From Tessaracoccus timonensis (GTDB lineage: Bacteria; Actinomycetota; Actinomycetes; Propionibacteriales; Propionibacteriaceae): a stretch of 64,000 bases of DNA. The notes under the pieces were generated by a model. It saw only the letters and a program-made list of their open reading frames with translations. It was not told the DNA's origin and did no database searches. The position numbers were made by a program, and so were the translations under genes. This document shows, piece by piece, positions 1-64,000 of this stretch. Location of the stretch: assembly GCF_900343145.1 (NCBI RefSeq), contig NZ_LT996886.1:1488001-1552000 (forward strand), written 5' to 3'. Numbering within the stretch: position 1 is the stretch's first letter; every line of letters starts with the position of its first letter.

Positions 1-2117
1 CCTCACCGCCGTGACGGTGCGCTCGCCCGGGATGGGCACTCCGTGCCAGGTCACGTTTCCGGTGCGATCCATGATGAAGAGTTCGCCCTCACTGGCCTTC
101 GGCGGGGCGCCGAGGCCACCGTAGATGCCGGTGCCGCCGATGAATCCGTCATCGAGTGCATCGAGCGCGAGCACACTCTGGTCGGGAATGGGGTTGGTGA
201 AGGTGTGCGTCAGGGTTTGGGTGTCGACCAGCGTGACGCCGCCGTCGTGGCGACCGTAGTCGGGGATGCTGCCCACCGCGAGGGTGGTGCCGTTCAGGGC
301 GGCTGCGTGGGGTCGGTCCTGGCCCTGATCCTTCAGGCTCTCGTAGAGCCTCGGATTGGTGTCCGAGGCGGCCACGGAGGGATCGAAGACGCTGAGGTCG
401 GCGCCCGGGTAGGTGCCGATGAAGAGCTTGTCACCCACGGTGATGAGATGCTCGGCCTGCCCGACGGTGGCCTTGAACTGCTCGGACTCGCCGGTGGCCG
501 GATCGACGTCGGAGAGGCCGTCGGCATGCATGCCCCCGGCATAGATCCGGCCGTCCGGGCCCTCGCCGATTGTCGACAGCACCAGCGGGACACCCGGGAC
601 GTTGGCCTCGACCGTGCACGAAGCCCCAGTGAACAGCCAAGTGACGCCGTTGAACGTCGTCGTGGCCAGCTCCATGTCCTTCTGATTCTTCTTGCCGTCC
701 GAGGAGAGGTTGACCCATCCGAAGGCACGAACGCCGCCGGGCACCTGCGCGCCGGTGTCCTCGATCTTCTCATTGCGGAGGTTGTAGGCCATCAAGTGTC
801 GGGATTCGAGGTCGGCGAAGTAGAGGTACTTGCCCTTCGCGTCCGGTGGAGAGACCTGCAAGGGCTGGGTGGTGCCGAGCGGCGTCCAGCGCTTCATGTC
901 CTTGGTCACCAGGAGCGTGCTGCTCTGTTCGACGCGGACGAAGAGTCGGCCGGCTTCGTAGTTGAGGTCATACGCCTTGCCGGGCTCGCTCGCGTAGGGC
1001 TCGGGGAGCGGGATGTTCCATCGTTCTCCCGTCTCCGGGTCCAGGCCCATGACCGTCGGGTGGGTCTGGCTGAGGCCGACGTAGATGGTGCCGTCGGGGC
1101 TGGCGGCGATGGAGCGCGCATACTGCATGCCGTCCATCATCGGTCCGAAGTCCTTGGTCTCGCCCGTGGCCGGATCGTAGGAGAAGACCGATCCACTCGG
1201 ATAGGTGCCGCCATAGACCTTGCCGTCCGGGGCCAGGGTCAGGTTCCAGATGAACCCGTCCATGGGCACCGGTGTGCCCAGATCGGTGACCTCCAACGTC
1301 ACGGGGTCCACTCGGAGGAGACGCCCCGCGGACCAGCCGCCGATGTACACGTCGCCCTCTGGCGTGGCCACCTCTCCACAGGCACCCTGGATGCCCGGCA
1401 GCGGTGCTTGGCGGGATTCGCCCGTGTCGAGGTCGACCACCGCGATGGCGGAGTGCTTGCCCACGAGCGGCATGACCGAGTAGCTGTGCCCCTTGGCGGG
1501 GTGGTCACTGACGATCGCTCCACGCATGCTCGCGGCATTGCGCACCGGCGTGCCGAGGGATTCCTCGGCCCAGTGTTGCTCGACCTCCTCGAAGGAGACC
1601 TGGTCCCAGAGCGCCTCGCCGATGTTGTAGCCGCTCGAGTACAGGAGGATCTCCGCGGTGGCGGCGCCGTCGGGGGCGGTGGCCTGGTTGCTCACGAACT
1701 CCCACTGCGGCTGCCCGAGGTTCCAGTACTTGTCGGAACTGGTCAGCATCGTCCCGCGGGAGTCGAAGAACCGAAGGAGCATCATGGGCGATCCCGAGGT
1801 CGATTGCAGCGCCGCGGTGGCCACGTAGGAGGCTCCGGGTGTGACGGGCATCCTGGTCGAGCAGACACCGACGCTGGACGTCCGGGTGGTGTCGACGATC
1901 TTGAGGGCGGTGCTGCCGTCGAGGTCCTGTCCGGGCGCCAGCTCGCTCGAGGTGCCGAAGCACTTGCTCCAGCCCGGGATGGGTTGTTGGGCGGTGGGGG
2001 GGATTTCTCGAATCCGGGGTTGGGCAGGGAGAGAGGCTCTGCGGCCGCATGGGGGAGTTGGGTGGCGAGGCCTACGGCGAGGGCGGCGCCGACCACGAAG
2101 CTTCTGGGGATCTTCAT
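1..2117 (-). pseudogene. Secreted beta-propeller protein, frameshifted after the signal peptide (3' end outside the window)
   Basis: An ATG at 2117 with a GGAG upstream opens a signal peptide (MKIPRSFVVGAALAVG...AAAEPLS) followed by NPGFEK, a motif common at the start of carbohydrate-binding or adhesin domains. At about 1995-2002 the minus strand has a run of seven C. In the frame of the start codon this soon becomes nonsense. One extra C would join it to a clean frame that runs from there through position 1 with no stop. That frame has repeated propeller blades (GGTYPSGSVFSYDPATGE, YAGGMHADGLSDVDPATGE, FIGTYPGADLSVFDP), resembling Vgb/SMP-30-type propellers. Function is unknown; it is probably exported. 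The break could be a true mutation, a phase-variable tract or a sequencing error. Confidence 0.75.
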
Positions 2118-2227
2118 CGATGCTCCAAGAGGGGATGGGATGGAAGGGGGCTGTCCGGGTGGACGACGAAGTGTCTCGAACGGGGGACTCGAGCGATCAC
2201 GCGCATGGGAATCGCCGGCCTTGGCCT

Positions 2228-2266
2228 CAATAGATAACCTTTTCTATTGGGAGACGGTGGTCTCCC
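2228..2266 (-). promoter_or_regulatory. Two inverted repeats upstream of the beta-propeller gene
   Basis: CAATAG (2228-2233) and CTATTG (2244-2249) form a perfect 6-bp dyad with a 10-base spacer. Directly beside it GGGAGAC (2249-2255) and GTCTCCC (2260-2266) form a 7-bp hairpin with a 4-base loop. They lie about 110-150 bases upstream of the start at 2117, where an operator or upstream terminator is plausible. Which role applies is not clear from sequence. Confidence 0.4.
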
Positions 2267-2374
2267 TCCCGCGTCAAGACCCTGGAGGGGGCCTGGTGCT
2301 TGGCCCGCGGACGCTCCGCCGCCAGAGACCGAGAGAAGAAGTACGCGAGCCCGCCACGCCGTGCCTCCGGCATC

Positions 2375-2380
2375 CCTAGG
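2375..2380. repeat. Left CTAG target site of the IS481-type element
   Basis: CCTAGG immediately precedes the left end and GCTAGG immediately follows the right end (3482-3487). Bordetella IS481 is known to insert at NCTAGN, so these look like the two halves of the duplicated target. Confidence 0.65.
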
Positions 2381-2404
2381 TGTTCTGGCCACGGAGGTTA
2401 GGTA
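2381..2404 (+). repeat. Left terminal inverted repeat of the IS481-type element
   Basis: TGTTCTGGCCACGGAGGTTA followed by GGTA. It pairs with 3458-3481 at 20 of 24 positions, including the shared TGTTCTG tip and the GGAGGTT block. Confidence 0.8.
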
Positions 2405-2496
2405 TGTGGGGGTCGGTGGGTTGGCTGGACAAGGGTGAAGACCCCCGGTGGGGTGTGGAACTAGCACATAACCGCACTACCTACACGGAGGTCTTC

Positions 2497-3486
2497 ATGT
2501 CCCACACTAACGCTGTGTTGACTCCGATGGGTCGTCTGCGTCTGGCCAGACTCGTGGTCGATGACGGTTGGGTCCTTCGACGGGCGGCTGAACGCTTCGG
2601 TGTCTCGGTCACTACCGCCCGTCGTTGGTCCGAGCGGTATCGCCTCTACGGCCGTGCTGGGATGGTCGACCGGTCCTCACGGCCACGCTCGAGCCCTCAC
2701 CGGCTGCCGCAACGCACCGAACGACGTATTGTGGAGCTGCGGGTCACGCACAGGTGGGGGCCGGCGCGGATCGCTTACCGGCTCGGCTTGAACCCGTCGA
2801 CGGTGCACAAGGTCCTGCGCCGCTACAACTGTCCACCGCTTCGTTGGGTTGACTCGGCCACCGGGTGCCGGATCAAGACTTCACGAGCAGATACACGTCG
2901 CTATGAGCATCTGACCCCAGGCGATCTCGTCCATGTCGACATCAAGAAGTTAGGACGGATCCCACACGGTGGTGGCCACCGGGTGCTGGGCCGCGCCGAG
3001 GGGGTCCGCAACAAGGTCGGTACTGCAGCGAACCGCCGACTAGGCTACGCGTTCCTTCATAACGCCGTTGACGACTATTCTCGCCTCGCCTACACCGAGA
3101 TCCTCACCGATGATCGCAAGGACACCGCCGCAGGATTCTGGATGCGTGCCAATGCCTGGTTCAACTCCATGGGCATCACCGTGAAACGAGTCCTGACCGA
3201 CAACGGCTCGTGTTACCGCTCGGATGTCTTCAAGACCGCGCTCGGTGAGAACATCAGCCACAAACGTACTCGCCCGTATCGGCTACAAACCAACGGCAAA
3301 GTCGAACGATTCAACCGCACCCTGCTCGAGGAATGGGCCTACGCCCGCACCTACACATCAGAAGCCGAACGCGTCAAGGCGTTCCCCACATGGCTCCACC
3401 ACTACAATCACCACCGAGGCCACACCTCACTCAACGGCCAACCACCAGCCACACGTGTACCCAACCTCCCCGGACAGAACAGCTAG
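2497..3486 (+). CDS. IS481 family transposase
   Basis: This 329-residue protein begins at an ATG preceded by CGGAGG. The N-terminal part is a helix-turn-helix (VLRRAAERFGVSVTTARRWSERY, about residues 28-50) and a second HTH-like segment near residues 85-110. It is followed by an rve-type DDE integrase core: HVDIKKLG gives the first Asp, LTDNGSCY the second, and GKVERFNRTLLEEW the Glu. An in-frame extension upstream reaches 2380 but lies across the inverted repeat and has no ribosome site. The stop codon TAG (3484-3486) is not inside the element: it is made by the flanking CTAG target site. Confidence 0.93.
   Translation: MSHTNAVLTPMGRLRLARLVVDDGWVLRRAAERFGVSVTTARRWSERYRLYGRAGMVDRSSRPRSSPHRLPQRTERRIVELRVTHRWGPARIAYRLGLNPSTVHKVLRRYNCPPLRWVDSATGCRIKTSRADTRRYEHLTPGDLVHVDIKKLGRIPHGGGHRVLGRAEGVRNKVGTAANRRLGYAFLHNAVDDYSRLAYTEILTDDRKDTAAGFWMRANAWFNSMGITVKRVLTDNGSCYRSDVFKTALGENISHKRTRPYRLQTNGKVERFNRTLLEEWAYARTYTSEAERVKAFPTWLHHYNHHRGHTSLNGQPPATRVPNLPGQNS
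3458..3481 (-). repeat. Right terminal inverted repeat of the IS481-type element
   Basis: On the minus strand it reads TGTTCTGTCCGGGGAGGTTG then GGTA, mirroring the left end. It overlaps the last codons of the transposase. Confidence 0.8.
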
Positions 3487-3487
3487 G
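3482..3487. repeat. Right CTAG target site; supplies the transposase stop codon
   Basis: GCTAGG directly follows the right inverted repeat. The TAG within it is in frame with the transposase and ends it. Confidence 0.6.
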
Positions 3488-3539
3488 AGGAGCCGGCGCC
3501 ACCGTCGTATGTGCAGCAGCAGTGCGAACTGCAGCGCGC

Positions 3540-4976
3540 TTATAGCTCGAATCCGGGGTAGAGCGGGCGAGCGTCGAGCAGCTTCGAAGCGCCGTCGAGG
3601 GAAGCCTGGCGGGCCTCGGCGTCGAGCTCGTACTTGGCCTGGCTGGGGGTGCCCTTGCTGGTCGTCGTGGGCGTCGTCGCCTTCAGGACCCCTGCGATCA
3701 TGCTGGCCACCTCGTCCATATCGGACGTGGTGAAACCGCGCGAAGTGAGCGCGGGAGTGCCGAGCCGAACGCCGGTGGTGTACCAGGCGCCATTCGGATC
3801 GTTGGGCACAGAGTTGCGGTTCGTGACGATGCCCGACTCGAGCAGCGCGGCCTCCGCCTGACGCCCGGTGATGCCGAAGTCGCGCACGTCCATGAGCACG
3901 ATGTGGTTGTCAGTGCCGCCGGTGACGAGCCGAACGTCGCGCTTGAGGAGGCCTTCAGCGAGCGCCTTCGCATTGTCGGCCACCTGCTGGGCGTAGTCGC
4001 GGAACGCCTGGGTGCGGGCCTCGGCGAGGGCCACCGCCTTCGCCGCCATCACGTGTGACAGCGGGCCGCCGAGTACCAGCGGGCAGCCGCGGTCCACGTC
4101 GGGGGCATACTCCTTGGTGGCGAGGATGAGTCCGCCGCGGGGGCCGCGCAGCGACTTGTGCGTCGTCGTAGTAACGACGTGCGCGTGCGGCACCGGATCT
4201 TCGTCGCCGGTGAACACCTTGCCCGCGACGAGACCCGCGAAGTGCGCCATGTCCACCATGAGCACCGCGCCGACGGAGTCCGCGATCTCGCGCATCTTCG
4301 CGAAGTTCACCCGACGCGGGTAGGCCGAGTAGCCCGCCACCAGCACCAGCGGCTTGAACTCCTGCACCTGCTTCGCGACGGCGTCGTAATCCAGGAGCTG
4401 CGTTTCGGGGTCAGTGCCATAGGCGCGCTGGTGGAACATCTTGCCGGACACATTCGGGCGGAAGCCGTGCGTGAGGTGGCCGCCAGCGTCGAGGCTCATA
4501 CCCATCAGACGCTGCTCGCCGAACTTCTTGCGCAGGGCCTCCCAGTCCGCCTCGGAGAGGTCGTTGACGGTGCGGGCGCCGAGCTCTTGCAGCGCCGGGG
4601 CCTCAATGTGATGGGCGAGGATGGCCCAGTACGCGGTGACGTTCGCGTCGATGCCGGAGTGCGGCTGCGCGTAAGCGTACTCGGCGCCGAACAGCTCACG
4701 GGCATGCTCGGCGGCGATGGACTCGACGGTGTCGACGTTCTGGCAGCCGGCGTAGAAACGGTGGCCAACGGTGCCTTCCGCGTACTTATCGCTCAGCCAG
4801 GTGCCCATCGTCGCGAGCACCGGGAGGCTTGCGTAGTTCTCGCTGGCGATGAGTTTCAGCGACGCGCGCTGGTCGGCGAGTTCTTGGCGGGTGGCGTCGG
4901 CGATGCGTGGCTCTACCTGCCCGATCATGTCGAGTAAGGTCCGGTACGCGTCGGATACTGCGTTGAGGTCGCTCAC
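3540..4976 (-). CDS. glyA: Serine hydroxymethyltransferase
   Basis: This 478-residue cytoplasmic PLP enzyme interconverts serine and glycine while charging tetrahydrofolate with a one-carbon unit. Visible family marks include LIASENYAS (42-50), [10 protein letters not shown] (73-82), the substrate/PLP segment [12 protein letters not shown] (241-252) and the Schiff-base lysine K274 in [14 protein letters not shown]. It is longer than the common ~420-residue form because of an insertion around residues 130-195, a variant found in some actinobacteria. The GTG start at 4976 is preceded by AAGGAG. The 3' end faces the IS element. Confidence 0.96.
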
Positions 4977-5043
4977 TGGGGCTCCTTCGAAATTAGGGCA
5001 ACGACACTAACCTATCGCTGCCATTGTGGTCAGACGTGGCAAA

Positions 5044-5058
5044 TGACCGCTTTGGTCA
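5044..5058. promoter_or_regulatory. Small dyad in the glyA / lipoprotein divergent promoter region
   Basis: TGACC (5044-5048) and GGTCA (5054-5058) form a perfect 5-bp inverted repeat about 16 bases before the lipoprotein start and 70 bases upstream of glyA. It is a possible operator; too short to be certain. Confidence 0.25.
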
Positions 5059-5073
5059 ATAGGGTTGGGCAGC

Positions 5074-6222
5074 GTGAGAGTCTCCCGTCGAGCTGCGCTC
5101 GCTTCGCTGGGGGTCCCCCTGCTCGCCGGCTGCTCGGGGCCCATCAACTTCACGCCCGAAAACCACCGCGCTAGCCCCACGCCGACGGACACCACCCCAC
5201 CCGAACGCGTCGTCGAGCCCGACTTCTACGCGCGCTCCACCGCAGGCACCCACATCCTGGTCGACGACGCCACTCCGCTGGGGCTCGTGTTCAGCACCCC
5301 GCACATGGATGGGCGCATCGGCGAAGTGCTCATCAGCGAGCGCATCCCCTACGAGGTTGCGCAACAAATCGACCAAACCGCACCGCTGCGCGCACCCGAG
5401 GGGCACCGGTTCGTCGCGTTCACCGCCCAAGCCGGCCGCCCGGTCTTCGTCGAAGACGCCGAGCACCCCGTCGACGTCAGCCTGAACCGTGACGGCACAG
5501 GCATGCCGGTGCAGAACCTGTTCGGTGGGGTCGCGCAGGGGAAGTTCCAAGTCTCGTGGGAGTTCATCGTCGCGTGTATCCCCGCCGATGGCACCGCGGT
5601 GCTGGAAGTCACCGACGAAGGCAAGACCATCCGCGTCGACCTCGTGCAGGGCATTCCCGCGGTCGACGAGGCCTGGAACGCGAACGAGGGCTTCCGCTCG
5701 CGCACCACCGTCGTGTTCGACCCGCCCGACAACGTGTATCAGCGCCAGTACTCCGCGCAGGCGCCCGGCTACGAGCCGGTGGCAGGAATCTTCCGCATCG
5801 GCATGCGCCCGTCGAATGCGTTCATGGCGCCGTGGACGCCGGAGCACGGTTGGTCGCCCGTCGGCACGCAGTGGCTGACCATCCCGACGGCGGCGCGCGT
5901 CGAGTTTCAGGGCATCGAGTCGGGCACGAATATTGAGCTCGACCTACCCAGCTCATTCACGTACACGGCGCTCGACGGCAGCAAGGCCAAGCTCGTGACA
6001 CCGAAGACGATCACCACCGACGCGGTGCGGCGCGGGCAGTCGGACGTGCAGCCGACGTTCCAGGTAACCGGACGCGACGACCAAGCGTCGCTGGTGTTCA
6101 GCGCGGCGGGGAAGATCCGCGTTGATTTCCAAGAAGCAGCGGGCGTGGCGGGCAACTTCACCGGCAGCAGCACCCCCATTCGGTTCAACCTGCAGTACAA
6201 AGACGCGGACAGCCGCTTCTAG
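5074..6222 (+). CDS. Tat-exported lipoprotein of unknown function
   Basis: The protein is 382 residues from a GTG at 5074; a TTG nine bases upstream is an alternative start. The N-terminus MRVSRRAALASLGVPLLAGC has a twin-arginine motif and a lipobox LAGC, predicting Tat export and lipid attachment to the outer membrane face. The mature part is rich in beta-type segments (for example VDLVQGIPAVDEAW, VTGRDDQASLVFSAAGKIRVDF) with no catalytic motif I recognise. It diverges from glyA and is followed by a long inverted repeat. Treat it as a conserved-type hypothetical. Confidence 0.8.
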   Translation: MRVSRRAALASLGVPLLAGCSGPINFTPENHRASPTPTDTTPPERVVEPDFYARSTAGTHILVDDATPLGLVFSTPHMDGRIGEVLISERIPYEVAQQIDQTAPLRAPEGHRFVAFTAQAGRPVFVEDAEHPVDVSLNRDGTGMPVQNLFGGVAQGKFQVSWEFIVACIPADGTAVLEVTDEGKTIRVDLVQGIPAVDEAWNANEGFRSRTTVVFDPPDNVYQRQYSAQAPGYEPVAGIFRIGMRPSNAFMAPWTPEHGWSPVGTQWLTIPTAARVEFQGIESGTNIELDLPSSFTYTALDGSKAKLVTPKTITTDAVRRGQSDVQPTFQVTGRDDQASLVFSAAGKIRVDFQEAAGVAGNFTGSSTPIRFNLQYKDADSRF

Positions 6223-6243
6223 AAGCGTGGGGCCCAAGGCCCA

Positions 6244-6324
6244 CCTAACCCAATATCCACACGCGTTTGCCAAATCGGGCCGAAAACGGGCTCTGACGCA
6301 AACGAATGTGGATATCGGGTTAGG
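6244..6324. repeat. Long-arm inverted repeat, TAACCCRATATCCACA family
   Basis: Arms of 27 bases at 6244-6270 and 6298-6324 match at 24 of 27 positions around a 27-base centre. The arm core CTAACCCRATATCCACA recurs at 51200-51276. It lies between convergent genes, so it could act as a bidirectional terminator, although there is no T-run. Confidence 0.8.
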
Positions 6325-6339
6325 TCTGGCCGTTGCCGC

Positions 6340-7284
6340 TCAACTGCGGGGGCGCTGGAGGCTGGCTTCGTAGAGCGCAATCGACGCCGCCACCGATGCG
6401 TTGAGCGACTCCACATCGGAGGCGATAGGAATGCGGGCCAGCGCGTCGCAACGTTCACGAGTGAGCCGAGCGAGGCCCTCATCCTCGGAACCGACGACGA
6501 TCACCAGCGGCCCGTCGGCCCCAGGGATGCCGCTTAGCTGAGCCTCGCCCTCGCCTGCGAGCCCGACGATGGTGTACCCCATCTTGGCCGCTTGCTCGAG
6601 CGCGCGGTTGAGGTTGCCCGCCATCGCGACGGGGATTCTCGCCGCCGCGCCCGCCGAGGTTTTCCACGCGGCCGCCGTCATCGACGCCGACCGGCGCTCC
6701 GGGATTACGACGCCGGCTGCGCCGAACGCCGCAGCGGAGCGGATGATCGCGCCCAGGTTGCGTGGGTCGGTGATGCCGTCACACGCGACGAAGACCGCGG
6801 CGGTGTCCACGCCGTCGGCGAAGAGGTCCTCGGGTACGGCGTAGTCGTAGTGGGGAAGCTGGAGGGCGACGCCCTGGTGGACGAGCCCGCCGGTGACGCG
6901 GTCGAGCTCACTGCGAGGCACTTGGAGGAGCGGGATGGAGTGCTCCGCGGCGTGCTTGAGGATGTCGCGGATTCGGTCGTCGCGCTCCGCACCCTCTGCC
7001 AGGTACACCTGCTTCACGGGCATGCCTGCGACGAGGGCTTCGAACACGGGGTTACGGCCGACGACCCAGTCGGCGCCGGCCTTCACCTTCGGTGGACGCT
7101 TCGACGAACCGCCCTGACGCTTCGCAGCCGCCTGCTTTGCCTTGTACGCCTTGTGGTAGACGCGGTCTTCGGCCTTAGGCGTCGGGCCCCGGCCCTGCAG
7201 CGAACGACGGTTGCGCCCTCCGGAACCGACGGCCTTGCTGGGGCCGCGCTTGCCTGCGCCTCGTCGTGAAGAGTTTCCTGGCAT
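6340..7284 (-). CDS. rlmB: TrmH/SpoU family rRNA ribose methyltransferase (RlmB-like)
   Basis: This 314-residue protein is a SPOUT-fold 2'-O-methyltransferase, most likely acting on G2251-type sites of 23S rRNA. The first ~75 residues are a Lys/Arg/Gly-rich basic extension (NSSRRGAGKRGPSKAVG). Then come a substrate-binding domain starting VVGRNPVFEAL and the catalytic knot with DGITDPRNLGAIIRSA, VVIPERRSA, IVVGSEDEGL and IPIASDVESLNASVAASIAL. The ATG at 7284 overlaps the cysS stop in TGATG, which implies translational coupling. A start 15 bases upstream at 7299 is possible but would lie deeper in cysS. The cysS-rlmB pairing is common in actinobacteria. Confidence 0.92.
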   Translation of the reverse strand: MPGNSSRRGAGKRGPSKAVGSGGRNRRSLQGRGPTPKAEDRVYHKAYKAKQAAAKRQGGSSKRPPKVKAGADWVVGRNPVFEALVAGMPVKQVYLAEGAERDDRIRDILKHAAEHSIPLLQVPRSELDRVTGGLVHQGVALQLPHYDYAVPEDLFADGVDTAAVFVACDGITDPRNLGAIIRSAAAFGAAGVVIPERRSASMTAAAWKTSAGAAARIPVAMAGNLNRALEQAAKMGYTIVGLAGEGEAQLSGIPGADGPLVIVVGSEDEGLARLTRERCDALARIPIASDVESLNASVAASIALYEASLQRPRS

Positions 7285-8708
7285 CAGCGCACGCTCCATT
7301 TCGCCCCGTCAGGGGTATCGGTGATGGTGAGGCCGGCGTCGGCGAGGGTGTCGCGGATGGCGTCGGCGGTGGCCCAGTCCTTGGATGCGCGAGCCTCCGC
7401 ACGCTGCGCCAACAGCGCACCGACAAGGGAGTCGACGACGGGGGTGAGGTCGTCGGTGGTGGCGGCCGTGGCCCACTCAGGGGCCTGCGGGTGGAGGCCG
7501 AAGACGTTCAGCATCGCCGTGGCGGCGCCGAGGAGCGCGCCGACGTCCTCGCCCTGGGCGAGGGCCTGGTTGCCGGCGCGGATCACGTCGAAGAGTTGCG
7601 CGACCGCGCCCGGCGTGCTGAGGTCGTCGTTCATGGCGGCGGCGAAGCGCTGCCACTGCTCGAGGTGGGTGTAGTCGGGCGACGGGGTGGCGTGTTCGGC
7701 GGCGCGGAGCACGAAGGAATCGATGCGCTCGATTGCCTTCTCGGCCTCCGCGAGCGAACCGCGGGTGTCATCGTCGGAAGGGGAAAACTCGATGGTGGAA
7801 CGGTAGTGCGGGGCGAGCAGGAAGTAGCGCACGGCGCGGGGGTCGAACTGCCTGGTGACTTCGCTCACCTGTGCGGTGTTGCCGAGTGACTTCGACATTT
7901 TCTCGCCCGACATCGTCACCCAGGCGTTGTGCATCCAGTACTGCGCGAAGCCGCGGCCGGCGGCGCGGGCCTGCGCGAGCTCGTTCTCGTGGTGGGGGAA
8001 GCGGAGGTCGATGCCGCCGCCGTGAATGTCGAATTGGGCGCCCAGGTACTTGCCCGCCATGGCGGAGCATTCGATGTGCCAACCGGGGCGGCCGCGACCC
8101 CACGGCGACGGCCACGACGCGGTCTCCGGCTCGCCGGGCTTGTGGCCCTTCCACAGGGCGAAGTCGCGGGGGTCGCGTTTGCCGCGTGGGTCGGCGTCGG
8201 CGGCGGCTTCCATCTCGTCGACTTTTTGGCCGGAGAGTTCGCCGTAGTCGGGCCAGGATCGGACATCGAAGTAGACGTCGCCGGAGCCGTCGGGAGCGGG
8301 GTAGGCGTGGCCGGCGTCGATGATCTCCTGGATGAGTTCCACCATCTCGGGGATGTGCCCGGTGGCGCGCGGCTCGTAGCTGGGGGACAGGCACCCGAGG
8401 CTGGAGTAGGCCTGGTGCAGCTCGCGCTCGAACTCGTAGGCGTGCTCGAACCACGGCACGCTGCGCTCGGCGGACTTGGCGAGGATCTTGTCGTCGATGT
8501 CGGTGACGTTGGCAACGATGCGTACTTCGTAGCCCTCATGCAGGAACCAGCGACGGAGCACGTCGAACACCACTTCCTTGCGGATGTGGCCGAGGTGTGG
8601 AGACGACTGGACCGTCAGCCCGCAGTGGTAGATGGACACGCGGCCCTCTTCGAGGGGCACGAAGTCGCGGACGGTGCGGGTTGCGGAGTCAAACAGTCGA
8701 AATGCCAC
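7284..8708 (-). CDS. cysS: Cysteinyl-tRNA synthetase
   Basis: This 474-residue class I aminoacyl-tRNA synthetase charges tRNA-Cys. The zinc/HIGH region reads [18 protein letters not shown] (27-44), with SPHLGH serving as the HIGH box. [26 protein letters not shown] and the MSKS loop ([12 protein letters not shown]) are all present. The C-terminal helical anticodon domain ends [20 protein letters not shown]. Translation begins at a GTG with no clear Shine-Dalgarno. The length fits CysS rather than MshC, which lacks the same C-terminal extension. It is coupled to rlmB downstream. Confidence 0.95.
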
Positions 8709-8767
8709 CCGACAAGTCTATGCCGAATCCGCCTGCGGCAGGCGTCGGCGGGCAGGGCCACTGCGAA

Positions 8768-8849
8768 AGTTGACCGTTATCCTCCACGAGAAGCTTTTGG
8801 CCCCTCGAAATCGCCGATTTTTTGCAGGCGTGGAGGATAACGGTCAACT
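8768..8849. repeat. Long-arm inverted repeat, TGACCGTTATCCTCCAC family, copy 1
   Basis: The 21-base arms at 8768-8788 and 8829-8849 are perfectly complementary, around a 40-base centre. The core is TTGACCGTTATCCTCCAC. The right half also resembles the inverted left half of the neighbouring copy (GCAGGCGTGGAGGAT shared). Confidence 0.85.
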
Positions 8850-8919
8850 GCGGCGTGGCTGCCGCAGCTGCGAAACGAGGAGTGGTGTGCCGGGCGCATG
8901 TGTTGGGGCCGCCCCAAAA

Positions 8920-8995
8920 TGACCGAAATCCTCCACGCCTGCCAGAAATCCCGAAAACAGGCGGGTCGTTGGCTGCCTGTGGAGGATAACGGTCA
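8920..8995. repeat. Long-arm inverted repeat, TGACCGTTATCCTCCAC family, copy 2 (opposite orientation)
   Basis: Arms at 8920-8936 and 8979-8995 pair at 15 of 17 positions (TGACCGAAATCCTCCAC against TGACCGTTATCCTCCAC), with a 42-base centre. The unequal arms show it is inverted relative to copy 1. Confidence 0.8.
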
Positions 8996-9033
8996 CTTTT
9001 CCGCTGGTCCCACGCCGCAGATCTGTGGCGAAA

Positions 9034-10419
9034 TTACGCCTCGCCGCGCTGCTGCGCCGCCTTGCGGCGCAGCGCATCAATGTCGAACCCCATGCTGATG
9101 GGCAGATCCGGGTGGTTGGCCTGATCTTCCCACGGATCGTACGGCGGGTCGTCATCATCGTCATCGACGAACCCATGCGAGGGGTCGAACTTGTTGCGCA
9201 GCTCGTGCTCAGACGGAGTCTGCAGTCCGCCCATCTGTTCGTCGGGCAGCTCGCTCAGCACGTCGTGGATGTAACCGTTCACCGCCTCGTGCGTTGGCAC
9301 GTTGCGGTTTTCGCGCTGCGATTGGTACCAGCGGTAGTCGAGCATCTCGTGGTAGAACTGCGCAGGGTCGCGCTTGCGGCGCAAGTCGTCGGGGATCTGG
9401 TTGATGGCAGGCTCGAACATCTCAACGAGCCACTGGTGCGCGACGACGGACTCCGGCGACGACGATCCCAGCCCGGCGCGGTAGGTGTCCATATCGTTCA
9501 GCAATCGTCGCGCCTGGTGTTCCTCCGCGTCTAGGCCGGTGAGGCGCATGAGGCGGCGCGAGTGGTAGCCGGCGTCGACCACCTTCGGCTGCATGCGCAC
9601 CTTGCGGCCGTCGGCCGATGTGGAGACGTCGATCTCCGCGACGTCGAAGCCGAGCGCGTTGAGCCGCCGCACGCGCCCTTCGAGGCGATGCATTTCCGAT
9701 TCGTCGAACTCTTCGACGGCCGTGAGCTCGGCCCAGAGCTGTTCGTAGCGGTCGAGAATCGTGCGCACCAGCAGCTCGGGCTTCAGCGAGTCGTCCATCA
9801 GGCCGCCGGTTTCGAGATCGAGGAACTCGCCGAAGAGGTTGGTGGTGGCGATGTCGAGATCGTGCTTGCGCTGCCCGTCGGTGAGCTGATCGTGCACCTC
9901 GCCCGTCTCGGCGTCGACGAGGTACGCGGCGAATTCGCTCGCGTCGCGGCGGAAGAGGATGTTGGACAGCGACACGTCGCCCCAGTAGAAGCCGGTCAGA
10001 TGCAGCCTGGCGAGCAGCACCACCATCGCGTCGAGGAGGCGCTGTACCGTCTCTTGCTTCACGCCTTGGTAGAACAGCGAGCGATACGGCAGTGAGAAGG
10101 GCAGATGCTCGGTGAGGAGCATGGGGTCGAGGGGAGCGCCGTCGGAGTCGACCCGGCCAAGCACCACGCCGATGGGTGCCACCGACGGGATACCCATCCG
10201 CCGCAGCTCGGACAGCAACCGGTACTCGTTGACGGCTACGTCTTCGAGAATTTCCTTCGCCGCGACGATCTGGTGACCCACCTTGATGAACCGCACGACG
10301 TGGCGCGAGATGCCGCGGGGCAGGGCGACGAGGTGCGTCGTCGGCCACTGTTCCAGCGGCAGATGCCAAGGAAGGCGCAGGAGTGCCGCGTCGGGCTTGG
10401 CAGCAAGGAAACGAGGCAT
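9034..10419 (-). CDS. DUF4032 / lipopolysaccharide-kinase-like protein
   Basis: This 461-residue protein has an N-terminal half that looks like an atypical protein-kinase fold. It has EILEDVAVNEYRLLSELRRMG (residues ~57-77, the Glu helix region), a hinge MLLTEHLPFSLPYRSLFY, and a catalytic-loop-like HLTGFYWGDVSLSNILFRRD in which GDVSLSN matches the D-x-x-x-x-N pattern. A later LVDAETGE resembles the metal-binding Asp. The C-terminal half corresponds to DUF4032 (DPAQFYHEMLDYRWYQSQREN). The acidic end has a run of Asp (VDDDDDDP). The substrate is unknown. It is in the same direction as metB, 22 bases downstream of which the start lies. No signal peptide or membrane segment is visible. Confidence 0.82.
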   Translation of the reverse strand: MPRFLAAKPDAALLRLPWHLPLEQWPTTHLVALPRGISRHVVRFIKVGHQIVAAKEILEDVAVNEYRLLSELRRMGIPSVAPIGVVLGRVDSDGAPLDPMLLTEHLPFSLPYRSLFYQGVKQETVQRLLDAMVVLLARLHLTGFYWGDVSLSNILFRRDASEFAAYLVDAETGEVHDQLTDGQRKHDLDIATTNLFGEFLDLETGGLMDDSLKPELLVRTILDRYEQLWAELTAVEEFDESEMHRLEGRVRRLNALGFDVAEIDVSTSADGRKVRMQPKVVDAGYHSRRLMRLTGLDAEEHQARRLLNDMDTYRAGLGSSSPESVVAHQWLVEMFEPAINQIPDDLRRKRDPAQFYHEMLDYRWYQSQRENRNVPTHEAVNGYIHDVLSELPDEQMGGLQTPSEHELRNKFDPSHGFVDDDDDDPPYDPWEDQANHPDLPISMGFDIDALRRKAAQQRGEA

Positions 10420-10441
10420 GCCCCGTAGTCTAGTGGGCGTC

Positions 10442-11608
10442 TCAGAGTGCGAGCTCAGCCCGCTCTAAAGCTTCGGCGATGACGGTGACGAGGTCGTCGA
10501 CGCCTTCGAGGCCAACGCTGAAGCGCAGCATGCCGGGGGTGATGCCGGCAGCTTTCTGCGCCTCGGGGCTCATAGCGCCGTGGGTCATCGTCGCGGGGTG
10601 GCATACCAGCGATTCGGTGCCGCCCAGCGACTCCGCCAGGTGGAACACCTTGAGGCCGTCGAGGAAGCGTCGGACGGTGGGCTCGCCGCCGCACAGTTCG
10701 ACGGTGACCATCGAGCCAGGCGTGCGCATCTGCTGCTGGGCCAGTTGGTAGTCGGGGTGGTCGGGGAGGCCGGGATAGTGGAGCGCCTCGACGACGGGGT
10801 GGCCGTCGAACGCGTCGATCACCGCCTCCGCGTTCGTGGCGTGCACGCGAAGCCGCGCGTCGAGGGAGCGCAGGCCGCGCATGGTGAGGTAGCTGTCCAT
10901 CGCGCCGGAGGTGAGCCCGAGCGTCTTCGCCCAGCCGGTGAGCTGCTCCTGCAGCTCGGCCGTGGCGGCGACGACGGCGCCGCCCACCACGTCGGAGTGT
11001 CCGGCGATGAACTTCGTCGTCGAGTGCGCGACGGCGTCGGCGCCGAAGCTGAGGGGCTGCTGCAGCAAGGGGGTGCAGAAGGTGTTGTCGACGACGACGC
11101 TCGCCCCCGCGGCGTGCCCCAGCTCGGTGACGCGTTCGATGTCGGTGATCCGCAGCAGCGGGTTCGACGGCGTCTCGATCCACACGAGGTCCGCCGGCGT
11201 CGAGAGTGCCGCCGCGGCAGCGTCGAGATCGGTGAGGTCCACATAATCGACGGTGACCCTCCCGCGCTCAGCCCACCAGGTGAGGAGTCGCCAGGTGCCG
11301 CCGTACGCATCGTGAGGTGCGACGACGCGCCCGCCGACGGGCACCAGCGTCTCGATGGCGAGCACGACGGCCGCCATGCCGCTCGCGACGGGCACCGCGC
11401 CGGCGCCGCCTTCGAGGCTCGTGAGCGCGTTGGCGAGCACGTCGCGGGTGGGGTTCGCGGCTCGCGAGTAGTCGTGGTCGCGGGGTTCGCCAATGTCGTT
11501 GAACACGTAGTTCGTGGACAGGTAGATCGGCGGCACCACCGCGCCCCGACCGGTGTCGGTGTCGAGTCCGGCCTGCGCGGCGCTCGTCCATGATCCAAGT
11601 TCAGCCAT
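10442..11608 (-). CDS. metB: Cystathionine gamma-synthase
   Basis: This 388-residue Cys/Met-metabolism PLP enzyme joins an O-acylhomoserine to cysteine to form cystathionine. Marks are PPIYLSTNYVF (26-36), YSRAANPTRDVL (47-58), ETPSNPLL (145-152), VVVDNTFCTP (171-180) and the PLP lysine K199 in AHSTTKFIAGHSD. The C-terminus has SLGGTESLVCHPATMTHGAM, usual for gamma-synthase or gamma-lyase. The gene name assumes the synthase role; a cystathionine gamma-lyase cannot be excluded. The ATG at 11608 follows a strong AAGGAGGAA. Confidence 0.88.
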   Translation of the reverse strand: MAELGSWTSAAQAGLDTDTGRGAVVPPIYLSTNYVFNDIGEPRDHDYSRAANPTRDVLANALTSLEGGAGAVPVASGMAAVVLAIETLVPVGGRVVAPHDAYGGTWRLLTWWAERGRVTVDYVDLTDLDAAAAALSTPADLVWIETPSNPLLRITDIERVTELGHAAGASVVVDNTFCTPLLQQPLSFGADAVAHSTTKFIAGHSDVVGGAVVAATAELQEQLTGWAKTLGLTSGAMDSYLTMRGLRSLDARLRVHATNAEAVIDAFDGHPVVEALHYPGLPDHPDYQLAQQQMRTPGSMVTVELCGGEPTVRRFLDGLKVFHLAESLGGTESLVCHPATMTHGAMSPEAQKAAGITPGMLRFSVGLEGVDDLVTVIAEALERAELAL

Positions 11609-11763
11609 CGATTCCTCCTTTGCTCCAACGTAGCTGGTTCACGCGGCGTCAGCGTGGGGTGTCCACCCAGTAACGTTGGTGCCGTGGAATGGTGCGGAGT
11701 GAACCTCACACTGCATAGGTTTGACTTGCAGAACGACAACGTGATTTGCGGCCCCTGCAAGAT

Positions 11764-12825
11764 ATGAGCGAGGGAACAGTGACCGAGGCAGAGCAAGCGT
11801 GGAAGATGCTGAGCGAGTCCGCCGTGGCGGCGCGGCTCGGCGGCATCACTAGTGAATCGAGCGACGTGGTGGACGACGCCGATATCACCGAAGGCCAGAT
11901 CAATCCTCACGCGACGGGGCGCACCGCTGGTCAGCGGGGCGGGCCAGGAGCTATGCCGCCGATGATGATGGGCGGCGCAGGCGGTGCAAGTGGTGCGCAA
12001 GCGGGCGCGGCCCAGGCAGGTGTTGCGCAGTCGAGCGCTCAGGCGAATGCCGCGCAGGCTGGCGCGATGCAGTCGAGCGCTCAGGCGAACGCCGCGCAGG
12101 CTGGCGCGCAAGCCCGGGCGATGCAGTCGAGCGCCCAATCCGGGGCTGCGCAATCCGGGATCGGCCAATCCGGGGCGGTGCAAGCGGGCGCGGCTCAGGC
12201 GGGAGCGGCCCAGTCTGGGGCGAGCACTCTTCCAGCGGGGCTCGGCGCCACGGGGCCCGCCGGCGTGGGAGGCGTCGGAACCGGTGCTGCGGGGACGAGC
12301 AGCGTCGCAGCCGGTGTCGCGGGGACGAGCAGCGTCGCGGCCGGTGCCGCAGGGACCAGCGGCGTCGCAGCTGGTGCGCACGGTGCCCCTCCCGGCGGTG
12401 TGATGGCTGCGGGAGGCACGAACCCCGACGGAACCCCGTCGGGCTTGTACTCCGGCACTGGAGCGCCCGAGGGCACAGCCGGCGGTGATGCCGTCGCCGG
12501 TACGCACGGCGCGGGAGGTCAGCGCGTCGATGGGTATGCCGTCGAGCCGGAACACCTCCGGCGTGCAGCGACGGGGTGGCAGGCGATCGCGCACATCATG
12601 GGTGAGGCCGACCAAGAGATGCAGATCCCCCACGACCTTGGGTTCGCGAACGTGGCGCAGGGTCCGACGAACGAACTGTCGCAGCTCACCAAGCTCTACG
12701 CGCAGCAGGCGAGCAACGAGTTCGTCGCTATCGATCGGAGGCTGCACGGTGCAGCGGGTGAGTACGACGAGCGTGAACTGAACAATGCTCGCCTGGCGAG
12801 CGAAGCGGGAAGGGCATCGGAGTGA
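11764..12825 (+). CDS. EspC-family type VII secretion substrate with Ala/Gln/Ser-rich repeats
   Basis: The 353-residue product has three parts. Residues 1-60 are polar. Residues ~70-245 are very low complexity, with AQAGA/AQSSA-type pentad repeats and then GTSSVAAG-type octads (GTAAGTSSVAAGVAGTSSVAAG-like). Residues ~257-340 form the ESX EspC-like helical domain, beginning VEPEHLRRAATGWQAIA and ending AAGEYDERELNNARL. The last contains Y334-x-x-x-E338, matching the known YxxxD/E type VII export signal. The ATG at 11764 lacks a strong ribosome site; a GTG at 11779 after GAGGGA is an alternative. It overlaps the next gene by 4 bases (GTGA). No EccC or other apparatus gene is in the window. Confidence 0.8.
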   Translation: MSEGTVTEAEQAWKMLSESAVAARLGGITSESSDVVDDADITEGQINPHATGRTAGQRGGPGAMPPMMMGGAGGASGAQAGAAQAGVAQSSAQANAAQAGAMQSSAQANAAQAGAQARAMQSSAQSGAAQSGIGQSGAVQAGAAQAGAAQSGASTLPAGLGATGPAGVGGVGTGAAGTSSVAAGVAGTSSVAAGAAGTSGVAAGAHGAPPGGVMAAGGTNPDGTPSGLYSGTGAPEGTAGGDAVAGTHGAGGQRVDGYAVEPEHLRRAATGWQAIAHIMGEADQEMQIPHDLGFANVAQGPTNELSQLTKLYAQQASNEFVAIDRRLHGAAGEYDERELNNARLASEAGRASE

Positions 12826-13817
12826 CATTGTTCTTGGAATCGATCCCAGGCGCGTTGCAAGACCTGTTCTGCAAGCGCGGTGGCGGTCTGACAGAGACGG
12901 CGGAGGGTGTGTCGAAGTCGCTGCGCTCCTACATGAGCGACCGGCGCATCACCGGGGAAGAGCTCGCGTCCGAGTCATACCGGCACATCATGGAGCAGCT
13001 CGAACAGCTCGAGCAGCGGGTGCAGGCCGACTGGGAGGCCGACCGCCGAGACATCACCGACGGTCTCTGGTGGTGGCTGAAGAAGGTGTTCACCCTTGGT
13101 ATCGCGGCGCAGGTCTTCAACAGCCAAGTGCGCAGTCTGAGGCGCCAGCTCGACAACGCATTGGCCGACATTCGGCACAAGATTGAATCTCACGCCGAGC
13201 CGAGGCTGCCCGTGCCCGACCAGCTCGACAAGACGTCGGAGATGTGGCGCCAGGCAAGCGTGCGTGCCCAAGAAATCAACAAGCAGGTGCTGCTGCTGAG
13301 CAAGGTGATGGGGTGGGACGGCCCGGCGTCGTCCACCTACGGCAACATGGTGGACGTGCAGATCGAAGCGAGCAAGGAGTTTCAGCATCTGCCCCGCGTG
13401 ATGTCGGATTCCTACGCCATGTACCGCGACCTCAACAAGGCCGTGCTGTGCGCCGCCGAACGGGCCCTTCGGTTCGCGATGGTGCAGGCCGACCAAGTCG
13501 ATGCGATGCTGGAGAACCCGGTCATGCGACTCTTCCGCCGTCTGTACCCTCTCAGCAACAACTGGCGAGCAATCCTCGACGATCTCAGCGCCGAGCTGGA
13601 CTCGGTGTTCTCAGTGTCCGATTCTGGCTCCAACTCGGTGGGTTCCCAGCTCGCCGCGGTGCGCAGCGCGCTCGCGGTTACGCAGAAGGGTTGGCCGTCC
13701 GGCCTTGCTATGGCAGGCACACGCGCTGGCAACACCTCCACCCAGATCAGCGCGCACGCGTCGACGGAGTCCGCCAGGGTTCGCTACCGGTTGCCGAAGT
13801 TCGGGTTGAGCCGATGA
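12822..13817 (+). CDS. Helical protein encoded in the EspC-like operon, function unknown
   Basis: This 331-residue protein begins at a GTG sharing GTGA with the preceding stop. It is predominantly helical, with a Glu/Gln coiled-coil-like stretch (HIMEQLEQLEQRVQADWEADRR, ~55-76). An amphipathic Trp-rich stretch (DGLWWWLKKVFTLGIAAQVF, ~80-99) could touch the membrane but is too short and polar to be a clear transmembrane segment. No signal peptide is present. The tail is Ser/Thr rich and basic (RVRYRLPKFGLSR). It may be a partner, chaperone or effector of the EspC-like protein, but no catalytic motif is seen. Its stop overlaps the next ATG (ATGA). Confidence 0.75.
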   Translation: MTLFLESIPGALQDLFCKRGGGLTETAEGVSKSLRSYMSDRRITGEELASESYRHIMEQLEQLEQRVQADWEADRRDITDGLWWWLKKVFTLGIAAQVFNSQVRSLRRQLDNALADIRHKIESHAEPRLPVPDQLDKTSEMWRQASVRAQEINKQVLLLSKVMGWDGPASSTYGNMVDVQIEASKEFQHLPRVMSDSYAMYRDLNKAVLCAAERALRFAMVQADQVDAMLENPVMRLFRRLYPLSNNWRAILDDLSAELDSVFSVSDSGSNSVGSQLAAVRSALAVTQKGWPSGLAMAGTRAGNTSTQISAHASTESARVRYRLPKFGLSR

Positions 13818-14563
13818 GCACCGGCTCGCTCGGATACGAAGACGACGAATACGACGACGATCTCCTCGCGCCCACACTGGGCCGTCCAAGCGGCGATGGG
13901 CCCCAGAAAGCGGAGAGCCTCGACGATGTGCCCGCCGCTGACTTCGTCGATGAGGAGCCGGGCGAGGATGAGGGCACGGAGGGCACCACGCGGGATTCGA
14001 AGCGCACGGTGTGGTTGCGCTACGACGGCGACCAGCTCGTCGGGGTGCGGGTGAACTCCAACTGGACGTCGAAGCTGCGCACGATCGCAGAGCTGGAGGT
14101 CGCGTTTCAGGAGGCCTTTGCCGCGGCGATGCTCACGTTGTTGGAGGTCGAGGTGGGGCAGGAGGACCTCTCGGAGCTCGAGTTCCCGGATCTGCCTGAT
14201 TTCGGGCCGGAGTCGCTCGAGGCGTATTTGCGCATGATGGACGACCACGAGGCGGCGTGGAAGGCTGCGATCGACCGCGCCGCGAAGGTCGAGCAGGAGC
14301 CGCAGCCCATTCAGGGGAAGGCGAAGGGCGTCACCGTGACGCTGAGCCCTGGCGGTATGCCGGCGACGGCAGAGTTCGACAAACAGTGGATACTGAATGC
14401 GCAGCCCGGCCAGATCGCGAATCAGGTGCTGAAAGCCGCGACGCGCGCGCAGGCCGCATATGTGCCGCCCGTGCATCCGATGGCCGATGAGCTCGCCCAG
14501 TTCGAGCGGGAACGTCGCGTGCTCCAGGCCGGATTCCATGCGCTGTTGAACCAGCCGCGCTGA
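13814..14563 (+). CDS. YbaB/EbfC-like protein, possibly EspL-type
   Basis: The 249-residue product begins at an ATG in ATGA overlap with the gene before it. The N-terminal ~75 residues are very acidic (YEDDEYDDDLL, DEEPGEDEGTEG). The rest contains a strand-rich piece (VWLRYDGDQLVGVRVNSNW) and a YbaB-like C-terminal part (GVTVTLSPGGMPATAEFDKQWI...QIANQVLKAATRAQAAY). Mycobacterial EspL, encoded at ESX-1, is a YbaB-like protein, which fits the neighbourhood. The relationship is inferred from fold-like pattern and context. Unlike classic YbaB (~100 residues), it has a long acidic extension. Confidence 0.68.
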   Translation: MSTGSLGYEDDEYDDDLLAPTLGRPSGDGPQKAESLDDVPAADFVDEEPGEDEGTEGTTRDSKRTVWLRYDGDQLVGVRVNSNWTSKLRTIAELEVAFQEAFAAAMLTLLEVEVGQEDLSELEFPDLPDFGPESLEAYLRMMDDHEAAWKAAIDRAAKVEQEPQPIQGKAKGVTVTLSPGGMPATAEFDKQWILNAQPGQIANQVLKAATRAQAAYVPPVHPMADELAQFERERRVLQAGFHALLNQPR

Positions 14564-14604
14564 ACAGTTGAGGGGCCGGACCGCAGAACGCCTCTCGGCG
14601 CGTG

Positions 14605-14619
14605 GCCGCTCGCAGCGGC
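14605..14619 (+). terminator. Stem-loop downstream of the EspC-like operon
   Basis: GCCGCT, loop CGC, AGCGGC gives a perfect 6-bp stem 42 bases after the last stop codon, followed by AAATATT. It has no T-run, so it is a candidate only. Confidence 0.4.
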
Positions 14620-14702
14620 AAATATTGGAGCCCGGGGTTACCGCGGCCCAGCCGTCACCACTGTAGTAGCTCATTGCGCGTGTCCCAAGCGAGGGTGAAA
14701 CT

Positions 14703-14775
14703 CGACTGAGCGCACTCCAGATGCTTATTTCGGGCTGAAATGGGGCATTTTGTGCGACTGGTGTGCGCTCAGTCG
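14703..14775. repeat. Long-arm inverted repeat, CGACTGAGCGCAC type
   Basis: Arms at 14703-14720 and 14758-14775 match at 17 of 18 positions: CGACTGAGCGCAC, one mismatch, then CCAG. The centre is 37 bases. It lies between the EspC-like operon and the convergent HEPN gene. I saw no second copy with this arm sequence. Confidence 0.8.
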
Positions 14776-14826
14776 CATAACGCGGTTGGGGGTGGTGGTT
14801 GGTCAGTCACTCAGCCGGCAGCATCA

Positions 14827-15273
14827 TCATGCAGAAGCAGCGTTAGCGACGTAGATAGCGCAGGCATCCACGATGGCCTTCGCCGATTCGATGGCCTCGG
14901 AGAGATCTTGCGAAGTAGCCGGTGGGCGTGAGGGGTCGGGATACTCCGTCGCGTTGCGAACCTGACGCATCCAATCAAATTCGTCGAGCGAGGCATCGTC
15001 GACGAATACTGCAGCTGCGATGCCTGTGTTGCGATGAGCGCCGCCAATGGGTCGCACCCGTAACCCCTCGACGGAGAGCACCGCGGACAAGGCCTTGCGA
15101 GCTCCGTCGTATGCGGCGGTGAATGCCATCGAAAGATCAGCTGTTCGTGCGAGTAGCCTGGCTGTTTCGAGGTGCTGCTGTGCCATGCGGATGACGTAGT
15201 GCGCATGCGCTCCATTGGGGTGGACACGCTCCAGCCGGCGATTGGCGAGCATGTCCTCGATGACGCTACTCAT
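14827..15273 (-). CDS. HEPN-domain protein, probable toxin of a HEPN/MNT pair
   Basis: The 148-residue protein is all helical, with ARLLARTADLSMAFTAAYDGARKALSAVL (~35-63) and the signature segment DEFDWMRQVRNATEYPD near residues 97-113. In many HEPN RNases the active motif is R-x4-6-H. Here RNATEY has Tyr where His is common, as in the MNT-linked HEPN subgroup. The start is uncertain: ATG 15273 has GGGTGA five bases upstream and is preferred, but ATG 15279 or GTG 15282 are possible. All overlap the end of the nucleotidyltransferase gene, so translation is coupled. Known homologues form type VII toxin-antitoxin systems. Confidence 0.8.
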   Translation of the reverse strand: MSSVIEDMLANRRLERVHPNGAHAHYVIRMAQQHLETARLLARTADLSMAFTAAYDGARKALSAVLSVEGLRVRPIGGAHRNTGIAAAVFVDDASLDEFDWMRQVRNATEYPDPSRPPATSQDLSEAIESAKAIVDACAIYVANAASA

Positions 15274-15859
15274 GAACATCACCCGTGACGATGTCTACGA
15301 ATGGACGTTCTCTGAGGGTAGCTACAAACGGTGACGGTGTGTCCGCACTCCAATCATCCGGGCTGAGCCTCGTCACGTTCACGGGGAGCGATAGGCGCTC
15401 TTCTGCTCGTGCTGCGACCGTGGCGAGTAGTTTCCGTGGCGTCGAACCGATCACGAGCACATCGATGTCATTGGGATACGGGCCGCTAAGGCCCGCTCTG
15501 CGAGCTGCCCATGAGCCGTAGATGAGCGCCTGATCGATGCCCTCGACCTCGTCAAAGAGCTCGCGAAGCACAGGTACCGGCCCATAGGTTGCGGCAATCA
15601 GATCGCGCATCAAGGTGAACAGCGCGTGCTCCTCATTTGCGCGAACGAGGCGGTTACGTCCTTCGTAACGATCGAGTAGCACGTCATTGTCGACGAGCCT
15701 GCTCACCTCTCTGTGCACGACCGGCGCGCTCACTCCAGTACGCCGTCCGAGTTCGGAGAGCGAGAGCTCCCGGTCAGGGTGCCCGAGCAACTCAGCAAGA
15801 ATGGCGCCGACGGCGTCCGAGCGGACGAAGGGCGTCAACTGCGAGTGCGATGTCTTCAC
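15266..15859 (-). CDS. Nucleotidyltransferase (MNT) with N-terminal winged helix, probable antitoxin
   Basis: The 197-residue product fuses a winged HTH (AILAELLGHPDRELSLSELGRRTGVSAPVVHREVSRLVDNDVL, about 19-61) to a pol-beta-like nucleotidyltransferase. The catalytic signature is IYGSWAARRAG followed by NDIDVLVIG (GS...DxD), so the acidic metal-binding residues are present. In HEPN/MNT systems such enzymes inactivate the HEPN RNase by AMP transfer. The HTH suggests it also represses its own promoter. It starts at a GTG with no Shine-Dalgarno, eight bases after a TATATT -10 element, which indicates a leaderless message. Confidence 0.85.
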   Translation of the reverse strand: MKTSHSQLTPFVRSDAVGAILAELLGHPDRELSLSELGRRTGVSAPVVHREVSRLVDNDVLLDRYEGRNRLVRANEEHALFTLMRDLIAATYGPVPVLRELFDEVEGIDQALIYGSWAARRAGLSGPYPNDIDVLVIGSTPRKLLATVAARAEERLSLPVNVTRLSPDDWSADTPSPFVATLRERPFVDIVTGDVHE

Positions 15860-15865
15860 AAATCA

Positions 15866-15897
15866 GGAATATATCTTCCGTTTAACGGTAAGGTCAA
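15866..15897 (-). promoter_or_regulatory. Promoter and overlapping operator of the MNT-HEPN operon
   Basis: On the minus strand TTGACC (15897-15892), an 18-base spacer and TATATT (15873-15868) make a good sigma-70-type promoter. The GTG start follows 8 bases later. Two palindromes overlap it: CCGTTTAACGG (15878-15888) and GGAATATATCTTCC (15866-15879). This is suitable for autorepression by the winged-helix MNT protein. Confidence 0.7.
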
Positions 15898-15963
15898 TGG
15901 GTCTGGGCAAGGGAGTTGTTCACGGCTGGCGTGCGCAGGGTCACATGACGCGGTTGGCTCCGC

Positions 15964-16554
15964 CTACGCGAGCCGTCCTTGCAGCCAGAGCTTGGCCGCG
16001 TGTTCCAGTTCCTCCGCGAGGGAGGTGAAGCGCTCAGATACGCGACGTTCATCCTCGCGCCCGAGGTCTTCCGCGCCCGCAGCCTCGATGCGCGCGAACG
16101 AAGCGGCCCGGTAGAGCGCGACGGCGAAGTCACCCGCGAACGCGCCTCGAAAGATGGTGTTCGCGAGCTCAACCACCTCGTCGGGTGAGGGCGCATGAGG
16201 TGCGCCGGCGACGACGACGTCACGCTCGGAGGCCGCTGCGAGCCCATGGCGGAACCGCAGCCCGGCCAGCGCCGCGTCGGAAGCGACCACGTGCCGGAGT
16301 AAGTACAGCCGCCACAATGCCCCAGGCAAGGTGTCCGGCGCGGACTCCGCCCAGAGCTCAGCCACGTCGTCGACCCCGTGTTCCTGCGCATACTCGACGA
16401 TGCGCCCAGCCAGCGCCGGATCCTTCGACGCACGCACGCGGTGGAGGAAGGCATCCGCGGAATCGTGCGCTAACGATTCCGACGGACCGCTCGAGGGCTT
16501 CAGCGCCTCGATGAAGTCGCCGGGACGTCGAATTGGCTTGTGAAACTCTCGCAC
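15964..16554 (-). CDS. Conserved hypothetical protein, helical
   Basis: The 196-residue product is read from GTG 16554, which has AGGA eight bases upstream. An in-frame extension to 16638 exists but is Arg/Trp rich and unconvincing. The sequence starts VREFHKPIRRPGDFIEALKPSSGPSESLAHDSADAFLHRV and is mostly helices rich in Ala, Glu and Arg. It has no signal peptide, membrane segment or catalytic motif I know. It stands alone between the MNT-HEPN operon and the sugar ATPase gene. The codon pattern is like the neighbours, supporting a real gene. Function unknown. Confidence 0.75.
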   Translation of the reverse strand: MREFHKPIRRPGDFIEALKPSSGPSESLAHDSADAFLHRVRASKDPALAGRIVEYAQEHGVDDVAELWAESAPDTLPGALWRLYLLRHVVASDAALAGLRFRHGLAAASERDVVVAGAPHAPSPDEVVELANTIFRGAFAGDFAVALYRAASFARIEAAGAEDLGREDERRVSERFTSLAEELEHAAKLWLQGRLA

Positions 16555-16689
16555 AACCTCGATCCTAGGCGGCCGAGACCAACGCGACGTGGGCGCCCCC
16601 CATCGCGGCGCGAGGACTCGCCGCTGCGAGGTTCCCAAACAACGACGCGAGGGCCCCGGCGTACCGAGACCCTCGCGAACAGCTGTGCG

Positions 16690-17787
<1,098 letters not shown>

Positions 17788-18188
17788 GCCACGATCCTTT
17801 CCACGGGCAGGTACGTGCCCGACGATCCGTAGTGGAGTAACGGGTTTTCCGTAGAACGTGACTCTACACGGCCCCTTGTTCGGAGTTGAAGGGGGTGCGG
17901 CTAATTTTCGGTCACGATGTTGTAACGGTGCCGAGTCGCGTCTGGCAAGCACTTGCGCGAGGAGCGCCGTCGGGGTGTGCCTCCTGGGCAGACGTAACCT
18001 GTGCGGCTCTGTCCCGGCATAAGTGTCACTTGCTTAGCTGTGACGAGGCGTCGTCGGGAGGCAGGTGACACATGATCCGCTCAGTTGCCGCACAGGTTTC
18101 AGGTGCCCGGCGGGCGGGGCGGGGGGGACAGGCGGGCGCGGGAAAGCAACTGCAGATCGAGCGACGAGTACCCCGCCGACGCGCTACC
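17788..18188. other. Intergenic region between msiK and the DedA gene
   Basis: The 401 bases hold the divergent start regions of both genes. On the minus strand, TTCAAC, 18 bases and TAGAGT is a weak msiK promoter candidate; CGTG-TAGAGT-CACG around the -10 is a small dyad. A long-loop inverted repeat lies at 18021-18073. No gene is seen. Confidence 0.5.
18021..18073. repeat. Inverted repeat, GTGTCACYTGC type
   Basis: AAGTGTCACTTGC (18021-18033) pairs with GCAGGTGACACAT (18061-18073) at 11 of 13 positions around a 27-base centre. The architecture resembles the other long-loop palindromes, with shorter arms. Confidence 0.6.
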
Positions 18189-18959
18189 ATGCAGCGCGTG
18201 AGCCACGACGACGCCCCGACCGCCGCCCCCGACGACCAGCCGTCCGAGGAGACCCAGGAAGAACCCTGGTGGGCCGACGAGGGCATGCCGTGGAAACGCG
18301 AACCCCAAAAGGCCGACTACTGGTGCCTGGGCTGGTTTGGGTTCGTCGGCATCTTCTCACTCGTGCTGATCCCCGTGCGTGCATGGATGCTGCCGAACGC
18401 GCCCGAATGGTTCGCGATGCTCACCGGAAGCCGCACCGCCGTCGCCATCACGGGCGCGTTCGCCGGCGAGGGCAGGCTCGAGCACTGGGTGGTGGTGTTC
18501 ATCGTCGCATCTATATTGAGCCTGAAGTTCGACTGGATCTATTGGTGGGCCGGCAAGCTGTGGGGACGCGGCATGATCGAGGTGTGGGCGGGGCAGTCCA
18601 AGCGCGCCGCGAAGAGCTACGCCCGCGCCGAGCGCTGGGCCGAGAAACTGGGAGCGTTGGGGTTCATCGTCGCGTATATCCCCATCCCACTACCGCTGAT
18701 GCAGGTGGTGTTCGTGATCTCCGGCGCGACGAATATGACCGTCAAGCGGTTCCTCATCTACGACTACATCGCCAGCACCATGTGGTTGGCGCTCTACTTC
18801 TGGTTGGGCTGGCGATTCGGTGAGCCGATCGTCGGGGTGCTCGATTGGTACGCCAAAATCTCGCTGTACGTGGCGCTGGGCCTGATCGTGGTGATCGTGG
18901 TGTCGTCCGTGCTCACAAGCAAGAAGAAGGCGGCCGCGAAGGCCACTGACAAGCGCTGA
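18189..18959 (+). CDS. DedA/SNARE-associated family membrane protein
   Basis: About 256 residues from ATG 18189; GTG 18198 (VSHDDAP...) seven bases after TACCAT could be a leaderless alternative. The N-terminal ~45 residues are acidic and soluble. Hydrophobic segments follow: GWFGFVGIFSLVLIPVRAWM, HWVVVFIVASILSLKFDWIYWWAG, ALGFIVAYIPIPLPLMQVVFVISG, LIYDYIASTMWLALYFWLGW and a C-terminal helix ending in a Lys-rich tail. The Pro-rich re-entrant piece PIPLPLMQVVFVISGATNM is typical of DedA proteins, several of which move polyprenyl-phosphate or phospholipid across the membrane. It meets the methyltransferase gene tail-to-tail with two bases between the stop codons. Confidence 0.82.
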   Translation: MQRVSHDDAPTAAPDDQPSEETQEEPWWADEGMPWKREPQKADYWCLGWFGFVGIFSLVLIPVRAWMLPNAPEWFAMLTGSRTAVAITGAFAGEGRLEHWVVVFIVASILSLKFDWIYWWAGKLWGRGMIEVWAGQSKRAAKSYARAERWAEKLGALGFIVAYIPIPLPLMQVVFVISGATNMTVKRFLIYDYIASTMWLALYFWLGWRFGEPIVGVLDWYAKISLYVALGLIVVIVVSSVLTSKKKAAAKATDKR

Positions 18960-18961
18960 CC

Positions 18962-19573
18962 TCAGCCGCGCGCCGGCGAAAACACCGCCACGAGGAACGA
19001 CGAGTCCTCGGTGAAGGGGCGCAAGTCCCACGACGAAAATGCGGCGTACGCATCCAGCCCGGCGGTGGCCGCGTCGGACATGAACTCGCCGAACTCGTAG
19101 CCGCGCCCCGCACCGAAGCCGATGATCGCGCGACCGTCGTCGGCGAGGTGTTTCCGGAAACGACGAAGCACGTCGACGCGGGTGGACTCGGCGAGGAAGC
19201 CCATCACGTTGCCGGCGCAGACGATGACGTCGAAGGGTTCCTCGATGCCCTCGGCCGGTAGATCCATCTCGGCGAGATCGCCGACGACGTACGTCGGCCC
19301 GGGATGGTCTTGCTCAGCGGCGGCGATGAGTGCGGGGTCGACGTCGATGCCGACGACGGTGTGGCCGAGCCCGTGGAGAAACCCGTCGAGACGGCCCGGG
19401 CCGCAGCCCGCGTCGAGGATGCGCGCCCCGCGCTCACACATGGCGTCAACGGTGCGCGCCTCGCCATAGAGATCGTTGCCCTGGGCCTCCATGGCGCGAA
19501 AACGCTCGATGTAGCGCTGCGAATGGGCCGGGTCTTGGGCAATGATCTGCGCCCACCTGCTGGGTTCTGGCAT
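18962..19573 (-). CDS. Class I SAM-dependent methyltransferase
   Basis: The 203-residue product shows the Rossmann methyltransferase pattern: motif I ILDAGCGPGRLDGFL (52-66), acidic strand-2 end VVGIDVDPALI (~73-83), motif II-like YVVGDLAEMDL and IVCAGNVMGFL. The substrate cannot be read from the sequence. The ATG at 19573 follows GGAGGAAC. It is the only gene between the DedA gene and a long inverted repeat. Confidence 0.9.
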   Translation of the reverse strand: MPEPSRWAQIIAQDPAHSQRYIERFRAMEAQGNDLYGEARTVDAMCERGARILDAGCGPGRLDGFLHGLGHTVVGIDVDPALIAAAEQDHPGPTYVVGDLAEMDLPAEGIEEPFDVIVCAGNVMGFLAESTRVDVLRRFRKHLADDGRAIIGFGAGRGYEFGEFMSDAATAGLDAYAAFSSWDLRPFTEDSSFLVAVFSPARG

Positions 19574-19700
19574 CGTTCCTCCAAAGTCGTCGGCGACCAG
19601 GATAGCGACGTGGGCCTGGCAACAGTGCGCTGCCTCAGCATCAGAAGCTTGTGCGTAGCCGATGCAAGGTTTGACAGCGAATCGACGGGTAGGGGCGCTG

Positions 19701-19782
19701 AAACTTCATAATCCGTACCCAGATTCAGCTAACCCCCCGATTTCGGCATGGTTGGTCAATCTGCGTACGGATTATGAAGTTT
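19701..19782. repeat. Long-arm inverted repeat, AACTTCATAATCCGTAC type
   Basis: Arms of 25 bases at 19701-19725 and 19758-19782 have one mismatch (AAACTTCATAATCCGTAC, mismatch, CAGATT), with a 32-base centre. A six-T run overlaps and follows the right arm on the plus strand, but no plus-strand gene ends here. It lies between two co-directional minus-strand genes. Confidence 0.85.
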
Positions 19783-19841
19783 TTTCGTGGCTATCCGGAG
19801 CGTCCTTCGTAGACCGGCGCCTCGTTCATCGCGCCTTCTCA

Positions 19842-20774
19842 TTATGGGTTCCTGGGGTTGGTGTTGAGTGTTTGGAGTTCGCCGATTTTGAGGGTTTGTT
19901 GGGTGGTTGTGGTGTGGTGGAGGGTTCCTTGTTGTCCGATGCCTTGCCAGTGGATGGTCCAGTTGGTGGTGGCGGTGATGGTGTAGGTGCCTTGCTGGTG
20001 GTAGCCGGTTTGTGCACCGCAGGTGACGGGGGTTGTGGGGTGTGTGTTGTGGTGGGGTTGTTTCCAGGTGGTGCAGGTGATGGGTGGGGTGTTGTTGCCG
20101 AGGTTCCAGGTGATGGATTGGGCTTTGGCGGTGATGGTGACGGTGTGGCCTTGTTCGGTGGTGGATGCGGTGGTGGGGCCTAGTTGGTTGGGGGTGGGGT
20201 TTCGTGGCCAGAGCCATAGCGGCATGCCGACGGCGCCGAGTGCGTTGGGGTTTTGTTCGAGGGTGGTGGGTGTGGTGCCTGGGGTGATGGGTTGGAGGTG
20301 GATGGTGGCGAGTGCTTTCCAGGCGAGTTGTTCAGGGTCTGGTGGTGGTGTGGGTGCATCGTTGCTGGGAAACCAGGCGAGATGACTCATTGCTTGATCG
20401 GGGAAGCGGATGCCTTCGGGGCGGGTACAGCGTTTGATCACGCCGTCGGTGTGGCCTGCCCAGATGGGGTCAGTTTTCGGTGGCTGTGGATGGATGGGTG
20501 TGCACCACGTTTGTCGATGGGAGACCCACGCTCCCAAGTCCGTACTACATGGGAGAGTGACACCGTCCGCTTCGCATACACGTTTCTTGCGTGGTGCTGG
20601 TTTGTCGTCTGTTTTGTTTGGGTCACCGGGGACCTGGTGACCACCGCGAGATTCAACAGAACACACCAGCTTTCCAGGACAGTTGGCATGAGTGTCGGTA
20701 TCGGCAACAGCTTGTGAGCTGAACGCACCACATGCGAATAGAAGGGTGAGTAGCGCTGGGATGCGTTTCAGCAT
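19842..20774 (-). CDS. Exported Thr/His/Gln-rich protein of unknown function
   Basis: The 310-residue product starts at ATG 20774 after GGAGATGAAAGA and overlaps the upstream stop by 7 bases. It has a signal peptide (MLKRIPALLTLLFACGAFSSQAVAD) and several cysteines (CPGKLVC, RVCEADGVTLPCS, CTTW, VTCGAQTGY) that could form disulphides. The C-terminal part resembles PKD-like domains seen in paired exported proteins of Streptomyces and relatives (ITWNLGNN..., TYTITATTNWTIHWQGIGQQG). Two 60-base lines I counted (19861-19980) are about 55% G+C, lower than the surroundings, with heavy ACC/CAC/CAA codon use. Transfer is possible. Function unknown. Confidence 0.75.
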   Translation of the reverse strand: MLKRIPALLTLLFACGAFSSQAVADTDTHANCPGKLVCSVESRGGHQVPGDPNKTDDKPAPRKKRVCEADGVTLPCSTDLGAWVSHRQTWCTPIHPQPPKTDPIWAGHTDGVIKRCTRPEGIRFPDQAMSHLAWFPSNDAPTPPPDPEQLAWKALATIHLQPITPGTTPTTLEQNPNALGAVGMPLWLWPRNPTPNQLGPTTASTTEQGHTVTITAKAQSITWNLGNNTPPITCTTWKQPHHNTHPTTPVTCGAQTGYHQQGTYTITATTNWTIHWQGIGQQGTLHHTTTTQQTLKIGELQTLNTNPRNP

Positions 20775-21418
20775 TCTTTCATCTCCCCGGCTTCGTCTGA
20801 GACGACCCACTGACCGTTGGGGTGGCGATACATCGTATAGGTGCCGTAGATCATTTCTGGCCAGACTTGTCCTTCTTCCAGCTGTGGAGGTTGTTTGCTG
20901 GAGTACTCCAGGAGATGTAACGCTGTGAGGTCTTTGCAGACGGTGATCACAGCCGTCGTACCTCCTGAATCATCGGTGACAGGATCCGTGATTTTCACGT
21001 CGCGATAGGTGACATGGCCCGTTTGAATCCAGCCTCTGTCGCGCATTTCGCCTATGGCATTTAGCACGTCAATCTGAGCCTGGCCTGTGGCGGTGTTCGA
21101 CAAGGGGGTGACATCGATTTGGTGAGGGTTCTTTGCCGTGATGTAGAACTGGTTCTCGTATTCTTCCCAGCCTTTTCTGATGGCTTGGATTTCTTTACTT
21201 TCGCCGGGTTCTGGCGGTGGGAAGGATTCGTGGGCGGTGGGGGAAGGCGACGGGGTCGGTGATGGGGTCGGGTTCGCGGTGGGGACGCGTCTAATGGATG
21301 TGGGTGCTGTGGGCGTGGGTTGTTCTTGTGCCCCGGGTTGTGCGGATTGGCAGGCGGTGACGGTTGCGAGTAGCAGTGTGGTGGCGATGGTGTAGCCAAG
21401 ACGTCGTTGTTTGACCAT
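20768..21418 (-). CDS. Lipoprotein of unknown function
   Basis: This 216-residue lipoprotein has a signal with lipobox (TLLLATVTAC) and a Pro/Thr/Ser linker (TPTAPTSIRRVPTANPTPSPTPSPSPTAH). The globular part is NTF2-like in feel: a helix (KEIQAIRKGWEEYENQFYITAKNP) and strands (TAVITVCKDLTALHLLEY, IYGTYTMYRHPNGQWVVSDE). The ATG follows TGGAGGAAC. Its stop overlaps the next gene by 7 bases, so the two exported proteins are co-translated. The function of the pair is not known. Confidence 0.78.
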   Translation of the reverse strand: MVKQRRLGYTIATTLLLATVTACQSAQPGAQEQPTPTAPTSIRRVPTANPTPSPTPSPSPTAHESFPPPEPGESKEIQAIRKGWEEYENQFYITAKNPHQIDVTPLSNTATGQAQIDVLNAIGEMRDRGWIQTGHVTYRDVKITDPVTDDSGGTTAVITVCKDLTALHLLEYSSKQPPQLEEGQVWPEMIYGTYTMYRHPNGQWVVSDEAGEMKEC

Positions 21419-21481
21419 GATTGTTCCTCCAGGGTTTTGAGTGAAGCAGATGTGGGGGTCACTTCGTCGCAGTTTCTGGAG

Positions 21482-21490
21482 TTATCCACA
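21482..21490 (+). promoter_or_regulatory. DnaA-box consensus sequence
   Basis: TTATCCACA is an exact match to the DnaA-box consensus. It lies 64 bases upstream of the lipoprotein gene. A single isolated box in G+C-rich DNA may be chance. Confidence 0.25.
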
Positions 21491-21544
21491 GGTGCGTGAA
21501 TGATCGTGCGTTGACCAGCCCTGACCGCGCAGAGCGAACGCAAG

Positions 21545-21594
21545 CTTCAGTGGCAGATCGTGGTCCATGTTTGGGCGCAAATTTGCCACTGAAG
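21545..21594. repeat. Inverted repeat, CTTCAGTGGCA type
   Basis: CTTCAGTGGCA (21545-21555) and TGCCACTGAAG (21584-21594) pair perfectly over 11 bases around a 28-base centre. Confidence 0.7.
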
Positions 21595-21600
21595 GTCATG

Positions 21601-21640
21601 ATTTCGACACGCCACCTGCGGTGGCGGCTCAATCATCGAG
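21601..21640 (+). repeat. REP-like module
   Basis: ATTTCGACACGCCACCTGCG then GTGGCGGCTCAATCATCGAG. A GCCACC/GGTGGC stem sits between the constant flanks TTTCGACACG and GGCTCAATCATCG that define this family in the window. Confidence 0.75.
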
Positions 21641-21663
21641 CTTGGCAACCGAGACGCCGTGAC

Positions 21664-21750
21664 CAAAACTGCAAAACTCGCCATCAGTCACACCTATTCA
21701 CACTCAATCAAGCGTGAGGCATGCCGCTGATGGCGAGTTTTGCAGTTTTG
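21664..21750. repeat. Long-arm inverted repeat with perfect 24-base arms
   Basis: Arms at 21664-21687 and 21727-21750 are complementary at all 24 positions; the core is AACTGCAAAACTCGCCATC. The centre is 39 bases. This is the longest perfect pairing in the window. Confidence 0.9.
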
Positions 21751-21760
21751 ATGCGACGCA

Positions 21761-21801
21761 GATGGTTTCGACTCGCGACTTCGTCGCGGCTCAACCATCG
21801 A
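21761..21801 (+). repeat. REP-like module
   Basis: GATGGTTTCGACTCGCGACT then TCGTCGCGGCTCAACCATCGA. It has outer arms GATGGTT/AACCATC and an inner CGCGAC/GTCGCG stem; member of the same family as 21601-21640. Confidence 0.75.
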
Positions 21802-21861
21802 GGGAGTGGGCGGGGCGCGGCTCACCCACCGGGTTGGTGCGCCCCCCGATGGCCCGGCCCC

Positions 21862-22494
21862 TCAGCGCTGCCGGGTGAGCTTCCGGCCCTTCAATGCCAG
21901 CACCTCGTCGGCCTCGGCGGCGAGCTGTTTGGAATGGGTGACGACGATCACGCACTTGCCGGCGCGGGCGGCGTCGCGGAGAATCCCGACGACTTCCTCC
22001 GCGGTGGTCTCATCGAGGTTGCCGGTGGGTTCGTCGGCGAGAATCACCGGCGCCTTCGACACCAGCGCCCGCCCGATCGCCACACGCTGCTGCTGACCGC
22101 CAGAGAGCTGCAGCACGCCTCGCTTCGCCTGCTCCTGGCTGAGCCCCAGCTCCTCCAGCTGTTGCACAGATGCCCGGCGGTCAACTAAGCGCAGGTTCTC
22201 AAGCGGCGTCAGGTATTCGATGAGATTATAGTTCTGGAACACGAGCGAGATCTGGCTGCGTCGATGCTTCGAGTACCCCGTCTCGGCGATGTCCTTGCCC
22301 TCGAACAGCACGGCGCCCTTCGTCGGCGCATCGAGGCCCGCGAGCAGGCTCAACAGCGTCGATTTGCCCGCGCCTGACGAGCCCACAATGGCCGTGAACG
22401 TGCCCCGCTCGAAGCTGTGCGACACATCGGTCAGCACTTTGCCGTTGTTGCCCGGGTAGGTGTAATTGACCTTGTCAAGTTGCAATACGCTCAT
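21862..22494 (-). CDS. ABC transporter ATPase, LolD/MacB type
   Basis: This 210-residue ATPase drives a mechanotransmission-type ABC system. Walker A is GSSGAGKST (~38-46), Q-loop VFQNYNLIEYLTPLENL, signature LSGGQQQRVAIGRALVSKAP, Walker B VILADEPTGNLDE and switch VIVVTHS. Proteins ending in PTGNLDE with FtsX-like permeases are the LolD/MacB/FtsE class. The two permease genes precede it in the same operon, so it forms a complex with them at the inner membrane. The substrate (lipoprotein, peptide or antibiotic) cannot be told. Confidence 0.92.
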   Translation of the reverse strand: MSVLQLDKVNYTYPGNNGKVLTDVSHSFERGTFTAIVGSSGAGKSTLLSLLAGLDAPTKGAVLFEGKDIAETGYSKHRRSQISLVFQNYNLIEYLTPLENLRLVDRRASVQQLEELGLSQEQAKRGVLQLSGGQQQRVAIGRALVSKAPVILADEPTGNLDETTAEEVVGILRDAARAGKCVIVVTHSKQLAAEADEVLALKGRKLTRQR

Positions 22495-22503
22495 GGATAG
22501 CTC

Positions 22504-23724
22504 CTAGTTCATGGAAGAGAGAATGGATTTGGGGGACCGGCGCAGCACGGGGACGAGCGCCACCGCGAGCGCCGCAGCGACGACGAGCACGCCGATGCCG
22601 AGCGCCGCAAGCACGCTGGGGACGCTGCCCGATGCCGTGGGGAGTGCGCTGAGAGCAGGGTCGCCCGACGACGCCAGCACCCGCGACGCCAACGCGCCAC
22701 CCAGCAGTTGGCCGAGCACGAGCGCCAGCACCGACGACGCGGCAGCCAGCAGGGCCACCTCAAGGCAAAATTGCCCGGCGATGGTGGTTTTCGGATTGCC
22801 GATTGCGAGCAGCACCCCGATCTCCCGGATGCGTCCGCGCACCCAGAACACCAGCACCAGCCCGAGCACGACGACGCTCACCCCGCACGCGACGAGCAAC
22901 AGCAGCCCGAGTACCTTCTCCACCGCCTCGATGGAGGTGAGCACCGACTGGAACTGCGCCCGGTTGTCTTCGATGGTGAGCCCCGGCGCGCTCTGCCGCG
23001 CCTGGTTGAGCACGCCGTTCAACCCCGACGCCGCCTTCGCCTCGAATCGCGCGACGGTGAGGGCTTCGTCGCCGGTGAGCTTGCGCAGCTCGGCGAGTGT
23101 GAGGAACACCTTATTCTCCGACGCCCCCGACGGCAACCCCGTCGGGTTTTCTGCCTTGCCATCAAAGATTCCCGCGACGGGAACCGTCATCGTCTTTTCG
23201 TCGAGCGTGAGCGTCAGGGGCGAGCCCACGCGCAGATGATTCTGCTCAGCGAACCCCCGGTGGATGAGCGCCCCCGGCTGGCCACCGTCGAGGTGCCGCC
23301 CCTCGGCCAGGGTGAAGAGCCGGCCCTGGAATGCGGGGTAGAGCGACGAGTCGGTGGTGCCGGTGAGCCCCACGTCGCCGGCGAACTCGGGGTCGAGCTG
23401 TACGGCCCCGGCCGCCTGGACGGGCGTGGCCTTGTCGGGGCGCGCTAGAGCATCCGCCTCGAACGCGTGCTTGTGAAGGCCAGGCAGTGCGGCCAGGCGC
23501 TGCGCGTCGTCCTCGGGCAGCTGGCCGGAGGGTGCCGTCGCGGTGAACCCTGCGCCGACGCTCGCATCGATCGCGCTGCGCAACTGGCTCATCGTGGTGC
23601 GCACCCCAGACTGCGCCACCAAAGCGGTGAATACCAACGTCATGATGGCCAGCAGCACCACGCTGCGGGCGGGGCGGCGCACCGTCGCAACCCAGGCCCG
23701 ACGAGGGGCAGAGATGCCGCTCAC
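22504..23724 (-). CDS. FtsX-like ABC permease (second subunit)
   Basis: About 406 residues from GTG 23724, which shares GTGA with the stop of the preceding permease gene. An N-terminal anchor (RSVVLLAIMTLVFTALVAQSG) is followed by a large extracytoplasmic MacB-PCD-like domain. Then come three membrane segments: VLGLLLLVACGVSVVVLGLVLVFW, VALLAAASSVLALVLGQLLGG and LGIGVLVVAAALAVALVPV. The loop VRGRIREIGVLLAIGNPKTTI is the FtsX-family coupling segment. It lies nine bases before the ATPase gene. Probable half of a permease heterodimer. Confidence 0.88.
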   Translation of the reverse strand: MSGISAPRRAWVATVRRPARSVVLLAIMTLVFTALVAQSGVRTTMSQLRSAIDASVGAGFTATAPSGQLPEDDAQRLAALPGLHKHAFEADALARPDKATPVQAAGAVQLDPEFAGDVGLTGTTDSSLYPAFQGRLFTLAEGRHLDGGQPGALIHRGFAEQNHLRVGSPLTLTLDEKTMTVPVAGIFDGKAENPTGLPSGASENKVFLTLAELRKLTGDEALTVARFEAKAASGLNGVLNQARQSAPGLTIEDNRAQFQSVLTSIEAVEKVLGLLLLVACGVSVVVLGLVLVFWVRGRIREIGVLLAIGNPKTTIAGQFCLEVALLAAASSVLALVLGQLLGGALASRVLASSGDPALSALPTASGSVPSVLAALGIGVLVVAAALAVALVPVLRRSPKSILSSMN

Positions 23725-25088
23725 GAGATGTCCACCAGCAGCGCGCGCGGGGGACGCCGCAGCATCGGCACCGACGCCAGCAGCGCGCACAGCACCAGCA
23801 CCGCGAGGCTCATCGCGCCTACGCCAAGCAGCAGATCGGGGCTCACCTGCACGTTGAGCGCGTCGAGGGTCTGGACGGCGGTGGATGACTCCATATCAGC
23901 ACCCGCCTGCTGGCCAGGCGCGAAGCCCTGCTCCGCCGACGCGTTCACCGAACTCAGCACCGACGAGCCCACTCCCTGCGCCACCGCGCGGGCGAGGAAG
24001 AACGACGCCACCATGGCCGGGATCGCAATGAACACCAGCTCGGTGAGGTACTGCGCCACCACGCCTGCCTTCGGCGTGCCGACCGCGAACAGCACACCCG
24101 TCTCCTTCTTTCGCTCGTTCAGCCACAGGCACAGCACCAGCAACAGGAGCGCACCGGCCAGCACGAACGTCGCGACGGTGGTGCCGCCCATCACGCCCCG
24201 CACGCCGTCGACGGCGCCGGTGATGCCGGCGAGATACTGCGTCGTGGGCGCGAGTTGGTAGTTTCGCCAATCGATATCGAGCTTGCTGGCGGCTTCTGCG
24301 ACGCGCTCAAGCTCGTCGGGGTGTTCGACGAAGAAGTTGGCGTCTTGGTAGATCTCGGAGTTCTCGTCCCACCCGTAGAGCGTCCGGGTGGTGTCCAGGT
24401 CGGTGAACAAGGTGTTGGCGAACAGCTCGCTGCGCTGCGCGGCCGGGCGGGTGTTCTTCCCCGCGACGAGGCCGACGATCTCCGCGTCGACCTGCGCGGT
24501 GGACTTCTTCTGGTTGTCGACGTCGTAGGGGTTGGCCTTGAGCGTGATCGTGTCGCCCACCTTGAGGCCGTTGGCCTTCGCGAGCTCCTCATGAATGACG
24601 GCCTTGTTGTGGTCATCGGGCTGCAGGTGGCGCCCGCTGACGAGTTTGAGGGCTCCGCTGCGGAAGTTGTTGTCCAGCTCCGTGGTGTTGACGCCCCAGA
24701 CGTTGGCTGCGTTGCCGAACTGTTTCTCCTTCTCAGCGTCGTATTCCTGCTGCGGAAGCTTCTGCACCTTGGCGTTCACGAGGTCTGCTGTGACGTTTTG
24801 GCGTGCCACGTGGGATTTCACCCCGTCGAGTGCGGCGATTTTCTCGATGTCACCCCCTTGCACCGTGCCGGCACCACGCGGGGTGCCCATATTGAATTGT
24901 GGGTTGTTCTGGATGACGAAGCCTGCTCCGGTGCGCTTGGCGACGTCGTCGCTGACTCGGTCGGCTGAACGGCTGATCGCACTCGTCGTGAACAGTGCCG
25001 TCATCATCGCCACGAGAATGCCGAACACAATGAGCGACTTCACCCATTTCCGGCACACATACCGCCAAGCTCGTCCTACAAATGACAA
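23721..25088 (-). CDS. FtsX-like ABC permease (first subunit)
   Basis: About 455 residues from TTG 25088, chosen because AGAAAGGA lies seven bases upstream and the protein then begins SFVGRAWRYVCRKWVKSLIVFGILVAMM, a normal start for this family. The longer open frame reaching 25238 overlaps the S9 peptidase gene. It has one N-terminal membrane segment, a ~270-residue extracytoplasmic domain, and three C-terminal segments (TTVATFVLAGALLLLVLCLWL, LTELVFIAIPAMVASFFLA, LLLGVGAMSLAVLVLCALLASV). NERKKETGVLFAVGTPKAGV is the FtsX coupling loop. The ribosome site may be masked by an upstream hairpin (25097-25141). Confidence 0.85.
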   Translation of the reverse strand: MSFVGRAWRYVCRKWVKSLIVFGILVAMMTALFTTSAISRSADRVSDDVAKRTGAGFVIQNNPQFNMGTPRGAGTVQGGDIEKIAALDGVKSHVARQNVTADLVNAKVQKLPQQEYDAEKEKQFGNAANVWGVNTTELDNNFRSGALKLVSGRHLQPDDHNKAVIHEELAKANGLKVGDTITLKANPYDVDNQKKSTAQVDAEIVGLVAGKNTRPAAQRSELFANTLFTDLDTTRTLYGWDENSEIYQDANFFVEHPDELERVAEAASKLDIDWRNYQLAPTTQYLAGITGAVDGVRGVMGGTTVATFVLAGALLLLVLCLWLNERKKETGVLFAVGTPKAGVVAQYLTELVFIAIPAMVASFFLARAVAQGVGSSVLSSVNASAEQGFAPGQQAGADMESSTAVQTLDALNVQVSPDLLLGVGAMSLAVLVLCALLASVPMLRRPPRALLVDIS

Positions 25089-25096
25089 GAGAATGT

Positions 25097-25141
25097 CCTT
25101 TCTGAAGTTCCACGCTCGATAACGAACGTGCTGCAGAAAGG
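25097..25141 (-). promoter_or_regulatory. Hairpin that could mask the ribosome site of the ABC permease gene
   Basis: On the minus strand CCTTTCTG (25141-25134) is complementary to CAGAAAGG (25104-25097), and the latter contains the Shine-Dalgarno AGAAAGGA of the TTG start at 25088. Between them CACG/CGTG (with inner TCG/CGA) forms a nested stem. The arrangement is that of a translational off-switch; the trigger is unknown. Confidence 0.45.
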
Positions 25142-25145
25142 GTTC

Positions 25146-25161
25146 CCGTCGGTAAACGGGC
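25146..25161 (-). terminator. Stem-loop just downstream of the S9 peptidase gene
   Basis: CCCGT, loop CGGTAA, ACGGG gives a 5-bp stem 11 bases after the peptidase stop codon. It is short and without a T-run, so a weak candidate. Confidence 0.3.
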
Positions 25162-25171
25162 GTGCGCGGTA

Positions 25172-27103
25172 TCAGGCGACGGGGAGGTGCTTCTCCCAGA
25201 ACGCCATCACGGCCTCGAAGCGCTGCCGACGATGCCACGGCGTGCCCGAGCGCGTGAGCTCGTGGTTCTCTCCGGGGAACACCAGCATCTCCGCGTCCAC
25301 CCCCGCCTGCTTCAGTAGCGCGTGGTACTGCAGGCCCTGGTGGAGCGGGCAGCGCAGGTCGTCCTCGGAGTGGATCACGAGCGTCGGCGTGCGCACCTCA
25401 GACGCATACGTCATGGGCGACTGGCGGTCGGCCTCCGCCTTGTCGTAGCTCGTGTATTCCTGCGGGAAGAACCAGCCGATGTCGCTGGAGCCGACGAAGC
25501 TCTGCACGTCGAGGAAGCCCCGTTCGACGATGGCGCCGCGGAAGCGGTGATCGTGGCCGATGATCCACGCCGTGAGGTAGCCGCCGTAGGAGCCGCCCAT
25601 GATGCCGAGGCGCTCGCCGTCGAGGGCGTCGTCGCTAGCCAGGCAGTGTTCGAGGAAAGCGAGCACGTCGGCGGCGTCGAGGTTGCCCATGTCGCCCTTG
25701 ATGGCTCGGCCGTGCTCGGTGCCGAAGCCCCACGATCCGCGCGGATTGCACATGACAACGGCATATCCGGCTTCGACGGCCACCTGGGCCTCGTCGAAGA
25801 AGGAGCGCGTGTATCCGTGGTACGGCCCACCGTGGATCATGAGCAGCACCGGGTGGGGGCCTCGGCCTGCGGGCTTCAGCAGCCACCCTTCGACCGGGTA
25901 CCCGTCGGGTGCCTGCGCGGTGACCGCGTGCGGGAGTGCGGCGTCGGTGAGTGCCGCGCCGAAGTTGGTGAGCACCTGCCAGCGACCGTCGCGTAACACT
26001 GCCAGCTCGCCGGTGCTCGTGGCGCTGGTGACCGTCGCGACGATCACCCCGCCCGCGGCGTCGAGGGCCTGGACGTCCCACGTCGGGTCTTCGATGAATT
26101 GGTGATCGTCGTCGCCGACAATCACCGCGCGCTCAGTGCCGCGGTAGACCTCCGGCACGACGACGCGCCCGTCGCCGAGCGATGCGAGCGGGCCGCCCAC
26201 GGTGACGTCGACGAGCTGGCGCGGCGCGTCGCCCGCGAGCCACACGGTGCCGTGGTGGCCGACGAAGTCGATGCCTTCGCCCACCGAGCCGGCGACGAAG
26301 AAGAGGCGGTCGCCGGAGCGACGCGGCCCGCGCGCGCTCAGGCTCAGCCCAGCGGTGAGCGACTCCGGTTTCGCGCCCTCGCGCAGGCGCCAGAGCTCGC
26401 TTTCGAGGGTGTCGTCGCCCTTGCGGTTGGCGCTGGCGAGCACCGAGCCGTCGGCGTCGAAGATGGGCGATGCCCAGTCGATGTCGTCGTCGGTGAGGCG
26501 CGTGGCCTCGGGGAACCGGGCGGGCACGTCGACGTCGTGCGCCTTGCCCTGGCCCGTTGCTTCGAAGACGGGTTCGGCGGCGGGGTCGGGTACGTCGACG
26601 ACGAACACCTGTGCGGGGCGGTCGCGGAACCAGCCGACGCCGTTGTGCCGGGTCTGGAAATCGCTGAATGCGCGCGGCGATTCGTGCGCGGCGTCGATGT
26701 CGTCGACGGTGCCGTAGCGGCCGTCCTCCGGCACCCTCGCGATGAACACGATGCGGCGGGAATCGTCGGAGAACTCGAACGCGCCGACGCCCAGCTTCTG
26801 GTCGGTCACCTGCATCGGTTCCCCGCCGTCGGCAGGGGCGATGAACAGCTGCGACGGCTTGCCAGGCTCAGAACGCACGAACGCCAGGAGGGTGCCGTCG
26901 GGGGAGAACTTAGGCGCGGTGTCACGGAATCCGCGGGTGATGCGACGCGGGCGGCCGCCGTCGAGGGGGACTCGCCACAGCTGGCCGACTTCCGCGTCGA
27001 CGGCGAAACTCGGGTGGGAAACTGCGACGACGGCGAAGGCGCCGTCGGGGTGGAGCGTAGGGGCGGAGAGAGAAACGAGGTCTTCGAGTTGCTCTGGGCG
27101 CAT
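25172..27103 (-). CDS. S9 family serine peptidase (acylaminoacyl-peptidase-like)
   Basis: This 643-residue protein has an N-terminal beta-propeller (residues ~1-380, blades such as PRRITRGFRDTAPKFSPDGTLLAFVRS) and a C-terminal alpha/beta-hydrolase. The catalytic serine lies in IMGGSYGGYLTAW (GxSxGG), the Asp in VIHSEDDLRCP and the His in FPGENHELTRSG. ILLMIHGGPYHGY-type oxyanion sequence (VLLMIHGGPYHGYTRSF) is present. It should cleave oligopeptides or acylated peptides in the cytoplasm, since no signal peptide is seen. It is 42 bases downstream of the chromate-transporter-like gene in the same direction. Confidence 0.93.
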   Translation of the reverse strand: MRPEQLEDLVSLSAPTLHPDGAFAVVAVSHPSFAVDAEVGQLWRVPLDGGRPRRITRGFRDTAPKFSPDGTLLAFVRSEPGKPSQLFIAPADGGEPMQVTDQKLGVGAFEFSDDSRRIVFIARVPEDGRYGTVDDIDAAHESPRAFSDFQTRHNGVGWFRDRPAQVFVVDVPDPAAEPVFEATGQGKAHDVDVPARFPEATRLTDDDIDWASPIFDADGSVLASANRKGDDTLESELWRLREGAKPESLTAGLSLSARGPRRSGDRLFFVAGSVGEGIDFVGHHGTVWLAGDAPRQLVDVTVGGPLASLGDGRVVVPEVYRGTERAVIVGDDDHQFIEDPTWDVQALDAAGGVIVATVTSATSTGELAVLRDGRWQVLTNFGAALTDAALPHAVTAQAPDGYPVEGWLLKPAGRGPHPVLLMIHGGPYHGYTRSFFDEAQVAVEAGYAVVMCNPRGSWGFGTEHGRAIKGDMGNLDAADVLAFLEHCLASDDALDGERLGIMGGSYGGYLTAWIIGHDHRFRGAIVERGFLDVQSFVGSSDIGWFFPQEYTSYDKAEADRQSPMTYASEVRTPTLVIHSEDDLRCPLHQGLQYHALLKQAGVDAEMLVFPGENHELTRSGTPWHRRQRFEAVMAFWEKHLPVA

Positions 27104-27142
27104 ACCGCCATGCTAGGGCAGGGCGAGTGCACGCGCCGCCGC

Positions 27143-28435
27143 TCAGGAGAGCAGCAGCATGGTCGCCAACGACACGCCGCCGGCGCCGAGGATGAGCACG
27201 AGATCGTGCGGATGCCAGCGGCGCTGCACAACCCACAACAGCACGACCCCGGCGATTGAAACCCACGCCGTTCCTGCACCGGAGACGCCGGCGTGGTGCG
27301 CGATGTCGACGCTCGCGTTCAGCATGGAGGTCATGGTCATGAGCAGCAGGCCGCAGATCACCGGCAACACGACGGGGCCGAGCAGGCGCACGAAGGGGGA
27401 ATTCGATGCCTTCTCGTACACCGCGAGAAATGCCAGCGCCAGCGCGGAACATGAACATACGGAGACGAGGAACCCCAAGGTGGCGATCAGCACTCCCATG
27501 CCGACGCCGCCGTGAAAGTACCCGAATCCGTAACCGACGGCGCTCGCCAGCTTGATGAGCACCGGCCCTGGCAGCGCGTTGGTCACCGGAACCATCTGCC
27601 CGTAGAACTCCGAGGCGGGCACGATGCCGCTTGAGACGAAGAAACCGTCCGCGACACCGATATATGCAGCGCCGCCGCCGAAGGATGAGAGCGTCGAGAG
27701 GCCGATCAACGACACCACATGTCCCGCACCGACGAGGAACGCCACCCCAAGCGCCACGAGAGCGACGAGGGCCAACACCGCTGCCGCGCGAAGGGTGTGG
27801 CTGGTGGAGGAGGGCGGTGGCTCGGCAGGCGCGGAGGGCGACTGGCCCCGTCGGAAGAAACTGAGCACGGCAACGCCTGCGAGGGCGAGCAGGATCACCT
27901 GCACCGCACTCAGCTGGGGGAGCGAGGACGTCCAGCCCGTGCCCAGCAGGTTGCCGGCCGCGCGCACTGCCTGGTTGCCGCCGACGGCAGCGAACGTCAG
28001 CAGCGCCAGCACCACCGTCGCGAGCGGATGGTAGGTGCGCAACACCTTGCCGATGTAGTGGATGAGCAGCACCGCGATGAACGCGGAGATACCCAGCGCG
28101 GCGAACTCGATGACGCGGATCGCCGACGCGCCGAGCGCGGTGAACAGCATGAGGAGTAGCACCGTCCCGAGCGTCCCCGGGAGCGCGACGGCGAGCGCGG
28201 CTGCCGTCGGGGCCCACGTGGGGCGGACGTGGGTGCCGACCATCGCCGACATCTTCACCGGCTGCGCGCCGGGCGTGACGTTCGCGATGATGGTGTGCGC
28301 GGTGAACGCGTCGTCGGTGGCGAGCTTGTGGCGCTGCACGAACTCGCGCTCCATGATGGGGATGAGCGCCGCTCCGCCGCCGAACCCGAGGGCGCCGACG
28401 GCGAACGTCGCAGAGAGCAGCTTACGCACCGACAT
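27143..28435 (-). CDS. Chromate transporter (CHR) family protein
   Basis: This 430-residue membrane protein has two homologous halves. Half one begins FAVGALGFGGGAALIPIMEREFV and half two LIGLSTLSSFGGGAAYIGVADGFFV; each carries the FGGG motif and a PGP/PGA segment (NVTPGAQPVKMS, ALPGPVLIKLAS). Ten or more hydrophobic segments are visible. A soluble linker (RRGQSPSAPAEPPPSSTS) joins the halves. The family exports chromate or imports other anions in different bacteria; specificity is not readable. The start is an ATG at 28435 after GGAAAGGAAC. Confidence 0.86.
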   Translation of the reverse strand: MSVRKLLSATFAVGALGFGGGAALIPIMEREFVQRHKLATDDAFTAHTIIANVTPGAQPVKMSAMVGTHVRPTWAPTAAALAVALPGTLGTVLLLMLFTALGASAIRVIEFAALGISAFIAVLLIHYIGKVLRTYHPLATVVLALLTFAAVGGNQAVRAAGNLLGTGWTSSLPQLSAVQVILLALAGVAVLSFFRRGQSPSAPAEPPPSSTSHTLRAAAVLALVALVALGVAFLVGAGHVVSLIGLSTLSSFGGGAAYIGVADGFFVSSGIVPASEFYGQMVPVTNALPGPVLIKLASAVGYGFGYFHGGVGMGVLIATLGFLVSVCSCSALALAFLAVYEKASNSPFVRLLGPVVLPVICGLLLMTMTSMLNASVDIAHHAGVSGAGTAWVSIAGVVLLWVVQRRWHPHDLVLILGAGGVSLATMLLLS

Positions 28436-28469
28436 TGCATCGTTCCTTTCCCCCGGACAGTGTAGGGGC

Positions 28470-28712
28470 CGGTTTCGATACGCGCCCTCCGGGCGCTACT
28501 CAACCGCCGGTGGTGGGGCGGTTGAACCCCGAGCGTCGAGTAGGCGCGAAGCGCCGTATCGAGACGCGGTGACTGGTTTCGACACGCCACCTTTGGTGGC
28601 GGCTCAACCATCGGGGGCAGCGGGGTTTCGACACGCCACCTTCTGTGGCGGCTCAACCTTCGGGGACGGGGATGATTTCGACTCGGCCCTCCGCCCGCTA
28701 CTCAACCATCGA
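28470..28712. repeat. Cluster of five REP-like modules
   Basis: Modules occur at about 28470-28510, 28532-28566 (inverted), 28575-28613, 28623-28664 and 28672-28712. Each has the form GGTTTCGAYACG, a variable GC stem-loop, then CTACTCAACC or GGCTCAACC, then RYCGG. The last module overlaps the 3' end of the ABC exporter gene and contributes its final codons (SMVE) and TAG stop. Confidence 0.85.
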
Positions 28713-30650
28713 CGCCGCAAACTGCGACTGGTACAGGTCGAAGTAGTGCCCGCGACGCTCGAGGAGCTCGTCGTGCGAACCCTGCTCGACGATGCGCCCG
28801 TCCTCCATGACGAGGATGACATCCGCGTCGCGGATGGTGGACAGCCGGTGCGCGATCACGAACGACGTCCGCCCGGTACGCAGCGAGTTCATCGCCTGCT
28901 GGAGGAGCAGCTCGGTGCGGGTGTCGACGGAGCTCGTTGCCTCGTCGAGGATGAGCAGCGACGGGTCTGACAGGAACGCCCGGGCGATGGTGATGAGCTG
29001 TTTCTCGCCGGCCGAGACGTTGTTACCCTCCTCATCGATGACGGTGTCGTAGCCGTCGGGCAGAGAGTGTACGAAGCGGTCGACGAACGTGGCCTTCGCA
29101 GCCTCGACGATGTCCTCCTCCGAGGCGCCATCGCGGCCGTAGGCGATGTTCTCGCGGATCGTGCCGCCGAACAGCCACGCGTCCTGCAGCACCATGCCCA
29201 CCTGGCGACGCACCTCCTGGCGGGGCACCTGCGAGATGTCGACGCCGTCGAGCGTGATGCGCCCGGCGTTGAGGTCGTAGAAGCGCATGATGAGGTTCAC
29301 CAGGGTGGTTTTACCCGCGCCGGTGGGGCCGACGATCGCGATGGTCTGGCCGGGTTCGACGGCGAGGTTCAGGTCTTCGATGAGGCGCTGATCGGGCGCG
29401 TATGAGAAGTCGACGCCTTCGAACTCGACGCGTCCCCGCACCGTCTCGGGCAGCGAACCAGTAGGCTCGGCGCTCATCTCGTCGGCATCGAGGAGCTCGA
29501 ACACCCGCTCGGCCGACGCGACGCCCGACTGCAGCAGGTTCGCCATCGACGCCACCTGCGTGAGCGGCTGCGTGAACTGGCGCGAGTACTGGATGAATGC
29601 CTGCACGTCACCGATGTTCATGGTGCCCGACGCCACCCGCAGCCCGCCGAGCACGGCGATGATCACGTAGTTCAGGTTCCCGACGAGGAACATGATGGGC
29701 ATGATGAGCCCGGAGACGAACTGCGAACCGAAGCTCGCCTGATACAGGCGCTCGTTGCGCTTCGCGAACTCCTCTTCAACCTCCCGCTTGCGGCCGAACA
29801 CCTTCACCAGTGCGTGCCCGGTGTACGCCTCCTCGATGTGTGCATTGAGGGTTCCGGTGGCGGCCCACGTCTCCTTGAACAGCTTCTGCGAACGCTTGCC
29901 GATCACCCCGACGACCACCATGCCCACCGGCACTGCAAGCAGGGCGACGAGGGCCAGCGTCGGTGAGATCCAGAACATCATCGCCAGCACTCCGACGACG
30001 GTGAACAGCGAGCTCATCAGCTGATGCAGCGTCTGTTGGAAGGTCTGCGACACGTTGTCGATGTCGTTGGTGACGCGGCTGAGCAGCTCGCCGCGCGGTT
30101 GCCCATCGAAGTAGCTGAGCGGCAGACGGTCGATCTTCGCCGCCACCTTCTCGCGCATCCGGTAGATGGTGCGCTGGATGGCGCCATTGAGGACCCACCC
30201 CTGCACCAGCTGAAACACGAACGCCACCAGGTACAGCCCCAGCACGAATAGCAAAATCGAACCGATGGCCCCGAAATCGATGCCCTGGCCGGGCGTGAAG
30301 TCGAGGTTGCGCAGCATCTCGGCCATCTTGGGGTTCTGCTTCGTGGCCTCGGCGATGGCCTGGGCTTTCGTGATACTCGACGGCATCCCACCGCCGACGA
30401 CGCCCGCCAGCAGTTTGTCCGTGGCTTGGCCCAGAATCTTCGGGCCGAGCACGTTCAACCCCACTCCCACCGCGCAGAGCACGATGGCCAGCACCATCTT
30501 GATGCGCTCGGGCCGCATCTCCCCGACGAGGCGCTTGCCGCTGACGGCGAAGTTCGCTGCCTTCTCTCCGGTGCCACCTCCGTGCGGACCCCCGTTCGTC
30601 GTGTTCGGGGCGTCCTTCGGGCGTTCGTTCGCGACGACCTTCTTACTCAT
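28698..30650 (-). CDS. ABC exporter half-transporter (subunit B)
   Basis: This 650-residue type IV ABC exporter half starts at ATG 30650 (MSKKVVANERP), sharing ATGA with the upstream partner. A long Asn/Gly-rich leader precedes six membrane helices (for example MVLAIVLCAVGVGLNVLG, LFVLGLYLVAFVFQLVQGW, LIMPIMFLVGNLNYVIIAVLGGL). The ATPase has Walker A GPTGAGKTTLVNL, signature NVSAGEKQLITIARAFL (NVSAGEKQ in place of the usual LSGGQ), Walker B LLILDEATSSVDTRTE and switch IAHRLS. The last four residues and the stop come from a REP-like repeat. It forms a heterodimer with the next gene product, likely a drug or lipid exporter. Confidence 0.92.
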   Translation of the reverse strand: MSKKVVANERPKDAPNTTNGGPHGGGTGEKAANFAVSGKRLVGEMRPERIKMVLAIVLCAVGVGLNVLGPKILGQATDKLLAGVVGGGMPSSITKAQAIAEATKQNPKMAEMLRNLDFTPGQGIDFGAIGSILLFVLGLYLVAFVFQLVQGWVLNGAIQRTIYRMREKVAAKIDRLPLSYFDGQPRGELLSRVTNDIDNVSQTFQQTLHQLMSSLFTVVGVLAMMFWISPTLALVALLAVPVGMVVVGVIGKRSQKLFKETWAATGTLNAHIEEAYTGHALVKVFGRKREVEEEFAKRNERLYQASFGSQFVSGLIMPIMFLVGNLNYVIIAVLGGLRVASGTMNIGDVQAFIQYSRQFTQPLTQVASMANLLQSGVASAERVFELLDADEMSAEPTGSLPETVRGRVEFEGVDFSYAPDQRLIEDLNLAVEPGQTIAIVGPTGAGKTTLVNLIMRFYDLNAGRITLDGVDISQVPRQEVRRQVGMVLQDAWLFGGTIRENIAYGRDGASEEDIVEAAKATFVDRFVHSLPDGYDTVIDEEGNNVSAGEKQLITIARAFLSDPSLLILDEATSSVDTRTELLLQQAMNSLRTGRTSFVIAHRLSTIRDADVILVMEDGRIVEQGSHDELLERRGHYFDLYQSQFAASMVE

Positions 30651-32389
30651 GCTGCCTCCTCGGCGCTGAGCTGCGATTCGACGATCTCCCGGTACGTTTC
30701 GCTGTTGGCCAGCAGTTCGTCGTGGGTTCCTCGGCCGACGATCTCGCCCTCGTCGAGGACGATGATCTGGTGGGCGTGCTGGATGGTGGTGACGCGCTGG
30801 GCGACGACGATCACCGTCGCATCTCTCGTCGTGGGGGCGAGCGCGGCGCGGAGCCGAGCGTCGGTGGCCACGTCGAGAGCGGAGAATGAGTCGTCGAAGA
30901 CGTAGATGCTGGGCTGTTTCACCAGCGCGCGGGCGATGGCGAGGCGCTGCCGCTGCCCACCGGAGACGTTGGTGCCGCCCTGCGCGATCTCCGATTCGAG
31001 CCCACCCTCCTTGGCCTCGACGAACCCCCTCGCTTGCGCGATCTCCAACGCCCGCCACATGTCGTCCTCCGACGCGTGCGGCTGACCGTATCGGAGGTTG
31101 CTGGCCACGGTGCCGCTGAACAGGTACGGCCGCTGCGGCACGAGCCCGATGCGCGCCCAGAGGTCTTCGTCGTGGTAGTCGCGGACGTCCACACCGTCGA
31201 CGAGCACCCGCCCGCCGGTCACGTCGAACAGGCGGGGGATGAGGTTCACGAGGGTGGATTTGCCCGCGCCGGTGGAGCCGATGATGGCGGTGGTCTGGCC
31301 CGGTTCGGCGGTGAACGTGAGGTGCTTCAACACGGATGCGTCGGCGCCGGGGTAGGCGAAGCTGACGTCGTCGAAGTGCACGACGCCGCGCTCGGTGGGC
31401 GCCTGGGCGGGGTGCTCCGGCTCCTCGACGGACGACTCGGTGCGCAGCACCTCCATGATGCGGTCGGCGCACACACCCGCGCGGGGCGCGAGCACCAGCA
31501 GCATCGTCGTCATCATCACAGAGATGAGGATCTGCATGAGGTAGGAAATGAACGCGGTGAGCTGGCCGATCTGAAGGTCCCCGGAGCTGATGCGGTGCGC
31601 GCCGAACCACATCACACCCACTGTCGAGAGGTTCATCACCACACCCACGAACGGGAACATGAACACCATCAGACGCCCGACGTGCAGCGTCGTGGTGGTG
31701 AGGTCGTCGTTGGCGCCGTCGAAGCGTCGAGACTCGTGCTCTTCGCGCACGAAGGCCCGCACCACGCGCACGCCGGTGATCTGCTCGCGCAGGATGCGGT
31801 TGAGGTTGTCAATGCGCTCTTGCATGCGCTTGAACAGTGGGCCCATGAACGTGATGAGCACGACGATGCCCGAGCCCAAGATGACGACCGCCACCAGGAT
31901 GATCCAGGTCAGCCCGAAGTCTTCGCGCACTGCCATGATCACGCCGCCCGCCATCATGATGGGTGCGCTGATGAGCATCACGCAGGTCATGTGCACGAGC
32001 ATCTGCACCTGCTGCACGTCGTTGGTGGACCGGGTGATGAGGCTGGGGGCGCCGAACTTGTCGAGCTCCTTCGTAGAGAAGCCGAGCGCGCGGCCGAACA
32101 CTGCGGCCCGCACGTCGCGCCCGAACCCCATCGACGTGCGCGACGCGGCCCACGCGGCGCCAATCTGCGCGGTGGCTTGAATGGCTGACAGCGCCAGCAT
32201 CACGCCGCCCGTGCGCCAGATGTAACCGGTGTCGCCCACGACGACGCCCTCGTCGATGATGCGCGCGTTCAACGTCGGCAGGTACAAGTTCATGGCGGTG
32301 GCGATCACCTGGAGCCCGACGACGAGCGCCAGCAGCCCCCAGTACGGGCGGATGTAGACGTTGATGAGACGTCCGAGGTGTTTGATCAT
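30647..32389 (-). CDS. ABC exporter half-transporter (subunit A)
   Basis: This 580-residue ABC exporter half starts at ATG 32389 after GAGGAAACC, overlapping the TetR stop (ATGA). Membrane helices include LLALVVGLQVIATAMNLYL, WIILVAVVILGSGIVVLITFM and LISVMMTTMLLVLAPR. The ATPase has Walker A GSTGAGKSTLVNL, signature NVSGGQRQRLAIARALVKQPS, Walker B IYVFDDSFSALDVATD and H-loop region VVAQRVTT with Gln instead of the switch His. Walker B ends DD rather than DE, so this site is likely degenerate, as is common in heterodimeric exporters where only one site turns over. Confidence 0.93.
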   Translation of the reverse strand: MIKHLGRLINVYIRPYWGLLALVVGLQVIATAMNLYLPTLNARIIDEGVVVGDTGYIWRTGGVMLALSAIQATAQIGAAWAASRTSMGFGRDVRAAVFGRALGFSTKELDKFGAPSLITRSTNDVQQVQMLVHMTCVMLISAPIMMAGGVIMAVREDFGLTWIILVAVVILGSGIVVLITFMGPLFKRMQERIDNLNRILREQITGVRVVRAFVREEHESRRFDGANDDLTTTTLHVGRLMVFMFPFVGVVMNLSTVGVMWFGAHRISSGDLQIGQLTAFISYLMQILISVMMTTMLLVLAPRAGVCADRIMEVLRTESSVEEPEHPAQAPTERGVVHFDDVSFAYPGADASVLKHLTFTAEPGQTTAIIGSTGAGKSTLVNLIPRLFDVTGGRVLVDGVDVRDYHDEDLWARIGLVPQRPYLFSGTVASNLRYGQPHASEDDMWRALEIAQARGFVEAKEGGLESEIAQGGTNVSGGQRQRLAIARALVKQPSIYVFDDSFSALDVATDARLRAALAPTTRDATVIVVAQRVTTIQHAHQIIVLDEGEIVGRGTHDELLANSETYREIVESQLSAEEAA

Positions 32390-32970
32390 GCGGGTTTCCT
32401 CACTCCGTGCACGATGGTGCCGACGAGCACCTCTCGGCTGAGGGGGTCGGGGCCGGCGGCGTGGCGTCGGCGCTCGCCAACGACCAGGGCCAACACAAGT
32501 TGGGCGCACTCAGACGGCGCGACGGTGAGTTCGTCGGCGTGGGTTGCCAAGCGTTCCGTCAACAGTGCCGCGAGCTGGGCGTCGCGCTCCTGGAGGAGGT
32601 CGCGCGCGCAGCGTGCATTCGCGTCGTGGCTAGGGCTGTTGTGCCCGATCAGGAAGGCCGAGCGCACCACGTCGAAGTAACGGCTGGCGGCCTCGAACGC
32701 GCCTTCGACATCCCCGGCGAGCGTGCCAGGGAACGTGGTGTCGGCGACGATAGCCTCGAGACGTTCGGGGGAGAGCGACGCCGTCACCGTCGCCTCGATC
32801 ACTTCCTGCAGCGAGTCGAAGGCACGGAAGATGGTGCCTTCAGCGACGCCAGCTGCCTCGGCGATCTGTTTCGTCGTAAGCTGCTGGCCATACAGCTCCA
32901 GCAGCGGGGAGGTGGCTGCGACGATGCTCGCGCGGCGTTCGTCGCGGGTCATCCTGGGGGCTCGTGTCAC
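32386..32970 (-). CDS. TetR family transcriptional regulator
   Basis: The 194-residue product has an N-terminal HTH (TTKQIAEAAGVAEGTIFRAFDSLQEVIEA, ~32-60) and a helical ligand-binding domain. It heads an operon with the two exporter genes, all overlapping by ATGA. The GTG start at 32970 lies eight bases after a TATGAT -10, implying a leaderless message; ATG 32952 is an alternative. A perfect palindrome in the promoter spacer (32984-32997) is the probable operator, so it should repress itself and the exporter until an effector, possibly the exported compound, binds. Confidence 0.92.
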   Translation of the reverse strand: MTRAPRMTRDERRASIVAATSPLLELYGQQLTTKQIAEAAGVAEGTIFRAFDSLQEVIEATVTASLSPERLEAIVADTTFPGTLAGDVEGAFEAASRYFDVVRSAFLIGHNSPSHDANARCARDLLQERDAQLAALLTERLATHADELTVAPSECAQLVLALVVGERRRHAAGPDPLSREVLVGTIVHGVRKPA

Positions 32971-32978
32971 AACCCACC

Positions 32979-33007
32979 ATCATAGTGAGCGCTCACTCAC
33001 ATGCCAA
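32979..33007 (-). promoter_or_regulatory. Promoter and operator of the tetR-exporter operon
   Basis: On the minus strand TTGGCA (33007-33002), 17 bases and TATGAT (32984-32979) make a near-consensus promoter. The 14-base perfect palindrome AGTGAGCGCTCACT (32984-32997) fills most of the spacer. This matches the usual TetR operator style. Confidence 0.8.
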
Positions 33008-33130
33008 GTGTGGGACTATCCCTGCAACAGCAAGCGGTGTGGCGAGCCTGAGCTCTTTGGGCACACCGAGGGCATTGAGTCGCCGATCACCCCCGAAGTG
33101 GGGGCGCCGGAACTTCAGACTCTGACTGGT

Positions 33131-34747
33131 TTACTCCACAGCGATGTTCGCAGTGAGCGCCTGCACGTTTGCTGCGGCGGTTTCCTTGTCTTCCGGGCGT
33201 CCAGGAATGCCTGGCCGCAGCTGCCAGGGGCGTGGTCCGTCGCTGCGACGGTATTCGACGTCCAGCGCGTCCAGGCGCTCCAGGTGGTGGGTAAGGCGTG
33301 CTTCGAAATCGTCGAGGTCCCTGAGATCCGGGGCCCACAGTGCTTCCGCCAGCGCGCACAAGCGGGGGAACACCTGGTAGTCGATGCTGCGCGGGGAGTC
33401 CGTGTGCTCGGTCCACATGTTGCCCTGCCCGCCTAACACATGGCGCGCTTCTTCATCGCTGATGCCAGGCGGCACGGGGCTAAACCCGTACACGTCGGCG
33501 ACGGTGGTGACGGTCGCCACGGGGATCGGTTCCCTGGGGTCGTCTGACTGGCGGTAGTCGAGGTAGACGGTGTCCTCGGGGCAGGCGATGACGTCGTGGC
33601 CCGCGCGGGCAGCGGCGATCGCGCCAGCCCACCCGCGCCACGAGAGCACCGTCGCGTCCTTGGCGAGCCCTCCCTCCAAGATCTCGTCCCAGCCGAGCAG
33701 CTTCCGGCCACGCGAGGCGAGGTGTTCACCGATGCGCGAAATGAACCAACTCTGCAGCGCGTGCTCGTCGGCAACGCCGAGCTCCTGCATACGTTCCTGG
33801 GTACGAGGGTCGGCTTCCCACTGCCCTTTGGGGCACTCGTCGCCGCCGACATGGATGTACTCGGACGGGAACAGCTCCACCACTTCGTCGAACACGTTGC
33901 AGAGGAACTCGATTGTGCTTTCCTCCACGTTGAAGACGTTGACGTTGATGCCCCAATTGGTCCACGGCTCGAGTGGTTCATCGACCACGCCGAGTTCGGG
34001 GTAGGCGGCGATCGCCGCTTGGGCGTGACCTGGGAGCTCGATCTCCGGAACGACGGTGATGCCCCGTGCTGCGGCGTAGGCGACGATTTCACGGATGTCG
34101 TCTTGTGTGTAGAAGCCTCCATGCGGGCGACCGTCGTGGCTCGCATTTTCCCCCGCCCCAACCTGAGACTCTCGCCGCCAACTGCCCACCTCAGTGAGGC
34201 GTGGGTATCGGAGAATCTCGATACGCCATCCCTGATCGTCCGTGAGGTGAAGGTGCAACACGTTGAGGCGATGGATGGCCAAGAGGTCGATGAATCGCAG
34301 CACCTCTCTGACCGGAAGGAAGTGGCGAGCGACGTCGAGAAGCGCGCCTCGCCACGGGTACTTTGGTTCGTCTTCGATCGTGACGGCGGGGATGGCCCAA
34401 CGGGTGTTCCGCAGCGGTGCCTTGCGGTAGATGTTAGGGGGGAGAAGCTGTAGTAGTGTCTGGATAGCCCATGTGGCCCCAACCTCGGTCGCTGCCGCGA
34501 TGTGTACTCGTTCGGGGGTCACTTCGACGCGGTAGCCCTCACGCGGGAGGGAATCGTCGACACGCAGCTGGATCTGCCCATCATCACCAAACCCAACCGG
34601 CAGTTGCGTGGCCTGCACCAGACTCGTCTGCAGCAGCCGAGCCGCGGAGGAGAGTGCATCACTCGTGGCGATGCGTGTTGTTGCAGACAACCTGAATTCG
34701 CCAGCTCCCTTCTCGAGATGGCGTACACGAGGAACGACGGATGTCAT
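33131..34747 (-). CDS. Beta-N-acetylhexosaminidase, GH20, cytoplasmic
   Basis: This 538-residue GH20 enzyme removes terminal GlcNAc or GalNAc by substrate-assisted catalysis. A GH20b domain (~15-120) is followed by a (beta/alpha)8 barrel: KYPWRGALLDVARHFLPV (129-146), LHLHLTDDQGWRIEI, VVPEIELPGHAQAA (232-245) and the catalytic pair D303-E304 in YIHVGGDECPK. There is no signal peptide, so it should act on imported oligosaccharides such as chitobiose. It diverges from the binding-protein gene, sharing a 195-base promoter region. The ATG follows CAGGAGG. Confidence 0.94.
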   Translation of the reverse strand: MTSVVPRVRHLEKGAGEFRLSATTRIATSDALSSAARLLQTSLVQATQLPVGFGDDGQIQLRVDDSLPREGYRVEVTPERVHIAAATEVGATWAIQTLLQLLPPNIYRKAPLRNTRWAIPAVTIEDEPKYPWRGALLDVARHFLPVREVLRFIDLLAIHRLNVLHLHLTDDQGWRIEILRYPRLTEVGSWRRESQVGAGENASHDGRPHGGFYTQDDIREIVAYAAARGITVVPEIELPGHAQAAIAAYPELGVVDEPLEPWTNWGINVNVFNVEESTIEFLCNVFDEVVELFPSEYIHVGGDECPKGQWEADPRTQERMQELGVADEHALQSWFISRIGEHLASRGRKLLGWDEILEGGLAKDATVLSWRGWAGAIAAARAGHDVIACPEDTVYLDYRQSDDPREPIPVATVTTVADVYGFSPVPPGISDEEARHVLGGQGNMWTEHTDSPRSIDYQVFPRLCALAEALWAPDLRDLDDFEARLTHHLERLDALDVEYRRSDGPRPWQLRPGIPGRPEDKETAAANVQALTANIAVE

Positions 34748-34772
34748 GAGCCCTCCTGGGAAGTGCGCGAGG

Positions 34773-34840
34773 TAACAATTGGATAACTACCAGTAGACCC
34801 TACTTGACATTTGTTTGCAAGACTCATTTACTAATAATTG
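34773..34840. promoter_or_regulatory. Divergent promoter region between GH20 and the sugar ABC genes, with TAAYAATTG repeats
   Basis: On the plus strand TTGACA (34804-34809) with TTTACT or TACTAA downstream is the promoter candidate for the transporter. On the minus strand TTGCAA (34820-34815), 17 bases and TCTACT serves the GH20 gene. TAACAATTG (34773-34781) and TAATAATTG (34832-34840) are direct repeats flanking both promoters and may bind a common regulator, perhaps one of the ROK proteins. Confidence 0.5.
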
Positions 34841-34942
34841 TCCTAGGCAACGACGCCCACATCGGTGTGACGCTTCGCCTCGGGCTTCGCATCCCGCGAA
34901 ACTCATATCCGCAAGAACGTCTTCTCAACGAAGGAGAGAAAC

Positions 34943-36247
34943 GTGGCTATCAAGAAAACTGCTCTCGGCGCGGTCGGGTTGGCTACCACCCTCCTGTTCA
35001 CCGCATGCTCGGGTGGGGGAGGAGCCGAAGCTAAGCCTTCGGCCGACACCAATGGCGAAGGTAAAACCATCACCGTGTGGGTGATGGAGGGCGACTACAC
35101 CGATGAAACGCTCGGTGAGATCAACAAGCGCTTCACCGAAGAAACCAAGGCCAAGGTCGACCTCCAGGTGCAGACCTGGGACGGCATTAACACCAAGATC
35201 TCGACGTCGCTCGCCACGGATACCCCGCCTGACGTGCTCGACATCGGTAACACGCAGGTCGCTTCCTACGCGGCTAACGGCGGACTCCTCGACCTGACGG
35301 AGAGCAAGGACGATCTCGCGCAAGGTCAGACCTGGCTGGACGGTCTCGTCGATCCTGCCACCATCGACGGCAAGCTGTACGCAGTTCCTGGCTTCGCGGG
35401 TGCGCGTGCGGTGATCTACAACAAGAAGATGTGGAAGGAGGCCGGCGTCACCGAGGTGCCCACCACGTACGATGAACTCACTGCGGCACTGGACAAGGTG
35501 AAGGAAGCCAATAAGTCCACTCCAGACTTCTCCGCGTTCTACCTCCCCGGTCAGTACTGGTTCGCTGGCCTGCAGTTCTTGTGGGATGCCGGCGGTGAGA
35601 TTGCAACTCAGGAAGGCGACGCATGGAAGTCGGGCTTCGGCAGCGAGGCAGGGCTGAAGGGTCTCGAAGACTTCAAGGCCTTCCAGAACGCCTACTCGTC
35701 CCCTGCTTCTCAGACTCTGAACACGCTGGAGCCCGACCACAACCAGATCTTCGCGGATGGCAAGACTTCTGCGATTCTTAACACCAACTCGGCGGGCATC
35801 CTCAGGCTGAACCCTGAGCTCAAGGAAGAGGATCTCGGCACCTTCCCGATGCCTGGCAAGTCGGGTAACAACCAGCCGGTGATGCTTGGTGGGTCGAACT
35901 GGGCGATCCCTGCCAAGTCGAAGAATGCTGGCCTGGCTCTCCAGTGGGTCAAGATCGCAGCCAGCCCTGAAGTGCAGTCGGACTTCGTCTACGGAGTAGA
36001 CGGCTGGATTCCGAACAGCAAGGAGGGCGTTGAGAAGGCTGATTCGACGCTGAGTGACGTCAAGCGTGGATTCTTCGCTGCGGCACTCAACTCGAAGGCC
36101 ACCCCTCCGAACCCGAACTGGACCACCATCGAGAGCAATAAGGAGCTCGAGACCATGTTCCAGGCCATCGCCTCTGGTTCGAAGGACGTTAAGGGCGCAG
36201 CTGAAGCGTTCGACGCCGCTGCGGACAAGACGCTCAACGAACAGTGA
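34943..36247 (+). CDS. Sugar ABC transporter substrate-binding lipoprotein
   Basis: This 434-residue cluster B-type binding protein has a lipoprotein signal ending TLLFTACSGG. The mature part shows the carbohydrate-binding family pattern: TITVWVMEGDYTDETLGEINKRFTEET, PDVLDIGNTQVASYAANGGLLDLT, GKLYAVPGFAGARAVIYNKKMWKEAGV and PVMLGGSNWAIPAKSKNAGLALQWVKI. GTG start after AAGGAGAG. The neighbouring enzymes suggest it binds GlcNAc-containing oligosaccharides (compare NgcE-type proteins), but the ligand is not encoded in any motif I can read. Confidence 0.93.
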   Translation: MAIKKTALGAVGLATTLLFTACSGGGGAEAKPSADTNGEGKTITVWVMEGDYTDETLGEINKRFTEETKAKVDLQVQTWDGINTKISTSLATDTPPDVLDIGNTQVASYAANGGLLDLTESKDDLAQGQTWLDGLVDPATIDGKLYAVPGFAGARAVIYNKKMWKEAGVTEVPTTYDELTAALDKVKEANKSTPDFSAFYLPGQYWFAGLQFLWDAGGEIATQEGDAWKSGFGSEAGLKGLEDFKAFQNAYSSPASQTLNTLEPDHNQIFADGKTSAILNTNSAGILRLNPELKEEDLGTFPMPGKSGNNQPVMLGGSNWAIPAKSKNAGLALQWVKIAASPEVQSDFVYGVDGWIPNSKEGVEKADSTLSDVKRGFFAAALNSKATPPNPNWTTIESNKELETMFQAIASGSKDVKGAAEAFDAAADKTLNEQ

Positions 36248-36317
36248 TCATGCCGGTGGGCGCCGACAACATTGGTAGTCGGTGCCCACTCTCAATCCGA
36301 CTCGAAAGGCGAGCTTC

Positions 36318-37280
36318 ATGGCCGCTTTGTCCAAAACCGAACCGACGCTCAACGTGACTCGGCCGCGCAAATCAGGCTCCCCACATGAGCGGCCGTGGCT
36401 GCCACCTCTGCTGCTGCTTTCGCCCGCAGGGCTCGTGCTCATTTTCGTCACGCTCGCGCCCATCGTGTTCCTGGTGGGTCTGTCCATCACCGACTACAAC
36501 CAACGCAGTCTGTTTACCGGCACCTACAACAACGTCGGATTCGAGCAATACGCCAAGCTGCTGAGCGAGGGCGCCTTCTGGCTCTCGCTTCTGCGCACGG
36601 TGATCTTCACCGCGAGCCTCGTGATAGGCAGCGTTTTGATCGGTGCGTTCATGTCGCATCTCATGACGCGACTCACGTCGGTGATGCGATACATCGTCAC
36701 CGTCTCGTTGATTCTCGCCTGGGCAATGCCCAACGTGGCGTCATCGTTGATCTGGAAGTGGCTGTTTCAGCCGCAATACGGTGTGGTGAACTGGATCCTC
36801 ACGCAAACCGGGCTGTTCGGCGATCTCACCAGCAAGAACTGGGCGGCCGACCCGGTGCTGGCTTGGGTGTGCATTTGGCTGCTGGTGGTGTGGCAGGCGG
36901 TGCCTTTCATCGCGTTGACGCTCTACGCTGCGGAGACACAAGTTCCGATTGACCGAAAAGAAGCAGCACGCATCGACGGCGCGAGCGAATTTGCTGTCTA
37001 TCGCATGGTGGTACTTCCGGCCATGAAGCCGACATTCATGCTGGTGACCATGCTTTCCATCATCTGGGACTTCAACGTGTTCAACCAGATCTGGCTGGTG
37101 TCTGCCGGTGGTCCCGATGGTGCGACGAGCACCCTGGGCGTGTTCACCTACATCACCGCGTTCTCTGGCAACGTGCAGCTGGGAGCTGGCTCGGCCATCG
37201 CCGTCGCTTCCACGTTGATCCTGCTGGTACTCAGCGCCTTGTACATCCGCGACCTCATTCGTTCTGGAGAGGACCTCTGA
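36318..37280 (+). CDS. Sugar ABC transporter permease (MalF type)
   Basis: The 320-residue product from ATG 36318 (AAAGGCGAG upstream) has six hydrophobic segments beginning LPPLLLLSPAGLVLIFVTLAPIVFLV. The EAA coupling loop is RKEAARIDGASEFAVYRMVVLP, the docking site for the ATPase. It follows the binding-protein gene by 70 bases and is two bases from the second permease gene. With the second permease it forms the membrane channel. Confidence 0.94.
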   Translation: MAALSKTEPTLNVTRPRKSGSPHERPWLPPLLLLSPAGLVLIFVTLAPIVFLVGLSITDYNQRSLFTGTYNNVGFEQYAKLLSEGAFWLSLLRTVIFTASLVIGSVLIGAFMSHLMTRLTSVMRYIVTVSLILAWAMPNVASSLIWKWLFQPQYGVVNWILTQTGLFGDLTSKNWAADPVLAWVCIWLLVVWQAVPFIALTLYAAETQVPIDRKEAARIDGASEFAVYRMVVLPAMKPTFMLVTMLSIIWDFNVFNQIWLVSAGGPDGATSTLGVFTYITAFSGNVQLGAGSAIAVASTLILLVLSALYIRDLIRSGEDL

Positions 37281-37282
37281 CT

Positions 37283-38215
37283 GTGACTACGACGACACAA
37301 GACGCACCACGCGGCGGTGCACTTCCTCCGCAGTCTGAAACCCTGAGCGCCACGCAAAAGCGGCAGCTGAGAGTGAGGCGCCTCCGCAAGTTTCCGTGGA
37401 TCAGCACGCTCATCGCCATCATCTTCTGCATCGTCTGGATATTCCCGGTGTATTGGATGATCAATACGGCGTTTAAACCACAGTCCGAGATGCTTTCGTC
37501 GACACCTCGCTTCCTCCCCAGCGAACCCACGCTTGAGAACTTCGTTCGGGCTGTGACGCAGGCGGGGTTCCTCCAGAACCTACGGAACTCTGTCATCGTC
37601 GTCGCCGGGGCAGTGGTGTTCTCTATCGTCCTGGGGCTATTTGCTGCAGCCGCACTCTCCCGATTCCGGTTTCGCGCACGCCGTCCGGTGTTGATTCTGC
37701 TACTCGTTGTGCAGATGTTGCCAGGAGCTGCGCTGCTCATTCCGCAGTTCCTGATCTTCAACGAACTCAACCTGTTGGGAACGTACTGGGGCTTGATTTT
37801 TGCCTACGTAGCCGGCGTGCTCCCATTCTCGATCTGGGTCATGCGAGGGTTTTTCCTTGCGATCCCCATTGAACTCGATGAAGCAGCGCGCGTCGATGGA
37901 GCATCGACCTGGAAGGTGCTTACCCGAATCCTGTTCCCACTGGTGATGCCAGGCATCATTGCGAGCAGCGTGTTTGCCTTCATCGCAGCCTGGAACGACT
38001 ACATCGTCGCCTACACTTTCATGAAAGATCAGTCTCAGTACACGCTGCCCGTGTGGCTTGCATCGTTCACGACGGCGTCCGGTGGACAGATCGGCACAGA
38101 TTACGGCGGTCAGATGGCGGGAGCAACCCTCTTCTCCTTGCCGGTCGTCGTGTTCTTCATGATTATTCAACGCAACCTTGTTTCCGGTATGTCCGCCGGA
38201 GCAGTCAAGGGTTAG
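37283..38215 (+). CDS. Sugar ABC transporter permease (MalG type)
   Basis: The 310-residue product from GTG 37283 has a ~40-residue cytoplasmic lead and six hydrophobic segments (LIAIIFCIVWIFPVYWMI ... ATLFSLPVVVFFMIIQRNLVSG). The EAA loop reads LDEAARVDGASTWKVLTRILFPLVMPG. No ATPase gene follows; the next gene encodes a secreted enzyme. The system must therefore borrow an ATPase, most simply the MsiK-like protein at 16690-17787. Confidence 0.94.
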   Translation: MTTTTQDAPRGGALPPQSETLSATQKRQLRVRRLRKFPWISTLIAIIFCIVWIFPVYWMINTAFKPQSEMLSSTPRFLPSEPTLENFVRAVTQAGFLQNLRNSVIVVAGAVVFSIVLGLFAAAALSRFRFRARRPVLILLLVVQMLPGAALLIPQFLIFNELNLLGTYWGLIFAYVAGVLPFSIWVMRGFFLAIPIELDEAARVDGASTWKVLTRILFPLVMPGIIASSVFAFIAAWNDYIVAYTFMKDQSQYTLPVWLASFTTASGGQIGTDYGGQMAGATLFSLPVVVFFMIIQRNLVSGMSAGAVKG

Positions 38216-38242
38216 ATGGTAAATCCTCGAAGAAGAGAGAGT

Positions 38243-39820
38243 ATGAATATGGACAAATTATCTGGCGTATCCACGCACGAACCTGGTCAAGCACGACGTC
38301 GTTCGCGGTTGCGAGGACTCGTAGCAGCGTCCGTTGCAGCCGCACTGGCGGTGTGCGGCAGCATCAGTACCGCTCAAGCAACAACATGTGAACCAACGCC
38401 TGGAACCAGCGGGTGGTACACGGGCTCTGACGACACAGTCGACTTCAAACGCTCAGCCGATCTTGCCTATGAGTTCCTCGACGAACGTGTAGACATGTAC
38501 GGCACGGGGTCTGAGATGCGTCTTGCCCGCAGCTACCAGGGTGGCTTTTTCGACTCTCTTCCCGGAGGGTTCGTGTCGTCGTTCCTGTACGATGATGCGC
38601 TCATCATCATGGCCTACCTCGCCCGAGGCCTTCCCCAGGACATTGAGCGAGCTTCAGCCCTTGGTGACGCGTTTGTCCACATTCAGAACGAAGACCCGTA
38701 CGCTGACGGACGCACGAGGTCTTCGTATCAAGCCGATAGCCTCCAGGCTGGCGTCGTTGAGATCGGATCATCTTCGTCGTTTACCGGCAATCAAGCCTGG
38801 GTGGGCATGGCGCTGACGCATCTGTACAAGGCCACTGGCGAGCAGAAGTACTTGGATGCCGCGCTCCGCTCGGCAGAATGGATCGAGAAGAACGCAGCCG
38901 ACCGTGGGCACGCCCCCTATGGCTACACGGGCGGTCAGAATGCTGACGCCGTACCCTTCACGTTCAAGGCCACGGAGCACAACATCGACATCGCTGCCTT
39001 CTTTGGGCAACTCGCCGAAGTCACCGGCGACGCCAAGTGGGAAGAGCGGGCTGCCACTGCTTCTGACTTCATGAAGGCCATGGTGTCTGAACACGGGCAT
39101 CTGTGGACGGGGACGAACCCCGACGGCGTCTCCACGAACTACTATCCTGTTCCGGAAGATCCGCAGAGCTGGAGCTACCTCACCGCACTCGATGACGGCT
39201 ACCTGCCAGCACTGCAATGGACAGTAGACAACCTGCACGCACAAGACGGCGCCTACGAGGGCCCGGCGTTCAGCAATGCTGATGTCTCCAAGGTCTGGTT
39301 CGAAGGATCTGGGCAGTTGGCGCTGGCGCTTCGCCACGCCGACCGTGACCGTGAGTACACGGAATCGATCCTTCGCAGCATAGAACGAGCTCAGCGTGAA
39401 GCCCCTAACGGCGACGGGAAGGGCATCGTTGCTGCGTCCAGCGACGGGCTCGATACCGGGTATGGGGATCTCTACCACTCAAGCCTTCACACGGGCGCTA
39501 CCGCGTGGTACCTCCTAGCACTGTCGGGATACAACCCCTTCCAGGTGACGCAGAGCCAGCCCGCTGACGCTGCACCGTCGGACCCAGGCACGTGCGACAA
39601 CGGTGAGAACGGCGCCGGCGGCTCGGAACAAGGCTCTGGAACGTCCGCTGTGGACGGTTCGGAATCGACAACACCGGAGGAAGACCACTCCGGAACAACA
39701 GAAGCAGGATCGAACCCGACGGGCAAGACGCCAGGTCCGGGCAAGAAGGAGTCTGAGCAGCAAGTCGAGGGCGGTTTGCGCGGCCCCGGCCTTCCTACCA
39801 CCGGGTTGGGCATCCTGTAG
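38243..39820 (+). CDS. Secreted six-hairpin glycosidase-like protein with tailless LPxTG end
   Basis: About 525 residues from ATG 38243 (GAAGAGAGAG upstream; ATG 38216 abuts the permease stop and is less likely). The signal peptide RLRGLVAASVAAALAVCGSISTAQA follows a basic lead. The body has repeating helical pairs typical of (alpha/alpha)6 glycosidases: ADLAYEFLDERVDMYGTGSEM, SSFLYDDALIIMAYLARGL, NQAWVGMALTHLYKATGEQKYLDAALRSAEWI, NIDIAAFFGQLAEVTGDAKW. The family is not certain. A Gly/Ser/Glu-rich linker leads to GPGLPTTGLGIL and stop: an LPxTG motif without hydrophobic anchor or basic tail. It is four codons or so after the permease gene, so co-transcribed. Confidence 0.82.
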   Translation: MNMDKLSGVSTHEPGQARRRSRLRGLVAASVAAALAVCGSISTAQATTCEPTPGTSGWYTGSDDTVDFKRSADLAYEFLDERVDMYGTGSEMRLARSYQGGFFDSLPGGFVSSFLYDDALIIMAYLARGLPQDIERASALGDAFVHIQNEDPYADGRTRSSYQADSLQAGVVEIGSSSSFTGNQAWVGMALTHLYKATGEQKYLDAALRSAEWIEKNAADRGHAPYGYTGGQNADAVPFTFKATEHNIDIAAFFGQLAEVTGDAKWEERAATASDFMKAMVSEHGHLWTGTNPDGVSTNYYPVPEDPQSWSYLTALDDGYLPALQWTVDNLHAQDGAYEGPAFSNADVSKVWFEGSGQLALALRHADRDREYTESILRSIERAQREAPNGDGKGIVAASSDGLDTGYGDLYHSSLHTGATAWYLLALSGYNPFQVTQSQPADAAPSDPGTCDNGENGAGGSEQGSGTSAVDGSESTTPEEDHSGTTEAGSNPTGKTPGPGKKESEQQVEGGLRGPGLPTTGLGIL

Positions 39821-39826
39821 CCCCCC

Positions 39827-39842
39827 GGGCAGGCGGCTGCCC
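39827..39842 (+). terminator. Stem-loop after the transporter-glycosidase operon
   Basis: GGGCAG, loop GCGG, CTGCCC forms a 6-bp stem six bases after the stop. Further G+C-rich stems follow to about 39895 (GCACCATGCGGTGC, GGCAGCCGC...). Likely end of the 34943-39820 operon, without a T-run. Confidence 0.5.
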
Positions 39843-39987
39843 GCAGTACCGCACCATGCGGTGCTGCGCGGCAGCCGCAGGGTGTGTGCTGCCCGCATGA
39901 ATGAACCATGAATTGCAGCCAACTGATTCCTCACAGCATTGGGCACCGCGAATATCAGTTCGCCCAAGACAACTATGTGGAGAGTGC

Positions 39988-41103
39988 ATGAACCAGCTTC
40001 GGGTCACTGAGAAAGCGTCGCCGATGGACAGTAGGCAGAACAATCGCGCGTTACTGCTGCAGTACCTCTTCCACGACGGCGAGATGAGCAGGGCTGACCT
40101 CTCTCGGGTATCCGGTCTTACACGGATGTCCGTGTCAGACCTTGTCGCCGAGCTGGATTCCGAGGGTCTGCTGCTCGACCTCGGTACCCGTGCCCGGTCG
40201 AAGGTAGGGAAACCCCCTACCCTGATCGCGCTCGACGACAATGCTCGGCACGTCATCTCACTCAATCTCTCGGACGATCACCGAGTGACCGGGGCGCTGC
40301 TCAACCTTCGGGGCGAGATCCTCGAGCGTCGCGAGGCGGCACTCCGGGGCCAGATGGGTGAGGATGCAGCCAACGTCGCGCTTGGCGTGGCGAGGGACCT
40401 GAAGCAAGCGTCCAATGTTCCTGTGCTCGGCGTCGGGATCGGGTCTCCGGGCGTGGTCAACCGCGACGGTGTCATCCTTGAAGCGCCGAACCTGGGATGG
40501 GTGAATCAAGCTCTCGCTGAGCCCTTCTCTCATTCGCTCGGCGTGCCCACGCACGTCGCCAATGACGCTAATGCGGCCACGCTGGCCATTCATACGTTCC
40601 ATGAGGGCGGCGGCAAGAACATGATGCTCGTGCTCATCGGTAAGGGAGTTGGTGCTGGGCTGATCATCGACGGGGCCCTCGTGCAGGGCGACGCGTTCAC
40701 CGCGGGTGAGATTGGACACGTCGTGATGGATGAGGAAGGGGCACTGTGCAGCTGTGGCCGTCGTGGATGTTTAGAAACGCTGCTGAGCGTCTCGCACTTG
40801 GGTAAGCAGCTGAGTGCAGCCGATGTGGAACAGCAGCAATGCTTGCTGCGCAAAGCCGGACGCTCCCTCGGCGCAGCGCTCACCCCCATCATCGCCGCCC
40901 TAGGCATCAGTGCAGTCACCCTCGCAGGCCCAGCCGAGTTCATGGCAGACGCCTTGCGCGAGGAAATGCGATCGACCGTCGAGCGGCGCACGTTGCCTGC
41001 GGTCACTGGGCAGCTCCAGGTGGACTCGGCCACGAACCCTGGCGATCTGGTGCTGCAAGGCGCTGCTGCGCTGGTGCTCAGCAATGAACTCGGCATCTCC
41101 TGA
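39988..41103 (+). CDS. ROK family transcriptional regulator
   Basis: The 371-residue product from ATG 39988 (GGAGAG upstream) has an N-terminal winged HTH (LLLQYLFHDGEMSRADLSRVSGLTRMSVSDLVAEL, ~23-57) and a ROK domain. The ROK part keeps the sugar-binding pieces GIGSPGVV, NDANAA, GEIGHVVMD and the zinc motif CSCGRRGCLE. The phosphate-binding DxGGT is replaced by NLSDDHR, so it senses rather than phosphorylates sugar. It lies between the transporter operon and the ROK kinase gene and is a likely regulator of the island (inference). Confidence 0.92.
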   Translation: MNQLRVTEKASPMDSRQNNRALLLQYLFHDGEMSRADLSRVSGLTRMSVSDLVAELDSEGLLLDLGTRARSKVGKPPTLIALDDNARHVISLNLSDDHRVTGALLNLRGEILERREAALRGQMGEDAANVALGVARDLKQASNVPVLGVGIGSPGVVNRDGVILEAPNLGWVNQALAEPFSHSLGVPTHVANDANAATLAIHTFHEGGGKNMMLVLIGKGVGAGLIIDGALVQGDAFTAGEIGHVVMDEEGALCSCGRRGCLETLLSVSHLGKQLSAADVEQQQCLLRKAGRSLGAALTPIIAALGISAVTLAGPAEFMADALREEMRSTVERRTLPAVTGQLQVDSATNPGDLVLQGAAALVLSNELGIS

Positions 41104-41129
41104 AGCGCTGTATTCGAAGGAAGTGACAG

Positions 41130-42125
41130 GTGCATATCGGTATTGACATCGGTGGAACCAGCATCGAGGCGGTGGCAGTCGACGACGAGCTGTCCATTGT
41201 GCACCGCACGCGTAGCGCAACGAGGACGGGGAACGCGAACGTCGTGCATGGTGTCAAGGACACCGTGAAGGAGCTGCTCCAAGCTGTGCGCGGCGATGAG
41301 CATCACGTTCACCGCATTGGGATTGGTATTCCAGGCGTTATTGACCGTGCCGATGGCCGCGTAAGGCATGCAGTCAACCTCGGAGTGGAGGATCTCGCCT
41401 TGGGGCAGATCATGGCCGCAGAGTTTGACGCCGATGTGGTTATCGACAACGACGTGAATGCCGCAGCGTTTGGTGCCACTCATCTACTCGGCCTTGGGCA
41501 ATCCACCGCCTATCTCAACCTCGGTACGGGCATGGCGGCAGGAATCGTGGTCAACGGCGCTATCTGGCGTGGCGCTAGGGGTGGTGCTGGAGAGGTTGGC
41601 CACGTACCTCTCAAGGCCGACGGCCCCGTGTGCGCCTGTGGCCAGCGCGGCTGCCACGAGACTTATGCATCAGGCTCGGCGCTTACACGCCTGTGGCCTA
41701 CGACGCAGCCGTATCCAGCTCTTGACCTTTTCAATTGCGCGGATGCTGGTGACGAACGTGCCCTGGTGGTGAAAACCAACTTCGTCGAAGCTGTTGCGAG
41801 CGCCGTGCGGATGTTGATCCTTACGGCAGACGTGGAATCGGTGGTGATCGGGGGCGGCCTGAGTAACCTCGGGGAACGCCTCAAACAGCCACTGCTGGAC
41901 GTATTTCAGCGGTGGTCTACGCAGTCAGCATTCATACGATCGCTTGCGCTGGACTCTCGTACATTGCTCCTCCCCAGTGGTTTGCCAGCGGCAGCGGTTG
42001 GTGCCGCTCTCCTCGCTTGGGAGCCGAACATGGGGGTTCTCGGCACGAATTCCGATGATGCTGAGCGTTCATACCGTAGCCAGCAGAGCACTGCGGAATT
42101 TCCTACAGCAAGTGCTGATACCTGA
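41130..42125 (+). CDS. ROK family sugar kinase (probable N-acetylhexosamine kinase)
   Basis: The 331-residue product from GTG 41130 has an intact ROK kinase set: DIGGTSIEA (6-14), GIGIPGVIDRADG, VIDNDVNAAAFGA with catalytic Asp, LNLGTGMAAGIVV, GEVGHVPL and zinc motif CACGQRGCHE. No DNA-binding domain is present. It should phosphorylate the monosaccharide released by the GH20 enzymes, most plausibly GlcNAc, though glucokinase activity cannot be excluded. It is 26 bases after the ROK regulator and probably in the same operon. Confidence 0.9.
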   Translation: MHIGIDIGGTSIEAVAVDDELSIVHRTRSATRTGNANVVHGVKDTVKELLQAVRGDEHHVHRIGIGIPGVIDRADGRVRHAVNLGVEDLALGQIMAAEFDADVVIDNDVNAAAFGATHLLGLGQSTAYLNLGTGMAAGIVVNGAIWRGARGGAGEVGHVPLKADGPVCACGQRGCHETYASGSALTRLWPTTQPYPALDLFNCADAGDERALVVKTNFVEAVASAVRMLILTADVESVVIGGGLSNLGERLKQPLLDVFQRWSTQSAFIRSLALDSRTLLLPSGLPAAAVGAALLAWEPNMGVLGTNSDDAERSYRSQQSTAEFPTASADT

Positions 42126-42225
42126 GCGCGGGATATGAAGAGCCCAAACGTATCAACACCCTCCCAGGGTACGCCCTATTGCCGGTTGGCTAGGTTGGAC
42201 GCAGTTGTAAGCACATTTCGACAGA

Positions 42226-43428
42226 GTGGATGGTGAAACGGTGAAGGACGGAGTCACTGGGGGTGTTTCCAAGAGCGCTGACCCGAAGTCGATTCGTTTC
42301 TGGAACGAGCAACTCGTCATCGACGTGATGCGCAACCAGGACGAACCGCTACGGATCGCGGAACTGGCTGAGCTGACGGGGCTGACGCCTGCGTCATTGG
42401 GGCATCTCTTGCGTGGGCTCGAGGCCAAGGGCTGGGTTGCAGCAGCAGGCAGCCAGGAGCGTCGTCGAGGCAGGCCTCCTCAGCTGTTCTCGCTCGTGCG
42501 TCCCCAGGGGTGCGTGCTCGGCATCGATTTCGGCGCGCGCATATCGCGCATTGTGAGCATCGACATGCTGGGCGCCGAACAGGGACGCGCTGAGATTCCC
42601 GTGGATGAGCACGTCGACGGTGACTACCGAGCACTCAGCCGCCGTCTCCTTGACGAAGTGCTGCCGGAGAGGAACGGGCCCGTCTGGGCGGTGGGCGTCT
42701 CCTTGAGCGGCGAGGCCCATCAGCGCATGCTGCTGGACGAGTCTGCATCGGATACCAACGAGCAGATCACCGCATTGCGTGAGGAGCTTCGCGCTCGTGG
42801 CCTACACGACCACATCATCGAAGTGTGGGACGGTCACGCTGCGGCACTTGCGGCGCAACGGATAGATATGGAAGGCCGCGGCCGGGCCATGTTGTACCTG
42901 CACCTTGACCGCACTCCGAAGCTCTGCGCGGTGACCGAACGCGGCGTCTACGTTGGCGCGCACGGGCGGGCCGGACTCGTGCATGGGCGGCGTTTCGTGT
43001 CGATTCCTGACGGTTCCGGCAAGCCCCAGGCGTCCCTCGAACTGGCCTGTAATGAGGCGTTCGACCAGATTGAGCAGGCCGTCGCTGGAGACGCTGAAGC
43101 GCTATCGGCGGTGAAGGCATGCCTTGCAGCGTCAGGGTCGAAGATCGGGTTCGTCGCGGCGGTGATGGACCCCAGCGTCGTCGTCGTGGGCGGAGCGCTC
43201 TCGCCACTGCGAGACCTCGTGTTACCCGCGGTGAAGGAAGCCATCGAAACGCAGACCGGATATCCGATCAACGTTGTCGACTCTGGGCTCGACGAGTTTG
43301 GCGTCGCCACCGGGACAGCGTTCACTGCGTGGCAGAAGGCGTTTAGCCTGCTGATCTCGTACGACGCGGGCGCGCAGGAGTTCTCGGCCGAGCAGGTGCA
43401 CAAGCTCTGGGTGAAGCAGCCCTGCTAG
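42226..43428 (+). CDS. ROK-like transcriptional regulator with degenerate sugar-kinase domain
   Basis: The 400-residue product (GTG 42226; GTG 42241 also possible) has an N-terminal HTH (EPLRIAELAELTGLTPASLGHLLRGLEAKGWV, ~39-70) and the basic wing RRRGRPPQLF. The ROK domain is eroded. DxGGT is DFGAR, the His of GEIGH is embedded in RAGLVHGRR, and the CxCGxxGC zinc motif is absent. It is therefore not a kinase and may not bind sugar in the usual way. It has its own upstream region with ACCCTCCCAGGGT (about 42159-42171), a 5-bp dyad. Likely second regulator of the island. Confidence 0.86.
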   Translation: MDGETVKDGVTGGVSKSADPKSIRFWNEQLVIDVMRNQDEPLRIAELAELTGLTPASLGHLLRGLEAKGWVAAAGSQERRRGRPPQLFSLVRPQGCVLGIDFGARISRIVSIDMLGAEQGRAEIPVDEHVDGDYRALSRRLLDEVLPERNGPVWAVGVSLSGEAHQRMLLDESASDTNEQITALREELRARGLHDHIIEVWDGHAAALAAQRIDMEGRGRAMLYLHLDRTPKLCAVTERGVYVGAHGRAGLVHGRRFVSIPDGSGKPQASLELACNEAFDQIEQAVAGDAEALSAVKACLAASGSKIGFVAAVMDPSVVVVGGALSPLRDLVLPAVKEAIETQTGYPINVVDSGLDEFGVATGTAFTAWQKAFSLLISYDAGAQEFSAEQVHKLWVKQPC

Positions 43429-43457
43429 CGCTGCCGCACTGCAGCAGCGCGCCCCGA

Positions 43458-44099
43458 CTAGTACTGCTTGGGGCGCTGCACTGTTTGCGGGTCGAGGTGC
43501 ACGTCGCAGCCGGCCCAAAACTGGAAGCCACGCAAGATCAGCGTTCCGTTCGAGCCATCGCCCATGGCTGCTTTGTCGATGTCGTTGCCGGCCATGATGG
43601 CTACGCACTCGTCAACGACGCGCACGCCAGGCGGAATATAGATGTCGTGGCCGCCCATCACTGCGGACACATCCAGCGTCACAACCGCGCCTGGCCCCAT
43701 GCAGTCGCGCAGATAGATGTCGTCCCCACCCCAAAACGCAAAGGTGCGCATCCCGGGGGAACCGGGTTCCAGCACGATGTCGCGACCACTCAGCAGCGCT
43801 AGATGAAACGGGCGGTCCTCGCCGACGCGCGTCGGCACGTGACTGCCTCGTGCTCCAACGGCAGGAGCGCCGGCGGGCGCACCGTCGGACTGTGCGATCA
43901 GCGCTCTTCCCTCAGGAAGGTCGTCGATGAGGTCGTCCAGCTCGACGCGGTACTTTGCCTCGAGCGCTCGTTCCTGCCGCTTTTCAAGTTCGCTCAGGTC
44001 GAGCCTGCCCGCGGCGTGCGCCTCCTGGAGCACCATGAGTGCGGCGTTGCGGTCGGCGTCGCCGATGCGGATGCGACGGGCCGGAAGATCTTCGGACAT
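43458..44099 (-). CDS. DUF1707 domain protein with LiaF-like C-terminal region
   Basis: The 213-residue protein has the DUF1707 SHOCT-like domain at residues ~8-65 (RIRIGDADRNAALMVLQEAHAAGRLDLSELEKRQERALEAKYRVELDDLIDDLP), then a Pro/Ala linker and a strand-rich domain with repeated pattern (GMRTFAFWGGDDIYL, LDVSAVMGGHDIYIPPG, ECVAIMAGNDID). The latter is like the DUF2154/LiaF C-terminal region of envelope-stress proteins, but no membrane segments are present. It is convergent with the ROK gene, and the two share a GC-rich dyad near 43445-43485 that overlaps its last codons. Confidence 0.82.
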   Translation of the reverse strand: MSEDLPARRIRIGDADRNAALMVLQEAHAAGRLDLSELEKRQERALEAKYRVELDDLIDDLPEGRALIAQSDGAPAGAPAVGARGSHVPTRVGEDRPFHLALLSGRDIVLEPGSPGMRTFAFWGGDDIYLRDCMGPGAVVTLDVSAVMGGHDIYIPPGVRVVDECVAIMAGNDIDKAAMGDGSNGTLILRGFQFWAGCDVHLDPQTVQRPKQY

Positions 44100-44228
44100 G
44101 TCACCAGCGTACCGAATGCCTTCGCCCGGCGAGCTAGCTGCGCTGGGGGAAGTGCGGGGTGCGCAAAAAAGTGTGCCTCGATGTAGTGGAGGCCCTTCGC
44201 ATGACCCGACGCGGCGCTAGTCTACAAC

Positions 44229-44240
44229 GTAAACGATTAC
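44229..44240. promoter_or_regulatory. LacI-family-type operator upstream of the secreted GH20 gene
   Basis: GTAAACGATTAC is a near-palindrome (10 of 12 positions) with the central CG and GTAA/TTAC ends typical of LacI-family operators. It lies 40 bases before the ATG, overlapping a possible TACAGT -10. No LacI-family gene is in the window. Confidence 0.55.
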
Positions 44241-44280
44241 AGTTCGCGAAGCTGCGAGCTGCCGAACAGATGAGGTAACG

Positions 44281-47200
44281 ATGCCAAATCAACCCCCAAC
44301 TCGGATTCGTACACGAGTGGGAGCTTTGACCGCAGTTTGTATGGTGGCGACGATGACTTCGACGCCAGCACTCAATGCGGAAGCTGCTCCCGATGCTGCG
44401 ACTCCGAGCCCCGCGGTATTCGTGGAGGAAATGACAGGCCAACATGCGGTCACCAACACCAAAGACAAGTGGGACATTGGAGCGACCGATCTCGGTGTGA
44501 TGTGGGAGGACGGTGAAGGCGGGATTCTGACGGCCTTCGGCGACACGTTCTCCACGCCAGGCAAGGACGGCGCCGGTGTCGATAACTGGCGCTCCAACGT
44601 GCTGCTGCGCTCCACTGACGAGAACCTCGCCGACGGCATGAGCTTCGATTGGGCGCTCACCGGTGAGGACGGCAAGGCCAAAGGGATCATCGAGGGCAAA
44701 AAGAAAGATAACGAGGAGATGACGGTCATCCCCACCGCCGGTATCGCAGTGGGCGAGCGCCAGTACCTTGACTTCATGTCGGTGCGCCACTGGGGAGAGC
44801 CCGGCCAGTGGGACACGAACTTCGCCCAGATGGCGTACTCCGACGACCGCGGGGAAACCTGGAAGACCGACGACGCCCCGCGCTTCGATAACCCCGACGG
44901 TAACGACCCGCTGCAGATGAAGGCCTTCGCCAAGGATGGCGGATATGTCTACATTTTCGGCACCCCAAATGGGCGCCTCGGCGACGCGCACCTCGCCCGC
45001 GTGAAGGAAGGCGAGCTGCTCGACAAGAGCGCCTGGGAGTTCTACACCGGCTCAGCGTGGACGAAGGAGTACGCGTCGATCGCCCCGCTGATTAAGGGCC
45101 CGGTTGCCGAGCTGTCGGTACGCAAGGACCCGCACTCCGGCCTGTGGCAGATGATCTACCTCGACGGCAACGCCGACCTTGTCTTGCGTACTGCCACTAA
45201 GCCGACGGGGCCCTGGCAGGAGCCTCAGGTGCTCGCCACCCAACAGGATTACCCGGGGCTGTACGGGGGGTTTATGCACCCGTGGTCGCCCAAGGGAGAG
45301 CTCTACTTCGCGATGTCGGTGTGGAACGAGTACAACGTCGCGCTGATGAAAGTCACGCTTGATGACAAGGGCAAGATCACGTACCCGAACTTGCTGGTGG
45401 ATCCGTCCTTCGAGCGCAGCGACAAGTTTGATGTTCCTGGGGGCTGGAGCCCGTCGAATGCTGGCGGCATTGATACTGAATCTGCGTGGGCCAATGTGGG
45501 CCGCCGGCAATTCTGGGTACGTGCGGCTGGCGGCGAACACCTGATGACGCAAAACGTCGCCGTCACTCCGCACACTGACTACCGCCTCACAGGCTGGCTC
45601 ACCACAGGAGACACCGTCGGCGGTAACGCCGGTGAAGGCAGGATCGGCGTGCGCCCAACCGAGATCGGCACCGACTTTATTGCGCAGAAAACATTTGGTG
45701 ACCTGCGTGGGTACACGAAGTTCGTCGTGGAATTCAATTCCGGTGAGCACCGGCAGATTCAGGTGTACGCTGGCTCGACGATGACCGGCGATCGCTGGGT
45801 GCAAGGCGACGACTTTAGCCTCGTCGCGTTGGGTGAACCGACGCAGGAAGCTGGCCCCGAGCCAGCCGCGCCGCCCGTGACGGTTCCGTCGCTTACTGAC
45901 TGGAGCGCTGCTGAGGGCTCCTGGAAGCTCGGCGACCAGACCCGCATCGTCGCGCCCGAGGAGTTCCGCGCCAGCGCAGACCTGCTCTCGCGGGAGATCG
46001 GCAACTACCGCGACGGCGCCCCCGCGCAGTTCGCCACCAGCGGCAAACAAGCGAGTGACATCGAGGTGCGCATCGATCCTGCCAAGCAGGACGAGCTTGG
46101 CGACGAGGGATACTCCCTGGACGTGAACACCGACGGCGTCACCATCGTCGCGGCCACGAAGGCGGGCGCGTTCTACGGAACCCGCACCGTCTCGCAGTTG
46201 CTGCGCCAGGACACGACGCTTACCGCGGGGCACACCGTCGACAAGCCGAAGTACTCCGAGCGCGGCCTCACCATCAGCGCCTACGAGGTGAACATCTCCG
46301 ACGAGTGGATCGATCGCATGCTCGTCGAGATGGCCGACCTGAAGCTCAATCAGGTGTTGCTGCAGATCAAGGTGAAATCCGACAAGTACCCCAAGCTCAA
46401 CACCTGGAGCTACTACCCGAAGGAGCAGGTGAAGAAGTTCGTCGCGAAGGCGAACGCCATGGGTATTGAGGTAATTCCGGAAATCAATGCGCCCGGCCAC
46501 ATGGGCGTCGTGCTGGAAAATTACCCGGAGTTCCAGCTCATTGATGACAAGGGGAAGCATCAGCCCAATAGACTTGACGTCTGTAATCCCAAGGCAGTCG
46601 AGTTCTACCTGGACCTCATGGATGAATACATCGAGGTGTTCCAGCCGAAGCAATGGCACGTCGGCTCGGACGAGTACATGCTGGGTAGCGACCCGGCGCA
46701 CTACAAGCGCCTCGTTAAGTGCGTGCGCGACAAGTTCGGCGATGAAGCGGTCACTGGTGATGCGTTTGAGACCATCAACAACGCCGTGTTCGACTTCGTG
46801 AACACCGTCAATGCGCACGCCAAGAGCAAGGGCCTGACGCTGCGCATGTGGAACGACGGCATCCACGGCGCGACGAAGGTGCAGCTCGATTCGGACATCG
46901 TGGTGGAGCATTGGATCGACCGCGGCGTCCCCGCCAAGTCGATCCTCGATCGCGGGCACAAGATCATGAACGCCTCGCTGGCGCTCTACGACACTCGCCA
47001 TCCCAATGAGGACATCTCCATTCATCCGGAGAATCTGTGGACGTCCAGGTGGCACCCCGGCGTGTTCTTCGGCAGCCACGGGCGCGTCGAGCCTGGCCAC
47101 CCGCAGCTCACGGGTGTGAAGGCCTCGATGTGGGTCGACCACGCTCAGGCCATGACGGAGAACGCCCAAGCCGAACGCATCCGCGACGGCCTTCGCTTCG

Positions 47201-48759
47201 TCGCGCAGATGGGGTGGACGGGCAATCACGGCGGCAAGAGCTGGAACCAGTTCAAATCGGATATCGACGCTGTGGGGCGTTCGCCGCAGTGGATGAATGT
47301 CGACGATCAGCCGCTGGAGGAGGGCATGTACCGGTTCTCGCTCCACGGCGAGCCGAATAAGGTGCTGGGCGAGAAGGGAATTGAGCCCGACGTGTACGGC
47401 ACCGATACGTGGTACCTCACGCCCACGCCGGATCGCTACTATCAGCTGCGCTCCAGCGTGACGGGACAGTGCCTCGCGATGTCGAAGGGCTTCGAGACGC
47501 TCGGCGTTGTTACCGAGATCGGTGCCGCGCCGAATTTCGAGCCGTGTCGATCCATTGAGGATCAGTCTGCGAACAAGCAGAAATGGCAGATCATCCGCGA
47601 CGGTGACGGCATCTATCGGGTCACCAACGCCACCACCAACGCGGTGCTGTCGGAGACTGATGGCGACGAGGTTCGTCCTCACCGCTACCTGGGCGGCAAG
47701 GAGTACCCGGAACAGGCGCTCGAGGCCGGCAAGCTCGCGCAGCTTCCCGGCGATATGAGCGCCGACAGGTGGAGCATCACGCCCGCCGTCGGGTTGGCGT
47801 TGCAAACGGAGCGCACGCAGCTCTGGCCAGGTCAGACGGCGAAACTCACGCTGAAGGTCACCAACAACGGCACCGCCGACATCCGCGACGCGACACTGCA
47901 CGCGCAGTTCCCCGAGGGTTGGAAGGTCTCTGACCTGCCCGAGATTCCGGTGGTCCCGGCCGGGGAGAGCAAGGAGTTCACGCTCACGCTCACGAACGTC
48001 GACGCGGCCCTCGGCAAGGCATTCCTACCGCTCATTCTCGACTCGAGCGCTGGCAAGGTGAGCGCAGGCGTGGTGATGGAATCCGTCTGTGGTGAGCCGA
48101 CGACGCCGAAGTTCGTCTCGGCGGATACCGAGCAGACGTGGGGTGAGGGCCCCGGCAGTGGGCTGGGCAGCGCCGCAGTGGACGCTAACCCCGCCACCTA
48201 CTGGCACACGGAATGGGACACCAACACGCCCTTCCCGCACGAGATCGTCGTCGATACCGGCGAGGTGCAGGATCTGTGCGGTTTGGGGCACCTGCCCAGG
48301 GCGGGCGCGAAGGCTCGACAGGCCAAAGAGTACGAGATCTACGTCTCCGACGATGGCAAGGACTGGGGCGAGCCCGTGTCGAAGGGCACGCTGGAGCGTG
48401 TCGACGACTGGCAGCAGCTCTCGTTCGACGCGCGCGGCCGGTACGTGAAGTTCGTCGGCCTGAACGCGTGGCCGGATTCGGACGAGCCCGCCGAGGACAA
48501 CCCGTGGATGGCCGTGGCAGAGCTCACGGTGACTGCGAAGTCGGGTGTCCTGCGTCCGGGAACCTCCAAGGCTCCCGTCATGGAACCGGCAATCGTGAAC
48601 ATCGGGATGCCCGAGCAGCCCGATCCGGACCCGCAGCCTGACCCGGACCCGCAGCCTGACCCGTCGGGTGAAGAGAAACCAGATCCCTCGGATAAGCAGC
48701 AGCCGCCCAAGCGCGATGCCGATCGTCCGCGGCCCGGTCTGCCGAGGACAGGGTTCTAA
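44281..48759 (+). CDS. Multidomain secreted beta-N-acetylhexosaminidase (DUF4185-CBM-GH20-lectin-NEW3-F5/8C) with tailless LPxTG end
   Basis: 1492 residues. A signal peptide (~1-35) is followed by a DUF4185-like five-blade domain (~50-365, DKWDIGATDLGVMW...FGDTF). Next come a jelly-roll carbohydrate-binding region (~371-515, LVDPSFERSDKFDVPGGW), GH20b (~535-645) and the GH20 barrel (~655-1010) with the catalytic pair D797-E798 in WHVGSDEYM. Then come a ricin-like region (~1020-1165, YYQLRSSVTGQCLAM), a NEW3-type domain (~1171-1258, PGQTAKLTLKVTNNGTADI), a discoidin/CBM32-like domain (~1262-1425) and an Asp/Pro repeat linker. The last residues are PGLPRTGF, an LPxTG motif one residue from the end with no anchor. 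Probable role: releasing terminal GlcNAc/GalNAc from host or wall glycans. ATG after GATGAGG. Confidence 0.9.
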   Translation: MPNQPPTRIRTRVGALTAVCMVATMTSTPALNAEAAPDAATPSPAVFVEEMTGQHAVTNTKDKWDIGATDLGVMWEDGEGGILTAFGDTFSTPGKDGAGVDNWRSNVLLRSTDENLADGMSFDWALTGEDGKAKGIIEGKKKDNEEMTVIPTAGIAVGERQYLDFMSVRHWGEPGQWDTNFAQMAYSDDRGETWKTDDAPRFDNPDGNDPLQMKAFAKDGGYVYIFGTPNGRLGDAHLARVKEGELLDKSAWEFYTGSAWTKEYASIAPLIKGPVAELSVRKDPHSGLWQMIYLDGNADLVLRTATKPTGPWQEPQVLATQQDYPGLYGGFMHPWSPKGELYFAMSVWNEYNVALMKVTLDDKGKITYPNLLVDPSFERSDKFDVPGGWSPSNAGGIDTESAWANVGRRQFWVRAAGGEHLMTQNVAVTPHTDYRLTGWLTTGDTVGGNAGEGRIGVRPTEIGTDFIAQKTFGDLRGYTKFVVEFNSGEHRQIQVYAGSTMTGDRWVQGDDFSLVALGEPTQEAGPEPAAPPVTVPSLTDWSAAEGSWKLGDQTRIVAPEEFRASADLLSREIGNYRDGAPAQFATSGKQASDIEVRIDPAKQDELGDEGYSLDVNTDGVTIVAATKAGAFYGTRTVSQLLRQDTTLTAGHTVDKPKYSERGLTISAYEVNISDEWIDRMLVEMADLKLNQVLLQIKVKSDKYPKLNTWSYYPKEQVKKFVAKANAMGIEVIPEINAPGHMGVVLENYPEFQLIDDKGKHQPNRLDVCNPKAVEFYLDLMDEYIEVFQPKQWHVGSDEYMLGSDPAHYKRLVKCVRDKFGDEAVTGDAFETINNAVFDFVNTVNAHAKSKGLTLRMWNDGIHGATKVQLDSDIVVEHWIDRGVPAKSILDRGHKIMNASLALYDTRHPNEDISIHPENLWTSRWHPGVFFGSHGRVEPGHPQLTGVKASMWVDHAQAMTENAQAERIRDGLRFVAQMGWTGNHGGKSWNQFKSDIDAVGRSPQWMNVDDQPLEEGMYRFSLHGEPNKVLGEKGIEPDVYGTDTWYLTPTPDRYYQLRSSVTGQCLAMSKGFETLGVVTEIGAAPNFEPCRSIEDQSANKQKWQIIRDGDGIYRVTNATTNAVLSETDGDEVRPHRYLGGKEYPEQALEAGKLAQLPGDMSADRWSITPAVGLALQTERTQLWPGQTAKLTLKVTNNGTADIRDATLHAQFPEGWKVSDLPEIPVVPAGESKEFTLTLTNVDAALGKAFLPLILDSSAGKVSAGVVMESVCGEPTTPKFVSADTEQTWGEGPGSGLGSAAVDANPATYWHTEWDTNTPFPHEIVVDTGEVQDLCGLGHLPRAGAKARQAKEYEIYVSDDGKDWGEPVSKGTLERVDDWQQLSFDARGRYVKFVGLNAWPDSDEPAEDNPWMAVAELTVTAKSGVLRPGTSKAPVMEPAIVNIGMPEQPDPDPQPDPDPQPDPSGEEKPDPSDKQQPPKRDADRPRPGLPRTGF

Positions 48760-48761
48760 CG

Positions 48762-48825
48762 AAGGCAGGCCTCTGACACTTGTTCCGCAACTGAGCGGAA
48801 TATGTGTCAGAGGCCTGAGCCTTTG
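48762..48825. terminator. Bidirectional terminator-like hairpin between GH20 and lysS
   Basis: Arms at 48767-48788 and 48795-48816 pair at 19 of 22 positions (AGGCCTCTGACAC ... GTGTCAGAGGCCT) around a 6-base loop, with an outer AAGGC/GCCTT extension. It begins just after the GH20 stop and ends just before the lysS stop. The two genes converge, which fits a shared terminator. Confidence 0.75.
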
Positions 48826-48832
48826 CTGGGGG

Positions 48833-50338
48833 TCAGCTGCTATGGGGGCGCAGCAGGGGGTAGAGGATGGTCTCGCGGATGCCCGCGCCGGTCAGCAGCA
48901 TGATGAGGCGATCGATGCCGATGCCGAGCCCACCCATCGGGGGCACGCCGTATTCGAGGGCCTCGATGAAGTCGGTGTCGAGCTGCATCGCCTCCGGGTC
49001 GCCTGCCGCAGCCTTCAGCGACTGCGCCGTGAGCACGTCGCGCTGAATCACCGGGTCGATCATTTCGGTGAAACCCGTGCCCCGCTCCATGCCGCCGATG
49101 ATGAGGTCCCATGCGAGCACCTTGCCCGGGTCGTCCTTGTTGATGCGCGCCAGCGGCTGCGCCACGGCGGGGTAGTCGCACACGAACGTCGGCTGGATGA
49201 GCGTCGGTTCGACGATCTCGCCGAAGAGCTCCATCACGAGTTTTCCGGCGTCCCACGCCGGGTCCACTTCCACGCCGCGCTCGTCGGCGAGGGTACGCAA
49301 CTCGTCGGCAGGAGTGTCGACGGTGATCTCGCGCCCAAGCTCCTCCGACAAGCGGGGATACACCGGCACCCAGGGCCACTCGCCATCAAGGTCGATGGTG
49401 CCCTGTGGCGTCTCAATCTGACGGGTGCCCACCGCGTCGGCGGCGGCAAGCACGATCTCTTGCGTGAGCTTCCCGACGGAGAACTGGTCGCCCCACGCCT
49501 CGTAGGCTTCGAGCATGGTGAACTCGGGGGAGTGCGACGAGTCGACGCCCTCGTTGCGGAACACGCGCCCCATCTCGAACACCCGGCTGGCTCCGCCCAC
49601 CATGGTGCGCTTGAGATGGAGTTCGAGGGCGATGCGCAGACTCATGTCGATGTCGAACGCATTGAGGTGCGTGCCGAACGGGCGCGCCGCCGCGCCGCCG
49701 TGCAGGAGCTGCAAGATGGGCGTCTCTACCTCTAGATAGTCCTGCGCGTACAGTGTTTCGCGCACCGCGCGGGTGATGGCCGAGCGCTTGCGCACCATCT
49801 CGCGCGCCTCGTCGCGCACAATCAGATCGACGTACCGACGACGCACGCGCGACTCCTCGGAGAGGTCCTTGTGCATCGTCGGGAGTGGACGTAGCGCCTT
49901 CGACGCCATGCGCCACTCAGACGCCATGACGGACAGCTCACCGCGCTTCGACGCGATCACTCGGCCGGTGACCCACACGTGGTCGCCGAGGTCGACGTCG
50001 GACTTCCACGCGGCCAGGGAATCTTCGCCGACCTCGGCGAGCGAGAGCATCACCTGGAGGCGCTCACCGTTGTTGTCAGGGGTAAAGCCGTCCTGCAATG
50101 TGGCGAACGCAAGCTTGCCCGTATTGCGGATGAACACCACCCGACCACCGACGGAGACCTCGTCGTTGGTTTCCTCCCCGGCCTCGAGGTGGCCCCATCC
50201 TGCACGGACTTGCTCGAGCGTGTGGCTGCGTTTCAGGTCTGCGGGGTACGGCTCGACGCCAGCGGAGAGCAGGCGGTCGCGCTTCTCTTTCCGGATGGCA
50301 GTCTGTTCAGAATCGGTAGGCAGGTTCTCGTCAGTCAC
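48833..50338 (-). CDS. lysS: Lysyl-tRNA synthetase, class II
   Basis: About 501 residues from GTG 50338, chosen because AGGA lies nine bases upstream; ATG 50347 has its AGG directly abutting and is unlikely. An OB-fold anticodon domain (~50-150, VSVGGRVVFIRNTGKLAFATLQDG) is followed by the class II catalytic core. Motif 1 is in SAITRAVRETLYAQDYLEVETPIL, motif 2 in RVFEMGRVFRNEGVDSSHSPEFTMLEAYEAW and motif 3 GGLGIGIDRLIMLLTGAGIRETILYPLL. It charges tRNA-Lys in the cytoplasm. Confidence 0.96.
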   Translation of the reverse strand: MTDENLPTDSEQTAIRKEKRDRLLSAGVEPYPADLKRSHTLEQVRAGWGHLEAGEETNDEVSVGGRVVFIRNTGKLAFATLQDGFTPDNNGERLQVMLSLAEVGEDSLAAWKSDVDLGDHVWVTGRVIASKRGELSVMASEWRMASKALRPLPTMHKDLSEESRVRRRYVDLIVRDEAREMVRKRSAITRAVRETLYAQDYLEVETPILQLLHGGAAARPFGTHLNAFDIDMSLRIALELHLKRTMVGGASRVFEMGRVFRNEGVDSSHSPEFTMLEAYEAWGDQFSVGKLTQEIVLAAADAVGTRQIETPQGTIDLDGEWPWVPVYPRLSEELGREITVDTPADELRTLADERGVEVDPAWDAGKLVMELFGEIVEPTLIQPTFVCDYPAVAQPLARINKDDPGKVLAWDLIIGGMERGTGFTEMIDPVIQRDVLTAQSLKAAAGDPEAMQLDTDFIEALEYGVPPMGGLGIGIDRLIMLLTGAGIRETILYPLLRPHSS

Positions 50339-50395
50339 GCTTCGCATCCTAGCTTGCGGCGGCGGAGCGCGCCGATCACCTTGTACCGTAGGCGT

Positions 50396-50800
50396 ATGGA
50401 GACTCCCATCTCGCCGAGGCCGCAGCCCGACATCGACCCGCGTCGGCCCGAGTTCTTGCGGTACTCGCTACCGGTGACCACGACGAACACGCTGCCGGAC
50501 ATGTCCGAGATCATTGGCGTGGTCGTCGGAGTGGCGACGCGGCCACGCGATCAAGCGCACAATCCCGACATGCTCTACATCAATACCCGGGCGCGCCAGG
50601 ACGCACTGGGCGCGATGGTGTTGCAGGCCAAAGAGGCAGGGGCCGATGCTGTGATCGGCGTGCGGTTCGACTCCGAGCAGATCTCCGAGTCGGTAGGGGA
50701 GATCACCGCCTACGGTACGGCGGTCAAGATTGCAGACACGACGCTCGAACCTCCGCGCCCGCGGCCACGCGCACACGGGGTGGGGCAGCCGTCGCCGTAA
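50396..50800 (+). CDS. YbjQ/UPF0145 family protein
   Basis: The 134-residue protein matches the YbjQ family: LPVTTTNTLPDMSEIIGVVVGVATRPRD, then ALGAMVLQAKEAGADAVIGVRFDSEQISESVGEITAYGTAVKI. The family forms pentameric beta-rich assemblies and has been called heavy-metal-binding, without firm function. The ATG at 50396 is six bases after TACCGT, so the mRNA may be leaderless. N-terminal ~22 residues are Pro/Arg rich. It is divergent from lysS and convergent with crgA. Confidence 0.85.
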   Translation: METPISPRPQPDIDPRRPEFLRYSLPVTTTNTLPDMSEIIGVVVGVATRPRDQAHNPDMLYINTRARQDALGAMVLQAKEAGADAVIGVRFDSEQISESVGEITAYGTAVKIADTTLEPPRPRPRAHGVGQPSP

Positions 50801-50833
50801 TGTGAATGGCGGAGGAGCTCCGCGTGGACGGCT

Positions 50834-51118
50834 CTACTTCCAGAGGGTCATGAGGGCGAGGCTGGCGAGAATGAGGCCGATGGAGATGCCCAGGTTCCAG
50901 TTGCCGAGTGCTTGCATGAACGGGATCATTCGCCCAGCGAGATTCCAGACCACCATCCACAGCACGCCCAACAGGCCAACGGGGATGAACACCCACGGCA
51001 CCCAGTCACGTCCGCCGCTGGCAAGCTTCGTCGTTTGCTGACGCTGTTCAGCTTGCTCGTGGCGCTGCTTGGCAAGCTTCTTCTTGGCAGCTTCCTTGCG
51101 CACTCGTGATTCTGGCAC
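50834..51118 (-). CDS. crgA: Cell division protein CrgA
   Basis: The 94-residue protein has a basic N-terminal region (ESRVRKEAAKKKLAKQRHEQAEQRQQ) and two membrane segments (WVPWVFIPVGLLGVLWMVVWNLAG and LGISIGLILASLALMTLW) separated by the family signature LGNWN. CrgA binds FtsZ/FtsI-type partners and coordinates septum and peptidoglycan assembly in actinobacteria. Its presence just beyond DUF881, trpG and pknB is the conserved actinobacterial arrangement. Confidence 0.92.
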   Translation of the reverse strand: MPESRVRKEAAKKKLAKQRHEQAEQRQQTTKLASGGRDWVPWVFIPVGLLGVLWMVVWNLAGRMIPFMQALGNWNLGISIGLILASLALMTLWK

Positions 51119-51199
51119 TGTTCCTCCTTGCGGGTTCGCGCCAATGCTAGTTCAGCTGGCTCCGTAACGCCACGCGAGCCCGGGGTGAAACCGCGGGGG

Positions 51200-51276
51200 T
51201 AACCCGATATCCACACTCGTTTGCTGAAATGAGCGTTTTTGGGCCGATCCGCGAAACGCGTGTGGATATCGGGTTA
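51200..51276. repeat. Long-arm inverted repeat, TAACCCRATATCCACA family, second copy
   Basis: Arms of 23 bases at 51200-51222 and 51254-51276 match at 22 of 23 positions; the core is TAACCCGATATCCACAC. The centre is 31 bases. It shares its arm sequence with 6244-6324 but not its centre. Confidence 0.85.
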
Positions 51277-51362
51277 GTTTCCGGTTGAGCCCATCGTCGA
51301 GCAGACGGTGCTCCCTGACCGCTGAGTAGGCGGCGTAGCTGCCATATCGCGACGCGGGTGGG

Positions 51363-51512
51363 GTGATTTCGATACGCGCCCTTCGGGCGCTACTCAATCA
51401 CCGGGGTGGCGCAGGGCGCTACTCAATCACCGGGGTGGCGCAGGGCGCTACTCAATCACCGGTTCCGGTCATCGATGGTTGAGCCGGCCCGGAGGGCCGT
51501 GTCGAAACCATC
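51363..51512. repeat. REP-like modules with a 29-base tandem duplication
   Basis: A full module (GTGATTTCGATACGCGCCCT ... GCGCTACTCAATCACCGG, 51363-51404) is followed by two identical 29-base units (51405-51433, 51434-51462) repeating its right half, GGCGCTACTCAATCACCGG-like. An inverted module GATGGTTGAGCC ... GTGTCGAAACCATC lies at about 51474-51512. Confidence 0.85.
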
Positions 51513-51520
51513 GGACACAC

Positions 51521-51566
51521 AAGGAATGAGGGATTCCACCGTTTTTGGTGGAATCCCTCATTCCTT
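51521..51566. terminator. Perfect 20-bp hairpin with 6-base loop
   Basis: AAGGAATGAGGGATTCCACC (51521-51540), loop GTTTTT, then the exact complement at 51547-51566. It is strong enough to act as a terminator for readthrough from the DUF881 gene on the minus strand, but could also be another repeat-type element. Confidence 0.6.
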
Positions 51567-51591
51567 ATCGAGGAGGCTCGTTCCTGGGGTG

Positions 51592-51693
51592 CGGTTTCGA
51601 TACGCCGCTTCGCGGCTACTCAACCGTCGGGAGTAAAGGAGGGCGCTACTCAACCGTCGGGCCTGGGAGACAGGCGGCTACTCAATCACCAGA
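51592..51693. repeat. REP-like module and two half-modules reaching into the DUF881 gene
   Basis: A full module GCGGTTTCGATACGCCGCTT ... GGCTACTCAACCGTCGGG (51592-51630) is followed by right halves at about 51640-51660 and 51673-51693. The last half-module, GGCTACTCAATCACCAG, includes the TGA stop and final codons (SGD) of the DUF881 gene. Confidence 0.8.
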
Positions 51694-52452
51694 CGTGGCC
51701 TGGGCGTTCGTGATGCCGAGGACGCCGGAGAACGCGGGCATCTCGACGACGTCGAGGCGCTCCTGTAAGTACCCCAGCCCGTACGCATCGACATACTCCC
51801 GGTAGATCCGTACCGCCTCCGCATTCTCGAGGGCCTGCTCCAGCTTCTCGGGACTGCCGATGGCCTCGATCACGTACGGCGGTGCGTACGGGACACCATG
51901 CAGCACGACGGTGTTCCCCACGCATTTGATGCCCGTCGTCGCGATCACGCGCTGATCCTGGATAGTCATGGCCTCAGCCCCGCCGGCCCACAGCGCGTTC
52001 ACCACCGACTGGATGTCCTGCTGATGCACGACGAGATCGTCGTCATCCACGCCGGCCGGCTTCACGTCGGCAGGGGCGTCCCTCAGCGTGACGCGCACGC
52101 CAGGCCCGGTGACGGGTGCCGTCGACGCAACCAGCTCAGCCTCGCTTGTGTCACGGCGTATCTGTCCAAGCGAGAAATCCCGCGACGACAACTCGTCGAC
52201 TTCACTTCGGAGGGCGTCGATCTGCTCCTGCAGCTGCGTGTTCTGCTGGGCGTGCGTATTGATGAGGTCGCGCAGGGACACGTTGCGGTCATTGCGCAGA
52301 TCGGTACCCCTCGCCGCGATACCAGAGACGGTGATGAGCAGGCCCGCCAACACGAAGACGAGCACAGTAGCCACGCGCCCGGCCCGCGTGCGCGGAAGGC
52401 GCTGCGGCCGGCTCAGCCGCGGCAGCTTGCGTCGTCCATCCACACCCGCCAT
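51682..52452 (-). CDS. DUF881 family membrane-anchored protein
   Basis: About 256 residues from ATG 52452. A basic lead (RRKLPRLSRPQRLPRTRAGR) precedes one membrane segment (VATVLVFVLAGLLITVSGIAA), a coiled coil (NTQLQEQIDALRSEVDELSSRD) and the DUF881 globular domain (GPGVRVTLRDAP, LVVHQQDIQSVVNALWAGGAEAMTIQDQRVIATTGIKCVGNTVVLHGVPYAPPYVIEAIG). The protein faces outward and probably belongs to the division/cell-wall machinery, by its constant place between crgA and trpG-pknB. It is transcribed away from trpG, 37 bases apart. The final residues SGD and the stop derive from a REP-like repeat. Confidence 0.88.
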   Translation of the reverse strand: MAGVDGRRKLPRLSRPQRLPRTRAGRVATVLVFVLAGLLITVSGIAARGTDLRNDRNVSLRDLINTHAQQNTQLQEQIDALRSEVDELSSRDFSLGQIRRDTSEAELVASTAPVTGPGVRVTLRDAPADVKPAGVDDDDLVVHQQDIQSVVNALWAGGAEAMTIQDQRVIATTGIKCVGNTVVLHGVPYAPPYVIEAIGSPEKLEQALENAEAVRIYREYVDAYGLGYLQERLDVVEMPAFSGVLGITNAQATSGD

Positions 52453-52489
52453 GGTATGCGACGCCACCCATCGATGGCACAATGACGCC

Positions 52490-53077
52490 GTGGCCCGAAT
52501 CCTCGTCATCGATAACTACGACTCGTTCGTCTACAACATCGTCCAGTACCTGCAGCAGCTCGGTGCAGAGGTGGACGTATGGCGCAACGACGACCCGCGA
52601 TTCGACGACACCTCCTGGCACGACTCCTACGACGGCGTGCTGCTCTCCCCAGGACCCGGTACGCCAGAGGCAGCTGGCGTCTGCATCGACGTGATCCGAG
52701 ACCTCGCCGGGCACCTACCGCTGTTCGGCGTTTGCCTCGGCTTGCAAGCCATGGCCGTGGCGTTCGGCGGGACGGTCGACCGCGCGCCAGAACAACTGCA
52801 CGGCAAAGTATCCGACGTGTTCCACGACGGCCGCGGGGTATTCAGGGGGCTCCCGTCGCCGGTGCGCACCACCCGCTACCACTCGCTCGCGATCGTCGAA
52901 TCGACGCTCCCCGACGAGCTAGAGATCACCGCGCGCACCTCGTCGGGAGTGGTGATGGCGGTGCGGCACCGCGAGCTCGCCCTCGAAGCCGTGCAGTTCC
53001 ACCCAGAAAGCGTGCTCACCGAGTGCGGGCACGAGATGCTGGGCAACTGGCTCGCAGAATGCGGCGCTGAGCGCTAG
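52490..53077 (+). CDS. pabA: Glutamine amidotransferase subunit of anthranilate or aminodeoxychorismate synthase
   Basis: The 195-residue class I amidotransferase transfers ammonia from glutamine to chorismate-derived substrate on a partner enzyme. It has VIDNYDSFVYNIVQYL (6-21), LLSPGPGTPEAAGV, nucleophile Cys in FGVCLGLQAMA and the His/Glu of VQFHPESVLT. In this actinobacterial location the gene is often called trpG or pabA; no chorismate-binding partner is nearby, so either pathway (tryptophan or folate) is possible. The GTG at 52490 follows CACAAT by six bases, so the mRNA may be leaderless. Its TAG overlaps the pknB TAG on the other strand through the shared CTAG. Confidence 0.9.
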   Translation: MARILVIDNYDSFVYNIVQYLQQLGAEVDVWRNDDPRFDDTSWHDSYDGVLLSPGPGTPEAAGVCIDVIRDLAGHLPLFGVCLGLQAMAVAFGGTVDRAPEQLHGKVSDVFHDGRGVFRGLPSPVRTTRYHSLAIVESTLPDELEITARTSSGVVMAVRHRELALEAVQFHPESVLTECGHEMLGNWLAECGAER

Positions 53078-54960
53078 TTGTTGCCGTCGCCCTCGTCGTC
53101 GGGGGGCGTCGGCTCCTCCGGCGCCTGTGCCACCGACAAGTTAATCGTCTCGCCCTTGCTGAGCGAGGCCCCGGGGTTGACGCTCTGCTGGAATACGAGG
53201 CCCTCCGGATGGTCGGCGGTGGGCACTGGTGTGACTTCCACCTTGAACCCGCTCTGCTCGGCGAGTTGCTGGGCACGCTCAGCGGTCATGCCCGTGAAAT
53301 CGGGCACTTCGGCCGTATCCGATTCGCGGGCGACGGTGAGGGTGATGGTGCTGTCCGGGTCGACGGCGCCCGTCGGCGTGACCTTGATGACGTTGCCTGC
53401 CGGCTGCGCGTCGGTCTCCTCCTCGACGAACTCGATCTTCTCCTTCTTGAACCCAGCCGCGACGAGCTCGTCGATGGCGGCTTGCTCCGTCATGCCCACG
53501 AGGTTTCCGGGAACCTCGATGGTTTTCACCACGTAGGTGTACACCTGGAGCTGCACCTCGCTGCCCTTCTCGACTTCGTTGCCGCCGTCGGGATTGGAGC
53601 TCTTCACCGTGCCGTTGTTGTCTTCGGTGGCACCGTCGGAGACTTCCTCGACGACGGGCGATAGCCCCGCATCGCGAAGGCGGTTCTCGGCGTCGGCGCG
53701 CTCGAGCCCGACGACGTGCGGCACCGCCACCTTCTCGACAGTGGGCGTCGGCGATGGGCTTTCGCTCTCAGTCTCAGAAACGGACGGTGACGGTGAGGGC
53801 GACGGCAACGCTTCACCGCCGGGCTCTCTGTTCAAGAACAGCAGCAGGGCAATGACGCCGATCACCAGGAGACCAGCGAGGATGCTGATCGCGATGATCG
53901 GCCCCTTGCTGGGCTTCTCTTCTTCCAGCTCCTCCTCGGTCTCCGCAGCATTCTCAGGGCCCGCATGCGCGTCCTGCTCGACCCCATGTGCAGCCAACGG
54001 AGCCCCCGCGGCGGGCGAGGCTGCACGTCGGGCTGTGGTGGTGATGGGGTCGCTCGCGATCACCTGCGTAGGGGTGTCGGCGGCGTGCGAGCGCGGCGCG
54101 GGACGTACGGGCTGGTTGTTCAGCACTCGCACGATGTCTTCGCGCATCTCCGACGCGTCCTGGTACCGGTCGCGTGGATCTTTCTCGAGCGCGCGCATCA
54201 CGATGGTGTCCATCGCCGGCGTTACTTCCGGATCACGCTGCGACGGAGGCACCGGCAGCTCGCGCACGTGCTGGAACACCACGGATACGGGGGAATCGCC
54301 CTGGAACGGGGGCTCTGAGGTGAGCAGCTCGTACAACAACACGCCGACGGCGTAGATGTCGGAGCGGTTATCCACCTTCTGTCCGCGGGCCTGCTCAGGC
54401 GACAGGTACTGCGCGGTGCCGATCACCGCGGCCGTCTGGGTCATCGTCGCGGAGGTGTCAGCGACGGCGCGGGCGATGCCGAAATCCATCACCTTCACGG
54501 TGCCGGGCGGGGTGAACATCACGTTGGCGGGCTTGATATCGCGGTGGATGATGCCAGCCCGGTGCGAATACGCGAGCGCGTCGAGCACACCGGCGGTGAA
54601 TTCGAGTGCCTTTTCAGGGACGATCTTGCGGCCGCCGCGCAGCACCTCACGCAGCGTGACTCCTTCAATGAGCTCCATCACGATGTACGGCACCATGACG
54701 CCCGAGGCGGCATCGGCTTCCTCGCCGGTGTCGTAGACCGCCACGATGTTCGGGTGGTTGAGGCCAGCAGCGGCCTGAGCTTCCCGACGGAACCGCGCCT
54801 GGAAGGTGTTGTCGGAGGCCAAGTCGAGGCGCAAGCGTTTGACGGCGACGTCGCGTTGGAGTCGGGTGTCTCGGGCACGCCAGACCTCGGCCATGCCGCC
54901 TCGCCCGATGACCTCATCGAGCTCGTAGCGGCCGCCGAGCAGAGTTCCGCGCTCAGTCAT
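53074..54960 (-). CDS. pknB: Serine/threonine protein kinase with PASTA domains
   Basis: This 628-residue receptor kinase has a complete catalytic domain: GRGGMAEV (19-26), K41 in VAVKRL, HRDIKPAN with D141, DFG 159-161, and an activation loop TSATMTQTAAVIGTAQYLSPEQ rich in Thr. An Ala/Pro juxtamembrane region and one membrane segment (PIIAISILAGLLVIGVIALLLFL) lead to three extracellular PASTA repeats (VPHVVGLERADAENRL, VPGNLVGMTEQAAIDEL, VPDFTGMTAERAQQLA). PASTA domains bind muropeptide or lipid II, so it senses wall synthesis and controls division proteins. It is the last gene of the fhaA-pknB cluster. M. tuberculosis has four PASTA repeats; this has three. ATG after GGAAAGGAA. Confidence 0.97.
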   Translation of the reverse strand: MTERGTLLGGRYELDEVIGRGGMAEVWRARDTRLQRDVAVKRLRLDLASDNTFQARFRREAQAAAGLNHPNIVAVYDTGEEADAASGVMVPYIVMELIEGVTLREVLRGGRKIVPEKALEFTAGVLDALAYSHRAGIIHRDIKPANVMFTPPGTVKVMDFGIARAVADTSATMTQTAAVIGTAQYLSPEQARGQKVDNRSDIYAVGVLLYELLTSEPPFQGDSPVSVVFQHVRELPVPPSQRDPEVTPAMDTIVMRALEKDPRDRYQDASEMREDIVRVLNNQPVRPAPRSHAADTPTQVIASDPITTTARRAASPAAGAPLAAHGVEQDAHAGPENAAETEEELEEEKPSKGPIIAISILAGLLVIGVIALLLFLNREPGGEALPSPSPSPSVSETESESPSPTPTVEKVAVPHVVGLERADAENRLRDAGLSPVVEEVSDGATEDNNGTVKSSNPDGGNEVEKGSEVQLQVYTYVVKTIEVPGNLVGMTEQAAIDELVAAGFKKEKIEFVEEETDAQPAGNVIKVTPTGAVDPDSTITLTVARESDTAEVPDFTGMTAERAQQLAEQSGFKVEVTPVPTADHPEGLVFQQSVNPGASLSKGETINLSVAQAPEEPTPPDDEGDGNN

Positions 54961-55021
54961 CGCCTTGTTCCTTTCCAGCTTTTCAACATTCTGGCAGACC
55001 GACGTCCGATTACAAGGCGCA

Positions 55022-56452
55022 TCATTGTAAAGCCTGCACTACGGAACGGAAGATTGGCGCGGCTAGCCGCCCACCGGAGATGTCGTCGCGGGCCACCCCC
55101 GCGTCTTCGATGAACACCGCCACCGCAACCTTCGGGTCTTCTGCGTAGCCGACGAACCACGCGTACGGGGCGCGCTCCTTCGACGTTTGCGCCGTGCCCG
55201 TCTTACCGCCGAGCGTGACCCCGTCGATGCGCGCCGAGCGCCCCGTGCCCTCCCGCACGACGGTTTGCATCATCTGCTGCAGCTGCTTCGCGGTAGCCTC
55301 AGAGATGGGCGTCGACTGCTCCGTCGGCTTCGTGCTCGACAGCACCTGCAAATCGCGCGTCACCACGTCCTTCACCAGGTACGGCTTCATCATCTTGCCG
55401 TTGTTGGCGATCGCACCCACCACTTGCGCCATCTGCAGCGGGGAGCTGGCGACGTCGAACTGGCCGATCGCGCTCAGCGCGGTCTGCGCTTGGTCGGCGT
55501 CGGTGGGGTACTTCGAGCGCGCAGCCTGCATGTCGATCTGGCTGTCCTGGTTGAACCCGAACCGTTCCGCCATGTCTTTCATGGTGTCGGCGCCCAGATC
55601 GAGTCCGAGTTGCCCGAACGCGGTGTTGCACGACGTGGCCAGCGCGTTCTCGAGCGTGGTGGTTTCGCCGCCGCAGTTCGTGGAGTTACCGAGCGAGTGG
55701 TTGGTACCCGGCAAACGCAGCGACGACGGCGACGGGATCTCGGTGTCGGGGCTGATGCCGTGCTCGAGCGCAGCAGCAGCGGTCACCAGCTTGAACGTCG
55801 ATCCCGGAGGATAGATCTCGCGCACTGCACGGTTCTTCAGCGGCTCATTGTCTGCGTTGAGCAGCTGCTGCCAACGCTCGCTCACCTCGCCGGTATTCAG
55901 ACCGCTCAGCTCGTTGGGGTCGTAGCTCGGCGTGGAAGCCAGTGCGAGGATCTCACCCGTCTCGTAGTTCAGCGCGACGACGGCCCCCCGCGAATCGCCG
56001 AGCCCCTGCATCGCCGCGCGTTGCGCGTCGGGGTTGAGCGTCGTCGAGATGTTGGCACCGGTGGGGGTTTTGCCGGTGACCATGTCGATGAGACGGTTGA
56101 ACGTCTGTTCCGACGCGGTGCCTGCCAGGTCGCGAGCGTACGACAGCTCCAGGCCTGAGGCCCCATGGATGCGCGTGAACCATCCGGTGACGGGCGCCCA
56201 CAGCGGCCCATTGGCGAAACTGCGCTGATAGGGCACGACGGCATGCCCGGTCGGTTTGCTTTCGGCGATGGGTTCGTTCCCGACGAGGATGGCCCCGCGG
56301 TCACGCGCGAACTCGGCGTCGCGAACCCGGCGGTTGAGTGGATGGTCGAGCAGCCCCGGCTGGCGGACCGTGACGAGCACAGTGAGGTTGATGAGCAGCG
56401 CCGCCATCATGCACGCGACGAAAATGCTGACTTTCCGCAGTGGCCCATTCAC
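55022..56452 (-). CDS. pbpA: Penicillin-binding protein, class B transpeptidase (PbpA)
   Basis: This 476-residue protein has a short cytoplasmic lead, one membrane helix (VSIFVACMMAALLINLTVLVTV), a pedestal domain (DRGAILVGNEPIAES) and a transpeptidase domain. Active-site motifs are STFK (S218, K221) in PPGSTFKLVTAA, the SxN element SCN in LATSCNTAFG, and KTG in LGGKTGTAQTS. It cross-links peptidoglycan with the RodA-type glycosyltransferase encoded next to it; the two genes overlap by ATGA. The end VQALQ carries no extra domain. Confidence 0.96.
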   Translation of the reverse strand: MNGPLRKVSIFVACMMAALLINLTVLVTVRQPGLLDHPLNRRVRDAEFARDRGAILVGNEPIAESKPTGHAVVPYQRSFANGPLWAPVTGWFTRIHGASGLELSYARDLAGTASEQTFNRLIDMVTGKTPTGANISTTLNPDAQRAAMQGLGDSRGAVVALNYETGEILALASTPSYDPNELSGLNTGEVSERWQQLLNADNEPLKNRAVREIYPPGSTFKLVTAAAALEHGISPDTEIPSPSSLRLPGTNHSLGNSTNCGGETTTLENALATSCNTAFGQLGLDLGADTMKDMAERFGFNQDSQIDMQAARSKYPTDADQAQTALSAIGQFDVASSPLQMAQVVGAIANNGKMMKPYLVKDVVTRDLQVLSSTKPTEQSTPISEATAKQLQQMMQTVVREGTGRSARIDGVTLGGKTGTAQTSKERAPYAWFVGYAEDPKVAVAVFIEDAGVARDDISGGRLAAPIFRSVVQALQ

Positions 56453-57843
56453 GAGGCAATCAACTCCGTCGAATCACCCTCGCTCGCCTCCATCATCTGC
56501 GGAGTGGCGGTGGCGGCTTGCGGCATGCGCGCCCGATGGGAGACCACCATGAGCAAGCCGACGAGCAACCAGTTCGCGAGCAGCGACGACCCGCCCTGAC
56601 TCATGAACGGCGTGGTGAGGCCGGTGAGGGGCAGCAACAGCGTGACGCCGCCGATAATCGAGAACACCTGCAGCGCAAGGATGAAGCTGAGCCCGCTCGC
56701 GAGCAGCTTGCCGAACCCGTCGGGGCAGATCAAGGCCGTCTTCAGTCCCCGCATGATGATGAACGTGTACACGAGGATGATGCCCATCAGTCCGACGATG
56801 CCCACCTCTTCGCCCAGCGCGGTGGCGATGAAGTCGCTCTTCGCCAACGGCGTGAGCCCTGGACGGCCTTCGCCCCAGCCCTGACCGAACAACCCGCCCC
56901 AGGCCATGCCGAACAGGCCATTGATGATCTGCCCATTCGCGTCGGTGTTGGCGAACGGATCCAACCAGTTGTGCACGCGCTTCGGCACGTGCGAGGTGAA
57001 CAGGTATGCGGCCGCTGCTGCGGCGACGAACATGAGGAAGGCCAGGATGGGCCAAAATGCGCGCTGCGTGGCGACGTAGAGCATCACCGTGAACAGGCCG
57101 AAGATCAGCAACGCCATGCCCAGGTCGCGCTGGAACACCATCACCATGAGCGCCATCGTCCACATGATGGCGATGGGGATGAAGTCTCTCGCCCTCGGGA
57201 TGGTGATGCCCAGCACCTTCTTGCCTGCGAGGGCGAGCACGTCGCGTTTTTCATAGAAGTAGGCGGCAAACGCGATGGCGAGCGCAATCTTCGCGATTTC
57301 GGCGGGCTGGAAACTGAACTGTTTGACGCGAATCCAGATGCGCGCACCGTTCAGCTCCACGCCAAGCGGGGTGAGCGGCAGCAACAACAAGAACAGCGAG
57401 AAGAGAAACAGCAGGTACGGGTAGCGCTGCAGGCGACGGTGATCGGGCATCCAGCACGCGACCGTGATGAACACAGCCACGCTGAGTAGCGTCCACAACA
57501 GCTGCATCTCGGCATCGTGCTTCGGCACATCGGGGATGAGGTCGATGCGGGCGATCATCGACAGGCCAATGCCGTTCAGCAGGAACACCGACGGCAGCAG
57601 CACCGGGTCGGCGTACGGCAGCTTCCAGCGCACCGCGATATGCGCGGCGATACCCACGCCGAACCAGATGATGGCTGCGCGCATCCAGTCGAGCGGTAAC
57701 GCACCGGTCGCATTCAGGTGTACGGTGACCCAGCTGCCGTACCCGATGGCGAGCGCCAGGAGCAGCAACCCGAGCTCAACCCCGCGGCGCTTCCGGTAGA
57801 CGATCACCTCGCCTGACAGTTCAGGCTGGACAGCAACACTCAT
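56449..57843 (-). CDS. rodA: FtsW/RodA/SpoVE family peptidoglycan glycosyltransferase
   Basis: This 464-residue SEDS protein has around ten to twelve hydrophobic segments. SEDS landmarks include GARIWIRVKQFSFQPAEIAKIALAIAFAAYF, QRDLGMALLIFGLF, GLFGMAWGGLFGQGWGEGRP, KSDFIATALGEEVGIVGLMGIILVY and LTGLTTPFMSQGGSSLLANWLLVGLLM. These include the conserved Gln/Gly loops of lipid II polymerases. It works with PbpA. The name rodA follows the gene-order convention of this cluster; FtsW-like duty cannot be ruled out by sequence. Confidence 0.94.
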   Translation of the reverse strand: MSVAVQPELSGEVIVYRKRRGVELGLLLLALAIGYGSWVTVHLNATGALPLDWMRAAIIWFGVGIAAHIAVRWKLPYADPVLLPSVFLLNGIGLSMIARIDLIPDVPKHDAEMQLLWTLLSVAVFITVACWMPDHRRLQRYPYLLFLFSLFLLLLPLTPLGVELNGARIWIRVKQFSFQPAEIAKIALAIAFAAYFYEKRDVLALAGKKVLGITIPRARDFIPIAIMWTMALMVMVFQRDLGMALLIFGLFTVMLYVATQRAFWPILAFLMFVAAAAAAYLFTSHVPKRVHNWLDPFANTDANGQIINGLFGMAWGGLFGQGWGEGRPGLTPLAKSDFIATALGEEVGIVGLMGIILVYTFIIMRGLKTALICPDGFGKLLASGLSFILALQVFSIIGGVTLLLPLTGLTTPFMSQGGSSLLANWLLVGLLMVVSHRARMPQAATATPQMMEASEGDSTELIAS

Positions 57844-57844
57844 G

Positions 57845-59269
57845 TCAGCAGCTCTCGGGGTCTGCCTCCGCCGTGGCGGTAGGCGTCATGGGTGCGAGGT
57901 GCGTCGGGAAGCCGGCTTCGACGTCGTTCGCCTGTTCCTCACCTTCCGGCACCGGCAGGCCAGGAATCGACGCGACGGCCGTCGGCGACGGGCTGGGGGA
58001 GGGGGCAGCGTCGACGGGTTTGAGCCGCTGTTCCCGCACCGCCCGGCAGCGCTCTGCGAGGCCACGTAACTGCTCCGCTGTGGCCCTGCCCGCGTCAAGA
58101 TCTTGTACCGCAATGGTGTTATTGACCGCCTGGCGATGGAACTTGGGCAGGTCATCGACGGCGACGTCGGTGTTCTCTGCGACGGTGTTGAGCGGCATCC
58201 CGAGCAGGGAGCCCGGCATGCCGTTGTAGATGGCGACGGTGCCCGCCGCAGGCGCGATGTAGTAGCGGGAACTCACGAATCGCTCCAGGCCCCAGGCCCC
58301 CACGCCAATCACGAGCGCGATGGCCATGCACACCGAGAGCAGGCCAATCCATCCTCGCCCGGAGTCTTTGGGTGCGTAGCGGGCGCTCTCGTCGGGTGTT
58401 TGCTCGGTGGCCTCGGCTTCCGGAGCGGGCTTAGGAGCCGACGGATACCCGCTCGGCTTGCCGGATTTCGCGGCCAGGGCGCCGATCTTCGGCACCTCCA
58501 CCTCGATGGCGGAGCCGAACAGCTCGCCGGAGCGCTCGTCGAGCGCATCGTCTTGTGGCACCAACTCGCCGATGACGATGGTGATGTTGTCGTGCCCGCC
58601 GTGCTCGTTGGCAAGCCTGGCGAGCTCAACGCAGGCGTCGTCGACATCATGGCTGGCCAGCACATCGCGGATGGTGGCGTCGTCGACGAGGCCGCTCAAC
58701 CCGTCGGAGCAAAACAGCAGGCGGTCGCCTTCGGCGACGTCGAGGAGGGTGAGGTCGGGATCGAAGCCTTCCTGCCCGTTCAGCACCTTCAGGATGAGGG
58801 AGCGATGGGGGTGCGTGGCGGCCTGCTCGGGGGTGAGCCTGCCCTCGTCGATGAGCGACTGCACCCACGAGTGGTCGTGCGTGAACTGGGTGAGTTCGCC
58901 GTCGTGGAGCAGGTAGCCGCGGGAGTCGCCGATGTGCCCGACGGCGAACTGCTCGCCGTTGAACATTGCGCCGCAGAACGTGGTGCCCATGCCGTCGATG
59001 GAGGCGTCTTCTTCCACGAGGTCGCTGATTTTGAGATTGGCGCGGTTGATGATGCCCGCGATGGCGGCCAGCATGTCGTCGGGGTCGCTGAGCCTGCGGT
59101 CGGTGCGCTTGGCTTCCGTGGCGGCGACGGCGGAGGCCAAGTCGCCGGCTGCGGCGCCGCCCATGCCGTCGCACACGAGCAGCATCGTCGGCGACGCGTA
59201 GGCCGCGTCCTGGTTGTTCTTACGCACGCGCCCCACCTCGGAATGGGCGGCCCAGCGGATGGAGTACAT
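57845..59269 (-). CDS. pstP: PP2C-type serine/threonine phosphatase PstP
   Basis: This 474-residue membrane phosphatase opposes PknB. The cytoplasmic PP2C domain (~1-240) has the metal motifs RKNNQDAAYA, LVCDGMGGAAAGD, HIGDSRGYLL, LFCSDGLSGLV and GGHDNITIVIGEL. A linker of about 60 residues precedes one membrane segment (WIGLLSVCMAIALVIGVGAWGLERFV), and a ~140-residue outer tail is Pro/Ser rich near the end (PVDAAPSPSPSPTAVASIPG). The stop lies one base before the RodA start, so expression is coupled. Confidence 0.95.
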   Translation of the reverse strand: MYSIRWAAHSEVGRVRKNNQDAAYASPTMLLVCDGMGGAAAGDLASAVAATEAKRTDRRLSDPDDMLAAIAGIINRANLKISDLVEEDASIDGMGTTFCGAMFNGEQFAVGHIGDSRGYLLHDGELTQFTHDHSWVQSLIDEGRLTPEQAATHPHRSLILKVLNGQEGFDPDLTLLDVAEGDRLLFCSDGLSGLVDDATIRDVLASHDVDDACVELARLANEHGGHDNITIVIGELVPQDDALDERSGELFGSAIEVEVPKIGALAAKSGKPSGYPSAPKPAPEAEATEQTPDESARYAPKDSGRGWIGLLSVCMAIALVIGVGAWGLERFVSSRYYIAPAAGTVAIYNGMPGSLLGMPLNTVAENTDVAVDDLPKFHRQAVNNTIAVQDLDAGRATAEQLRGLAERCRAVREQRLKPVDAAPSPSPSPTAVASIPGLPVPEGEEQANDVEAGFPTHLAPMTPTATAEADPESC

Positions 59270-59272
59270 GCC

Positions 59273-59743
59273 TCAGGCCTCCAATCGCATCAGGGTGCGG
59301 CCAATCCGGACGACGTCGCCGACGGTAACGGGCACGGGCTCGTCGCCGACGCGTTTGCCGTTGACGAACGTGCCGTTGGTCGAATTGAGGTCGCTCACGA
59401 GCCAGGTTTCTGCGTCACGCTGCACGAGCTGGGCGTGCCGGGCCGAGGAGAACTCGTCGTCGAGTAGCAGGGTCGAATCGGCGGAGCGGCCGAGGTTGAT
59501 CGTCGGTTGCACTTCGACGGCGATGCCTTGCTGCGGGCCGTTCGTGATGGCAAAACGTGTGGGCACGTGCTGGAGACGGTGGTGTTCAGGACGCCCGCGA
59601 TCGGCTGGGATGGCGCTGAGTGATGACGCGGGGACGCGGCGGCCGAATACGTCGGAGCGAATTGTGCCTGCCACGAAGAAGATGAACAGCCACAACAGCA
59701 AGAGGAAGACGATTTTCGTCGTCGCAACGATGAGCTCGGACAC
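59273..59743 (-). CDS. fhaB: FHA-domain protein FhaB/FipA
   Basis: This 156-residue protein has an N-terminal membrane segment (IVFLLLLWLFIFFVAGTI) and a C-terminal FHA domain that binds phosphothreonine. Markers are INLGRSADSTLLL, FSSARHAQLVQ and DLNSTNGTFVNGKRV. In mycobacteria FipA links FtsZ and FtsQ-type proteins. It lies three bases upstream of pstP and starts at GTG. Confidence 0.93.
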   Translation of the reverse strand: MSELIVATTKIVFLLLLWLFIFFVAGTIRSDVFGRRVPASSLSAIPADRGRPEHHRLQHVPTRFAITNGPQQGIAVEVQPTINLGRSADSTLLLDDEFSSARHAQLVQRDAETWLVSDLNSTNGTFVNGKRVGDEPVPVTVGDVVRIGRTLMRLEA

Positions 59744-59747
59744 GCGG

Positions 59748-60440
59748 TTACATCTCCGACGGCGCGTGCACCAGCATGCGCGTGTTGCCGATCTCGATGC
59801 GTGACCCTTCTCTCAGAGCCGTCTTCGTGACCTTCGTGCCGTTGACGGTGACGCCATTGGTGGAGCCTAGATCTTCAATCGTCACCACAGGGCGTTCCGG
59901 CGTGCCAGAGACGGTGATGAGCGCATGACGACGAGACACGCCCGGGTCGTTCAAACGCAGGTCGGCGTCGACGCCGCGGCCTACCACCAAGCCCGGCGGA
60001 ACGAGGGGATGGCGCACGCCGTGCACTTCGACGACGAGCCGCCCGCCCGACGCGGTGGCGTCGGACTTTCCTTCGACGGCCTCGCTACGGATGGTGAACT
60101 GCCCTGTGGGGAGGTGTTCTTGCAGCTCGTACTCGATGACAATCGGGCCGCTGAACACGAAGTTGTTCTCGGCGGCATGCTCGCGGATGCCGGGGAGGAT
60201 CTCGGCGTTCAGCGTGCGAGCGTACGGGAAGAGACGCTCGTAGTCGTGTTGTGAAAGGCCGACGAGGAAGTGATTAGGGACGAGACGCTTGCCCTTGCTG
60301 AGAAGCTTCGACTCAGCCTCGAGCTCTCGTTGGATACCTGCGGCAATCTCGACGGGCTGCACGTCGCCTTTGAAAGCGCGCGCGAACACCTTGCCGACCA
60401 CAGAATCGATCTTGCGTTCCGCCTTGTCGAAGACGCCCAC
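59748..60440 (-). CDS. fhaA: FHA-domain protein FhaA with DUF3662
   Basis: The 230-residue product has an N-terminal DUF3662 domain (~1-125: KIDSVVGKVFARAFKGDVQPVEIAAGIQRELEAES, FLVGLSQHDYERLF) and a C-terminal FHA domain (VGRGVDADLRLNDPGVSRRHALI, DLGSTNGVTVNGTKV). In M. tuberculosis FhaA binds phosphorylated MviN and controls lipid II flipping. The linker between the domains is much shorter than in the ~530-residue mycobacterial protein. It is the first gene of the cluster; GTG start after GAGGAGGA. Confidence 0.94.
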   Translation of the reverse strand: MGVFDKAERKIDSVVGKVFARAFKGDVQPVEIAAGIQRELEAESKLLSKGKRLVPNHFLVGLSQHDYERLFPYARTLNAEILPGIREHAAENNFVFSGPIVIEYELQEHLPTGQFTIRSEAVEGKSDATASGGRLVVEVHGVRHPLVPPGLVVGRGVDADLRLNDPGVSRRHALITVSGTPERPVVTIEDLGSTNGVTVNGTKVTKTALREGSRIEIGNTRMLVHAPSEM

Positions 60441-60487
60441 GGGATCCTCCTCTCGTTCGCTACTGGCCTAATCCCCGGCAAGTGTAC

Positions 60488-61531
60488 CTACTTGCCGCGC
60501 AAGGCTGCACTCTCGACGTCGTCGCCCGCCCAGCCGAGCGTGTCGACGGAGTTCGCGAATGCTGCCAGCACCTGCTCGGCGCCTTCGAGCGCGCTGAGCT
60601 CTTCCGTAGCGAGCTTGGCTTCGACTTCCGCCGCGACGGCCTGCACCGATGGTGACGTGCGCAGGGCCTCCTCCAGCTCGCCGCGCACCATATTCCACAG
60701 CCATTCGCGCTGCTGCTCGAGGCGACGTCGGGTGAGTACGCCTTGTGCTTCGAGCTCTTCACGGTGTTTGACGACGGCGTCCCACACCTCGTCGAGGCCC
60801 GCGCCGGTGTAGCTGGAGCACGTGAGTACGGGGGCGCGTCGCTTCTCGGTGTCGCTGGTGACGAGCTTCATGGCGATGCTCAGATCTCGAGCAGCAACGC
60901 GCGCCTCGCCCTCGTTGTCACCGTCGGCCTTGGTAATGGCGATGACGTCGGCGAGTTCGAGGATGCCGCGCTTGATGCCTTGCAGCTGGTCGCCCGTTCG
61001 CGCCACTTGCAGCATGAGGAAGGTGTCGACCATGCCGGACACCGCCACCTCAGACTGGCCTACGCCCACCGTCTCGACGAGCACGACGTCGTAGCCAGCC
61101 GCCTCGAGTACCAGCATGGACTCGCGGGTGGCGCGAGCCACACCGCCGAGATGCCCGGCCGATGGTGAAGGGCGGACGAAGGCGTCGTCGAGCGACGCGA
61201 ACTCGCCCATGCGGGTGCGGTCGCCGAGGATGGAGCCTCCGGTGCGGGATGAGCTTGGGTCGATGGCGAGCACGGCCACCTTGTGGTGGCGCTCTTGGAC
61301 GAGCTTGATGCCCATTGCGTTGATGAACGTGGATTTGCCCGCACCAGGCACGCCCGAGATGCCCACGCGAAACGCCTTACCCGTGTCAGGGGCGATGGTT
61401 CGTAGCAGTTGGTGGGCGAGCTGACGATGCTCAGGGTTGGTGGACTCCACGAGGGTGATGGCGCGAGCAATGTGCCCTCGCGACCCTTCGCGGATGTGAG
61501 AAGCCAGTTCGTCGACGTTGATCTTGCGCAC
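60488..61531 (-). CDS. meaB: MeaB/ArgK family P-loop GTPase
   Basis: The 347-residue product from GTG 61531 (VRKINVDELASHIREG). The G3E GTPase core has P-loop GISGVPGAGKSTFINAMG, switch GDRTRMGEFA, VLVETVGVGQSE and ITKADGDN. The C-terminal helical dimerisation arm is present (REWLWNMVRGELEEAL). MeaB protects and reloads adenosylcobalamin-dependent methylmalonyl-CoA mutase. The mutase genes mutAB usually sit immediately upstream, but are not in this window. An upstream open extension to 61690 has no ribosome site. Confidence 0.93.
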   Translation of the reverse strand: MRKINVDELASHIREGSRGHIARAITLVESTNPEHRQLAHQLLRTIAPDTGKAFRVGISGVPGAGKSTFINAMGIKLVQERHHKVAVLAIDPSSSRTGGSILGDRTRMGEFASLDDAFVRPSPSAGHLGGVARATRESMLVLEAAGYDVVLVETVGVGQSEVAVSGMVDTFLMLQVARTGDQLQGIKRGILELADVIAITKADGDNEGEARVAARDLSIAMKLVTSDTEKRRAPVLTCSSYTGAGLDEVWDAVVKHREELEAQGVLTRRRLEQQREWLWNMVRGELEEALRTSPSVQAVAAEVEAKLATEELSALEGAEQVLAAFANSVDTLGWAGDDVESAALRGK

Positions 61532-61694
61532 GTCATCAACCCTATCTCGGGGACCTGACAATTCCGACGGTGGGTGCGGCTGGGCCGAGACAGCGTCACG
61601 TGGACACCTCGTGGGAACCCCGATAACGGGCACCTCATCCCGGCTGATTGCACCCGTGATGTGGTTGTTGCTGGGGCGTGCGCCGGTCATCAGG

Positions 61695-61700
61695 TATTAT
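61695..61700 (+). promoter_or_regulatory. Putative -10 element for the secreted Pro/Ser-rich protein
   Basis: TATTAT is a near-consensus -10 located 39 bases before the ATG at 61739. I see no good -35 at 16-18 bases, so it may be regulated. Confidence 0.35.
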
Positions 61701-61738
61701 CGGGCGAGCTGTGCCCTTGGAAGAAAGGTGAGTGCGTG

Positions 61739-62791
61739 ATGCACATCGAGCGTTCCAAGCAACACGTTCGGGTATTCGCTGCGAGTGCTGGAGTGATGGC
61801 GCTGGTTTTCGCGTCTCTTCCCGGCCAGGCATCGGCGGCCGAGGAGCCCGTCGCGCAGATATCGGCGAAATCCGACGTAGCGATGCAGTACCAGTGGTCT
61901 ATCGAGAACACCGCATCGAAGTCATCGCTTGGCACGGTGCCGGGCGGATCCACAGTCTCCACCGAGTACACCGTCGTGGCCACGCCCGGCGACTACGAGT
62001 ACACACGCGCCGTGATCGCCGGCAACGTATCGATCACCAACCCCAGCGACTCCGATGAACTCTCCGTCCAAGTAACGGTGGAGAGCTCCGACGCAGCCTG
62101 GGCCTGCGAGGCTGCCACGCCGACGGCCACCGTCAAGGCAAGCGAGAGCGCAACCGTTGCCTACGACTGCATCCTGTCAGGCGACGCCGAGCCGCACGAA
62201 CAAGCCAGCATCGACGCCGTCATCGCGTGGTCGGGTGCTGACGGTGAGGGCACCGTGAAGTCGAGCACCTCGTACCAGCTCAACCCCGAGCAGACCAACC
62301 GCGAAGTGGCCGTCGAAAGTACGCTCGACGGCGGCGCCCCCGTAACGCTCGGCACAGCCCACTGGACGGTGGAAGGCAAGCCCGTCACGTTCCACGACAC
62401 TCGCGAATTCACGGCTGCCACGAAACCCGGCGAATACACCGTGACGAACCAGGCGCGCATCGGCAGCTCCGGCGCCCAGGCCACAGCGGCGGTGACGTAC
62501 ACCGTCGAGGAGCCCAGCCCATCCCCATCTCCGGAAACGCCGTCGCCGAGCGAGACCCCGGAAACGCCGTCGCCGAGCGAGACCCCGGAGGCGCCGTCGC
62601 CGAGCGAGACCCCGGACGCACCGTCGCCGAGCGAGACCCCGGAGGCGCCGTCGCCGAGCGAGACTCCGGACGCACCGTCGCCGAGCGCTACGCAGTCGGC
62701 CAACCCCAGCACGCCGTCGCCCACCGAGAGTCACAGCGACGGGAACCGTCGCCCCTCGCCGGGTATGCCGCCCACGGGCGTCGACCGGTAG
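61739..62791 (+). CDS. Secreted protein with Pro/Ser/Glu tandem repeats and tailless PxTG end
   Basis: The 350-residue product from ATG 61739 (GTG 61736 adjacent; AAGAAAGG upstream) has a signal peptide ending ALVFASLPGQASA. Residues ~30-260 look like two immunoglobulin-like or DUF11-like strand domains with a conserved Cys pair (DAAWACEAAT, VAYDCILSG). Residues ~267-315 are tandem nonapeptides [TA]PSPSETP[ED], then a Ser/Thr/Pro stretch. It ends RRPSPGMPPTGVDR, an LPxTG-like motif with only three residues after it. Likely a surface or wall-spanning protein. Function unknown. It stands divergent from meaB. Confidence 0.82.
   Translation: MHIERSKQHVRVFAASAGVMALVFASLPGQASAAEEPVAQISAKSDVAMQYQWSIENTASKSSLGTVPGGSTVSTEYTVVATPGDYEYTRAVIAGNVSITNPSDSDELSVQVTVESSDAAWACEAATPTATVKASESATVAYDCILSGDAEPHEQASIDAVIAWSGADGEGTVKSSTSYQLNPEQTNREVAVESTLDGGAPVTLGTAHWTVEGKPVTFHDTREFTAATKPGEYTVTNQARIGSSGAQATAAVTYTVEEPSPSPSPETPSPSETPETPSPSETPEAPSPSETPDAPSPSETPEAPSPSETPDAPSPSATQSANPSTPSPTESHSDGNRRPSPGMPPTGVDR
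62537..62671 (+). repeat. 27-bp tandem repeat, five full units, inside the secreted protein gene
   Basis: Units start at 62537, 62564, 62591, 62618 and 62645, with a partial sixth to about 62692. They read RCGCCGTCGCCGAGCGAGAC-type and differ mainly at the first and last codons (ACG/GCG/GCA; GAA/GAG/GAC). They encode nine residues each and are likely to vary in copy number between strains. Confidence 0.9.
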
Positions 62792-62815
62792 CGCTCGCTC
62801 GCTGTTGCGGGGCCG

Positions 62816-63319
62816 TCAGCGGTGCTCGCCCAGGTACGCGAAGTAGTACGTGGCGCCATCCGTGCAGGTAATGATGTCGAGGTCGCCGTCGGTGTGCTGA
62901 CGGCGGGGGTGCAGTTGCTGATGCGCCAAGAGCGCGTGCACATCGTCGACGTACAGCACCCGCCACGGTGACTGCTTCGTGCCGTCACCCGAGCGCACCA
63001 TCGTGCCAAGCGCGTGCCACGCGAGCTGCTCCTCGGCGCGGGCACGATCCATGTCGCCGAGCGCTAGGAACCCGCGCGCGAGATAGGCGTGCACCACGGG
63101 GCTGAAGAAGCCTGCGGGCAGGTGCTCCTCCAGGAGCCGGACAGCGTCGTGTTCCCTGGATTTCTCGAGAAAGATCTCCACCGCCGGCAGCCACGTGAGG
63201 TACCTGGTGTAGCCGGGGCTCGCGACGATGGCCTGATGCAGCGCGCTGAGCGAGGCAGCGTCGCCGACGCGTTGGTAGGCGGCGTACGCTGCTTCGATCG
63301 GTTCGGGCAGTGGATTCAC
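62816..63319 (-). CDS. Hypothetical protein with TPR-like helices
   Basis: The 167-residue product from GTG 63319 shares one base with the upstream stop (TAGTG). Helical repeats resemble TPRs: PIEAAYAAYQRVGDAASLSALHQAIV, AVEIFLEKSREHDAVRLLEEHL, VVHAYLARGFLALGDMDRARAEEQLAWHAL. It finishes with a short strand-rich part (GDLDIITCTDGATYYFAYLGEH). No signal peptide or catalytic motif is visible. Co-translated with the next upstream gene; function unknown. Confidence 0.75.
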   Translation of the reverse strand: MNPLPEPIEAAYAAYQRVGDAASLSALHQAIVASPGYTRYLTWLPAVEIFLEKSREHDAVRLLEEHLPAGFFSPVVHAYLARGFLALGDMDRARAEEQLAWHALGTMVRSGDGTKQSPWRVLYVDDVHALLAHQQLHPRRQHTDGDLDIITCTDGATYYFAYLGEHR

Positions 63320-64000
63320 TACGCCCGACCTCGAGCCGGCAGCGGCGGCACACCGGAGCGTTCGTCGAGCCAGCGGCTCGCCTCAGCGTCCGGCTGCAAT
63401 GTCGGGAAGGCGGTGATCGGCTCGCCGTGACGTGCGTGGTGGAGTTCGTGGTGGAGAGCGTCGAGCGCGGAGGGAAGCTCGAGCGTTTCCGGAGCGACGA
63501 GTATCGTGCGGCGCTCCCAGTCGAAGCCAGCGCGGCCGTCGACTGCAGTGATCTCGACGGCAGTGTCGGGGATGCCGAGCTGGCGTGCCTCGTGTTCGGC
63601 CGCCATCACGATGACTTCTGCGGCGCGGGCGGGGGCGTCGTCGATGATAGAGCGCCAGCGCTCCTCGAAGCTCGGTGCGGCGGCGTCGTGGCCTGCATGC
63701 GGGCCGAGGGCTCGGTAGAGCGCTTCGACGGCAGCTTCCTCGATGCGGGCCAGCTCCTCGCGAGCGGCGGGGAGCAGCGCGGTGCACCAGCGTGCGCGCG
63801 TGGCCTCGTCGGCGCTGCCAAGAGCATCGAGTTTGACTGCGTAACGGGCATCGAGCGCGTCGATCTCGGCGAGCGCCCGGGACGTCGCTTCAGCCGCCTC
63901 GAAGTACCTGTTGGACACGATGCGGGCGTCGGCGGCGAGCTCACCCAGCTTGGCCGCGCTGCCGTCGGGGCGGGCGGCGTAGGCGGCGAACGCGTCGGCC
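63319..64000 (-). CDS. Protein with HExxH motif, possible metallopeptidase-like (5' end outside the window)
   Basis: The reading frame is open through the right edge: residues FAAYAARPDGSAAKLGELAADARIV precede the first in-window GTG at 63918, so the true start is beyond 64000. The middle is helical (AEIDALDARYAVKLDAL). Near the end LPSALDALHHELHHARHGEP contains HELHH, an HExxH zinc-binding pattern, preceded by strands GFDWERRTILVAPETL. This could be an ImmA/IrrE-like or phage-type peptidase domain; the motif alone is weak evidence. The tail is followed immediately by the TPR-like gene. Confidence 0.65.
   Translation of the reverse strand, partial: ADAFAAYAARPDGSAAKLGELAADARIVSNRYFEAAEATSRALAEIDALDARYAVKLDALGSADEATRARWCTALLPAAREELARIEEAAVEALYRALGPHAGHDAAAPSFEERWRSIIDDAPARAAEVIVMAAEHEARQLGIPDTAVEITAVDGRAGFDWERRTILVAPETLELPSALDALHHELHHARHGEPITAFPTLQPDAEASRWLDERSGVPPLPARGRA

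Follow-up and report, generated by a model that had tools for sequence, protein, structure and literature searches.

Three exported proteins in the window share a tailless end

The window analysed here is a stretch of 64,000 nucleotides from a 2.76 Mb genome of the Arachnia/Tessaracoccus group, referred to below as the source genome. Scanning its open frames of more than 100 codons for [LMIVFA]PxTG within 10 residues of the protein end gave only three matches, each preceded by PG, with motifs starting at 39791, 48739 and 62765 and followed by four, one and three residues respectively (Table 1). These are the same three proteins that the initial annotation had described as ending in PG[L/M]PxTG without an anchor, and that description is borne out. 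All three begin with Sec-type signal-peptide-like segments, the likely starts being 38249, 44281 and 61739; for the last of these an open reading frame start at 61574 had been used previously, which is probably too early. The protein encoded at 38249–39820 weakly resembles GH127-type glycosidases (PF07944, 20.6 bits, below the cut-off of 24.9), and its gene lies directly 3' of sugar-ABC-transporter-like genes; a single-sequence structure model of this protein reached a pLDDT of 41.5 and was discarded. The protein encoded at 61739–62791 matched no family in Pfam (threshold 0.001) or NCBIfam (threshold 0.01).

Table 1. Tagged proteins and associated features in the window, and tailless ends without PG elsewhere in the source genome (C1 positions)
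Feature	Position	Strand	Basis
Exported protein, 523 aa, tailless tag	38249..39820	+	start codon inferred
Tag PGLPTTG + LGIL + stop	39785..39820	+	motif scan
Exported protein, 1492 aa, with DUF4185, GH20, F5/8 type C and ricin-type lectin domains, tailless tag	44281..48759	+	
Tag PGLPRTG + F + stop	48733..48759	+	motif scan
Perfect 14-bp inverted repeat, terminator-like, just past the stop	48766..48817 (48766-48779 with 48804-48817)	.	
Exported protein, 350 aa, long P/S/E/T linker, tailless tag	61739..62791	+	start codon inferred
Tag PGMPPTG + VDR + stop	62759..62791	+	motif scan
Tailless end without PG, IGLPSTGI	C1:408294	+	relaxed search
Tailless end without PG, PSLPSTGV	C1:903197	-	relaxed search
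Tailless end without PG, PNLPSTGV	C1:1203686	-	relaxed search
Tailless end without PG, PDLPQTGV	C1:2473151	+	relaxed search

The tag recurs in the genome and the genus

PGxPxTG occurs at 17 places in the source genome against one for the reversed pattern, and these comprise 11 tailless protein ends, three canonical ones and three that are due to chance or out of frame. The 11 tailless proteins end in P-G-[L/M]-P-x-T-G plus 1–8 residues, all begin with a signal-peptide-like segment as judged by a crude hydropathy measure, and none has a clear membrane segment beyond the signal peptide (maximum KD19 1.57). They resemble proteins with the canonical LPXTG signal (PF00746) in being exported by Sec and carrying LPxTG close to the C terminus, but both the retaining hydrophobic segment and the positively charged tail of that signal are missing. 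Three other proteins of the source genome join the same PG[LM]PxTG core to a canonical hydrophobic and basic tail. When the requirement for PG was relaxed, 24 places were found against 8 in the control; 11 of the 24 were judged to be real protein ends, four of them LPxTG-X without PG, and among these four a signal peptide is seen in two and absent from one, the remaining one being cut by the locus edge.

Such ends are found well outside the window, with 11 of the PG type and four further ones in the genome, and PGxPxTG-X-stop at 209 places in 39 genus genomes against five for the reversed pattern; the form recurs in 34 of the 39. Across the phylum, 396 genomes hold at most three such places each, the source genome excepted. 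Chance as the source of the tag is rejected by the reversed-pattern controls. The initial annotation had proposed a real short C-terminal signal, which a sortase or other transpeptidase might recognise after export, or else a relic, and had named the lack of such ends on other proteins of the genome or its relatives as grounds for refutation. That condition does not hold, and the proposal is supported by this recurrence and by the improbability of frameshift or readthrough in 76 of the 81 genes examined below.

To describe the form of the tag we use five genomes (the source genome, G023, G029, G031 and G040), whose reading began from the general motif, with 5 of 72 places in G023, G029 and G031 left out; these figures are free of selection for a one-residue overhang after TG (the +1 form), because it is in the 81-gene set, used for the hairpin and lost-tail tests, that up to 24 loci (L037–L060) were chosen by the +1 pattern. 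The 95 places read comprise 65 tailless ends, four canonical ends and 26 others or short frames, with 15 tailless proteins in G029, 14 in G031 and nine in G040. Exactly one residue follows TG in 45 of the 65 tailless ends and a stop follows it directly in none, the overall range being 1–13 residues. Lysine or arginine precedes PG in 54 of the 65, although this position lay outside the search pattern; for comparison, 5 of 15 'other' places have arginine at -1. Where the pattern permitted five residues, L and M alone appear, whereas the invariance of the PG core proves nothing because it was set by the pattern. The tag thus exists, is conserved and recurs on unrelated secreted proteins.

Downstream sequence and the search for a lost tail

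A hairpin of at least 8 bp lies within 80 nt after the stop in 39 of the 81 genes, as compared with 1.5% of shuffles that preserve base composition only. Following the same genes by readthrough and in shifted frames gave no lost tail for 76, an open, moderately hydrophobic readthrough frame for one and shifted frames of this kind for four. The initial annotation had stated that no membrane segment was lost downstream of the three window genes. This holds for those ending at 39820 and 48759, which have no open hydrophobic continuation by readthrough or in either shifted frame, but was slightly too strong for the gene ending at 62791, where reading through in frame meets no further stop for 59 codons and passes one moderately hydrophobic stretch 27–45 codons on (NDVEVAVGVLTAGVQLLM, which includes D and E). 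As this readthrough frame overlaps a reverse-strand open reading frame, and the stretch is too distant for a normal tail, we read it as chance. With five weak positives among 81 genes, including the one ending at 62791, the readthrough or frameshift reading is rejected; it is extremely improbable that these or an assembly artefact conceal a normal tail, given the 76 negative genes, the hairpins past the stop and the agreement of independent genomes.

The tag replaces canonical anchors in one protein family

Choice-of-anchor families are named for their exchangeable C-terminal anchors. Two tailless proteins of the source genome match such families, L028 (PF22494 above its cut-off, NF038117 below) and L023 (NF038134, choice-of-anchor M domain, above its cut-off); the tailless PG[LM]PxTG-X end would represent a further kind of anchor. 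Orthologue ends were compared for one family, the choice-of-anchor I protein, which is tailless in the source genome and G029, while orthologues in other genera (L331–L334) end in LPSTG, LPETG or LADTG followed by a membrane tail. In this family the tag replaces canonical anchors. Five further orthologue ends have no anchor of any kind (L330, L335 and L337, and the fragments or split genes L354 and L339/L353), so that the choice-of-anchor I protein can also live free.

These anchorless ends, and the fact that several tagged proteins are hydrolases that might act free in the medium, would suit a reading of the tag as a relic, in which former wall proteins have lost their tails, are now freely secreted and no longer use the motif. 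We consider this unlikely, since random stops arising during decay would be expected at variable distances from the motif, rather than mostly one residue past TG and never directly after it, and since the form recurs across the genus with the preceding K/R largely kept.

A class-F-like sortase is the best candidate reader

A class-F-like sortase is present in 36 of the 39 genus genomes, and the source genome has two copies together with a class-E homologue. PF04203 matches in the source genome are found only at C1:844966 and C1:2007775, with E 1.6e-7 for the class-F-like copy, and the second class-F-like copy lies at C1:2306004. The NCBIfam class F model (NF033748) is the best family for both copies, yet at 51.6 and 37.6 bits they fall far below its cut-off of 166. 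The catalytic His, Cys and Arg are intact in 30 of 30 aligned class-F-like copies of the genus, that of the source genome included. By sequence, no solved structure was found for this sortase at E 0.001; for the AlphaFold model of the Tessaracoccus oleiagri relative (pLDDT 80) the top structural match is sortase A 3rcc (E 3.9e-6; TM 0.37, normalised to query length), which points to a predicted sortase fold.

None of the 11 PG-type tailless genes of the source genome has a sortase gene beside it, the sortase loci lying elsewhere. At least 30 of the 44 PF00746 anchors of the genus are within 6 kb of a sortase among those listed (30 genus sortases to E 9e-25 and two weak sortase-like places). 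Two or more +1 tags are seen in 38 of 75 family genomes with a class-F-like sortase and in 3 of 123 others, an association confounded by ancestry, and within the genus it is not significant (29/36 versus 1/3, p 0.13). The +1 tag is absent from G017 and G022 and from genera g6 and g20, all of which have the sortase.

On these sequence comparisons the class-F-like sortase is the best candidate for the reader of the tag. That 11 tailless and three canonical proteins share one PG[LM]PxTG core is expected if a single enzyme reads both, and it speaks against a different reader, be it a second type of sortase, another transpeptidase or a surface receptor. Such a reader is rather improbable, notwithstanding that G040 has nine tailless proteins but no class-F-like sortase that we could find (220 contigs, 97% complete), that tag counts differ widely among genomes with the sortase, and that the source genome has two copies and the class-E homologue to choose from. 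The last is an unlikely reader, because its Cys is Asp in the source genome and the catalytic residues are degenerate in most aligned relatives (Cys lost in 18 of 30, the source genome included; only 5 of 30 retain both His and Cys). For neither PF04203 match of the source genome is a class C model the best fit.

Comparison with known systems

A characterised tailless sorting signal is that of AbpA, which is anchored by SrtB in oral streptococci (Liang et al. 2016, PMC4974636). According to the available text of that report, AbpA is a secreted protein with an LPxT-type motif plus three residues without a hydrophobic or charged tail; its 13-residue end (KAGKALPKTSAVK) is needed for anchoring, which depends on SrtB, and carries GFP to the wall, and the sortase cuts this end while part of the AbpA is released. 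The present tag is alike in that its LPxT-type motif is followed by a tail that is very short and not hydrophobic. However, as described there AbpA is a single substrate with the motif LPKTS, encoded next to a class B sortase gene of its own, whereas here many unrelated substrates per genome carry PGLPxTG-X, their genes in the source genome are apart from the sortase genes, and the candidate sortase is nearer class F.

SrtF of Cutibacterium acnes was reportedly the subject of work by Di Girolamo et al. in 2019, as relayed by a review. The C. acnes protein DsA1 has LPXTG without a membrane-spanning domain and charged tail (PMC5527093), and is reported to occur both at the cell surface and in the culture supernatant; the organism is said to have a single sortase, of class F (PMC5527093, PMC7913060). 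In the portions of these sources available, this is noted for one protein and no tag family is described in C. acnes. The initial annotation knew of no characterised system of exactly this form; in the available open-licence PMC texts we likewise recognised none for PGLPxTG-X, and no tailless tag family beyond AbpA and DsA1, but AbpA/SrtB shows that a tailless signal as such has been characterised.

A proposed route to the wall

We propose, as a somewhat probable reading of the sequences, that the tag serves as a cell-wall sorting signal without a tail, through which soluble proteins, once exported, are caught by the class-F-like sortase and attached to the wall. The protein would be exported by Sec and its signal peptide removed, after which it would be released on the outer face without a hydrophobic tail to hold it in the membrane. 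A flexible Pro/Ser/Glu-rich linker would then present the end [K/R]-P-G-L-P-[K/R/S]-T-G-X to the membrane-bound candidate sortase near class F, which would cut between T and G, discard G-X and join the threonine to the peptidoglycan; by analogy with AbpA, some tagged protein may escape to the medium. We count the three source-genome proteins with canonical tails against this reading. It is very unlikely that the tag is a sortase substrate whose product is not bound to the wall, the end being joined to pilins or glycans or just trimmed: the available text on AbpA does describe SrtB also processing it into a ladder (PMC4974636), but the PF04203 matches of the source genome, where tags are frequent, include no class C sortase.

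More tentatively, it is possible that a lineage within the Propionibacteriaceae has shifted the majority of its non-pilin wall proteins onto a membrane-free route. These would be exported in soluble form and captured in trans, a housekeeping sortase of the class-F-like type recognising [KR]-P-G-L-P-[KRS]-T-G-X, mostly with a one-residue overhang (a natural form of laboratory sortase tagging), while tailed signals would persist chiefly on pilin-like proteins, the substrates of other sortases.

Textbook cell-wall sorting requires a membrane-retention tail. The tailless label suggests that a sortase may take fully released proteins by the label alone and fix them to the wall, and as most PG-type LPxTG ends read in the genus are without a tail, the role of membrane retention is testable there in one experiment. 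If true, the sortase would have evolved for soluble substrates, and the route could help to explain Cutibacterium surface proteins found both bound and free. It would also add a class of wall proteins missed by a PF00746-type search; G029 and G031 have no PF00746 match at 0.01 despite their 15 and 14 tailless proteins.

The tailless tag

We regard the PG-type tailless C-terminal end (P-G-[L/M]-P-x-T-G plus a few residues, without a hydrophobic or basic tail) as a real, conserved and lineage-specific putative sorting tag, whose most likely reader is a candidate class-F-like sortase acting on soluble exported substrates. In a six-frame scan of the window (C1:1488001-1552000), exactly three LPxTG-like motifs lie near the stop of a long frame. 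All three are on the + strand; these are the same three tailless ends that the initial annotation had claimed, and they match its description. Each of the three proteins has a Sec-type signal-peptide-like start, and none has a clear later membrane segment.

Across the whole genome of T. timonensis (2.76 Mb, one contig), a DNA pattern for P-G-x-P-x-T-G matches 17 places, as against 1 for the reversed-pattern control. Three of these carry a hydrophobic segment and basic end, three are chance or out of frame, and at the other 11 a long frame ends 1–8 residues past the TG. The search for further PG-type ends proposed by the initial annotation yields 11 tailless protein ends in total, including a pullulanase of 1943 aa, a subtilase, one GH35 and one double GH20 protein, and two choice-of-anchor proteins, one of type I (phytase-like) and one of type M. 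With the PG requirement dropped and one residue past TG, there are 24 places versus 8 in the control; we judge 11 of the 24 to be real, and of these four lack the PG pair. Two frames, L384 and L381, have the similar end words LHACEKLPKTGY and LHACKILPKTGG; a convincing N-terminal signal peptide was not seen in either, and these words probably have no relation to the tag.

Searching five genomes with the general motif, the distance to the stop not being preselected, gave 95 places that were read: 65 tailless, 4 canonical (with hydrophobic and basic tail) and 26 other or short frames. Among the tailless ends one residue follows TG in 45, three in 9 and zero in none, and the first residue past TG is varied, chiefly R, A, V or S. 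The variable x is K in 31, R in 20 and S in 8, and K or R precedes PG in 54 of the 65, with R there in 5 of 15 'other' places. By a crude test, most tailless proteins of three genomes (G023, G029, G031) have a signal peptide. In a wider, partly +1-selected set of 81 genes, 39 have a hairpin of at least 8 bp within 80 bases 3' (versus 1.5% of base shuffles), and five, including the window gene ending at 62791, could continue into an open hydrophobic stretch through readthrough or a frame shift.

Distribution

We surveyed 198 genomes of the family for PGxPxTG-X-stop, the +1 tag. The genus, which from comparing sortase sequences by eye with those of named records includes Tessaracoccus oleiagri, T. 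lapidicaptus, T. antarcticus and Arachnia propionica OH887, has 209 matches versus 5 in the control, present in 34 of 39 genomes with at most 21 per genome. Genus g8, which we infer to be Cutibacterium, has 19 versus 0 in nine genomes, and g2 has 7 versus 1 in five genomes, three with just one copy; the remaining 145 family genomes have 19 versus 11. In a phylum-wide sample any match is seen in 43 of 396 genomes, with a maximum of 3 per genome, T. timonensis excepted.

Candidate sortase

The T. timonensis genome encodes two class-F-like sortases and a class-E homologue; one of the class-F-like genes lies between what we take by sight to be polA and rpsA. Strong second class-F-like copies also occur in G021, G029, G031 and G032. 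Of the 39 genus genomes, 36 have a class-F-like protein; His, Cys and Arg are kept in all 30 aligned, the T. timonensis copy included, and modelling of the T. oleiagri protein predicts a sortase fold. The class-E homologue (34 of 39 genomes) has lost the Cys in 18 of 30 aligned proteins and keeps both His and Cys in five; judged by its sequence, it is a conserved pseudo-sortase.

Taking matches up to E 1e-15 as presence, two or more +1 tags occur in 38 of 75 family genomes with a class-F-like protein versus 3 of 123 without, and, with the genus excluded, in 9 of 39 versus 2 of 120. Inside the genus the difference (29 of 36 versus 1 of 3) is not significant. These comparisons are uncorrected for shared ancestry. 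Several observations count against a class-F-like reader: G040 has nine tailless proteins and no class-F-like match was found there; the enzyme occurs without the +1 tag in G017, G022 and the genera g6 and g20; the T. timonensis proteins score below the class F model cut-off; and in G059 (g8) the gene is split over two frames despite +1 tags.

Coordinates and features of the loci discussed
Feature	Position	Description
Window protein, 523 aa		weak glycosidase-domain match
Window protein, 1492 aa		DUF4185/GH20 with lectin-like and F5/8 domains
Window protein, 350 aa		no known domains found
Likely sugar-use cluster	window 34943-42125	co-directional; by sight, presumably sugar ABC transporter-like genes, tagged glycosidase-like gene, two ROK-type genes
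L384	C1:853291 (-)	similar end word
L381	C1:488122 (-)	similar end word
L324, second class-F-like sortase	C1:2305983-2306720	near a gene we take by sight to be aroA
Class-E homologue	C1:844945-845625 (L001, L025); also L141-L170	Cys to D, E, A, H, G, S, Q; His often changed too
L325, split class-F-like gene	G059 C1:843610-844261	two frames

Known systems and canonical anchors

The nearest characterised case is AbpA of oral streptococci, whose end KAGKALPKTSAVK is described there as being without hydrophobic and charged parts, as needed for anchoring and as able to bring GFP to the wall; SrtB cuts it between T and S, and AbpA is partly released (PMC4974636). A report on C. acnes DsA1 describes an LPXTG protein, according to its authors without membrane-spanning domain and charged tail, that is present both at the surface and in the supernatant (PMC5527093). 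A tailless signal as such is thus not new. What the literature searched did not yield is a family of such tags that spans a genus and exceeds in number the tailed signals with the same core, as is the case in the genomes read. A survey of three skin propionibacteria gives 12–18 C-terminal LPXTG proteins, few of them in the surface proteome (PMC3848858).

The choice-of-anchor I protein is tailless in T. timonensis and G029, and its orthologues have a membrane tail after LPSTG or LPETG (L331, L332, L333) or LADTG (L334); in this protein family the tailless tag is a substitute for the canonical anchor. No anchor was seen at the end of L330, L335, L337, the fragment L354 or the split gene L339/L353; L336 and L338 are truncated where their contigs end, and L340 is distant. 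At E 0.01, PF00746 has zero matches in G029 and G031, versus 15 and 14 tailless proteins respectively, and across the genus it detects 44 canonical-type anchors, spread over 26 of 39 genomes; 30 of the 44 lie no more than 6 kb from a sortase.
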